A DNA stretch of 37,947 bases, taken from Desulfosarcinaceae bacterium. Lineage in GTDB: Bacteria > Desulfobacterota > Desulfobacteria > Desulfobacterales > Desulfosarcinaceae. The notes under the pieces were generated by a model, which worked only from the letters and a program-made list of their open reading frames with translations, ran no database searches and was not told the DNA's origin. This document shows positions 1 through 37,947 of this stretch, piece by piece. Each line of letters starts with the position of its first letter. Position 1 is the first letter of the stretch. The stretch covers positions 1 to 37,947 of the forward strand of contig JASJCL010000043.1 in the NCBI GenBank assembly GCA_030066015.1. The letters are read 5' to 3'. Made by a program: the position numbers and the translations under genes.

Positions 1-66
1 CTCAGTTGGAAGAGCGCCACCCCGACACGGTGGAGGTCACTGGTTCAAGCCCAGTGCCGGTCACCA
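1..66 (+). tRNA. tRNA-Val(GAC), 5' end cut off by the window edge
   Basis: The D-arm 3' strand, anticodon arm, T arm and 3' acceptor strand are all visible. The anticodon stem is CCACC (17-21) with GGTGG (29-33). The 7-base loop is CCGACAC, which puts GAC at 24-26 as the anticodon (valine). The T arm is ACTGG-TTCAAGC-CCAGT, followed by acceptor GCCGGTC, discriminator A and an encoded CCA ending at 66. About ten 5' bases (acceptor strand, positions 8-9 and the first D-stem base) lie outside the window. The base at tRNA position 33 reads C (23) instead of the almost universal U. Confidence 0.9.
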
Positions 67-76
67 TGTGAATTCA

Positions 77-112
77 AGGGTTTCTGACACGGTTCAGAGA
101 CCCTTTTTCTTT
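77..112 (+). terminator. Intrinsic terminator after tRNA-Val
   Basis: An 11-bp stem (77-87 with 94-104, one G-U wobble) closes a 6-base loop and runs into a T-tract at 104-108. It begins 10 bases after the tRNA CCA end, so it should end the tRNA transcript before the next gene. Confidence 0.85.
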
Positions 113-141
113 ATCCGCGTTTCAATTCAAGGCGGGGCCAT

Positions 142-720
142 ATGGGCAGAAACGGGTGTCAAACATCTCTCCGTCGGCCGGTCGCACTGTTGGTGCTGCT
201 GATCGGTGGCGCACTCCTCGTAAGCGCCTGTGCCGGCCAGCGCCAGGCACCAGCCGGCACGCCAGCGTGGGTGCAGGAGGGCCAAGGGCCAGCCATGGCT
301 CAGGGTACCCGCTATCTTTACGGGATCGGCGTTGTGGGCAAGATGAAGAGCCGGGTGCTGATGCGCGCGGCAGCGGACAACAAGGCCAAAAACAAATTGG
401 GTCGGGTAGTGGACGACTATGTGGACGCCCTCATGGCGGCATATGCGGACGCACCCCAGGCCGCGGGTACTTCCGAAACCTGGACCCAAGTCCATCAGGA
501 GTTGCGTGCTTTGGCCGGCGCCACCCTGCCGACGGCGGTGATCAGCGACCATTGGCAGGACCCGGAGACCGGTAACTATTTCGCCCTCTGCCGTCTGGAG
601 CTCTCCGCGCTGTTACACCGCATCGCCCGGGCCCGCATTCTGCCGGAACCGCTGAAGCGTTTCGCCCTGCAGGAGGGGCCGCTGCTCTTCGATCGCCAAA
701 ACCGCTCCTCCGACTCGTGA
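142..720 (+). CDS. LPP20-like lipoprotein
   Basis: A 192-residue predicted lipoprotein. Residues 12-29 form a hydrophobic signal segment ending in the lipobox VSAC with the lipidated Cys at 30, so it should be anchored in a periplasmic-facing membrane leaflet. The mature part begins with a 'PAWVQEG...YLYGIGVVGK' stretch followed by a charged helix rich in Ala/Asn/Lys (RAAADNKAKNKL). This pattern is seen in the LPP20 lipoprotein family, which is often found with uncharacterised envelope proteins. The role is unknown. The ATG follows a purine-rich stretch (GGCGGGG). The gene starts just after the tRNA terminator and is convergent with the next gene on the minus strand. Confidence 0.7.
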   Translation: MGRNGCQTSLRRPVALLVLLIGGALLVSACAGQRQAPAGTPAWVQEGQGPAMAQGTRYLYGIGVVGKMKSRVLMRAAADNKAKNKLGRVVDDYVDALMAAYADAPQAAGTSETWTQVHQELRALAGATLPTAVISDHWQDPETGNYFALCRLELSALLHRIARARILPEPLKRFALQEGPLLFDRQNRSSDS

Positions 721-824
721 TGCTCTGCGCCGGGCCCATGGTCTGTGGCGCGCGGCAACCCGGTCGACGCATTTACCAATACCGCCGGCGATGGTCGCCC
801 GGCCCGGCACCCCATCGCTTCAGC

Positions 825-1538
825 CTAGCGCAACAGCTCAATCTGGATATTGCGGAAAGTGTGGGCCGCCGTCGTGATCTTCCCCAGATCGGAATAGATA
901 TGGTGGGTTCTGCCGAACAGCTCGCCGTGGCCGACCAATTGGGCGGTGACCGGCGCCTTTTTGTCAGCGTTCGGATCCACCACGGCCCGCCAAACGAGGG
1001 ACGGCTGACCATTGGCAGCGCTGTAGTGCGGGGCCCCTTTCTCCCGGCTGTAGTGGGGGTTGAAGTCGAAGCTGTTGTTGGCTTCGATATAAATCTCCAG
1101 GGAGCGGTCCTGGAATGTCGGCGGGATCTCCCAGTAGATGGTGGCCATCTCCCCTTTCGGCGTGGCGGCGGAGATGGCATCGATGTCGCCCTTCGGTTCG
1201 GCGCTCTGGCCGTCGCGGATGCCGTACCAGACCGGAATCGCCTCTGGCCGCTTGGCGGTGAAGGTCCACTTGTCGAGGCCCGCTTTGCGGGTCACGAACA
1301 CGGGAAGGGTTCGACCGCTGTCCCGCTCCCTGATCCAGATGCCGAAGGAGGGGCGCGACTTGGGTTTAAAAAAGAAGGGGCGCGTATAAACCGCGTAGTT
1401 GTAGACCAGTTGGATGCGCAGGTGGGGCTGGCCAGGCGCCAACCTGGCGGGATCGGTGTGGGTGGCCGCCAGCGCGCCGGCCGCCAGGCATATCAGCCCC
1501 GTCAGCCCCATCCAGATTCTTAGAGCCATCATCACCAT
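825..1538 (-). CDS. Exported DUF2271-like protein
   Basis: A 237-residue protein with an N-terminal signal peptide (hydrophobic about 5-24, Ala-rich cleavage region), so probably periplasmic. The body carries features I associate with DUF2271: an early 'FGIWIRERDSGRTLPVF' strand, 'KAGLDKW', 'DAISAATPKGE', 'EANNSFDFNPHY' and 'NGQPSLVWRA'. DUF2271 proteins have no settled biochemical role and are often encoded near periplasmic DUF4198 or flavin/heme-reductase genes. The next gene on the same strand (DUF4198) fits that association, with a 143-bp gap between them. They may form one transcript, with the DUF4198 gene first. Confidence 0.65.
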   Translation of the reverse strand: MVMMALRIWMGLTGLICLAAGALAATHTDPARLAPGQPHLRIQLVYNYAVYTRPFFFKPKSRPSFGIWIRERDSGRTLPVFVTRKAGLDKWTFTAKRPEAIPVWYGIRDGQSAEPKGDIDAISAATPKGEMATIYWEIPPTFQDRSLEIYIEANNSFDFNPHYSREKGAPHYSAANGQPSLVWRAVVDPNADKKAPVTAQLVGHGELFGRTHHIYSDLGKITTAAHTFRNIQIELLR

Positions 1539-1681
1539 CGCTTGCTGTTCGGGTTCGGCAGAGAGGGTATCCGGCCCCTCATATAGAGCAAGCGGCTCTT
1601 GAGCGCAAGCGGCACGACAGCACGACCGTCATCAGCGCTCAACCCACCGTCCGATGATGCCTCACCAGCCGCCGGCCTTGA

Positions 1682-2470
1682 TCAGCGGACCGACGTGCGC
1701 CAGGGGTGGAATCGCACCCAGATGACGGCCCCCACTTCCACCGTTTTCTGGCTGCCCGCATGGGCGATGGTGTAGTCGGCGCTGTTCAGGGCGGCAAACC
1801 CCCACCAGCCCGGCGCGGGCACCGCGAAAGAAAAGACCCCGTTGCCATCGGCCTTGACCGTTTGGGTGATCATGATATCGGTCGGCGCACGGACAGCATC
1901 CGCCGCGTTCTCGTTGTAATACTCCACCTCTACCTGGCAATAGGGCACGGGCTCGCCGTTCAGCTTGACCACCCCTTGGAACAGGTTGCCAGCGTAGAGT
2001 CCAAAGGGCTTGGTCAGGGGGACGATCTCGGTGGGCAAGCCCAGTTCGCTGTCCCAGCCCTCATCATCACCGAAAGCGGTCACGACGGCCTGGGTGTAGT
2101 GGATGATGAAACAATCCTCGGCCGGTTCCCAGTACGGCTGCGGCTCCATGAAGAACTTGTAGACACCGGGGCGTTTGACCAGGTAGTCGGCGGACCAGGC
2201 GGCATGGTTCAGCACCGTGTGTTCCTGCAGACTCGGCAGCAGATCATGCAACTTGCCGTTGGCGACGACCCCCACCCGTTTGGGTCTGGTGAGGGGCATA
2301 CCCACCCGTTCGAAGGGGTGGGAAAAACTGAGGGCGAGGCGGATGGTGCGACCGTCCTCCGCTGTCACCATGGTGTCCGAGGGGATCACCATTCCGAAAT
2401 GGGCCCAACCGAACTGCGGCCAGCCGGCGATTACCAGCAGTATCCACAACCCCAAGATGTTTCTACGCAT
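1682..2470 (-). CDS. DUF4198 (NikM-like) periplasmic protein
   Basis: A 262-residue protein with a signal peptide ending around residue 23 (GWA), so the mature protein would begin with His (HFGMVIPS). Central and C-terminal parts are beta-rich, with 'GNLFQGVVKLNGEPVPYCQVEVEYYN' and 'TVKADGNGVFSFAVPAPGWWGF', typical of DUF4198, a family linked to nickel/cobalt uptake (NikM-type) in sulfate reducers. An N-terminal mature His suits metal binding, but no metal or partner transporter is visible here. The start at 2470 is preferred over longer frames because AAGGAGG sits 5-6 bases upstream. A good promoter and a possible attenuator hairpin lie upstream. Confidence 0.75.
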   Translation of the reverse strand: MRRNILGLWILLVIAGWPQFGWAHFGMVIPSDTMVTAEDGRTIRLALSFSHPFERVGMPLTRPKRVGVVANGKLHDLLPSLQEHTVLNHAAWSADYLVKRPGVYKFFMEPQPYWEPAEDCFIIHYTQAVVTAFGDDEGWDSELGLPTEIVPLTKPFGLYAGNLFQGVVKLNGEPVPYCQVEVEYYNENAADAVRAPTDIMITQTVKADGNGVFSFAVPAPGWWGFAALNSADYTIAHAGSQKTVEVGAVIWVRFHPWRTSVR

Positions 2471-2544
2471 CTCATCCTCCTTGGCAACGTTTCCGAGACG
2501 TTCACCACCGATTGCCAGGCCATCGGGGAGCCGTCGGAGCGGAT

Positions 2545-2599
2545 AAAAAAACCACGAACGGATCCACCTGTCCTGCGGGCGGCGGCTCACCTTCGTGGT
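2545..2599 (-). terminator. Possible attenuator hairpin in the DUF4198 leader
   Basis: On the minus strand ACCACGAA (2592-2599) pairs with TTCGTGGT (2551-2558) and runs straight into a U-tract (2545-2551). The loop between the arms is long (33 bases), so termination may be weak. It lies between the predicted start of transcription (about 2671) and the DUF4198 start codon, where a premature terminator or riboswitch expression platform would be expected. No known riboswitch class was recognised upstream. Confidence 0.4.
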
Positions 2600-2677
2600 G
2601 GGGTTGGGCTGTCTCTGGTGTGTGTAAACCGATTTTGGTATCAGAGGGATCGAACTTCTGTTCGATGCTGGTGGCCT

Positions 2678-2705
2678 TGTATAGCACCGTTGCGCGCGCT
2701 GTCAA
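2678..2705 (-). promoter_or_regulatory. Sigma-70 promoter for the DUF4198 gene
   Basis: On the minus strand a perfect TTGACA (2700-2705) is followed after 16 bases by TATACA (2678-2683). Transcription would start near 2671 and give a leader of about 200 nt before the DUF4198 start at 2470. Confidence 0.6.
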
Positions 2706-2738
2706 CGGAAAAGCGCTCCACGATCGCTGGCGCCGTCC

Positions 2739-2769
2739 TTGACTTGGGTACCAAAACTATCTATCTAAT
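2739..2769 (+). promoter_or_regulatory. Candidate promoter of the argS operon
   Basis: TTGACT (2739-2744) is followed by overlapping -10-like hexamers, TATCTA at 2762 (17-bp spacer) and TCTAAT at 2764 (19-bp spacer). A perfect 7-bp inverted repeat, ACCAAAA (2750-2756) and TTTTGGT (2769-2775), overlaps the spacer and -10 region and could be an operator. Confidence 0.45.
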
Positions 2770-2799
2770 TTTGGTTTATTCTCCGTGAAAGGAAGCTTC

Positions 2800-4464
2800 A
2801 TGAAAGCCAAACTCAGCGCCCTGGTATTGGCGGCAGCCGAGAAGGCCCACACCGAGGGCCAGCTGCCGGCCACGCCGTCGGCCGACATCCTCGTTGAGGA
2901 GCCCAAGTCCGAAAGCCACGGCGACTACGCCACCAATTTTGCGCTGGTCTCGGCCAAGCAGCAGAAGATGGCCCCGCGCAAGATAGCGGAGATTTTACAA
3001 TCTCATATCGGTGACGGCGGGGGCGCGATCCGAAAAACCGAAATCGCTGGACCCGGTTTTCTCAACTTTTTCCTGCAGACCGCTGCCTGGTATCCCACCC
3101 TGGCGCGAATTCACGCCGAGGATCACGCCTATGGTGCTAGCGGTGTGGGCAAGGGCGAACGGGTTCAGATCGAGTTCGTCAGCTCCAACCCCACCGGCCC
3201 GCTCCATGTGGGCCACGGCCGCGGGGCGGCGGTGGGGGACGCCACGGCCAACATCATGGCGTTCTGCGGCTTCGACGTCCAGCGCGAGTACTACATCAAC
3301 GACTCCGGTCGTCAAATACATACCTTGGGGCGGTCGGTCTATCTGCGGCTGCTGGCGTCTACTGGTAAATCGGTCGATTTTCCCGAGGAGTGCTATCAGG
3401 GGGAGTATATTCGCGATCTGGCCGCGCAGGTATTGGCCCAAGAGGGTGAGCATCTCCTCGATCAGCCCGAAGCGGACGCCATCCTTACCTGTGCCCGCTT
3501 TGCCGCCCGGGCCATCATCGCCGGCATCCGCCGCGACCTGGAGCGCTTCGGGGTGCACTTCGATTGCTGGTTCAGCGAGCAGGGTCTCTATGACGAGGGC
3601 AAAGTGGACCGCTCACTGGCGGATCTGGAGCGACAGGGCAAAATATACCGCCGTGACGGGGCCAAGTGGTTCCGCACCAGCGACTATGGTGACGAAAAGG
3701 ACCGCGTCGTGGTCCGCAGCAACGGACAGACCACCTATTTCGCCTCCGACATCGCCTACCACCAGGACAAGTATGCACGCGGCTTTCAGCGCGTCATTGA
3801 CGTCTGGGGGGCCGATCACCATGGCTACATTCCGCGTATGACGGCGGCCGTGGAGGCGTGTGGCCAACGACGCGACCAGTTTCAGGTGATTCTGGTGCAA
3901 CTGGTCAACCTTCTGCGGGGCGGGGAGCCCGTGGCCATGTCGACACGGGCCGGTGAGTTCGAAACCCTCACGGACGTCATCGACGAAGTGGGCAGTGATG
4001 CGGCGCGCTTTATCTTTCTAACCCGCCATTACGAAAGTCCCTTGGATTTCGATCTGGAACTGGCCAAACAGAAGACCAACGACAACCCGGTCTACTATGT
4101 CCAATATGTTCATGCCCGCATCGCCAGCATGGTGCGCAGGGCCGCCGATAACGGCTTCACCAGGGTTGGATGGGATGCGGCCCTCGCCACCCACCTCGTC
4201 GCGCCCGAGGAGATTCGTCTCATCAAACTCATGGGCCGGTACCCAGAGGTGGTCGAAAAGAGCGCCCTCTCCATGGAGCCCCACCGCATCACGTTTTTCC
4301 TCATGGAACTGGCGGCCGCCTTTCATGCATACTATAATCGTCATCGCGTCCTGGGCGACGACCCAGATCTGAGCCGTGCGAGGCTACTATTGGTGACAGC
4401 GATTCAGATGGTGATTCGCAACGGGCTTACCCTGCTTGGGGTGTCGGCGCCCGACCGCATGTAG
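2800..4464 (+). CDS. argS: Arginyl-tRNA synthetase
   Basis: A class I aminoacyl-tRNA synthetase of 554 residues that charges tRNA-Arg in the cytosol. The order is an N-terminal Add-1-like domain (GDYATNFAL near 41), then the catalytic core with the HIGH-type motif HVGH at 136-139 inside [15 protein letters not shown], the [11 protein letters not shown] segment in the KMSKS position (as in many ArgRS, without the canonical lysine), and a C-terminal DALR helical domain ending in [14 protein letters not shown]. Length matches the family. The ATG at 2800 is chosen over the upstream GTG at 2785 because AAAGGAAG lies 5 bases before it. First gene of the run argS-SPOR-gatC-gatA. Confidence 0.97.
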
Positions 4465-4483
4465 CAGATAAGGATCCACGCTT

Positions 4484-5251
4484 TTGGCCAAAGCGAAACC
4501 GAAGAACGGCGGTGTGTTACGTAAGGGCGTGCTCATGTGGGGGACGGTCTTGGTGTTCGTGGGCGGCTGGCTCTTCTTTCTCGGTGTTCTGGTGGGCCGT
4601 GGCTTGGTTCCGATGCCCTTTGAAGCGGATTCACTGGAGAGCGAGATCGCCGCACAACGGGCCGAAGAGACGGCCTTGGCCCAGGCCCGCCTCCGGCAGG
4701 GAGCCCAGGAGGGGCTGCCCGATGAGCCGCTCAGAATCCAAGCGCTGCGGAAAGCGCAGGTGGACACCGAAGTTCGCCCGATTCTCCCCGAAAGCGTCGT
4801 CGGCCCCGATGGACAGCGTCTCAAAAAACGGCGTGTGCCCCCCAAAAAACGCCCGCTTGCCAAGGTGGTGCGTCCGGCACCGGTAGCGGGCGACCAGAGG
4901 GCGGGCGACGCACCATCTGCGCCGCAAACCCGACAGGCGGATGGCGCTGCCGGCAAAGCGGTGAATCCCGCGGCGTCAACCCCTGCCGACGGTGTTGCCG
5001 CCGCACTGGCCGGCATGCAGGCCAAATTTACCCTTCAGGTCGCCTCGGTGCGGGAGCAGGCCGCTGCCGAACGGATCGTCAAACACCTCCAAAAGGCCGG
5101 CCATCCGGCCTACCAGACAGCCAGCCGCCCCGGCAGCAATGGGGTCTGGTATCGCGTTCGGGTGGGCGCCTACCAGAGCCGTAAAGCCGCCGAGGCGGCG
5201 CTGAGCCAATTCAAGGATAGCCGCTACAAGCCCATCGTTATCCAGCGCTGA
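4484..5251 (+). CDS. SPOR-domain membrane protein
   Basis: A 255-residue inner-membrane protein with a short cytoplasmic N-terminus, one transmembrane helix (about residues 19-42), a charged and Pro/Ala-rich linker, and a C-terminal SPOR domain (about 178-255, 'FTLQVASVREQAAAERIVKHL' through 'GVWYRVRVGAYQSRKAAEAAL'). SPOR domains bind denuded peptidoglycan strands at division sites, so a role in septal wall processing is likely. The start is TTG at 4484 with TAAGGA about 9 bases upstream; no ATG in frame gives a better start. It lies 19 bp after argS and is probably cotranscribed with it. Confidence 0.85.
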   Translation: MAKAKPKNGGVLRKGVLMWGTVLVFVGGWLFFLGVLVGRGLVPMPFEADSLESEIAAQRAEETALAQARLRQGAQEGLPDEPLRIQALRKAQVDTEVRPILPESVVGPDGQRLKKRRVPPKKRPLAKVVRPAPVAGDQRAGDAPSAPQTRQADGAAGKAVNPAASTPADGVAAALAGMQAKFTLQVASVREQAAAERIVKHLQKAGHPAYQTASRPGSNGVWYRVRVGAYQSRKAAEAALSQFKDSRYKPIVIQR

Positions 5252-5327
5252 GGCGACGTTGCACCTTGCCGCCGGCGCCCCTGACAGCGGTTGGCGCTCC
5301 ATCAGCGCCGCCAAGAAAGGAGACCCG

Positions 5328-5615
5328 ATGAAGATCAGCACTGACGAGGTGCTCCATGTCGCTCAGCTCGCCCGTCTCGAGATCGAGCCGGCCGCCATGG
5401 AGAAGATGGCGACCCAGGTGGGCACCATCCTCGACTACATCAATAGCCTCAATCAGGTGGACACCGAGGGCGTACCGCCCACCTCACACGCCATCGCCCT
5501 GACGAACGCGTTTCGAGAGGATCACCCCGGTGAACATCTGGGTCCCGACAAATCGCTGGCCAATGCGCCCGAAGCGGATGCAGGGGCCTTTATCGTTCCC
5601 AAAGTGATCGAGTAG
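5328..5615 (+). CDS. gatC: Asp/Glu-tRNA amidotransferase subunit C
   Basis: A 95-residue GatC, the small structural subunit that wraps around GatA and GatB in the amidotransferase converting Glu-tRNA(Gln) or Asp-tRNA(Asn) to the amide forms. The sequence has the family pattern 'EVLHVAQLARLEIEP', 'MATQVGTILDYINSLNQVDTEGVPPTSH' and 'LRED'-like 'FREDHPGEHL'. The ATG at 5328 follows AAAGGAGA at an ideal distance. gatA starts 15 bp downstream. No gatB is present in the window. Confidence 0.95.
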   Translation: MKISTDEVLHVAQLARLEIEPAAMEKMATQVGTILDYINSLNQVDTEGVPPTSHAIALTNAFREDHPGEHLGPDKSLANAPEADAGAFIVPKVIE

Positions 5616-5630
5616 CGACAGGAGTCCGCC

Positions 5631-7097
5631 ATGGACCTGCATGAACTGACCATCGCCGCCGCGCAATCGAAGCTGCACAGCGGTGAGCTTTCCGCGGTAG
5701 AGCTGACCCGTGCCGTGCTGGCGCGCATCGAAGCGGTGGAACCCAGGATAGACGCCTATATATCGGTGACCGGCGACACCGCGCTGGAGATGGCGGCCGC
5801 CGCCGATGCCCGATTGGCCAGAGGAGAGGGGGCTCCTCTGACCGGCATTCCCCTGGGCGTCAAGGATCTCATCTGCACCGCCGGAATCCCCACCACCTGC
5901 GCTTCCAGGATACTGGAAAACTTCGTGCCACCCTACGACGCCACCGTGATCCAGCGTCTCAAGGCCCAAGATGCCGTGCTGGTCGGCAAGCTCAATATGG
6001 ACGAATTCGCCATGGGCTCCACCACCGAACACTCGGCCTTCAAGGTGACCCGCAACCCCTGGAATCGTGACCGCATCCCGGGTGGCTCCAGTGGCGGCAG
6101 CGCGGCGGCCGTGGCGGCCGGGATGTGCTTGGGGGCCCTGGGGTCCGATACGGGTGGTTCCATTCGACAGCCGGCCTCCCACTGCGGCGTGGTGGGCCTG
6201 AAACCGAGTTATGGCCGGGTCTCCCGCTACGGGCTGGTCGCCTTTGCCAGCTCCCTGGATCAAATCGGTCCGCTGACCCGTTCGGTCACCGACTGCGCCA
6301 TCCTTTTCGAAGCGATCGCCGGGTACGACCCCTCCGATTCCACCTCCGTGAACCGGCCGGTCCCCGATTCCCTCTCCGCGCTGGCGGATGGCGTCGATCT
6401 GCGCGGCGTGCGGGTGGGCCTCCCACTGGAGTACCATCGGGTCGACGGCCTTGATCCCGACGTGGCCGCCGCCACCAGCGCCGCTGCCGAGACCCTCACA
6501 GAGCTGGGTGCGGTCTGCGTGGAGGTCTCCTTGCCGCACACGCCCTACGCCGTCGCGGCCTATTACGTCATCGCCCCTTCCGAGGCGAGCAGCAACCTGG
6601 CCCGCTATGACGGGGTCAAGTACGGCCATCGCGACACCACCAAGACCGGTCTCATGGAGATGTACCGCGGCACCCGATCCACCGGATTCGGCGCCGAGGT
6701 TCAGCGACGCATTATCCTCGGCACCTATTCCCTCAGCTCTGGCTATTACGACGCATACTACGGCAAGGCCTCCCAAGTGCGCACCCTGATCCGGCGCGAC
6801 TTTGAGGCCGCTTTCGAGCAATGCGACGTTCTCCTGGCGCCTGTGGCGCCCACGCCTGCCGGCCGCATCGGCGAAAGCGTCGACGATCCCTTGGCCATGT
6901 ACCTGTCCGATATCTTCACCCTTTCGGCCAATCTGGCCGGTATTCCCGGGATCTCCATACCCTGCGGTCTCTCAAAAGAGGGCCTCCCCATCGGTCTACA
7001 GCTCATGGCGGCTCCCTTTGAAGAGGCGCGTCTGCTCACCACCGCGCGGGCTTTCGAGCAGGCCACCCACCACCACGAGGCCCGGCCCGCGGTGTAA
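5631..7097 (+). CDS. gatA: Asp/Glu-tRNA amidotransferase subunit A
   Basis: A 488-residue amidase-signature enzyme that hydrolyses glutamine to supply ammonia for tRNA-dependent transamidation. The Ser-cisSer-Lys triad is visible: Lys78 (GVKDL), Ser153 in the glycine/serine-rich GGSSGGS, and Ser177 in [12 protein letters not shown]. Length and order match GatA throughout, including the C-terminal '[24 protein letters not shown]'. The start ATG follows GACAGGAG. It forms a pair with gatC (15-bp gap); gatB must be encoded elsewhere. Confidence 0.97.
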
Positions 7098-7116
7098 TCG
7101 TGAAAGCGAGGCAAGG

Positions 7117-7299
7117 ATGAGTATTCAACCCGAAGGCGAACAACTCCGCAACGCGGTCAAGTGGATCTCTGAGCAGCGGCAGAGCGGTGCGGCCACCAGC
7201 GACGCCCAGCTCGTGGCCGACGCGGCCCTCAAGTTCAACCTCTCACCCAAAGAGGCCAGCTATCTGCAGCGCTTTCTTGAGGAGGGGCAAGGGGACTGA
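7117..7299 (+). CDS. 60-residue protein of unknown function
   Basis: A small, soluble, probably helical protein (60 residues) between gatA (19 bp upstream) and mutL (15 bp downstream). The start ATG at 7117 has GCAAGG just before it. The sequence has 'LRNAVKWISEQRQSG' followed by 'LVADAALKFNLSPKEASYLQRFLEE', which reads like two or three amphipathic helices. I do not recognise a named family. Its position and typical codon use suggest it is a real gene cotranscribed with its neighbours. Confidence 0.7.
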   Translation: MSIQPEGEQLRNAVKWISEQRQSGAATSDAQLVADAALKFNLSPKEASYLQRFLEEGQGD

Positions 7300-7314
7300 G
7301 GCGCCCCGAACACC

Positions 7315-9183
7315 ATGACCCGCATTCAGATCCTACCGGAAGTTCTCAGCAACAAGATCGCCGCCGGTGAAGTGGTGGAACGCCCCGCTTCGGTGGTCAA
7401 GGAATTGGTGGAGAACGCCCTCGACGCCGCCAGTGATCGCATCGAGGTCCTGGCAGAGGAGGGGGGGCGGCGCCTGATCCAGGTGGCCGACAATGGTCAC
7501 GGCATGTCGGCCGATGACGCACTGCTCTGCATCGAGCGCTACGCCACCAGCAAGATCCAAGCGGACCCCGACCTTTTCGCTATCCGCACCCTTGGATTTC
7601 GGGGAGAGGCCCTGCCCAGCATCGCTTCGGTATCCAAATTTAGCCTTACCACCCGGGAGGCCGGCGCCGCCACCGGCACCCAGATCCGTATCGAAGGGGG
7701 CAAGGTCTTGGGGGTCTCCGAGGTGGGCGCACCGCCGGGAACCCTCATTCAGGTGCGCCAGCTATTCTACAATATGCCGGCCCGCCGCAAATTCCTAAAG
7801 GCCATCAGCACCGAGATGGGCCACGTTGCCGACACCCTGGCCAGCCAGGCATTGGGTCGCCCCGAGGTGCATTTCAGCCTCAGCCACAATGGGCGGACGG
7901 TGCGCAACTGGTCGCGTTGCGCCGAACCGGTCGATCGTGTGGCCGCCGTATTGGGCAAAGGGGTCCGTCGGCAACTCTACCCCCTCCACTTCAAGGACCT
8001 CTACCTGACCCTCACCGGCTGGGTCGGCGCTCCCCACGTCGCGCGCAAGACCTCCCGGGGCATTCACCTGTATGTAAATGGCCGCTATGTGAAAGACCGC
8101 TCGATTCAGCACGCCCTGTTTCAGGGCTATACCGGTCGTCTCATGAAAGGCCAGTTCCCCCTTGCGGTGCTTTACCTGGAGCTGCCGTATGATCAGGTGG
8201 ACGTCAATGTTCACCCCACCAAGCATGCGGTGCGCTTCGCCCAGCAGCGGCGGATCCACCATATCGTTCAGGAAACCGTCGCGCAGGCCCTGGTGCGGGC
8301 TGAGCGATCGACCTGGGCCGTAACAAAGAGCGGCGTTGCGGACGGCGGACAATCTGCGCCGTCACCGACGTCATCACCAGCTCCCGAGGGGGTGGCGCAG
8401 GCGTCGCCGGCCTATGACGCCTTTCGACGAACCGTCGGTGGGCCCTCTCCCTCTGCGGAACCGCGTCACGGATACCCGGCGTCCCCGTTCTCCAGGGCAG
8501 CTGAAACGCCTGAACAGGGCACTATGCCGACACCGCCGGACGCCGCCACGGACAGCGAGGTTGCCCAGACCGCGCTATGGCCAATCCCCGAGGATCATCC
8601 CTGTGGCGAGTGGATCCCCTTGGGACAGATACGGGCGACCTACCTGCTCTGTGAGTCACCCGACGGTCTGGTCATCGTGGACCAGCACGCCGCTCACGAA
8701 CGGATCACCTTCGAGACCTTGCGCCAGGCGCATGCCGGCAGACCCATCGAATCGCAGGGCTTGCTGCTGCCGGAGACATTGGAATTGAGCCATGCGGAGG
8801 CCGAGATCCTCGAGCGTCTGCAGGCGGACATGGCGCGCATGGGACTGGTGGTGGAGCCTTTCGGTGGCACCACTTTCGTCATCAAAGCCGTACCCGTCAT
8901 TCTGGGCAAGGGCGCCGCGGCGGGGATCGTCAGGGATGTGGTGGATCGGATCGCCGAAGTGGGTTTCGGGAGTGGGGTTGAGCGGGTAATCGAATCCTGC
9001 TTGGTGACCATTGCCTGTCACCGCTCCATCCGGGCCCATCAGCGACTCAGCGAAGCGGAGATGAAGGCCCTTCTGGTCCAGCTGGGCCAATGCGATAATC
9101 CTGCGCACTGCCCCCATGGCCGACCCACTTGGGTGCGCTGGTCTGTCCGGGAGCTGGAAAAGGCCTTTGGTCGACTCGGCTAG
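7315..9183 (+). CDS. mutL: DNA mismatch repair protein MutL
   Basis: A 622-residue MutL. The N-terminal GHKL ATPase has 'IAAGEVVERPASVVKELVENALDA' (motif I), 'DNGHGM' (motif II) and 'GFRGEALPSIASV' (motif III); a transducer domain follows to about residue 330. A low-complexity Pro/Ser linker (about 345-420) leads to the C-terminal dimerisation domain, which carries endonuclease motifs: DQHAAHERITFE (metal-binding type), ACHRSIRA and CPHGRPTWV. This fits the nicking MutL found in organisms without MutH. It follows the 60-residue gene by 15 bp and is convergent with the next gene. Confidence 0.97.
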   Translation: MTRIQILPEVLSNKIAAGEVVERPASVVKELVENALDAASDRIEVLAEEGGRRLIQVADNGHGMSADDALLCIERYATSKIQADPDLFAIRTLGFRGEALPSIASVSKFSLTTREAGAATGTQIRIEGGKVLGVSEVGAPPGTLIQVRQLFYNMPARRKFLKAISTEMGHVADTLASQALGRPEVHFSLSHNGRTVRNWSRCAEPVDRVAAVLGKGVRRQLYPLHFKDLYLTLTGWVGAPHVARKTSRGIHLYVNGRYVKDRSIQHALFQGYTGRLMKGQFPLAVLYLELPYDQVDVNVHPTKHAVRFAQQRRIHHIVQETVAQALVRAERSTWAVTKSGVADGGQSAPSPTSSPAPEGVAQASPAYDAFRRTVGGPSPSAEPRHGYPASPFSRAAETPEQGTMPTPPDAATDSEVAQTALWPIPEDHPCGEWIPLGQIRATYLLCESPDGLVIVDQHAAHERITFETLRQAHAGRPIESQGLLLPETLELSHAEAEILERLQADMARMGLVVEPFGGTTFVIKAVPVILGKGAAAGIVRDVVDRIAEVGFGSGVERVIESCLVTIACHRSIRAHQRLSEAEMKALLVQLGQCDNPAHCPHGRPTWVRWSVRELEKAFGRLG

Positions 9184-9204
9184 CGGTGACCGCGATGACC
9201 GGAC

Positions 9205-10911
9205 CTATTGGGGGGCGACAAAGCGCTGTACCACCAATGTGGAGCGGTTCTTCTTCTTGCTCACGCCGGTTTTATTGACCACGGCGTAAATCACATCAAG
9301 GGACCCATCATTATCCACATCCCCGACATTTACATCGGCAATAAACTTCGCCACAGGGGCCGTATTCCAAACGGGCGTCAGGTTGAGGCCGTTCCACTCC
9401 AGCCCCTGCACCTGGCCGTTCTTGAACAGTTTGGTGCGGGATAGGCTGGTGAGATTCTCTGCGTTGTAGGCCACCACGACTTCGCGCTGACCATTGCCAT
9501 TGAGGTCTGCCACCAGGATGCGATGGGGCATGAAGACGCGCCTGGCACGGGCGTTGTCCTTTTTGAAGTCATCGGCCACCGTAACTTCGATGTATTGGTT
9601 GCGGCTGCCCTGATGTTCCTCGCTCGTCCAGACCTCGTCGCCACCTGCTTCAAAGAGATTCAAGCGATAGTTGCGGCTGTAATTGAGTACCGTCCGCTCA
9701 CTGCCTTCGATACCGTCTCCGTATGCCAGCGACAAAATATTGCCGCCTTTGGGAAGGGGTTGACGCAGGTCGGGCTCGTAGCGGCCCTCGCGCCACGCCA
9801 AGGAATAGACGCCGTCCTCGAACAGATGGCTGATGCCGAAGGTGTCGATATCCTCGCCCTTCTTCTGTCCGTAGAGGGAGGCCTCGCCGTCGGCGTCCAC
9901 CATCACGAGATAGAACCAGTTCTGCTTCTCCACGATGGGTTTCAGACCGGTCTCTTCCCATTCCAAGACGAAGGAGCGCAGACGATCGCTGCCGGTCGGC
10001 AGGTTGGTGACGAATATTTCCGCTTTGCCGTTGTCATTGATGTCGGCCACGTGGATATTGAGAAAGAGGTTGCGGGATTTTGCTTCATATTCGCTCACGC
10101 GCGTCAATTGACCCTGGACCAGACGGTGAAGCGTTATCGTGTTCCCGTCGGCGATCACGATCTCGTTGGCGCCGTCCCCATCCACATCGCCTACGGCAAC
10201 GGCGCTCAGCTCGGTTTTAAAAGCACGGCTGATCCACGGCTCGCTCAAACCACGCAGGGTGCGGGTGCCGGTGGCCTGAAGCGAGGCGCTGCCAGGGGCG
10301 AGGAGCGTTTCAGGATGGCGGCGCGGATCTGACGCTGGCGGCGCCGCCGGTTGGGTGGGCGCTGCAGGGGCCAGGGCCGTCGCAGCGGGCTGGCGCGGAA
10401 CGATCCCCAGCAGGGCCTGATTGACATCGGCGGAGAAGGCATCCACGTGTCGAATTACTTCACTCTGGGATTCCCCCACTTGGTGGAAGGAGACCCGGGG
10501 ATCGCCGGTGTCGACGGCGAATACCTGCGCATCGGTGCTGATGGTCTCACCGAAAACCGTCAGGCTTCCCACCATCACATAGTCCGCTCCCAGACGGCGT
10601 GCCAGATCAATGGCCCTTGACGGGGGCAGGGGGCCCTGCGGCAAGTCGGCGGCCGCCAGGGCGTCGGCCACCAGCTGATGCTCCACGGGGATCAAGCGGC
10701 CCGGCACCGTGAGGCGCGAGGTGAGCATATTCTGAAGCCCCCGCTGGAGAAAGGCCAGATCCTGATCGGCATTGATGGCCAGGGGCAAAATGACAATCCT
10801 CTTGGATTCCTGAGCATTGGCTGGGAAGCTGGCCGCTGCCACAATGAGGATGATGGCGACGAGCCACCCAATGACTATGGTACGTCCCAGTTGGGTGCAA
10901 TGGTTCTTCAA
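9205..10911 (-). CDS. Secreted FG-GAP/VCBS repeat protein with TolB-like N-terminus
   Basis: A 568-residue exported protein. After a signal peptide (hydrophobic about 11-32, cleavage near ANAQE) comes a domain of about 130 residues ('RIVILPLAINADQDLAFLQRG', 'MLTSRL', 'DLARRLGADYVMVGSLTVFG') resembling the TolB-N/FlgO type fold found in periplasmic proteins. A Pro/Ala linker (about 170-205) leads to repeated FG-GAP/VCBS calcium-binding-like units: DVDGDGANEI, DINDNGKAEI, DLNGNGQREV and DVDNDGSLDV. These units normally build a beta-propeller. The start is TTG at 10911 with GGAAGGAG 5-6 bases upstream. Function unknown; probably periplasmic or envelope-associated. Confidence 0.8.
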   Translation of the reverse strand: MKNHCTQLGRTIVIGWLVAIILIVAAASFPANAQESKRIVILPLAINADQDLAFLQRGLQNMLTSRLTVPGRLIPVEHQLVADALAAADLPQGPLPPSRAIDLARRLGADYVMVGSLTVFGETISTDAQVFAVDTGDPRVSFHQVGESQSEVIRHVDAFSADVNQALLGIVPRQPAATALAPAAPTQPAAPPASDPRRHPETLLAPGSASLQATGTRTLRGLSEPWISRAFKTELSAVAVGDVDGDGANEIVIADGNTITLHRLVQGQLTRVSEYEAKSRNLFLNIHVADINDNGKAEIFVTNLPTGSDRLRSFVLEWEETGLKPIVEKQNWFYLVMVDADGEASLYGQKKGEDIDTFGISHLFEDGVYSLAWREGRYEPDLRQPLPKGGNILSLAYGDGIEGSERTVLNYSRNYRLNLFEAGGDEVWTSEEHQGSRNQYIEVTVADDFKKDNARARRVFMPHRILVADLNGNGQREVVVAYNAENLTSLSRTKLFKNGQVQGLEWNGLNLTPVWNTAPVAKFIADVNVGDVDNDGSLDVIYAVVNKTGVSKKKNRSTLVVQRFVAPQ

Positions 10912-10971
10912 GTGTGACTCCTTCCAAATATAGAACGATCCCGCCCGCGTCTTAAACGCATTCGAGCCCTG

Positions 10972-10999
10972 TTTATCCTCTGACAGGGATGGATGTCAA
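10972..10999 (-). promoter_or_regulatory. Promoter for the FG-GAP protein gene
   Basis: On the minus strand TTGACA (10994-10999) is followed after 16 bases by GATAAA (10972-10977). This would place a start site about 50-55 bases upstream of the TTG start codon at 10911. The rest of the 219-bp gap (10912-11130) shows nothing else that I can name. Confidence 0.5.
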
Positions 11000-11130
11000 A
11001 CCCTTGCTGTTGGTCGGCCGCCGGGTTTGTCGCCCTCCCGCTGCATCCGGTTTTTCCGGTGGGCCCCGTGGTCCGGATAGGGATCGCAGAGAGCGGGAAC
11101 CACGCCGCTATCTTTCCCGACGGCCCCCAT

Positions 11131-12495
11131 TTAAAACAACCGCTGTAATGCCTGGCGATCGTATTTGCCGGTGGCCAGCATCGGCATCCGGTCCACGATC
11201 TTCATACGTCGGGGTAGTGCCTGGGGTTCCAGCGCATGCGTCAAGACCTCGCGCAGGACGCCGGCCTGGACGTCACCCTCGACGACGGCAACGATCTCCG
11301 CCCCGCGGGCCGCCGATCCGGGCAGTTTGAAGACAACGGCGTCCGACACCCCGGGCTGCACCATCAGCAACTCCTTCACCAGTGTCATATCCACCCGCGT
11401 ACCCCCCACCTTGACGATCCCGTCGTTGCGCCCCCTCAAAACAAGGGAGCCGTCAGCGGCGGTTTCGAGACGATCGGCCAAGATAAAACGCCCCTCCTGG
11501 TCACGGGGCAGGTCCGGAGAGATGAAGGTGGAGCGCACGGCGGCTTGGCTCGCCGTGATATCGACCGTCACCGGGGCGAAGGGGGTCAATCCGGTTTCGC
11601 CCGCCTGGCGGCAGCGGCTGGCGATGCCACCGGTTTCGGTGGATCCATAAATCTCATAGAGGGGGGCACCGGTCGCGGTGCTGAAGGCTTCCCCATCCGC
11701 CGGATCCAAAGGTCCGGTGGATGAGAACGCCATGCGCAATCGATGGTCGCCAAAGGGGAGGTGCCTGAGGCTGCGATAGTGCACCGGCAGGCTCACCAAT
11801 ATGGTGGCTTGGGTGTTTTTTAGGGCGGCGAGGATTTCGTGGGGAAAAACCGGGGTGGCGGCACTCACCCAGGCTCCACTGAGCAGGGGCAGGAGCACGC
11901 CATACAAGAGGCCATAGATGTGGTGGGGCGGGGCCGTGGCCAATATTCGGTCCGTCGGGGTCACCCCGAATCGCCGGGCCAAATAGTCCGTTTCGGCCAG
12001 GAGGTTGGTGGGGGTCTTGGTCCAGATCTTGGGCCGGCCGGTGCTGCCCCCGGTGAAGAGGTAGACCCATGGATCATCGACACCCACGAGACAGATGCCC
12101 GCCACGTCCCCCGTCTCGGAGGCCGGATCGGGCGCAGGGGCGGCATCGGTCCTCAGGGTGATCACCTCTGGCGGCAGCGCTGGGGCGTCCGTCCGCCCCA
12201 CGACGGCGGCCGCAAAGGGGAACTCGCGATGCAACGCTTTTAGGGTCGGAGCGGAATGGGCGTGGGGCAGAATCAAGGGGATTCCCGTCCGAAGCCCGGC
12301 CAGGAGGGCGGCTGCCACCACCGCCCGATCCCCGCAGCAGAGGCAGACCGGCTTCCCCCCGGCGGCCGACCGCATCTGCACCGCCAGGCGATCGGCCATG
12401 CGGTGGATATGTTGAAAGGTGACTTCTTCGCAAAAGTACCGAGCCCCCGCAGCTCGCCTGCGGTTGAGCGACGCTATCAACTTGGGACCTTCCAT
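11131..12495 (-). CDS. Acyl-AMP ligase (ANL superfamily), ApeH-like
   Basis: A 454-residue adenylate-forming enzyme expected to activate a carboxylic acid with ATP and load it onto an ACP or CoA. The P-loop motif TGGSTGRPK lies at about 148-156, YGSTETGG follows in the core, and the C-terminal catalytic lysine motif TGKYDRQAL is near the end. At 454 residues it is shorter than acyl-CoA synthetases and similar to the ApeH-type ligases of aryl-polyene clusters. The ATG at 12495 (GAGAGG upstream) is chosen rather than a much longer frame that would overlap the divergent radical SAM gene. The acid substrate cannot be read from the sequence. Confidence 0.8.
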   Translation of the reverse strand: MEGPKLIASLNRRRAAGARYFCEEVTFQHIHRMADRLAVQMRSAAGGKPVCLCCGDRAVVAAALLAGLRTGIPLILPHAHSAPTLKALHREFPFAAAVVGRTDAPALPPEVITLRTDAAPAPDPASETGDVAGICLVGVDDPWVYLFTGGSTGRPKIWTKTPTNLLAETDYLARRFGVTPTDRILATAPPHHIYGLLYGVLLPLLSGAWVSAATPVFPHEILAALKNTQATILVSLPVHYRSLRHLPFGDHRLRMAFSSTGPLDPADGEAFSTATGAPLYEIYGSTETGGIASRCRQAGETGLTPFAPVTVDITASQAAVRSTFISPDLPRDQEGRFILADRLETAADGSLVLRGRNDGIVKVGGTRVDMTLVKELLMVQPGVSDAVVFKLPGSAARGAEIVAVVEGDVQAGVLREVLTHALEPQALPRRMKIVDRMPMLATGKYDRQALQRLF

Positions 12496-12600
12496 ACTGC
12501 CTCTCGCAAAGGGTCTGAAGGGCGGTTGGATCACATACCGGAATCCCTTATCCCCAGGTTTCAGCAATGCCACTGACGCCGGCGAAGCGCTTTGATTCGC

Positions 12601-12629
12601 TTGACAGCGACCCCCGATTCCACTAGGTT
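12601..12629 (+). promoter_or_regulatory. Promoter for the rSAM-SPASM gene
   Basis: TTGACA (12601-12606), a 17-bp spacer and TAGGTT (12624-12629) lie 38 bp before the start at 12667. The downstream half of the spacer plus the start of the -10 reads TCCACTA, and the same string occurs at the same distance in the candidate promoter at 33841. Confidence 0.5.
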
Positions 12630-12666
12630 CACTAGCTTGATCGACGGTACCATCAGAGGAGGCCCC

Positions 12667-13731
12667 ATGGGCGGCTGCAGCAGCGAACCATCCAGCTTTG
12701 GCTTCGATCCCGAACTGGTGGCGGAGACGGCGCGCAAGAACCGGCTGCTCACCATGGAGATCGAGTTTAGCCTGCGCTGCAACTTCAACTGCCCCTACTG
12801 CTATGTTCCCAGCGAAGCGCAGCTCCGGGGCGAGATGTCGCCCGAGGAGCACAAGCGCGTGCTCCTCCAGGCCCGCGATTTAGGTGCCGGCCGCATTATC
12901 ATACTGGGCGGCGAGCCCACCATCTATCTCCATCTCACCGAAATGATCGCTTTTATTCGGGATGCCGGAATGGGGGTGGAGCTGTTCACCAACGGCTCCG
13001 GTGTGACCCAAGATCTGGCCCGCTTCCTCGCCGAGCACCGGGTGCGGGTCGTTCTGAAGATGAACAGCTTCGACGCCCGGCGCCAGGACAGATTGTCCGG
13101 CAGGGAGGGCGCCCACGAGCTGATCCACCAGGCACTCGACCATCTCAAGGGAGCGGGGTATCCATCTGCCGACCATTTCCTGGCGATCTCCACCGTCATC
13201 TGCCGCCAGAACCTCCAAGAGCTGCCCGGCATGTGGACCTGGCTCAAGGATCAGGGGATCCATCCCTATTTCGAAACCATCACCCCCCAGGCCAATGCCA
13301 AGCAGAACCCATGGCTGGCGGTCTCACCCGGTGAGGTGCGCGCCCTCTTCGAGGAGATCGCCACCATCGACGCGGCGCGCTACGGTCAGAGCTGGTCGAT
13401 CCAGCCACCCCTCCTGGGCAATCGCTGCCTACGCCACCAGTTCTCCTGCCTCGTCGGCGCGCGCGGCGATGTGATGCCCTGTGTGGGCGTCAACCTCCCC
13501 ATCGGCAACGTTCGTGAACAGCCGCTGGCCGACATCATCGCCAACAGCCGGGTCCTTCACGATCTCAAACACCATCGCGACACAATCAAAGGCCCCTGCC
13601 GCACCTGCGAGAAGGCCGCCCACTGCTACGGCTGCCGCGGGGCGGCCTACCAGCTCACGGGAGATTATCTGGCCTCCGATCCCCTCTGCTGGCATTGTGC
13701 CGATACGGACGAATCCTCGTCGCAAGGGTAG
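12667..13731 (+). CDS. Radical SAM protein with SPASM domain
   Basis: A 354-residue radical SAM enzyme. The [4Fe-4S] motif is C38-x3-C42-x2-C45 (RCNFNCPYC), followed by the GGEP motif (IILGGEPTIY). The C-terminal half carries a cysteine set typical of SPASM domains ('NRCLRHQFSC', 'GDVMPCVGVNLPIGNV', 'GPCRTCEKAAHCYGCRGAAYQ', 'PLCWHC'), which holds auxiliary Fe-S clusters. The ATG at 12667 has AGAGGAGG a few bases upstream. It is divergent from the ligase gene. The stop codon TAG lies inside the first unit of a tandem repeat. No precursor peptide gene is visible, so a peptide-modifying role is not supported; a role on a pathway intermediate is equally possible. Confidence 0.9.
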   Translation: MGGCSSEPSSFGFDPELVAETARKNRLLTMEIEFSLRCNFNCPYCYVPSEAQLRGEMSPEEHKRVLLQARDLGAGRIIILGGEPTIYLHLTEMIAFIRDAGMGVELFTNGSGVTQDLARFLAEHRVRVVLKMNSFDARRQDRLSGREGAHELIHQALDHLKGAGYPSADHFLAISTVICRQNLQELPGMWTWLKDQGIHPYFETITPQANAKQNPWLAVSPGEVRALFEEIATIDAARYGQSWSIQPPLLGNRCLRHQFSCLVGARGDVMPCVGVNLPIGNVREQPLADIIANSRVLHDLKHHRDTIKGPCRTCEKAAHCYGCRGAAYQLTGDYLASDPLCWHCADTDESSSQG

Positions 13732-13798
13732 GCCTCGTTCCGAGGGTAGGCCTCGTTCCGAGGGTAGGCCTCGTTCCGAGGTTGGGCCTCTTCCCGTG
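13727..13798 (+). repeat. Tandem repeat, 18-bp unit, 3 exact copies plus 1 degenerate
   Basis: The unit GGTAGGCCTCGTTCCGAG occurs exactly at 13727-13744, 13745-13762 and 13763-13780, with a decayed fourth copy at 13781-13798. Each unit contains the small palindrome CCTCG-TTC-CGAGG. The first copy supplies the stop codon of the rSAM-SPASM gene. The same core recurs in the array at 27689. Confidence 0.95.
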
Positions 13799-13831
13799 GG
13801 TGAACCCACCATCGATGGATGGGGTCTCCCT

Positions 13832-14680
13832 CTACGGGCCGGTTTCCGCTGGCGCAGTTGTCCCAGGCCCCAAGCGGTCCATTATCTTGCGATCGATGAG
13901 GTCCTCCAGGGGGACCACCATCAGCTGGCGATTCGCCAATCCCGCCAACACCCGCTCAACCTCTGCCAACCAGATCGGCACCTCCGCCGGTCGCGGCGGC
14001 GCAGCATCGTGGAGCAGGAGGATGTCCCCCGGCCGTACGCGCCGGAGTAGCTTTGTCGCCAGATCCGCCAAGCGTCGGTTCCCCAGATCATATGCCCGCC
14101 GGCTGAAATTGACGACAATAAGATCCAGCGGCCGCAGCACACCACCCAAAAGGGGATTGGTAATTCCCACCGGCGGCCGAAACGCCCGGGGTCGGACACC
14201 ATGACCGGCCAGCAGCCGTTGTGTCGCGACGATATCGGCGGACAGACGCTTGCTGGAGCGCAGCATGAGCCAGGGGGCATGGCTATAGGAGTGATTCCCA
14301 ACGGTGTGTCCGGCGGCCAGGATGGCGTCCACCAGATCGGGGTGGCGGGCGGCCCGACGGCCCAGCAGGAAAAAGGTCGCCCGGATCCCATGCCTGTGCA
14401 GGAGTTCCAAAAGGGCCGGCGTTGTGGCGGGATCGGGCCCGTCATCGAAGGTCAAGGCGACCGCCCTTGATTGGCGGCTGCCATGGCTGATGACGGGCAG
14501 ATACCAGCTCCAGTGGGGGAAGAACGGGGCCAGGCAACAGATGCCGGCATAGACCGCCAGCGGTAGCATGGCCAACGGCGGCGCCACGAAGATCACCGCC
14601 CCGGCACAGATGAGGGCTGCCAGCGCCCAGCCGTGGGCCGGTGACCAGCGACCGCTGTGATCCTTTCCGGTCAACGTCAT
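13832..14680 (-). CDS. Polysaccharide deacetylase (NodB-fold) membrane protein
   Basis: A 282-residue protein with two N-terminal hydrophobic segments (about 17-53) and a NodB-homology domain from about residue 70. Metal and catalytic motifs are intact: TFDDGPD (Asp79, Asp80), HSYSH (His130, His134), FRPPVG and a terminal 'DILLLHD' histidine motif. Carbohydrate esterase family 4 enzymes remove N- or O-acetyl groups from sugars with a divalent metal. The gene's start overlaps the stop of the MMPL-methyltransferase gene in an ATGA arrangement, so the two are translationally coupled. This suggests a job on a glycosylated or acetylated product rather than on cell wall, but that is inference. Confidence 0.85.
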   Translation of the reverse strand: MTLTGKDHSGRWSPAHGWALAALICAGAVIFVAPPLAMLPLAVYAGICCLAPFFPHWSWYLPVISHGSRQSRAVALTFDDGPDPATTPALLELLHRHGIRATFFLLGRRAARHPDLVDAILAAGHTVGNHSYSHAPWLMLRSSKRLSADIVATQRLLAGHGVRPRAFRPPVGITNPLLGGVLRPLDLIVVNFSRRAYDLGNRRLADLATKLLRRVRPGDILLLHDAAPPRPAEVPIWLAEVERVLAGLANRQLMVVPLEDLIDRKIMDRLGPGTTAPAETGP

Positions 14681-17600
14681 CGACCCTCCTCCCCGGCGAA
14701 ATGAGGCACCGGACGCAGTACGAACCAGGCCAGCTCTCCTTTGATGCCCGACGGGGCTTCGGCGTCAACACGAAAGCCACCTCTGGAAAAGAGCCGAACG
14801 AGCTCTTCGGGGGTGCGGTAGTGGGCGCGGAATCCCTGGCGGCGGAGTTTGAAATCCTCAAACCGGAATAGGAGCGTCCGGCCTTGGTTGGAGGGGATTA
14901 CCGAACGCACCAGCACCTGCCCGTTGGTCGATAGCGCGCTGTAAAGGCGCTGAAGGGTCAATTCAAGTGCCCTGTCACTGAGGTAGTGGGTCATGTCCAG
15001 CAAGGTGACCAGCTGGGCCGGTTGCGGCGCCTGCGGAATATCCGGGGCACCGCCCTGGACGATCTCTCCGCGGTCGCCCAGGGTCAGGTTGGCCACCCGA
15101 ACCCGATCGATCTGCGGTTCCAGGCCAAAGAGCTTCGCCTTGGGAAAGGTTTCGGAGAGCCAATTGGCCGGGACGCCGTAGCCGCTACCGATATCCAGTA
15201 TGGTCTCGACGTCCCCGGTATCGGGAAGCAGCGGCCCGATCTCGGTGAACAAGGGATCGAAGTGGAGTTTAAAGCGGGCGAAAAGCCGTGGGTACCCTTC
15301 CAGGCTGCGATAGCGCCAGCGCACCCGCGCGGCGGTGTCGAGGGCGTCCTCCGGCGGACGTCGTGCCACATGGCGGTCCAGCAGCGGCGGCAGGATGAGA
15401 AAGGCGCCCAGCAGGCAGTATCCGATTCCCAGCAGCGAGGTCAGGCCCACGCTGCGCAATAGGGCGTGCTGAGCGGTGCCCATTACGCCGAAACCGATCA
15501 GGGTGGAGGCGGAGGCCATAAGGATCGCGGTGCGCACCAGGGTGAAGGGGGGTGCCGTGGCATGCTGATAGCGCTGGTAGGAGCGGATAAAAAAAAGGGT
15601 GTAGTCGATACCCATGCCAAACACCACGATGGCCAGCATGAGGCCCGGCAGGTCCAAGTGGTGGCCGAGAAGGTTGAGGGTTCCCAGGGTGGCAACCATG
15701 GCGAAGAGGAGCGGCAGGAGGGCGATGAGGGTGAGCTTGAGATCGGCAAAGAAGAGCAGCAGCAGGCAGATCACAGCGCCGCCGATCACCGCCAGCATCT
15801 GGGCAAAGGTCGTGAACAGCAGCTCTCCCAGGCGGCTGGCGAATCCCTGCGGGTCGAAGATGATGGCGGTGACGGCCCATTCCCGGGGGGCGCTGACCAC
15901 GGGGCGTTCAGATGGGCCGCGGTTTTCAAGAGGGCTGAGGGCTACGAAATGGCGCCAGGTGCCCGTTTCAGCATCATGGGAGATTTGCAGGAGTCGCTGG
16001 ATGGCAGGGGCCATCTCCGCGGAGGGGTTCGGGATGCCGTTGGGCGTCAGCTGACCGATAAAGGGCGCGAAGGCGTCCGGCGTGAAGCCAAGTGTGGCGG
16101 CGCTTGTTTTCAGCGACCGGGTCACCCGCGCGCGGCGCTCGGGCGTCCAAAAATCTGTCCAAGCTGCCAGGTTGGCTTCCAGCCGCTCGCGCCCGGGAAA
16201 GACCATCGCGGCGGTGAAGCCGGTGAAACCGTTCGACTGTTGTTCCATGGCGGTCAATAACCGGTCGCTCTGCGACTGCAGATCCGCCAGGCTGGCAGCT
16301 TCCAGGAGCAGGTAGGTGCGGTCGAAGAGATTGCCCCAGATCTCCTGGAGGGCGGCCTCGGCCGCCAAGGTCTGCCGACTGACGGTGTTCAATCGGCTCA
16401 GTTCGGTGTCGAAGTCGGGTCTGGCAAAGATGGTCAGTAGCGCGCCGAGGCCAAGGACCAGGATCAATCCGGGTACACCGCCGCGGGCCAGGCGGTTTGC
16501 CAGACGGTGCAGGATAAGGGGGCGGCGGCTGCTGGCTGCCGGCATCTGGGGAAATATCGTGGGAAACACCGTGTGAACGAAGAGAAAGGCGTAGCCGATG
16601 CCCAACGCCGTGAAGTATCCCAGTTGGGTAAATATGGTGACGCCGCTCAGGCCCAAGGTGGCGAAGGCGCCCACCGTGGTGAGCGCCGCCAGGAGGCCCA
16701 CCGACCAGACTTCGTGGGAGGCCGCTTTTCCGGTGGTGGGTTTGGAGCGGTCGAGAAAGAGCAGATAGCAAATGCCGTGGTCCACGGTGATGGAGATGAT
16801 GGCCCCGCCAAAACCCAGCACCAGGAGCGAAATGGTGTCATTGAAAAGTGAGATGGTGAAGAGCGCTGCCGCTGTGCCGCCTGCGGCGGGCAAGAGGGCC
16901 ATCAGCCCCACCCAGGGGCGGGGAAAGGCGATGAGCAGCAGGAGGGCGATCCCAATAGTGGCCAGCAGCAGGGCACGGCGGACATCCGCTTTGACGATGG
17001 TTTCGTTGTCCAGGGCTGCCCGGTGGGCACCCACCACGGTGAGCGTGAGGCGGTTGTCCGGGGTGTCGAAGCGGTCCTTTAACGCCAATTCCAGCGATGC
17101 GAGTGCGCCACTGATGCGGGCTGCCAGTTGCGTGTCGGTGGCCGAACCCGACGGAACCGCTCCGGTGAGCGTGTGCCGACCGTCGCTGGAGATCAGCCGT
17201 CCCTGCACCATGCGAACGGCCTGGTGCGGCGCCAGCGTGCCCAGACGGGCCAGGACGATCTCGCGCAGCCCCAAGGGATCCGCCGCCAGGAGGTGGTACT
17301 GGCCGATAGCGTCCATGCCGGCCAGCTGCTGGAACTCTTGGGTGAGGCGGGCCGTGATCGCTTCGGGGAGGAGCCGGGGACCGACCTCATCCTCCAGGTC
17401 CGCTGCACTGAAGAGCATGGGCAGATGGGCGGTGGTGTGGGAGACCAGTTCAGGCAGGCCGCGCTGCAACTCGTCGAAGCCGATGCTGGCGAACAGAGGA
17501 CTTTTACCGAGGGCGGCCTCCACCGCAAGGCCGATTGTGACCAGCCGCTGTGGATCGGGTGCCGTCAGGCCAACGTCGATGGTGATGCGGTCCTTCATGG

Positions 17601-17841
17601 GGTGGTGCTTGAACAGGTGAACTGCATCACGGATCACCGGATCGGTGGACGGCAGCGATCCCACGATGTCGGTGTCGAAGGTCAATCGCAGGATGCCGCC
17701 CCACGCCAGCAGAACCGTCACCACGATGGTGGCGATGAGGGCGGGGAGATGAACGCCCTGTATGGTAAATTTGGGGCTCAATTGCGCGGCCTTACCTGCA
17801 TTTGTGGGTGATTCTACTCGCCGGCGACGGCCGCCCTGCAC
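14677..17841 (-). CDS. MMPL/RND exporter fused to a class I methyltransferase
   Basis: A 1054-residue two-part protein. Residues 1-820 form an MMPL-type RND exporter: TM1 (about 31-52), a large periplasmic loop, a transmembrane block near 275-450 ('VDHGICYLLFLDR' in it), a second loop, and another block near 685-810 (with 'GMGIDYTLFFIRSYQRY'). From about 830 a cytoplasmic SAM-methyltransferase domain follows, with motif I ILDIGSGYGV, 'LFGLEPQIDR' and 'LLDMTHYLSD'. In aryl-polyene clusters the exporter (ApeM) and methyltransferase (ApeB) are separate genes; here they are one. The start is uncertain: GTG at 17841, or TTG at 17781 which has AGGTAAGG upstream. It is coupled to the deacetylase gene downstream. 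Confidence 0.88.
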   Translation of the reverse strand: MQGGRRRRVESPTNAGKAAQLSPKFTIQGVHLPALIATIVVTVLLAWGGILRLTFDTDIVGSLPSTDPVIRDAVHLFKHHPMKDRITIDVGLTAPDPQRLVTIGLAVEAALGKSPLFASIGFDELQRGLPELVSHTTAHLPMLFSAADLEDEVGPRLLPEAITARLTQEFQQLAGMDAIGQYHLLAADPLGLREIVLARLGTLAPHQAVRMVQGRLISSDGRHTLTGAVPSGSATDTQLAARISGALASLELALKDRFDTPDNRLTLTVVGAHRAALDNETIVKADVRRALLLATIGIALLLLIAFPRPWVGLMALLPAAGGTAAALFTISLFNDTISLLVLGFGGAIISITVDHGICYLLFLDRSKPTTGKAASHEVWSVGLLAALTTVGAFATLGLSGVTIFTQLGYFTALGIGYAFLFVHTVFPTIFPQMPAASSRRPLILHRLANRLARGGVPGLILVLGLGALLTIFARPDFDTELSRLNTVSRQTLAAEAALQEIWGNLFDRTYLLLEAASLADLQSQSDRLLTAMEQQSNGFTGFTAAMVFPGRERLEANLAAWTDFWTPERRARVTRSLKTSAATLGFTPDAFAPFIGQLTPNGIPNPSAEMAPAIQRLLQISHDAETGTWRHFVALSPLENRGPSERPVVSAPREWAVTAIIFDPQGFASRLGELLFTTFAQMLAVIGGAVICLLLLFFADLKLTLIALLPLLFAMVATLGTLNLLGHHLDLPGLMLAIVVFGMGIDYTLFFIRSYQRYQHATAPPFTLVRTAILMASASTLIGFGVMGTAQHALLRSVGLTSLLGIGYCLLGAFLILPPLLDRHVARRPPEDALDTAARVRWRYRSLEGYPRLFARFKLHFDPLFTEIGPLLPDTGDVETILDIGSGYGVPANWLSETFPKAKLFGLEPQIDRVRVANLTLGDRGEIVQGGAPDIPQAPQPAQLVTLLDMTHYLSDRALELTLQRLYSALSTNGQVLVRSVIPSNQGRTLLFRFEDFKLRRQGFRAHYRTPEELVRLFSRGGFRVDAEAPSGIKGELAWFVLRPVPHFAGEEGR

Positions 17842-17964
17842 ATCCTCTGCACCGGTTGGGTATCCCAGCGGCGATGCCCCTTCCCGAGGCCCTGCAGCCC
17901 ATGGTGAGGCCTATTGAATCTGCGGCAGGACCCACCATCGCGGTGAACCCATCGGTCTTCAGCG

Positions 17965-18675
17965 TCATGACGCCAGCCACCACAATATGATCCCCAGCAT
18001 CGCTACCCAGCCGGCCGTGTGAAGGGCCAGCAGCAGGGGGCGGTGGCGGTGGAAGAATTCGTTAACCCGTTGAATGCGCTTTAACCCGCCGCACAAAAGG
18101 CGAAAGCGTTCCAAACGGCGATGTTTTTCATTATCCGAAGGGGCGTCGCTTTGAAAGGCGATGGCGGGATAGAGGGCGTAGGCGTTTTGTATCTCCCGTC
18201 GCAGCATGCCGTCGTAGGTATGCCCCGCCCAGGGGAGCTGCACCAGCCGGCGGGCCGTGGCGGCCGTGACGGCGTAGGCATGGGCCAGGGCCCGATAATG
18301 GATGCGGCGGACGCCGGGGGTCTCGCAACCGCGGCTGCCGTCCACCAAAGCGCCCAGGCAGAGCATTTCCCACCCTTCGATGGCCAGCGCCCCGGTAAGC
18401 CGCACCGCCAAGCGGGTGTCCACGGGGGCCAGCAACACATCATCCTCGAAGATGAGGATGGTCTCGGCTCCCGCCGCAAGGCCCTCCGCCAGGCACGCCC
18501 GGTGGGATTCATATATCCCACGCTCGCTATCAACGGGATCCTTTTCCACCAGGCGGTAGCGTACCCGGTCTGCCAGGCCGGCCCGTTCGAATTGTTGGCG
18601 GGCGCTGGCTCGCCGATCGCGGCGCTCCTTCACGGAGATGCAGTAGATCTGGTCAAATAGCTCCCAGCCGTTCAC
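17965..18675 (-). CDS. Glycosyltransferase family 25 protein
   Basis: A 236-residue GT25-like enzyme, the family of LPS galactosyltransferases that use nucleotide sugars. The N-terminal 'IYCISVKERRDRRASARQQF' strand and the metal-binding 'ILIFEDDVLLAP' (EDD) are diagnostic, followed by 'WEMLCLGAL' and 'YDGMLRREIQ'. A C-terminal hydrophobic segment (last 20 residues) probably anchors it to the inner membrane. The start is GTG at 18675 with GGACAGAGG upstream; longer frames have no ribosome site. It precedes the MMPL-methyltransferase gene on the same strand (123-bp gap), which suggests it glycosylates the exported compound. Confidence 0.8.
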   Translation of the reverse strand: MNGWELFDQIYCISVKERRDRRASARQQFERAGLADRVRYRLVEKDPVDSERGIYESHRACLAEGLAAGAETILIFEDDVLLAPVDTRLAVRLTGALAIEGWEMLCLGALVDGSRGCETPGVRRIHYRALAHAYAVTAATARRLVQLPWAGHTYDGMLRREIQNAYALYPAIAFQSDAPSDNEKHRRLERFRLLCGGLKRIQRVNEFFHRHRPLLLALHTAGWVAMLGIILWWLAS

Positions 18676-18823
18676 GAATCCTCTGTCCTTTTGTCGCCGC
18701 TCGCCATCAGTGATTGGGCCGGTGGTGGTCAGCCACGCAGAAAACCCTTGCCTGCCGATGGGCGAAACGCCTAAAGAGGGGCCATGTTGACGATGATCTT
18801 CCACCCGATCAAGCGAGGTTGAG

Positions 18824-19216
18824 GTGTTCCGGCACTGGATACAGACCCTGGTGGCCCGCATTTCGGCAAGGCCCTATGTTCAGGACGCCATCGCAGAGAG
18901 AGCCGACCTGAGCGCATTCAGAGAGCGGCCCAGCGTGCGCATCATTACCGGGGTGGCCCTGATTCTCTTCAGTTACCTGGTGGCCTGGCCGTTGATCTCA
19001 TTTTTGGGGGTTCTCTCCATCGCCCTCGAACAGCCCGTTATCGTGGCCATTGGCGGGCCGATGGCCTACGGCCTTTCCCACCTGGTTTTCATTTTAGGGA
19101 TGTGGCTCTCCGGGGCCAAATACACGGCCATCTTTCTGCGCTGGGCCACCCGGGTGGCGGTGGTCAAGCTTCAGCGGCGCTACCCGCCGCCACCGCCATC
19201 CAGACCGGTGCTTTAA
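18824..19216 (+). CDS. Small membrane protein of unknown function
   Basis: A 130-residue protein with two predicted transmembrane helices (about 40-63 and 72-97) and basic ends; the C-terminus is proline-rich. I recognise no family. The start is GTG at 18824 with GAGG about 5 bases upstream. It is divergent from the GT25 gene and its last 53 bp overlap the 3' end of the convergent dehydratase gene. Small membrane proteins (such as ApeG) occur in aryl-polyene clusters, but I cannot claim homology. Confidence 0.6.
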   Translation: MFRHWIQTLVARISARPYVQDAIAERADLSAFRERPSVRIITGVALILFSYLVAWPLISFLGVLSIALEQPVIVAIGGPMAYGLSHLVFILGMWLSGAKYTAIFLRWATRVAVVKLQRRYPPPPPSRPVL

Positions 19217-20036
19217 GCCGCCCACCGCTCACATCCCGCATTCGCACCGATCGAATCGCTTCGCAACAGGTTTCCCGATCCATGATCATGATGTCGAAAA
19301 CCAGGTGAGCCGCATCCCGCTCACGAATCCGAACCTGGGCCACATAGCGGCGACCCGCCGTACAGGGGCGCAGCACCCGGCGCCCGTCAAATCCCACCGG
19401 GAAGGCCACCACGTCGGCGTAGCGCTGCCCCCATATGCAGGCGGCGTGAAAGGCCGCGTCGAGAACGAAGGGATTGCCCAGGACGAAGCCGGCCCCCAGG
19501 TCCGGTGCGATGATATTTGCACGGACGCCGGCTGCGTCCATTGCCGTGATCTCCGCTATATTGCGATAGCTGGCGCCGAAGGGCACCAGTTCGGTGTAGA
19601 TGCGCTCGGCGGACGGCGGGGTGAAGCCGCACGCCTGACCCTCGGCAACCGATCCGGCTCTAGTGGTCACCATGGCGGGGCCGCCAAACTGCATGACGGC
19701 GTGGCGAAAGGTACGGGCGATGCCCCGTTGGCCCCGCCGCTTCGATGTCAGCACCGCCGTGGCCGCCCTCCCGGAATGGGTCGTCAACTCGATCCATAGC
19801 GCCCTCTGCGGGTCGTTCTCCAGTGGCAAAAAACGATCGAAACGGGCGTCCCGCACGCTGTAAATGTCGCAGCCGGGCAGATTGCGCTGCACCGTCGCCG
19901 CCAGCAGCTCCACCGCCTCAACGGCGGGCAGCACCGGGCGTCCATTGAACCGGTGATCCTGCAGGTAAGCACGCTCGGGCAGCGCAATGGGGCGTTCGAG
20001 ATGCACGTCGGCGGTTACTCGGGAAAGCTTTGCCAC
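19164..20036 (-). CDS. PKS-type double-hotdog dehydratase
   Basis: A 290-residue stand-alone protein resembling the dehydratase domain of modular polyketide synthases. The N-terminal hotdog half has the catalytic His28 in 'LQDHRFNGRPVLPAVEAVE'; the C-terminal half has Asp193 in 'NPFVLDAAFHAACIW', the position of the second catalytic residue. It should remove water from a beta-hydroxyacyl-ACP or bind such a chain. The start is GTG at 20036, overlapping the thioesterase gene by 22 bp without a clear ribosome site; GTG at 20006, eight bases after the thioesterase stop, is an alternative. It is the last gene of the long minus operon. Confidence 0.75.
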   Translation of the reverse strand: MAKLSRVTADVHLERPIALPERAYLQDHRFNGRPVLPAVEAVELLAATVQRNLPGCDIYSVRDARFDRFLPLENDPQRALWIELTTHSGRAATAVLTSKRRGQRGIARTFRHAVMQFGGPAMVTTRAGSVAEGQACGFTPPSAERIYTELVPFGASYRNIAEITAMDAAGVRANIIAPDLGAGFVLGNPFVLDAAFHAACIWGQRYADVVAFPVGFDGRRVLRPCTAGRRYVAQVRIRERDAAHLVFDIMIMDRETCCEAIRSVRMRDVSGGRLKAPVWMAVAAGSAAEA

Positions 20037-20494
20037 AGCTGGGCGGTCTTGGGATCCACCTCCACCGGAGTCCCTTTACTATTGACGGCGCAATGGCGGG
20101 TGAGGCCCTGGCAGACCAATTCACCGCTGTCCGCGTGAACGATGACGTAATCGAACTGAAGGCGCACCCGCTCCAGGTTCGAGGGCCGCGTATAGATGAT
20201 CATGGGGTCATCATAGTAGAGGGGATGAAAATAATCGATCTCCACCTTGATGATGGGATAAACGAAGCCGCTCTCCTCGATCTCTTTGTAGGGGTAAGCC
20301 ACTTCGCGCATGAGGGAAGCGCGACCGAGTTCGAAGTAGTGCAGGTAGTTGGCATGGTAGACCACCTGACTGCGATCGGTGTCGGCGTAGAGGGTGCGGT
20401 GGTGGCACCGATGCCAGACCTTGCCCGTGTCCAAGTTGCGCACGTAGCGCTCGTCGCCGTTCACGGCGGCGGTGATGAAGGGTTTGGGTTTCAC
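20015..20494 (-). CDS. Acyl thioesterase (4HBT/YbgC-type hotdog), ApeK-like
   Basis: A 159-residue hotdog thioesterase. The motif 'YADTDRSQVVYHANYLHYFELGR' near residues 36-58 matches the 4-hydroxybenzoyl-CoA thioesterase/YbgC pattern, with Asp40 as the likely catalytic acid. It would release or edit acyl chains from ACP or CoA, as ApeK-type enzymes do in aryl-polyene clusters. The start is GTG at 20494, four bases past the upstream ketosynthase stop, with AGGGGAG and GAGG before it; an ATG 42 bases further upstream would overlap the ketosynthase gene. Confidence 0.85.
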   Translation of the reverse strand: MKPKPFITAAVNGDERYVRNLDTGKVWHRCHHRTLYADTDRSQVVYHANYLHYFELGRASLMREVAYPYKEIEESGFVYPIIKVEIDYFHPLYYDDPMIIYTRPSNLERVRLQFDYVIVHADSGELVCQGLTRHCAVNSKGTPVEVDPKTAQLWQSFPE

Positions 20495-20498
20495 GACC

Positions 20499-21764
20499 TC
20501 ACACTCCCCTGAAGACAATACAACAATTGGTACCACCGAAGCCGAAGGCGTTGGACAGCAAGAGCTCGCAGGCCTGCCGTCTGGCGATGTTGGGAACCAC
20601 GTCGATCTCGCCCAATTCGGGGTCCGGCAAGTAGTTGGCCGTTGGCAGGAGGGTCTGGCGCTGCAGGCCCTCGATTCCCAGGACCGCCTCCACGGCCGCC
20701 GCAGCGCCCAGACTGTGACCCACTTGGGATTTGTTGGCCGAGATGGGAATACGGCTCAAGCGCTCGCCGAACACGGCGCGCAGGCTGTCGATCTCCACCT
20801 TGTCGCCCTTGTGGGTGGAGGTGCCGTGGGCGTTGATGCAGTGGATGTCGGCGGGACCGATCTCGGCATCTGTCAGGGCGTCTTTGATGGCCCGTACAAT
20901 AGTGGCCTGATTGGGCAGGGTGAAGTGGTGGGCGTCCGAGGTCCACCCGATACCCATCACCTCGGCCCTGGGGGTCAAGCCCAAATCGATCAGCTTCTCC
21001 TCAGCCGCCAGGACCAGGATGCCGCCGCCCTCGGCCAGTACGAATCCCCGTCGGTCGATGCTGAAGGGACGCGAGGCCTGGCCGGGCTCGGCGAAGGCGC
21101 GATCCTGGGGACCCACCTTGATGGTGGCCCACATGTTGGCGAATCCCTGAATAATCTCGGGAATGAGACAGGTCTCCACACCGCCCACCAGGGCGACGTC
21201 GCAGTCGCCGCTCTGGATCATGCGGGCGCCGATGCCGATGGCGTGATTGCCCGAAGCGCAGGCGCCCTGGGGGCTGAAGATGGGGCCTGTAAAATTCAGC
21301 AGCATCCCGGCCTTGCCCGCTGGCAGATTGGCGCAGAGATTGGGCAGCAGGTACGGGCTCACTTTGGTGGGCCCCTGCTGGGTATAGTTGACCGTGGCCA
21401 CCCGATAGGCGTCGGTGCCGTTGAGGGCCGACCCTACCAGACAGGCGGTCCGCGGCCCGATGGCGGCCGTCATTTCCATGCCGCTGTGCTCGAGTGCGTT
21501 TTTGCACATGGCCATGGCGAGGAAGACGAAATCGGCGTTCCAGTTATAGGCGTCTTTGGGATCGATATAGTCGAAGTCCTCGGGGGTCCAGTCGGGGATC
21601 TCCCCCACGACATTGCTGCGGGAGGTGACCTCACAGCGGGTAACCCGGCGAAAACCGGTCTCGCCCCTTGCGGCCCGCTCCCAGGTGGTTTCCAGGCGGT
21701 TGCCCAGGGCGGTTGCGATCTCATAGCCGACGACGAAGACCCGTCTGTTTTGGGGCGCTCTCAT
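20499..21764 (-). CDS. Beta-ketoacyl-ACP synthase (FabF-like) 1
   Basis: A 421-residue thiolase-fold ketosynthase that condenses malonyl-ACP with an acyl chain. The Cys-His-His triad is intact: Cys169 (QGACASGNHA), His313 (NAHGTSTHKGD) and His350 (KSQVGHSLGAAAA). The C-terminus 'LLLSNAFGFGGTN' matches FabF. The Gln-Gly preceding the active cysteine replaces the usual Thr-Ala and may alter the acyl pocket. It lies 13 bp downstream of a second ketosynthase gene and 4 bp before the thioesterase gene, so all are one transcript. This is one of three ketosynthase genes here; its chain preference is unknown. Confidence 0.92.
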   Translation of the reverse strand: MRAPQNRRVFVVGYEIATALGNRLETTWERAARGETGFRRVTRCEVTSRSNVVGEIPDWTPEDFDYIDPKDAYNWNADFVFLAMAMCKNALEHSGMEMTAAIGPRTACLVGSALNGTDAYRVATVNYTQQGPTKVSPYLLPNLCANLPAGKAGMLLNFTGPIFSPQGACASGNHAIGIGARMIQSGDCDVALVGGVETCLIPEIIQGFANMWATIKVGPQDRAFAEPGQASRPFSIDRRGFVLAEGGGILVLAAEEKLIDLGLTPRAEVMGIGWTSDAHHFTLPNQATIVRAIKDALTDAEIGPADIHCINAHGTSTHKGDKVEIDSLRAVFGERLSRIPISANKSQVGHSLGAAAAVEAVLGIEGLQRQTLLPTANYLPDPELGEIDVVPNIARRQACELLLSNAFGFGGTNCCIVFRGV

Positions 21765-21777
21765 CTGTGCATTTCCA

Positions 21778-23028
21778 TCATTTCAATCGGCGGAAGAGGA
21801 TGCAGGTGTTGCAACCGCCGAAGCCGAAAGCGTTTTTCAATACATGGGTCTGATCCAGGCGCTGCTGCTGGTCCACCACGGAGGCCAACCCGAGGTCGGG
21901 GTCCTCCGCGTAGTTCAAGGTCGGCGGCAGACACCCGTGCGCCATGCCCTCCAGAGCGAAGATGATTTCGATGGCGCTGGAAGCCCCCATGGCGTGTCCG
22001 AAGAGGGATTTGTTGGCCGTAATGGGCGGTATTTCGCCGTCAAAGACCGCATTGAGGGCATCGGCCTCCACCTTGTCCCCCACCCGTGTGGCCGTGGCGT
22101 GGGCGTTGACGGCCTGGACGTCGCCGGGTTGGAGGTCCGCTCGGGCGATGCTGTCACGAATGCAGCGCTCCACCGTGACGGGATTGGGGGCCACGTAATG
22201 GTGGGCGTCCGATGTCATGGACCAGCCCGCCAAGGCGGTGCGATAGGCCAATCCGTTGCGCTCTGCGAAACTGCACCTGGCCAAGAGGATGCAGCCGGCC
22301 CCTTCGGAGACCACGAAACCGCGCCGGTGACGCGCAAAGGGGCGGCTGGCGGCACGCGGAGGCCCTTGGGGCTCGCCCGTCTTGGGCTGATAGGCGCCGT
22401 TCATGGTGGCGAATCCGGCCACGATGGGGGCCACCAGGGGGAAGTCCACCGCGCCGCAGATAACCACATCGGCGAGGTTTTGGGCCAGCAGGAGGGCACC
22501 CATGGCCAATGAGGTGGCCCCCGTGGCACAGGCCGTGATGGTGGCGGCGATCGGGCCCGTGGCCTTGGTCATGATGGAGATCATGCCGCCCACCATATTG
22601 ATGCACGAGTTGGGATTGGTCACCGGAGGGGGCAGTTTGTGCGCTTCTCGCAGGCCGCGATCGGCTTCCAGGACCGCATCCAGGCCCCCCACGGCCGAAC
22701 TATAGGTGATGGCGGTGCGCCGGGCGATCTCGGGGGTGATCTCCAGGCCGGAACGCTCCAAGGCCCGTTGGACGGTCAGCAGGGCATATTTATAGATGGG
22801 CGAAGGCCAGCGCGCCTGCTCGCGGGGCTTTAGAAACGGGTAGGGCAGGTGATCGATGTCGGGGGCTTCCCCGGCGATCCGAACGGGAAAGTCAGGGCCG
22901 TACTCAAATCGCGTCAATTCGGAGATGCCGCTGCTGCCCGCCAAGGCGCGTTCCCACTGGGTCGGCAGATCGATTCCCAGCGGGGAGACGGCGTCGTAGC
23001 CAATGATGACGGGCACGTCGGGCTTCAT
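21778..23028 (-). CDS. Beta-ketoacyl-ACP synthase (FabF-like) 2
   Basis: A 416-residue ketosynthase, paralogous to its downstream neighbour but clearly diverged. The triad is intact: Cys167 (TACATGATS), His310 (NAHATATRVGD) and His345 (KSLFGHAMGASSA). The Ala in NAHATAT replaces Gly of the usual NAHGTST. 'LKNAFGFGGCNTC' closes the protein. It sits 48 bp after the rSAM gene upstream and 13 bp before the next ketosynthase gene. Two complete ketosynthases in tandem suggest separate initiation and elongation, or a heterodimer; both keep the catalytic Cys, so neither is a classical inactive chain-length factor. Confidence 0.92.
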   Translation of the reverse strand: MKPDVPVIIGYDAVSPLGIDLPTQWERALAGSSGISELTRFEYGPDFPVRIAGEAPDIDHLPYPFLKPREQARWPSPIYKYALLTVQRALERSGLEITPEIARRTAITYSSAVGGLDAVLEADRGLREAHKLPPPVTNPNSCINMVGGMISIMTKATGPIAATITACATGATSLAMGALLLAQNLADVVICGAVDFPLVAPIVAGFATMNGAYQPKTGEPQGPPRAASRPFARHRRGFVVSEGAGCILLARCSFAERNGLAYRTALAGWSMTSDAHHYVAPNPVTVERCIRDSIARADLQPGDVQAVNAHATATRVGDKVEADALNAVFDGEIPPITANKSLFGHAMGASSAIEIIFALEGMAHGCLPPTLNYAEDPDLGLASVVDQQQRLDQTHVLKNAFGFGGCNTCILFRRLK

Positions 23029-23076
23029 GCGTGGGGAGGATTCCTTTTAACGGTGGCGCTCATCCATCTCGGAAGC

Positions 23077-24075
23077 CTACCAAGGGATGAACTGGTAGAG
23101 TTTGGCGAACATCTCGTACACTTCGATCCAGTTCTGAAGGTCCTTGGAGGAGTTCATGTGCGCGCGCTTGTTGACCATCACCCAGCTCATGTGGGCGGCT
23201 CCATCCTTGCACGTAGCGCAGTCGCGGGTTTCCGACGTGCAGCAGCGATGGGTGGTCTCGAGATCCGACGCCCAGCGGATGAAGTTGGTCAGTCGTCGCG
23301 GCTGAGGGTCGCGGTTGTCTTGGGTGATGGTCACCGAGGGACACGCCTGCCAGCCGAAGCGCTGACCCTGCATGCGACCAGTGCAGATCACCTCATGGTA
23401 GTACTTGGAGGAGACCACCGTCCTGGGGTAGGCGTCCAGCATGGCGTCCATCTCCGCTCGGATATCCACCAGCTCCGCCGGAGTCCAGGAAAAACCGTCC
23501 ACCCCCTCGTCGTTGGAGAGCAGCTGCAGGTGGACCTTCAAACCAGCGTCCGCTATTTTTTGAATCACCCGCTCCGTCTTGCCGATCTGCTTGGGGGTCA
23601 GGGTATAGAGGTAGTAGGCGTAGGGATCTCCTTCATAATGTTTGCTGGAGATGGAGAAGGCGTCCTTGCCGCGCAGGGTCTTCTCGTCCGTTTCGTCTCC
23701 CCACAGGCTGATGCCCACCATCAGATCGGGGAACCGGTCGCGGGGCAGCTTGATCAGACCATTGGTGGCGCAAAAGGTGGAGACCCGTTTGTAGAAGGCT
23801 TCCACACGGTCCAGGCAGAGGGTGGGCTCTCCCCCGATGAGGATGGCCAGATTGACCCCTCTGTCGATCTCTTTGTGGACGAAGCGCTCCCACTTGGTGA
23901 GATCCATCTCCTCCGGCGCGGCTTTGTGTTCGTCGGAGGAGAAAAAGAAGCAGCCTTTGCACCGCAGGTTGCAGCGATTGGTGACGTCGTAGATGGAGGA
24001 GCGGATGTTGAGGCGGGATATCCGTTTGTAACGCGCGTACCACTCGTCATCGAGGAGGTGGCTGACCAGTTTCAT
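23077..24075 (-). CDS. Radical SAM protein A of a tandem pair
   Basis: A 332-residue radical SAM enzyme. The cluster motif is C35-x3-C39-x2-C42 (NRCNLRCKGC) and the GGEP motif is LIGGEPTL. After the TIM-barrel part comes a conserved Cys set at 278, 279, 286 and 289 (CC-x6-C-x2-C), which could bind an auxiliary Fe-S cluster. The protein is similar throughout to the gene just upstream, sharing 'YDVTNRCN' type motif, spacing and the C-terminal Cys set. The ATG at 24075 (AAGGAGTTCCTC upstream) overlaps the upstream gene's stop as ATGA. Substrate unknown; its place between ACP and ketosynthase genes suggests an acyl-ACP or lipid substrate. Confidence 0.88.
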   Translation of the reverse strand: MKLVSHLLDDEWYARYKRISRLNIRSSIYDVTNRCNLRCKGCFFFSSDEHKAAPEEMDLTKWERFVHKEIDRGVNLAILIGGEPTLCLDRVEAFYKRVSTFCATNGLIKLPRDRFPDLMVGISLWGDETDEKTLRGKDAFSISSKHYEGDPYAYYLYTLTPKQIGKTERVIQKIADAGLKVHLQLLSNDEGVDGFSWTPAELVDIRAEMDAMLDAYPRTVVSSKYYHEVICTGRMQGQRFGWQACPSVTITQDNRDPQPRRLTNFIRWASDLETTHRCCTSETRDCATCKDGAAHMSWVMVNKRAHMNSSKDLQNWIEVYEMFAKLYQFIPW

Positions 24076-25178
24076 GAGGAACTCCTTGGCGCCGTTTCCG
24101 CCGCCGATCTTTGCGCTTCGGGAGGATCCACATAGTGATCGCAGAGATTTGGGCCCTTGCGGTAGCCATTGACCCACACCGCCAAATAAGTGTCCACGTA
24201 ATCCAGCCAGGACTGAAACGTATCCGGGTCCACGGCGTGGCGGAAGAGCTTGGAGGTGACAATGGCGCTGCCGGCAGCGTAGTGGCGGCAATCGGGACAG
24301 TCAGTGTCGGGTACGCAGCAGGCGGCGGCACGGTCCCAGGTGAGGTCGGTGTGGTATTGGCGAAAGGAGCGGCCCAATCCCAGCGCCTCTGAGGGGTTAC
24401 AGCGCGGGTAGGGACACGTGTACAATTCGTGAAGTCCCTTGGTGTGGGTGTGGGCCGCGGCGTTGTAGGTCGAATAGAGCACGTGCCGGGGATATTGACG
24501 CAGGAGGGTGGTCATGGTCTCCCGCACCTTCACCAGTGACGCCGGCGTATGGCGCAGGTCACCAGCGTACCCGACGGGGGCGGAGAACATGTTGAAGGTC
24601 AAGCGGCAGTCCTCGGCCACGAGGCGTTCGGCCACAGCAGGGGCTTCCGTAATGTTGTGGCGCGTGAAGGTGTAGACGAAGACCGCGCGCTCATCTCCGC
24701 GGTAGTTCTCAATCTGGCGATGGAGGAGGTTTCTGGCCTTGCGCACCGTCTGACTGGTGGCATCGTTGCCCCAAACCGATACGTGAATTTTATAGCCCAC
24801 CGCGCCGGGAATCCGTTTCAGCCCGTTGGTGGCGATGGCCCCCAGGGGGATAACCTCGAAGCAGGCCTGACAGAGATCAGGGACCAGTGAGGGTTCCGCA
24901 CCGGCGAGGACCACAAAGGTGATTCCGCGCGCCTTTTCCGCCGTCATCAGCTGACGCCAGGCGTCGGGATCGGTGTTCTCGGCGGCGAATTGCTTCTCTC
25001 CCTCGTAATAGTAACAGCCCTCGCAACGGATGTTGCAGCGGTTTGTCATGTCGTAGGTGGATTCACGCAGAAAGAAGTACTTGCGCACCTTTCGCCAGCG
25101 CTCGTTGACCGCTGGATCGGCGATCAAATCGGCGAATTTCCACTCTTTTTTCGGCGTTGACGCTCGCGTGTCTAACAT
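24072..25178 (-). CDS. Radical SAM protein B of a tandem pair
   Basis: A 368-residue radical SAM enzyme, paralogous to the following gene. The cluster motif is C48-x3-C52-x2-C55 (NRCNIRCEGC). The usual GGE motif reads GAE (VVLAGAEPSL). A C-terminal Cys set at 287, 288, 294 and 297 (CC-x5-C-x2-C) mirrors that of its partner, and there are further cysteines in 'YTCPYPRCNP'. The start ATG at 25178 is the first sensible Met but has only a weak GGAA upstream. It follows the ACP gene by 115 bp and is coupled by ATGA to its partner, suggesting that both proteins are needed in similar amounts. Confidence 0.87.
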   Translation of the reverse strand: MLDTRASTPKKEWKFADLIADPAVNERWRKVRKYFFLRESTYDMTNRCNIRCEGCYYYEGEKQFAAENTDPDAWRQLMTAEKARGITFVVLAGAEPSLVPDLCQACFEVIPLGAIATNGLKRIPGAVGYKIHVSVWGNDATSQTVRKARNLLHRQIENYRGDERAVFVYTFTRHNITEAPAVAERLVAEDCRLTFNMFSAPVGYAGDLRHTPASLVKVRETMTTLLRQYPRHVLYSTYNAAAHTHTKGLHELYTCPYPRCNPSEALGLGRSFRQYHTDLTWDRAAACCVPDTDCPDCRHYAAGSAIVTSKLFRHAVDPDTFQSWLDYVDTYLAVWVNGYRKGPNLCDHYVDPPEAQRSAAETAPRSSS

Positions 25179-25293
25179 GGTTCCAGATCTTGGATCTACT
25201 GCGGTAATGACGGCTAACGATGATCGGCGGATCGTCCGACCGAAAGTCGCTGGATGCTGCCGCGGCCAACGAGAACCGGCGCCGCCATACGGA

Positions 25294-25554
25294 TCACGCC
25301 GCCAGTTTGCGGTGAATATACTCGGCAATTAGCCGAATGTTGGTTAGTTTGGGATAGTCGTCTTCGTCGATTCGAACGCTGTACGCATCCCTCAGGACCA
25401 GCGCGACGGTGGCCAGATCCATGCTGTCGATACCGACTTCGTCCACCAGGTCCATCTCGGGGTCGAAGTTCTCGGGGGTGACATCTTCCAGCTTCAATTC
25501 GTTGATCATGATCTCGGCGACATGCACAATGATCTTGTCCAGCTCTTTGGCCAT
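25294..25554 (-). CDS. Acyl carrier protein 1
   Basis: An 86-residue acidic acyl carrier protein. The phosphopantetheine attachment serine lies in 'VDEVGIDSMDLATV', the usual DS(L/M) motif at the start of helix II. The helix pattern before ('KIIVHVAEIMINELKLEDVTPENFDPEMDL') and after ('RDAYSVRIDEDDYPKLTNIRLIAEYI') fits type II ACPs. The ATG at 25554 has GAGG about 12 bases upstream. It lies between the ApeI-like dehydratase gene (73 bp upstream) and the rSAM pair, so it probably carries the intermediate those enzymes act on. Confidence 0.92.
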   Translation of the reverse strand: MAKELDKIIVHVAEIMINELKLEDVTPENFDPEMDLVDEVGIDSMDLATVALVLRDAYSVRIDEDDYPKLTNIRLIAEYIHRKLAA

Positions 25555-25627
25555 ATCTCGGCAATTCCTCTCTAATGTACCCTCAACATAACAACAGCTT
25601 CCCTGTGATCAATCGCTTGCCGAGCCA

Positions 25628-25984
25628 TCATGCGGACGATTGGATGCCGGTCCGCACCAATCCAAGACAGGCGATCCCCTGGGGCGTTATGATCTGAAAG
25701 CTGAAGTGATCCTCTGTTTCCGCTTGGCGGCTGACCTTGACCGTCACCGGTGTACCGGGTGCAATCCTGAGCTTGAAGCGCACTCGGCTGAACTGGATCG
25801 CACGACCGGCGGTTGTCCAGGCCTTGGTGAGGACCTCCTCCACCATGGCCAGTTGGGCGATCCCCGGCAGCAGCGGCATACCGGGAAAGTGGCCGTCGAA
25901 CCAGAGCGCATCTTGCGGCACCAGCACTTCTGCCGTGGCGGCCGCATCTCCCCTCGTCGTGATCGCGGTGATGCTGTGCCACAT
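25628..25984 (-). CDS. FabZ/ApeI-like hotdog dehydratase
   Basis: A 118-residue single-hotdog protein related to 3-hydroxyacyl-ACP dehydratases. The His motif is intact (His32 in 'FDGHFPGMPLLPGIAQ'). In FabZ a Glu lies 14 residues after this His; here that place is Ala46 and acids occur only at 49-50. ApeI-type proteins also differ from FabZ at this place, and are thought to pair with ApeP. The start ATG follows the TAG of the upstream rSAM gene directly, with GGAGG inside that gene's end. Likely partner: the ApeP-like protein encoded divergently at 30028. Confidence 0.82.
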   Translation of the reverse strand: MWHSITAITTRGDAAATAEVLVPQDALWFDGHFPGMPLLPGIAQLAMVEEVLTKAWTTAGRAIQFSRVRFKLRIAPGTPVTVKVSRQAETEDHFSFQIITPQGIACLGLVRTGIQSSA

Positions 25985-27349
25985 CTATTGTGCGCCTCCA
26001 CCGCGAATCAGGTACTCCCACAATGGGCCCGTGAACCCCCGTTTGTACATCCGTTCCAGCAGTGCGGCTGTATGGGCATCGCCGCCGCCGATCACCCAAT
26101 TGAAGCGACCCCGGGCCGCCTCGCGGGCCGTTCTCAGGATCGCCTCGCTGCTGATGGCCGGGGATTGATAGAAGACGGGTTGGAGAAGGTCCTCTGTGGG
26201 GGAGATGACGCCCTCCGCAAGCGCCCTTTCGTACAAAGCGGTATGGGGATAAATCCGCATACCGCAAAAGAGGAATAGAACAGTTTTTTTCAGTTTGTCA
26301 ATATTTGACAAGGTCTCTGCGAGGGTCTCGGCCGTCTCTCCCGGGCCGCCCAGCAGGAAATAGTGGGCCACATGTAAACCCGCTTCCAGCGCGGCTTCGT
26401 GGGCACGAAAGACCTCCGCCGTGACAAACGGTTTCCCATAGCTGGCCAGCACCGTGTCGCAGAGGGCCTCGGTGCCGAACTCGACGTGGGTTAAGCCGGC
26501 CGCCTTGAGGCTGGAAAAATACCCCTGCGGCGGTCTGGTTGGGGCGAAGAAGCCCCCCCACGGGGTCTTGAGGCCGGCTTCCCGGAAAGCAGCCGCCACC
26601 GACAGGCTGTGGGTTGGATGGGCGTTGAAGGCCGAGTCGGTCATGAAGAGATACTTCGCCCCGGCGTCCTCCAGCGCTAACGCCGTGGCAGCCACCTCCG
26701 CCGGGGGGATGAGACGCATGCGGCGCCCCTCGATGTGGGGATAGGTGCAGTAGATGCAGCGGAAGGGGCATCCGCGTTTGCTCTGCAGGTTGAGCATGGC
26801 CCCGTGTCGAAGGTAGTAATCCAGGTGGGGTCGAATGGGCTGGAAATCTCGTTTCAGTGGTTGGTCCCAGGGGCGGGGCTGTCTGGCCGGTCCGCGGACG
26901 GTGACGACGCCTTCGATCTCACCGGGATCGTCACCCTTCTCCAGCGCCGCAACGAGACGGTTCAGCCGTTCGCCTTCGCCCACCACACCGTAGTCCGCGC
27001 CGATGGTCTTGAGGACGCGGCGGGGAAAAATGGTAAACCCGCTGCCTCCCAGGACGATGGGTGCCGGGGTTCGTCGGCGGATCTGCTGGACCAGGTTGCG
27101 ATAGCCATCCAGGTAACTCTGGACATCGACGATGTCGGTGTTGTCGATGTTGCGCAGCGAGAGTCCGATGAGGTCGGGCCTGAAGCGGTCCAGTGTCACC
27201 TCGAGGGCATCCTCACGGTCTTTGGCATTGAGGTCCAGGATCTCCACCACACATCCGCTATCAAGGGCACCGGCGACATAGTCCAGCCCGATGGGATAGA
27301 CGGGGTAAGGTGCTGCGAGGGTATTGGCGGAAATGAGCAGGATCTTCAT
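25985..27349 (-). CDS. B12-binding-type radical SAM protein 1
   Basis: A 454-residue enzyme with an N-terminal Rossmann-like domain of the B12-binding radical SAM class (about 1-135: 'ILLISANTLAAPYPVYPIGLDYVA', 'PDLIGLSLRN', 'IVLGGSGFTIFPRRVL', 'YGVVGEGE') and a radical SAM domain with C194-x3-C198-x2-C201 (RGCPFRCIYC). No DxHxxG motif is present, as is usual for this class. Such enzymes methylate unactivated carbons or make C-C bonds and rings. The ATG at 27349 (GGAGG upstream) overlaps the KS-CLF stop as ATGA; the ApeI-like gene begins right after its stop. The coupling ties it tightly to chain building. Confidence 0.9.
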   Translation of the reverse strand: MKILLISANTLAAPYPVYPIGLDYVAGALDSGCVVEILDLNAKDREDALEVTLDRFRPDLIGLSLRNIDNTDIVDVQSYLDGYRNLVQQIRRRTPAPIVLGGSGFTIFPRRVLKTIGADYGVVGEGERLNRLVAALEKGDDPGEIEGVVTVRGPARQPRPWDQPLKRDFQPIRPHLDYYLRHGAMLNLQSKRGCPFRCIYCTYPHIEGRRMRLIPPAEVAATALALEDAGAKYLFMTDSAFNAHPTHSLSVAAAFREAGLKTPWGGFFAPTRPPQGYFSSLKAAGLTHVEFGTEALCDTVLASYGKPFVTAEVFRAHEAALEAGLHVAHYFLLGGPGETAETLAETLSNIDKLKKTVLFLFCGMRIYPHTALYERALAEGVISPTEDLLQPVFYQSPAISSEAILRTAREAARGRFNWVIGGGDAHTAALLERMYKRGFTGPLWEYLIRGGGAQ

Positions 27350-29595
27350 GGGACCTCCGCCATTGGGACGACTTCCATGGCGCTGACCACGGCGCCCAGG
27401 CCGAGGATCAAGATCGCCTTGGGGAAGGGGTCGCCGACGACTGATGGGTCCCGGCGTTGCGGATCTACCATCGCGGCCGCCCACACCGCCGCCAGGGCCG
27501 CGGCGGTGGCGAAATCACCTGTATGGCGACGATAGTCGATGAGGGGTCCGTCAAATCCGGTCGCAGCGCGCCAGACCCGCAGCTGGCGCTCGGCCAGGGC
27601 GCGGCAGGAGGCCGGTAGTCCCGCCAAAACGAGACCGTACCGCTGTGATGCCGATGCCAATGCGTGGGTGCGGGCCAGGCGTGCGAGGAGGTCTCGTTCC
27701 GAGAGGTCTCGTTCCGAGAGGTCTCGTTCCGAGAGGTCTCGTTCCGAGAGGTCTCGTTCCGAGAGGTCTCGTTCCAACAAGGTCGCCCCGTGGCGGCAAT
27801 AGTCCAGTCCCAACAGCCGCAGGTAAGGGGCCTCCTGTCCTGCGCCCGCTTCGAGGCGCAGCGCGCCGCCGCCTTCCGCCGGGGGCGCTCCGGCAACGGC
27901 ATCCGGGTCCAATTTGGGCCGCAGCTGGGGGTGGGCCTCATCCACACCCATCAGCACCAGGGAGCTCCCATTTTGCTGCAGCAGGTGGGCGCTCATCAGG
28001 GCCTGTTCGAAGGCGGCGTAGGGGCAGGTGGTGGTGAGGTTCTCCCCGGTGGCCCCCGTCCACAGGGCAACTTGGCCGGCGGCGGCATTGTGCACGGAGC
28101 CGATAAAGTCCATGGGGCTGGGGAATCGCTCCTCGCTCTCGAAGAGACGATTCAGAAAATCGTTGGTTTCCGAGAGAGCGCCCCAGCCAGTGCCCAGATA
28201 AACGGCCCCAGGCGGTGCGCCATCGGGGCCGCAGCCACAGGCCTGGGTCAGGGCCAGAGCCATGCGCGGCAGGCGCTTGAGACGCCGTACGAGGCCTGCC
28301 GGCAGACCAGCGCTGATCTTGGCCAGATCTGCGCGGCCGCCCACGGGCGCTCCTGCCAGCAGGGCTTTGAGGGTGGCCTCGCTTCCCCCGCTGCCGCTGA
28401 GAGCGGCATAACCGCGGATGGTGAAGCAGGGCATGTCGGCCGGAGGCACCGAGGCCGACGCAATGGGTCGACCGATGACCAGGGCGGCATTGTTGCCGCC
28501 GAAGCCGAAGGAGTTTGAAAGTACCCGCTGGATGGGGCGCGACCTTGGGGAGGGGTCAATGGAAATTGCGAGTTCCGGATCGGGATCGCTGCAGCCGGTG
28601 TTGGGGGGAAGGTGCTGCTGATGCACCACCAGGGCGGCAATGACCGCCTCTATGGCGCCGGCTGCTGCCAAGCTGTGCCCCACGGCGCCCTTGATGGAGG
28701 AGAGCGGCGGCAGATCGCCGGTCGGCGCCAGTCTGTGGAGGGCCTGCGCCTCCGCACGGTCGTTGTCCGGCGTGCCCGTCCCATGGAGATTGACGTAATC
28801 GATCTGGTCCAGTCTCAGCCCCGCCTCGTTCAGGGCGGCCCGCATTGCCGCGGCGGCGCCAAGACCCTCCGGGTGGGGTTTGGCGCCATGATAGGCGTCG
28901 CAGGAGAGGCCTCCGCCAAGCAGCGCCACGCTCTCCGGCCGGGGCGGACTATCGTCCAGCAAAAGGAGGCCGGCCCCCTCAGCCACACTCATGCCGCCGC
29001 GCTCGGCGCACAGGGGTCGCGCTCCCGCCGGATCGATGAGTTGGAGGGACTTGAAACCGTAATAGGTCAGGCGGCAGAGGCTGTCGACACCGCCGGCCAG
29101 GACCCGTTGGCACAGCCCATGGCGGATCAATTGAGCGGCCAGGTGGAGGGCCACGGCGCCCGATGAGCAGGCCGTCGAGATGGTCAGGACGGGGCCCCGG
29201 CAGCCGGTCTGCGCCACCAGGTCCTGGGCCACCGAGCCAACGGCGTGGCGGGCATAGGCCACCGGATCGGTTACCCCCGCCGCCAGCAGCCCCTCCGTTC
29301 GGGCCATTCCGCCCGTGGTGACACCCAATACAATGGCATCGGGGCCAGCGGCGGCGCCGGACATGGCCTGCTTGGCGGCGCTGCGGGCCAGCCAGTGGGT
29401 GCGCGGAAGGTCCCCGGGTGGCGTCGCCTGCGCAACCTCACCCACTGGCAGATGGGGGGTCACCCGGGGGTGAAAATGGTGGGGTGGCGCCAGCGCACTG
29501 CGGCCCGCTGCCAGCGTGCCGAAGACACGCTCCGATTCATCTCCGGCGGCACAAATCAGCCCCATTCCGGCGATGCACACCGGAACCGTGCTCAA
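27346..29595 (-). CDS. Ketosynthase fused to an ApeC-like chain-length-factor domain
   Basis: A 749-residue fusion. Residues 1-380 form a full ketosynthase with intact Cys143 (STACSSGAVAL), His271 (NLHGTGTPDND) and His307 (IKGAVGHSLAAAG). Residues about 387-600 resemble the short ketoacyl-synthase N-terminal-like domain (PF13723 type) of ApeC proteins: 'CFTIRGYAALSG', 'GAVYLGTGWGALSETNDFLNRL', 'PMDFIGSVHNAAAGQVAL', 'LVLMGVDE'. In aryl-polyene systems ApeO and ApeC act as a separate KS:CLF pair; here both lie on one chain. Residues 607-636 are a LERDL/SERDL pentapeptide repeat, followed by more sequence to 749. The start is TTG at 29595, overlapping the ACP2 stop, with GGGGAG upstream. Confidence 0.87.
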   Translation of the reverse strand: MSTVPVCIAGMGLICAAGDESERVFGTLAAGRSALAPPHHFHPRVTPHLPVGEVAQATPPGDLPRTHWLARSAAKQAMSGAAAGPDAIVLGVTTGGMARTEGLLAAGVTDPVAYARHAVGSVAQDLVAQTGCRGPVLTISTACSSGAVALHLAAQLIRHGLCQRVLAGGVDSLCRLTYYGFKSLQLIDPAGARPLCAERGGMSVAEGAGLLLLDDSPPRPESVALLGGGLSCDAYHGAKPHPEGLGAAAAMRAALNEAGLRLDQIDYVNLHGTGTPDNDRAEAQALHRLAPTGDLPPLSSIKGAVGHSLAAAGAIEAVIAALVVHQQHLPPNTGCSDPDPELAISIDPSPRSRPIQRVLSNSFGFGGNNAALVIGRPIASASVPPADMPCFTIRGYAALSGSGGSEATLKALLAGAPVGGRADLAKISAGLPAGLVRRLKRLPRMALALTQACGCGPDGAPPGAVYLGTGWGALSETNDFLNRLFESEERFPSPMDFIGSVHNAAAGQVALWTGATGENLTTTCPYAAFEQALMSAHLLQQNGSSLVLMGVDEAHPQLRPKLDPDAVAGAPPAEGGGALRLEAGAGQEAPYLRLLGLDYCRHGATLLERDLSERDLSERDLSERDLSERDLSERDLLARLARTHALASASQRYGLVLAGLPASCRALAERQLRVWRAATGFDGPLIDYRRHTGDFATAAALAAVWAAAMVDPQRRDPSVVGDPFPKAILILGLGAVVSAMEVVPMAEVP
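27689..27775 (+). repeat. Tandem repeat, 15-bp unit, 5 exact copies plus 1 partial
   Basis: The unit AGGTCTCGTTCCGAG repeats exactly at 27689-27703, 27704-27718, 27719-27733, 27734-27748 and 27749-27763, then 12 further matching bases to 27775. It lies inside the KS-CLF gene, where it reads SERDL on the minus strand. Each unit contains the palindrome TCTCG-TTC-CGAGA. The core CTCGTTCCGAG is shared with the array at 13727. Confidence 0.97.
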
Positions 29596-29858
29596 TTCGT
29601 CAACTCCCCACTCTGACGTTGGATGTGTTCGGCCAGCGTGCGCAGGGAGGTGAATACCTTGGCCCCCAGTTCCTTGCTGTCGATGATCACCCCATAGTCC
29701 TTCTCAATCAGCATCACCATCTCGAGGACGTCGATGCTGTCGATGCCCAGACGACCGCCGACAAGCTGTTCGTCGGGATCGATCTCCCCGGGGTCGATAT
29801 CGGGCAGGTTGAGGGTGGCGACAATTTTGCGCGGAAGCTCCTCCAGGAGGTTTGGCAT
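29592..29858 (-). CDS. Acyl carrier protein 2
   Basis: An 88-residue acyl carrier protein with the phosphopantetheine site in 'VGGRLGIDSIDVLEMVMLIEKDYG'. It is the first gene of the long minus operon, and its stop overlaps the TTG start of the KS-CLF gene. The ATG at 29858 is chosen as the family start; upstream in-frame Met codons give no ACP-like sequence. It has only a weak GGAT-type ribosome site. Two ACPs are typical of aryl-polyene clusters (ApeE and ApeF), one often used for initiation and one for extension. Confidence 0.92.
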   Translation of the reverse strand: MPNLLEELPRKIVATLNLPDIDPGEIDPDEQLVGGRLGIDSIDVLEMVMLIEKDYGVIIDSKELGAKVFTSLRTLAEHIQRQSGELTN

Positions 29859-29941
29859 GGCGGATCCAGGTGAACAATCGGTTGCATGGGGGTCGACCGC
29901 GATCGGCGACCCATCGCGACCCTTGCCGGCCGCGGGGTAAC

Positions 29942-29970
29942 TTGCCAATCAAAGCCACTTATCCTATAGA
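29942..29970 (+). promoter_or_regulatory. Promoter for the ApeP-like operon
   Basis: TTGCCA (29942-29947), a 17-bp spacer and TATAGA (29965-29970) lie 58 bp before the start at 30028, in the 169-bp gap that also must hold the promoter of the divergent ACP2 operon. The -10 region sits in a near-palindromic stretch (TATCCTATAGATAG), so both directions may share control here. No clear minus-strand promoter was pinned down. Confidence 0.5.
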
Positions 29971-30027
29971 TAGCGCTCCATGAATGCAAGCAGATCTTGC
30001 CACTCTACACCCCTCCGGAGGGCCGCC

Positions 30028-30471
30028 ATGCCGGACATCGATCTCAGTGTCGAAGCGTTGCTGCCCCATCGCGGCCGAATGCTGCTGGTGGAGGAGGTGC
30101 TTCTGGCCGATACGAAACGGGCCGTCACCCGTCAGATCGTTCGTCCCCACTGGCCCCTCTGCGATGACCGCAACGTGAATGCCCTCATTCTCATTGAACT
30201 GGTGGCTCAGACGGCGGGGATCTGCAACGGGCTGGAACGGGTGGCTACCCACGGGAAAGACGCTGACCGCAAGGGGTGGCTGGTGGGGATCAAAAAGGCG
30301 GTGCTCCAGATCGATCGGCTCGCTCTGGGAACCGAGATCGTCGCAAAAGCCCAGAATCACTTCGTCTTTGAGCATTTTCGCGAGATCGGCGGCACGGCCC
30401 ACCTGGATGACCGCCAGGTCGCTGAGGTGGTGTTGCAGGTGGTGCGCGCCGACACACAAACAGGCCCTTGA
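30028..30471 (+). CDS. ApeP-like hotdog dehydratase
   Basis: A 147-residue hotdog protein. The N-terminus 'ALLPHRGRMLLVEEVLLAD' and central 'VNALILIELVAQTAGICNG' match the ApeP/FabZ-like pattern; Glu57 stands where FabZ has its catalytic acid. The canonical GHFPG loop is missing (PHWPLCDDRN is there instead). It is thus the mirror of the ApeI-like protein, which has the His loop but not the acid. The ATG at 30028 follows GGAGGGCCGCC. It is the first gene of the plus operon with fabG, lolA-like and lipoprotein genes, divergent from the ACP2 operon. Confidence 0.8.
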   Translation: MPDIDLSVEALLPHRGRMLLVEEVLLADTKRAVTRQIVRPHWPLCDDRNVNALILIELVAQTAGICNGLERVATHGKDADRKGWLVGIKKAVLQIDRLALGTEIVAKAQNHFVFEHFREIGGTAHLDDRQVAEVVLQVVRADTQTGP

Positions 30472-30643
30472 AGTGGGTTGCCAGCGAGATGGAAGACTTG
30501 TGCACTGCACCTTGGCCAAATGACAGCGGGATCGCTGCCATCGACCTACGCACTGGCAGATTGGCAAACGCAGGCGTCAGGGGCGTTTGATACCCATTTC
30601 GCCGGAAGCTTTCTTCAGACCGCCGGCATGCGGGAGGACGACA

Positions 30644-31363
30644 ATGGCATACGCGCTGGTGACCGGAGCGAGCAAAGGGATCGGCCGGGCGATCTGTGTG
30701 GCCTTGGCCAAAGCCGGCTACGACCTCGTGGCCAACTATCGCAGCGATGCGGCCGGGGCGCACGAAACGCTTGACCTGGTGAGGTCCGCGGGCCGCAGCG
30801 GACAGGTGATGGGTTTCGATGTGGCCGACGGTGGACAGGTAGCGGCGGCCCTGAAGACACTTTTCGCGTCCAGCGGCGCGCCGGAGGTGCTGGTGAACAA
30901 TGCCGGCGTGACGGCGGACGGACTCTTCATGATGATGCCGGCCGACAATTGGCAGCGGGTGATCGGCACCAGTCTGGACGGGTTTTATAACGTCACCAAG
31001 CCGGTGGTGGAGAAGATGGTGCGTCAGAAGAGGGGCAGCATCGTCAATATCGCCTCGGCGGCTGGCCTGACAGGCAATCGCGGCCAGACCAACTATTCTG
31101 CGGCCAAAGCGGGCCTCATCGGGGCCAGCCGCAGCCTGGCGGCCGAGGTGGGACGGCTGGGTATTCGAGTGAACGTCGTGGCACCGGGCCTCATTGATAC
31201 CGACATGATTCGGGACCTGCCCCTGCCAAATCTCAAGCAGATGGTGCCCATGGCAAGGGTGGGGCGTCCCGAGGAGGTGGCCAGCGTGGTGGCCTTTCTC
31301 TGCTCCGCGGGGGCCTCCTACATCACCGGACAGGTGATCGGGGTGAACGGCGGGCTCATTTGA
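30644..31363 (+). CDS. fabG: 3-oxoacyl-ACP reductase (FabG/ApeQ-like)
   Basis: A 239-residue short-chain dehydrogenase that reduces beta-ketoacyl-ACP with NADPH. The cofactor motif TGASKGIG lies at 7-14, NNAG at 85-88, and the catalytic Ser138, Tyr151 and Lys155 (YSAAK) are all present. The C-terminus '[11 protein letters not shown]' is typical of FabG. The ATG at 30644 has GGAGGACG upstream. It follows the ApeP-like gene after 172 bp in which I see nothing else. It is the only ketoreductase in the window, so it presumably serves every elongation round. Confidence 0.92.
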
Positions 31364-31571
31364 CCGCCATTCTGACCATCAAACCCTTTCCCCAATAGCG
31401 GGCCGCCGGCCGACGTCTGCCGTGGCCGACCATTGATATGCGTCGGCCGCATGTCGAAATGGTGCCGGTTCGACGTTGCCGACCGCTGAAAATGGGGGCG
31501 GGATGCACCGCCGCTGGCTGGCGGTTGTTGGATCTCCATTGCCGTTGGATCGAAAAGGGAGGCGCAGCCTT

Positions 31572-32186
31572 ATGCGGCGATGCTTGCAGATGGTACTGGT
31601 GACGGCGGCGCTGTTCAGCATCGGCTGGACCACCTCCTGGAGCAGCATCCATGCGGCGGCCGATGCGGTCAGGACGGTGCAGTCCGATTTCACCCAGGAA
31701 AAACATCTGCCCATTCTGCAGAGACCACTGGTTTCCAAGGGGCGCTTTGCCTACGAGGCCCCCGGCAACCTGCGCTGGGAGTACCACGCCCCGGCGCGCA
31801 GCATTCTCCTCATGCAGGGCGGTGAAACCCGGCGCTTTCTCGAATCGCAAGGGCGGCTGGTGCCCGATCGGAGCGCGGGCCTTGCCGCCATGTCGGTGGT
31901 GATGGACCAGATAACGGCATGGCTGCAGGGCCGTTTCGACACCAACCAGAGCTTTGCCGCCGAATTGGTTCCCGGTGGCACCATCGTACTGACGCCTACC
32001 GCCGCGGGGATGGCCAAGATGATCCACCGCATCGAACTCCAACTCGCCGCCCAACCCGGGGCCATCGATATGGTCACCATCTATGAGGACGAGGCCGCCT
32101 TCACGCGCCTGAAATTTCATAACCTCCGCCTCAACCACCCCCTGGAGGAGGCGCTTTTTCGGGAAGCAGCGCCCCATGGTGCCTGA
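31572..32186 (+). CDS. LolA-like outer-membrane carrier (ApeL-like)
   Basis: A 204-residue exported protein with a signal peptide (about residues 5-28) and a LolA-like fold: 'VRTVQSDFTQEKHLPILQRPLVSKGRFAYEAPGNLRWEY', then 'ITAWLQGRFD' and 'VTIYEDEAAFTRLKFHNL'. LolA family proteins ferry hydrophobic cargo across the periplasm. In aryl-polyene clusters the equivalent (ApeL) is thought to carry the polyene lipid. The ATG at 31572 follows GGGAGG. Its end overlaps the next lipoprotein gene by 11 bp. The 208 bp before it (31364-31571) hold no recognised feature. Confidence 0.8.
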   Translation: MRRCLQMVLVTAALFSIGWTTSWSSIHAAADAVRTVQSDFTQEKHLPILQRPLVSKGRFAYEAPGNLRWEYHAPARSILLMQGGETRRFLESQGRLVPDRSAGLAAMSVVMDQITAWLQGRFDTNQSFAAELVPGGTIVLTPTAAGMAKMIHRIELQLAAQPGAIDMVTIYEDEAAFTRLKFHNLRLNHPLEEALFREAAPHGA

Positions 32187-32877
32187 CGGCCCTGGACGCA
32201 GAGGCCGGATAGCGGCGCTACCGGCGCTCGCTTGGTTGCTGCTCCTCAGCGCTTGCGCCGGGATGCCGGCCCTGCATCCACTGCCACCGGGGGTGTCCCA
32301 GCCGCGGCCATTTCTCCAGGGTCGCTGGCAGCTGACCCATCGCATCGAGGCCATTTTTCCGGGCAATCACACCGCCTTGCTGATGGGTGCCCTGGAGCTG
32401 GACAGCGAGACGCGTCATCTGCGCTGCGCACTGATGACGGTGGAGGGGTTCACCCTGTTCAGCGCTGCCAAAAGCGACCGCCTCCGGGTCACCCGCGCCG
32501 TGCCGCCATTTGACGGGCCGGGCTTCGCCGAGGGGCTCATGGCCGATCTGGCGCTGCTTTTTCTGGCGCCCCGGGAAACGCGCCAGGTGACGGGATCGAT
32601 TCACGGCCGGCCGACCCGGCGCTTTCTGCATATGGACGGCACTGCCACCGACGTCTCCACCATCGCCACCGGCCATTTCCGCATCGACCGCTACTCATCC
32701 GACGCCCGGTTGATCCGCAGAGCGCTCCTCACACCGACGGCGGCACGCCCGGAAGAGGGGCGACCGGCGGCGGAAATCCACCTTGATGCACTCGGCGATG
32801 CCCGTTACGCTCTCAGATTGACCCTTATCGATGCCGTTCGGACAGATGCCAGCGATGGCGCCACAGACTCCCCATGA
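32176..32877 (+). CDS. DUF3261-like lipoprotein (ApeN-like)
   Basis: A 233-residue predicted lipoprotein: signal segment about 11-26 with lipobox LSAC and Cys27. The mature part ('QGRWQLTHRIEAIFPGNHTALLMGALELDSE', 'MTVEGFTLFSAA') resembles the DUF3261 lipoproteins of aryl-polyene clusters. Their place next to LolA-like and MMPL genes suggests that they act as the outer-membrane receptor, LolB-like, for the exported lipid; this is inference. The start overlaps the lolA-like gene by 11 bp, indicating coupled translation. Confidence 0.75.
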   Translation: MVPDGPGRRGRIAALPALAWLLLLSACAGMPALHPLPPGVSQPRPFLQGRWQLTHRIEAIFPGNHTALLMGALELDSETRHLRCALMTVEGFTLFSAAKSDRLRVTRAVPPFDGPGFAEGLMADLALLFLAPRETRQVTGSIHGRPTRRFLHMDGTATDVSTIATGHFRIDRYSSDARLIRRALLTPTAARPEEGRPAAEIHLDALGDARYALRLTLIDAVRTDASDGATDSP

Positions 32878-33329
32878 CGGCGATCCGCTCGATCCGGATC
32901 GAACTAACAGGACCATACCAGACGGATCTCCTACAAACGGACACCGCAGGGGCCCCTTCCCCCTCCTGGCGCACCCATCGCATCGAACCGGCAGACCGTG
33001 TGCCACACCCAGGTGCCCCCGCTGGCCACCTGCCACATCCGCTCGCCCATGGTTTTCGCAGTACCTTGCCGATCAATTTCAGGCGCTTGATGGGACGGTG
33101 GTGGATCTGTGCTGACCCTCGCACGGGGCATGGCGGGCGCTGAAGCGGCCCGTTTCATCATGGCCATATTCCCTATCAGGCAGACTTCCGATAGGCCCCC
33201 GCCAGGTATTATCTCACACTTCACGCGGATGATCTGCCCTTGCCGATACCCGCCATCTGCTGTTTAATCCAATGCAACCACCATGGTCGTATGAACAGCA
33301 TTTCCAACAGGTTGCAGGTGGAGGAAACG
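32878..33329. other. 452-bp stretch without a convincing gene
   Basis: An open frame of 89 codons (32874-33143, plus) starts in an ATGA overlap with the lipoprotein stop but matches nothing I know and has no ribosome site of its own. On the minus strand two short frames could be joined by a frameshift near the AAAA run around 33050 and read 'RPIKRLKLIGKVLRK' then 'TMGERMWQVASGGTWVWH', perhaps a decayed gene. Neither is secure, so no gene is called. Confidence 0.4.
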
Positions 33330-33674
33330 ATGGCACATCACAAATGGTATTCCATTGGTGCGGGGATCGTCATCATCGTCGGATTGGTCGCGACGCAAGC
33401 GCTCACCATTGGAAAAAATACGGTATTCGATCAACCCATTGTAAACGGGACTTCTATTCGTGTGGAGAGACCGGCTGATGGGCCCGCTACCAACAGCGAC
33501 CCGGTGACCGAGCTCAAACCGGTGGACCCTTCCGAGATATCGCGACCGCTCCCAAAGGCGCCGGCCGTCAGGCCTGCCTTAGAGGGGGATGCGGTTCAAG
33601 CGGCTGGCAAGCAGAAAAGGTCCGATAGCGTCCGACGATACCTGTTTTTTCGATACCTGATCTCCAAATCATGA
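33330..33674 (+). CDS. Small single-pass membrane protein, unknown
   Basis: A 114-residue protein with one N-terminal transmembrane segment (about 8-27, 'IGAGIVIIVGLVATQALTIG') and a Pro/Lys/Asp-rich tail ending in a basic segment. The ATG at 33330 follows GGAGGAAACG, a strong ribosome site that supports a real gene. No family recognised. It lies alone between the plus lipid-transport operon and the B12-rSAM gene. Confidence 0.55.
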   Translation: MAHHKWYSIGAGIVIIVGLVATQALTIGKNTVFDQPIVNGTSIRVERPADGPATNSDPVTELKPVDPSEISRPLPKAPAVRPALEGDAVQAAGKQKRSDSVRRYLFFRYLISKS

Positions 33675-33992
33675 TCATCGAGGCAGGGGACCGCCACCTG
33701 CTGAGATCCCCCGCTACCATGCCACCTTGCGCCGAGAGATCCAGATCGGCAGGCACCCACCGCACAAAAAATAAAATTTATATAATAATAACAATTATTT
33801 GTATCCTTATACGATGTGACCTCATCGATGGTGCGCCCGATTGACACTTGAACCGCGATCCACTAACCTGTGGCGTTCAGTGCATGGGGGCCGGCACCCG
33901 ATTCTAGGCACGCTTCGACACACGCAGAACGGGGACGGACCCTTATATGACCTCCGGATTCAGCGGAACACTCGCATGAGGGCTAGGGTGAC
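33675..33992. other. 318-bp intergenic region with an AT-rich island
   Basis: No gene is visible. A run of almost pure A/T (33766-33798, continuing AT-rich to about 33812) stands out sharply from the GC-rich surroundings and includes TATAAT at 33781-33786. A candidate promoter follows at 33841. Confidence 0.6.
33841..33869 (+). promoter_or_regulatory. Candidate promoter for the B12-rSAM 2 gene
   Basis: TTGACA (33841-33846), a 17-bp spacer and TAACCT (33864-33869) lie about 125 bp before the start at 33993. The TCCACTA string overlapping the -10 also occurs, at the same distance from TTGACA, in the promoter at 12601. Confidence 0.45.
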
Positions 33993-35270
33993 TTGAAGCT
34001 TAAGCTGATCTATCCCAAGTGGAAGAAACTCTCCCGCCAGACCGAATTTCATCTGCCGCCCCACGGGCCGGTGGTCTTCGCCGCGGCGCTGCCCGAAGGG
34101 GTCGCGGTCGACTTCGTGGATGAAAACCTGGAAGCGATCGATTTCGATGATCCGGCCGATGTGGTCGGCATCTCCATGATGCTCACTGTGCAGGTGAAGC
34201 GGGGATGGGCCATCGCCGACGAATACCGCCGCCGGGGGATCCCTGTGATTTTCGGCGGCATCGCCACCATGCTCCACGCCGAGGAGACCCAGGCACACGC
34301 CGATGCCGTCTTCCTGGGGGAGGCCGAAGGGCATATGGAGGCCCTTTTCGACGATCTGCGCCAAGGCCGGCTCCAGCAGGTCTACAACCACATGGAGGAG
34401 CTACCGCCCATTGAGACCGTGGGAACGGCGCGGCGCGACATCCTCAAGCGGGAGCTTTACAACTACAGGGGGGTTCAGATGGTGGACCTGGTGCACGCTT
34501 CCCGCGGTTGTCGCTACCACTGCTTCCCCTGTGCCGTCGCCTACCTGGGAGGGCGCCAGTTTCGGCCGCGGCCCATCGATCGGGCCATCGCCGAGATGGC
34601 CAGTATCGACAACAATCGCCTTTTTATCGTGGACAACTCCCTGGCCCAGGACACGCAGTGGGAGAAGGACCTCTTCCGGGAGATGATCCCACTCAAAAAG
34701 AAATGGTGCAGCCACCCCATCGAGGACTCCCCCGAAGTGCTCGACCTCGCCGCACAGGCCGGCGCCTGGTACGTCTATCAGGCCGTGTTTGACACCTCGG
34801 ACTACATCCGCGAACGCATACGCCGCTACCACGATCACGGTATCGCCGTCGAAGGTACCATCCTGCTGGGCCTGGACGACCACACCGAAGATTCCATAAA
34901 GCGCTTCGTCGATTTTCTGATGGAGATCGAGCTGGATCTGGCCGAGTTCACCGTTCTGGCCCCCTTTCCCCACACCAAAGCCTACGCTCAGCTGCACCGG
35001 GAGGGGCGCATCCTCTCCTACGATTGGGATGATTACACCGCCGACAAGGTGGTCTATCAGCCCAAACAGATGTCGGCAGAGCGCCTCCAAGCGCTTCTCG
35101 ACGATGCCTGGGAGACCTTTTACGCCGAGGAGTCCCAGCAGATCAAAATGACCCGCCTCTTCCAGCAGGTGATCCGCAAGGAGATGGCCGACGGCACCTA
35201 CCGGCCGCGGGACCGACAGCTGGCGCGTCAGCGCTTCGGCCGGGTCAGCGGGACTGCGATACCGGATTGA
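33993..35270 (+). CDS. B12-binding-type radical SAM protein 2
   Basis: A 425-residue enzyme. The N-terminal domain (about 1-120) has the cobalamin-binding-like pattern of this class ('ADVVGISMMLTVQVKRGWAIADEYRRRGIPVIFGGIATMLHAEE', 'ADAVFLGEAEG') without DxHxxG. The radical SAM motif is C173-x3-C177-x2-C180 (RGCRYHCFPC). The rest forms a TIM-barrel-type domain with 'GTILLGLDDHTEDSIKRFVDF'. The start is TTG at 33993 with AGGGTGA just upstream; no better start exists. It is transcribed alone, away from the main operons. Substrate unknown; C-methylation or ring formation on the cluster product is possible. Confidence 0.88.
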   Translation: MKLKLIYPKWKKLSRQTEFHLPPHGPVVFAAALPEGVAVDFVDENLEAIDFDDPADVVGISMMLTVQVKRGWAIADEYRRRGIPVIFGGIATMLHAEETQAHADAVFLGEAEGHMEALFDDLRQGRLQQVYNHMEELPPIETVGTARRDILKRELYNYRGVQMVDLVHASRGCRYHCFPCAVAYLGGRQFRPRPIDRAIAEMASIDNNRLFIVDNSLAQDTQWEKDLFREMIPLKKKWCSHPIEDSPEVLDLAAQAGAWYVYQAVFDTSDYIRERIRRYHDHGIAVEGTILLGLDDHTEDSIKRFVDFLMEIELDLAEFTVLAPFPHTKAYAQLHREGRILSYDWDDYTADKVVYQPKQMSAERLQALLDDAWETFYAEESQQIKMTRLFQQVIRKEMADGTYRPRDRQLARQRFGRVSGTAIPD

Positions 35271-35392
35271 AGGGGGTGATGGGGCTCGCGCGCCAAACAG
35301 GCGGTGCGCCGATCGAGTGGCCAGCGGAGATAGGGGGACATTACCTTCGACGCTGGCGGTGTTGACGGACGGGCGCCCTGAGGCTCGGTTTT

Positions 35393-35650
35393 TCAAAGTC
35401 CCTTGGCAGAGTACAATACCACCTTCTTGCCCACGAAATTGATTTTGATATACTTCTCCTCCCCGCCCCAACTGCAGTTTTGCACACCCACCGCGCCGCC
35501 GCATTCATCGGCTTCTCCGAGGATGGCGATCACCTCGTCGTAGTTCATTCCCATGGTGATCTTGTCGTAGTTCTCCTTGGTGAGTTTGCTGCAGCCGACC
35601 CCCAGAAGGAGCAGGGCGATACAGAGCAGCCTGGTGAGGGTGTTTTTCAT
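35393..35650 (-). CDS. DUF3862-like lipoprotein
   Basis: An 85-residue lipoprotein with lipobox LGVGC (Cys20). The mature part ('LTKENYDKITMGMNYDEVIAILGEADEC', 'NCSWGGEEKYIKINFVGKKVVLYSAKGL') matches the DUF3862 domain, a small BLIP/SmpA-like fold common in Proteobacteria. Two cysteines after the lipidated one (about 50 and 59) may form a disulfide. The ATG has GAGGATCTC upstream. It follows the B12-rSAM 3 gene by 36 bp on the same strand. The 122 bp downstream (35271-35392) show no feature that I can support. Confidence 0.8.
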   Translation of the reverse strand: MKNTLTRLLCIALLLLGVGCSKLTKENYDKITMGMNYDEVIAILGEADECGGAVGVQNCSWGGEEKYIKINFVGKKVVLYSAKGL

Positions 35651-35686
35651 CGAGATCCTCCTGTCGCCTTGCGATTGCGTCTGCGG

Positions 35687-37183
35687 TCAAAGATCGATTA
35701 GATCGGGGAAATGGTTCATCCGCTCAAGCCGCTGGAGTTCACGCTGGTAGCGGCCCTCCCAGCCATCGCGCTTGAGGATACGGGCATAAAAGCGTTTCAT
35801 GAGCGGCTTCATGATGTAGATCCAGATCGCGGTCCAGCCGCGGCCCTGGCTGCGGGCCCGGCCCGAAGGTCTCCAGAAGCCGAGCACCTTTTGACGGTGC
35901 AGCCAAAAAAGATATTGCAGCTGGTCCGAGCTCAAGTGGCGGGTTTTCACGTTGGCCCACAGCCCGCTGTACTTCTTGTAATCGGTTTTGTTGGTCACCA
36001 GCCCTTGCTGGATCAGCTCGGCCCGCATGCCGGTCTTGGGGTAGGGCGTGAGAATTTGGCAGTAGGCAGCGTCGGCGTCGATATCCTTGAGGAACTGATA
36101 GTTGGCGATGATGTCTGCCTCTTCGTCGTCAGGGAAGCCGAAGATCAGGCCCCCGATCACCATGATGCCATACTTGTGGCACATGGCCACCGCCTTTTGG
36201 GAAGCGCTGACGATGTTGCCCTTGCCGGCGGCGTCGAGGTTTTTTTTGGAGGCGCTTTCGATCCCCAGAAAGACGGAGCGGAATCCGGCTTGGGCCATCT
36301 TGGCCACCATCTCCTCGTTCTGGCTCATGCTGATGCAGTCGGCCTGGACCACCAGGTTGAGCTTGCGGTAGCCCCGGGCGATGATGGCGTCGCAGAGGGC
36401 CATGACCCGCTTGGGATTGAGGACCATGTTGTCGTCCACGATAAAGGCCCAGCGGCATTTGCGGGTGTAGTAGATGTCGTCGAGGTCGGCCAGAACCCGT
36501 TCGATCGGATAGGGGCGGAAACTGCGACCGTACATGTGGCGCATGCTACAGAAGTTGCACCCCCGGGTGCACCCGCGTGACGTTTCCAATAGTTCGATCT
36601 TGGAGTAGAGGATGTGGTAGCCCCAAGTGAGGCGGCGCTTATCGCGGATGGGCAGCTCGAGGGGCTGGGAGAGATCCAGTGGGCCGTCCCAGGCGTTGTG
36701 TACGAATTGTCCGTCGGCATTCCGCCAGGAAAGGCTGGGGATGGTGTCCAGCGCGTCCTCGCCGGCCAGCGCGTTGACCAGCCGCTTGCAGACGATCTCT
36801 CCCTCACCGCGCACCATGAAGTCGAAGAGGCGTCCCTCGTCGGCACTGCCGATCTCGTCATACATGAGGGTAGCGTGGTAGCCGCCGATGGCGATCTTGG
36901 TTTCCGGTCGGCAACGCCGTATCACCTTGGCGATCTTGGTGCAGGTGTCGTATTGCCAGGCCATGGCGGAGAGCCCCACGAGATCGGGCTGGTACTTGCG
37001 CAGCAGCCGCTCAACGTAGGCGCGCACCCGGCGGCGTTTGCGGATCAGATCGACGATGTGTACCTCGTGCTGGGGATCGATGTTGGCCCCCACACAGGCG
37101 ATGCCGTGGCTCGGCATATGGATGGCCGTCTCGTGGATGATCAGCGGGGCCACATCGGGCATCGACATGAGGATGACCTTCAT
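35687..37183 (-). CDS. B12-binding-type radical SAM protein 3
   Basis: A 498-residue enzyme with an N-terminal B12-binding-type domain (about 1-140: 'ILMSMPDVAPLIIHETAIHMPSHG', 'PDLVGLSAMAWQYDT', 'KIAIGGYHATLMYDEIG', 'FMVRGEGE') and a radical SAM domain with C205-x3-C209-x2-C212 (RGCTRGCNFC). A long C-terminal region with basic residues ('YIMKPLMKRFYARILKRDGWEGRYQREL') may touch membranes or a polyanionic partner. The ATG at 37183 has AAGGGAG upstream. It lies 37 bp after the acyltransferase gene and so is probably cotranscribed with it, hinting at a lipid substrate. Confidence 0.9.
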   Translation of the reverse strand: MKVILMSMPDVAPLIIHETAIHMPSHGIACVGANIDPQHEVHIVDLIRKRRRVRAYVERLLRKYQPDLVGLSAMAWQYDTCTKIAKVIRRCRPETKIAIGGYHATLMYDEIGSADEGRLFDFMVRGEGEIVCKRLVNALAGEDALDTIPSLSWRNADGQFVHNAWDGPLDLSQPLELPIRDKRRLTWGYHILYSKIELLETSRGCTRGCNFCSMRHMYGRSFRPYPIERVLADLDDIYYTRKCRWAFIVDDNMVLNPKRVMALCDAIIARGYRKLNLVVQADCISMSQNEEMVAKMAQAGFRSVFLGIESASKKNLDAAGKGNIVSASQKAVAMCHKYGIMVIGGLIFGFPDDEEADIIANYQFLKDIDADAAYCQILTPYPKTGMRAELIQQGLVTNKTDYKKYSGLWANVKTRHLSSDQLQYLFWLHRQKVLGFWRPSGRARSQGRGWTAIWIYIMKPLMKRFYARILKRDGWEGRYQRELQRLERMNHFPDLIDL

Positions 37184-37220
37184 AAACGCTCCCTTGTGAA
37201 GCCTGCGGCGTCGGTTCTCT

Positions 37221-37946
37221 TCATCGGCATGCGGCGACGGCCTGTAGGTGGGATTGGAGCCGTCTGCGCGTGTCGGCCACCACAGCGGCCATCGCCGCCT
37301 TTCCCCCATCCGCGGCCGGGGCGGCCACCTCACCGACCCAGTCCACTGAGATGGTGCCGCTGTCCAAAGCCCTGAAAACAAAGCGTCCCGGCTGAAAGAG
37401 CCGGTCGCTGCCCTGAATCGACAGAAGCTGGATGGGGCGTCCCATCTGGCGGGCGACCTTGAAAACGCTGCTGTGCAGCTCGCCGACCCGACCGTCGCGA
37501 CTGCGCGTGCCCTCCGGAAATACAATGAGGTTGGTACCCGCAGCCAGCTCGGCCGGCAGAGCCGCCATGCGGTCCAACATGAGACCGGCCAGATGGCCCT
37601 CTGCCCTGGAGGGCAGATATCCAGAGGTGCGCAGCATCCATCCGAAGATGGGAATGGTAAATAGTCGCGCCTTGGCAATCGTGGTGTGTCGTAAATACAG
37701 CGAGATCAGCAGAATCGCATCGATATAACTCACATGGTTGCAGACGATGAGGCTGCCCCTGAGTCGTAGCACTCGTGGATCGATCCGCCATCGCCAGCCA
37801 GGCATGAGGCCACGCGCCAGGCGAAAGAAGCCCTGGTAGAAGCGGCTGTTGAGATGCCGAAAGCGTACCGCCCGATTCGGCGCGAAGAGGGCTGCCCAGG
37901 CGTAGAAGGGGCTGAAAAGGAGCACGAAGCCGGCCGTAAAGTAGGT
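37221..37946 (-). CDS. PlsC-type acyltransferase, 5' end beyond the window
   Basis: A lysophospholipid-acyltransferase-like protein of at least 241 residues. Motif I NHVSYIDA (NHx4D) and motif III FPEGTRSRDG are intact, with a hydrophobic N-terminal segment ('VLLFSPFYAWAALF'). A GTG at 37925 could start it, but the frame stays open with hydrophobic codons to the window edge, so the true start probably lies outside. Aryl-polyene clusters encode such an enzyme (ApeD) to attach the polyene to a lipid or glycerol backbone. It is the upstream partner of B12-rSAM 3 (37-bp gap). Confidence 0.87.
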   Translation of the reverse strand, partial: TYFTAGFVLLFSPFYAWAALFAPNRAVRFRHLNSRFYQGFFRLARGLMPGWRWRIDPRVLRLRGSLIVCNHVSYIDAILLISLYLRHTTIAKARLFTIPIFGWMLRTSGYLPSRAEGHLAGLMLDRMAALPAELAAGTNLIVFPEGTRSRDGRVGELHSSVFKVARQMGRPIQLLSIQGSDRLFQPGRFVFRALDSGTISVDWVGEVAAPAADGGKAAMAAVVADTRRRLQSHLQAVAACR

Positions 37947-37947
37947 C

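Follow-up and report, generated by a model that had tools for sequence, protein, structure and literature searches.

The window analysed here, a whole contig of 37,947 bases, carries a gene cluster whose conserved core consists of KS1, KS2, a thioesterase, a PKS-type dehydratase, an ACP and the tandem radical SAM (rSAM) enzymes rSAM A and rSAM B. The cluster is common to many sulfate-reducing and syntrophic bacteria, and the remaining four rSAMs and the export genes are variable between loci. It probably encodes a lipid pathway conserved among anaerobes of Desulfobacterota type, in which rSAM A/B would act on the ACP-bound chain of an unusual polyunsaturated (polyene) lipid. No description of the tandem rSAM A/B core was found in the literature searched. 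As contig and window are the same, the cluster is truncated on the right. Its genes are as follows.

11131–12495, − strand: AMP-binding acyl/aryl ligase (PF00501, 105 bits; start a best guess)
12667–13731, + strand: radical SAM/SPASM protein, AhbD/NirJ/PqqE-like (PF04055, 80 bits; SPASM, 37 bits)
13832–14680, − strand: polysaccharide deacetylase family protein (PF01522, 99.5 bits)
14677–17841, − strand: MMPL/RND-type exporter with fused C-terminal methyltransferase domain (PF03176, PF13489)
17965–18861, − strand: GT25-like glycosyltransferase, marginal (PF01755, 24.1 bits; cut-off 24)
19164–20036, − strand: PKS-type double-hotdog dehydratase, PKS_DH (PF14765, PF21089)
20015–20536, − strand: YbgC/FadM-type thioesterase, TE (PF13279; TIGR00051 above cut-off)
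20499–21764, − strand: KS1, ketosynthase with Cys-His-His (PF00109/PF02801; motifs)
21778–23028, − strand: KS2, ketosynthase with Cys-His-His (PF00109/PF02801; motifs)
23077–24075, − strand: rSAM A, uncharacterised radical SAM enzyme that has a further cysteine motif at its C-terminus (PF04055, 30.7 bits)
24072–25178, − strand: rSAM B, encoded in tandem with rSAM A and resembling it in sequence (28% identity) and cysteine plan
25294–25554, − strand: ACP 1 (PF00550, 34.4 bits)
25628–25984, − strand: FabA/ApeI-like hotdog dehydratase (PF07977, 29 bits; ApeI-like PF22818, 27.1 bits, below its cut-off of 28.5)
25985–27349, − strand: B12a, B12-binding radical SAM, member of TIGR04072 (rSAM_ladder_B12; 414 bits, cut-off 360)
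27346–29595, − strand: KS + CLF-like didomain protein (PF00109/PF02801, then PF13723)
29592–29858, − strand: ACP 2 (PF00550, 37.4 bits)
30028–30471 (about), + strand: ApeP-like hotdog dehydratase (139 bits to a 150-aa family member)
30644–31363, + strand: FabG/FlxB-type ketoreductase, KR (PF13561, 198 bits; FabG NF004200 above cut-off)
31572–32186, + strand: LolA-like lipid carrier (PF03548, 47.5 bits)
32176–32877, + strand: lipoprotein-like protein adjoining LolA (homologues in 11 of 19 long loci)
33993–35270, + strand: B12b, B12-binding radical SAM (PF02310, 35.2 bits)
35687–37183, − strand: B12c, BchE/HpnR-type B12 radical SAM (TIGR02026, 146 bits, below cut-off)
37221–37946, − strand: PlsC-type acyltransferase, truncated by the contig end (PF01553, 74.3 bits)

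Pfam scans covered 31 ORFs of the window and NCBIfam scans 20 of those 31. They bear out the ligase, two ACPs, three KS genes, KR, thioesterase, MMPL exporter, LolA and PlsC gene of the preliminary description; its GT25 gene is also present, the call being marginal because 24.1 bits compares with a cut-off of 24. The exporter, in addition, is fused to a C-terminal methyltransferase. The cluster holds four KS-type domains, since the third KS gene encodes a KS + CLF-like didomain, the KS domain of which has 6qsp_A, which we take to be an aryl-polyene KS, as its third best PDB match (173 bits). Two of the three dehydratase-type proteins previously named have Pfam support (19164–20036 and 25628–25984), the FabA/ApeI-like one also matching 3esi (40.5 bits) and 6qsr (32.1 bits) in the PDB. 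The third (30028–30471), which we take to be ApeP-like by resemblance, gave no Pfam or PDB match and is recognised through its own family alone (15 loci, window included). The lipoprotein-like protein at 32176–32877 matched 0 Pfam families at E 0.01, so that its earlier designation as DUF3261-like lacks Pfam support. No separate enoyl reductase was recognised among the scanned ORFs. The polysaccharide deacetylase gene at 13832–14680 had been overlooked.

The CxxxCxxC motif, read by eye from the translations, is seen in all six rSAM proteins for which it had been claimed. Five of the six pass the Pfam Radical_SAM cut-off; the exception, B12b (33993–35270; 19.8 bits against 29.5), passes that for B12-binding. 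None of the 25 NCBIfam matches listed for the SPASM-rSAM at 12667–13731 is an equivalog above its cut-off. Radical_SAM matches number 60 across the 5.73-Mb genome; spread evenly, 0.28 of them would fall in 26.8 kb, versus the five observed in this cluster.

The distribution of the gene set was surveyed at ortholog level for KS1 and rSAM B across 297 genomes of the phylum. The two genes occur in exactly the same 21 genomes, from 10 families, some of which contain both carriers and non-carriers. Two sets of related loci were compared with the same score thresholds: 19 long loci, and 34 loci of at least 18 kb. rSAM A, rSAM B and PKS_DH were each present in all 34, KS1 in 33, KS2, TE and the FabA/ApeI-like dehydratase in 32 each, ACP1 in 31, ACP2 in 28 and B12a in 24, with rSAM A at most 0.7 kb from rSAM B in 32 of the 34. 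Because KS1 and rSAM B share their distribution, and because rSAM A/B and KS1 recur in nearly all loci, the rSAMs are not chance neighbours. PKS_DH was likewise found in 19 of 19 long loci, where other genes were present less often (deacetylase 14, LolA 11, ligase 10, MMPL 10, GT25-like 6, PlsC-type 6). Ranked by median identity to the window, rSAM A comes first of 16 genes, at 77%, with KS1 at 66%.

Conservation of the rSAMs with the PKS genes in relatives, which the preliminary description had put forward as a check, thus holds for the pair A/B. Its six rSAMs do not form a conserved unit: B12a, B12b, B12c and the SPASM-rSAM are present in 14, 12, 5 and 5 of the long loci and absent from 5, 7, 14 and 14, some absences perhaps reflecting contig ends, and this counts against the pathway proposed here. 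So does the exception, Desulfobacter vibrioformis, where rSAM A and B share one locus 8.8 kb apart and no KS1, KS2 or TE lies nearby in its 40 kb. Relatives of rSAM B were found in 407 stretches of a species-level collection (tblastn, E 1e-3). The best 80 of the 407 are all 66–74% identical over the best segment; by title, 74 of these are deltaproteobacterial, of Desulfo- or syntroph type, and the other six comprise three Spirochaetes, one Planctomycetota and two unplaced.

Mean column identity is 85% for rSAM A (56 sequences), with C35/C39/C42 and C245/C278/C279/C286/C289 invariant, and 75% for rSAM B (54 sequences; AF2 model, pLDDT 83.6). Both retain CxxxCxxC and a C-terminal C...CC...C-x2-C motif, which probably binds an auxiliary Fe-S cluster. 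Neither matched an NCBIfam family above cut-off. The LipS1/LipS2 families NF053742 and NF053743 gave no match at E 1e-5 for the 56 rSAM A sequences and none at E 0.01 for the rSAM B of the window. The fold matches of both enzymes are generic for SPASM/twitch rSAMs (SkfB, BlsE, anSME, viperin), a group with many members acting on peptides or nucleotides, and this weighs against the proposed pathway.

Relatives of rSAM A in another phylum adjoin LipS2-like genes (189–201 bits) in three of three loci; among the ORFs scanned, one of these loci also has a LipS1-like gene (217 bits), and another has lipoate-ligase-like genes. The LipS2-like and LipS1-like scores fall below the family cut-offs. Two further points speak against our main reading: these relatives are distant (216–228 bits on the rSAM A profile), and lipoyl is made by LipS1/LipS2 without a third rSAM. 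The likeness to LipS1/LipS2 consists in this adjacency and, as proposed for A/B, in a cooperating rSAM pair, auxiliary clusters and a carrier-bound acyl substrate, which are LipS1/LipS2 features in PMC9585515; according to that paper and PMC10332631, the LipS1/LipS2 substrate is octanoyl chains on a carrier protein. rSAM A/B differ in being neither LipS1 nor LipS2 by sequence and in their location in a PKS cluster.

The gene basis of the proposed pathway is KS1, KS2, the KS-CLF didomain, KR, both ACPs and the three dehydratase-type proteins. Their product would be a chain that stays bound to ACP and mostly unreduced (a polyene), like those of aryl polyenes and flexirubins. Tandem rSAM A/B would then abstract hydrogen from the carrier-bound chain and alter it, whether by inserting sulfur, closing a ring or introducing double bonds. 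Additional modifications that differ between lineages, for instance methylation or ring formation, may come from the B12-rSAMs of the TIGR04072 and B12b types. Release or transfer of the chain would fall to the thioesterase, the ligase and the PlsC-type acyltransferase, and the lipid may reach the outer membrane by way of MMPL, LolA and the lipoprotein. A more specific version, which we regard as doubtful, is that rSAM A/B form a new two-enzyme radical system with LipS1/LipS2-like logic that places sulfur (or forms rings) at unactivated carbons of a polyketide chain on ACP, giving a sulfur- or ring-bearing polyene lipid. If true, this would be a hitherto unseen lipid with a wide distribution among sulfate reducers and syntrophs.

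Aryl polyene clusters comprise the ApeA-R gene set, and the window has the KS and chain-length factor, ACPs, KR, thioesterase and exporter that characterise them. The likeness extends to two ACPs, LolA and the ligase, and perhaps to the FabA/ApeI-like dehydratase, which scores just under the ApeI-like cut-off, and the plan fits flexirubins too, with a KR resembling FlxB and a LolA resembling LolA2_flexi. It is nevertheless quite unlikely that this is an ordinary pigment cluster of either kind with rSAM genes as accidental neighbours, given that KS1 and rSAM B are found in exactly the same genomes of the 297. The window moreover has several rSAM enzymes and an extra KS1/KS2 pair; no aromatic ammonia lyase or similar aryl-starter gene was found among the 31 ORFs scanned of this right-truncated contig; and both flexirubin equivalogs score below their curated cut-offs (303.7 of 340 for FlxB, 90.6 of 125 for LolA2_flexi). 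The type II PKS described earlier as aryl-polyene-like is a polyene/lipid type II gene set but probably not simply an aryl-polyene one. Carbon-to-carbon coupling of two lipid tails by the rSAM pair, as by the tetraether synthase Tes, is extremely improbable: Tes (GDGT-MAS) does appear in the rSAM B fold list (7tom, Z 13.6, rmsd 3.7, 228 aligned), but many other rSAMs outscore it, and against the Tes family NF045702 (cut-off 450) rSAM A reaches 26.4 bits, over residues 29–91 only, and rSAM B 22.7 bits. Anaerobic synthesis of polyunsaturated fatty acids or hydrocarbons, the rSAMs being oxygen-independent desaturases or processing enzymes, appears unlikely, since a PKS without enoyl reductase may leave double bonds with no desaturase needed, and the export genes point to a lipid at the cell surface. 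It is close to the proposal for Desulfotalea psychrophila by Rattray et al. (2009, PMC2649909), who report C31:8 and C31:9 hydrocarbons and tie them to that organism's own syntenic cluster. Those authors attribute desaturation chiefly to genes resembling phytoene desaturase, and no such gene was recognised in this window.

The relationship to ladderane clusters raised in the preliminary description does exist (TIGR04072; SPASM and B12b homologues in anammox-type clusters), and we consider the comparison real because B12a is a TIGR04072 member and the B12b family adjoins anammox-type KS pairs, in four of four loci examined in two anammox-type genomes (137–233 bits on the B12b profile). Homologues in the Kuenenia-type ladderane-candidate cluster were found for the SPASM-rSAM (307 bits), B12a (293), KR (193), B12b (184), MMPL (65) and ACP (40) and, weakly, for the deacetylase (25); FabF-like KS genes are shared as well. 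In 2009 Rattray et al. (PMC2649909) reported synteny of ladderane candidates with D. psychrophila, giving clusters similar to the ladderane-candidate FASII/rSAM cluster of Kuenenia stuttgartiensis for D. psychrophila, Geobacter and Pelobacter; they also state that no ladderanes were detected in D. psychrophila. That the window holds a ladderane pathway, complete or incomplete, outside anammox bacteria is nonetheless very unlikely. rSAM A/B, the PKS-type dehydratase and the YbgC-like TE have no ortholog-like match in the Kuenenia-type cluster, and the window differs further in its KS-CLF fusion; rSAM A/B reach only 14–16 bits to that cluster's SPASM-rSAM and 49–63 bits elsewhere in anammox-type genomes. 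The scanned window ORFs include no recognisable phytoene desaturase, the best match in the same genome being 81 bits on another contig. In seven of ten genomes bearing the cluster the ladderane-type enzyme had no match at E 1e-20; the remaining three gave 117 bits at most, versus 236–244 bits in two other anammox-type genomes. As a caution, neither TIGR04072 nor the SPASM-rSAM can be taken as universal among anammox-type genomes: three other HZS-alpha-matching genomes had no TIGR04072 above cut-off and no close SPASM match.

The gene set bears on the long-open ladderane question, and rSAM B has many relatives, yet the pair A/B reaches no named family's cut-off. Named strains with the gene set are Desulfosarcina widdelii, Desulfatitalea alkaliphila, Desulfogranum japonicum and Desulfobacter vibrioformis, so that radical modification of ACP-bound chains could be directly testable.

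The lipid/polyketide cluster occupies positions 11131 to the right contig edge of the window, which is one entire contig of 37,947 bases in a source assembly of 5.73 Mb and 155 contigs, and is cut there because the PlsC gene extends past the contig end. The left 11 kb is ordinary, with argS, gatC and gatA (translations read by eye) and MutL (Pfam). This side also holds a tRNA truncated by the left contig end (1-63; an Rfam match, with none returned by ARAGORN) and a protein with FG-GAP repeats (9205-10911) that matched CsgG weakly and was found at none of 34 related loci.

The gene classes named in the preliminary description of the cluster were all recovered, its DUF3261 label for the lipoprotein being left without Pfam support, and CxxxCxxC is present in all six proteins that it had proposed as radical SAM (rSAM) enzymes. 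The third ketosynthase gene encodes a KS fused to a CLF-like domain (KS-CLF), and Cys-His-His is retained in KS1, KS2 and the KS domain of this protein. A methyltransferase is fused to the MMPL exporter. Within the CLF-like half of the KS-CLF gene, a perfect 15-base unit is repeated 5.9 times (27688-27775), read in the protein as SERDL repeats. A small protein between two rSAM genes (35393-35650) gave DUF3862/BamE-like matches and was absent from all 19 related loci.

The distribution of the tandem pair, rSAM A and rSAM B, follows that of the chain-building genes. Across 297 genomes of the phylum, rSAM B scored at least 541 bits in 21, the window's genome included (next best genome, 128 bits), and KS1 at least 592 bits in 21 (next match, 336 bits). 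The two sets of genomes are identical and span 10 families, with carriers and non-carriers coexisting within families such as f24, f48 and f58; the naive hypergeometric value for the overlap, which ignores kinship, is 1e-32. Scanning named species genomes yielded 407 confirmed stretches, and the best 80 were retained; by rSAM B, the nearest titled relatives among these 80 are Desulfobacteraceae-type MAGs. Thirty-four of the 80 are at least 18 kb long and, at ortholog-level score thresholds of our own choice, all 34 hold rSAM A, rSAM B and the double-hotdog dehydratase PKS_DH, followed by KS1 (33), KS2, the YbgC-like thioesterase TE and the FabA/ApeI-like dehydratase (32 each), ACP1 (31), ACP2 (28) and the B12-binding rSAM B12a (24). 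A looser count (phmmer, E 1e-4) admits paralogs, giving 34/34 for KS1, KS2 and TE and 29/34 for B12a, and its figures were not used. That the rSAM genes are chance neighbours of the polyketide genes was rejected on the identical distribution of KS1 and rSAM B together with this recounted conservation.

The two rSAM genes also stay close to each other, lying within 0.7 kb in 32 of the 34 loci. In all, 73 of the best 80 stretches hold rSAM A, 71 of them within 0.7 kb of rSAM B, and the seven without it are all 12 kb or shorter. An exception is Desulfobacter vibrioformis, in which rSAM A and rSAM B share a locus kilobases apart, with no KS1, KS2 or TE there. Within the order that includes Desulfogranum japonicum, 67 of 193 genomes hold an rSAM A scoring at least 640 bits. 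Counts for the longest stretches are listed below, where a missing gene may mean a contig end or a second locus; the B12a gene of D. japonicum, for example, lies beyond its 40 kb stretch.

Genes of the window recovered in 19 related stretches of 33-40 kb (a NaphS2 contig holding no rSAM pair is omitted).
rSAM A (23077-24075), rSAM B (24072-25178), PKS_DH, FabA/ApeI-like dehydratase: 19
KS1, KS2, TE, ACP1: 18
ACP2: 17
B12a (25985-27349), polysaccharide deacetylase: 14
Ketoreductase (KR), B12-binding rSAM B12b (33993-35270): 12
LolA, lipoprotein, KS-CLF: 11
MMPL-methyltransferase, ligase: 10
GT25, PlsC: 6
SPASM rSAM (12667-13731), B12-binding rSAM B12c (35687-37183): 5
ORFs 33291-33674 and 35393-35650: 0

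The sequences of the pair are strongly conserved. Alignment A2 (rSAM B) comprised the window and 53 of 80 named loci and alignment A3 (rSAM A) the window and 55 of 73, with stops or unknown residues noted in two rSAM B and two rSAM A rows; mean column identity was 75% for rSAM B (54 sequences) and 85% for rSAM A (56 sequences). For alignment A1, 20 of 30 loci were used, with L011 and L017 (internal stops) and L023-L030 (distant partial matches) omitted and L004, L009 and L012 shortened. Among 16 genes, the median identity to the window was greatest for rSAM A (77%), followed by B12b (74%, 14 loci), ACP1 (70.5%), rSAM B (70%), KS1 (66%) and KS2 (63%). The two proteins are 28% alike, and both retain CxxxCxxC plus a C-terminal C...CC...C-x2-C set, from which we infer that these additional cysteines are ligands of an auxiliary Fe-S cluster.

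Neither protein reached the cut-off of any NCBIfam family, the weak matches of rSAM A falling mostly over the CxxxCxxC half, and membership of Tes was rejected by these scans. When the rSAM A profile was searched against PDB sequences, only SkfB was returned (23.8 bits). The AlphaFold models of the core pair were usable (pLDDT 83.6 for rSAM B and 82.7 for its partner), and fold comparison of rSAM B led to the SPASM/twitch rSAMs SkfB (Z 17.8, rmsd 5.2, 246 aligned), BlsE (Z 17.5, rmsd 3.6, 263 aligned) and anSME (Z 17.0, rmsd 3.6, 260 aligned). The fold lists place both proteins among SPASM/twitch enzymes, with no single close relative among the families listed.

Part of the cluster resembles candidate ladderane genes. 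B12a is a member of TIGR04072 (rSAM_ladder_B12), and one KS cluster of a Kuenenia-type genome holds homologues of SPASM, B12a, B12b, KR, ACP and MMPL. By our own tag-by-tag match, its gene order fits that of the kuste3335-3352 cluster, which both Rattray et al. (PMC2649909) and Javidpour et al. (PMC4790861) discuss. Furthermore, B12b-type rSAMs occur within this cluster and beside each of the four KS-pair loci studied in two anammox-type genomes; their scores were 137-233 bits against the B12b profile and no more than 118 against either of the other two. In the B12a tree the Desulfobacterota-type sequences group together with 100/100 support and exclude the Kuenenia-type gene, whose exact placement is unsure because of its long branch. 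Four genomes gave HZS-alpha matches (G394, G554, G523 and G444; L142-L148), among them the two with these KS-pair loci; TIGR04072 was above cut-off in one, which is also the only one of the four with a close SPASM rSAM, and close SPASM matches occurred in 3 of the 14 genomes searched for it. A straightforward ladderane pathway is nevertheless rejected, as no close match to a ladderane-type desaturase was found and the Kuenenia-type cluster lacks an rSAM A/B ortholog; the low counts for TIGR04072 and the SPASM rSAM also speak against a ladderane reading. Anammox-type genomes also gave 49-63-bit matches with the rSAM B profile; these were dropped as ladderane-cluster rSAMs, since four flanked places (L131/L132, L133, L134 and L135) showed no KS or ACP match. 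Rattray et al. (PMC2649909) report that Desulfotalea psychrophila yielded C31:8 and C31:9 hydrocarbons but no ladderanes.

The cluster varies on the polyene/ladderane-candidate theme, which was in part foreseen in 2009. What it adds is two uncharacterised rSAM enzymes encoded in tight tandem linkage, a pair not found in the open-access literature searched, and the observation is both real and worth pursuing. In the pathway we propose, a chain would be built by KS/CLF, KR and the dehydratases without a separate enoyl reductase, the genes being present and the order and product our suggestion. rSAM A and rSAM B, genetically linked to these genes, would then modify the ACP-bound chain, and the B12-rSAMs encoded alongside may carry out further steps. 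Transfer and export would fall to the products of the PlsC, MMPL, LolA and lipoprotein genes, by analogy with aryl polyene and flexirubin systems. Membership of the flexirubin family itself was rejected by NCBIfam scan.

Relatives of the pair, defined by profile scores, were found in a second setting. Among 294 genomes of the phylum of locus L074 (titled Planctomycetota), the true pair occurred in one, that of L074 itself, and four more held a relative whose score against the A1 profile was 131-154 bits. The three relatives examined with their surroundings (L136, L137 and L138) reached 216-228 bits with the rSAM A profile and 139-151 bits with the rSAM B profile, most of each profile being covered. 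At all three loci a LipS2-like rSAM (189-201 bits; cut-off 270) adjoins the rSAM A-like protein. Among the ORFs scanned, a LipS1-like gene (217 bits; cut-off 230) was present at one locus and heterodisulfide-reductase-like genes at two, one of these also with two lipoate-ligase-like genes. Of the four genomes, only G492, the one with the lipoate-ligase-like genes, lacks ordinary LipA; the other three have it. As described in PMC9585515, LipS2 and LipS1 place sulfur on C8, then C6, of a carrier-protein-held octanoyl chain, the source apparently being their auxiliary clusters. Since rSAM A relatives thus lie beside carrier-bound acyl-chain machinery in two settings, polyketide and lipoate, their placement supports a carrier-bound acyl substrate for rSAM A/B, sulfur insertion not thereby being shown. 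Judged from these neighbourhoods, the rSAM A-like partner of the LipS2-like protein is possibly a third rSAM of lipoate systems. At locus L139, a divergent rSAM B-like protein (about 9862-11022; 196 bits) lies near DNA polymerase III alpha and TamB genes; the neighbours scanned there included no recognised PKS or lipoate gene except one that matched the ketoreductase at 79 bits.
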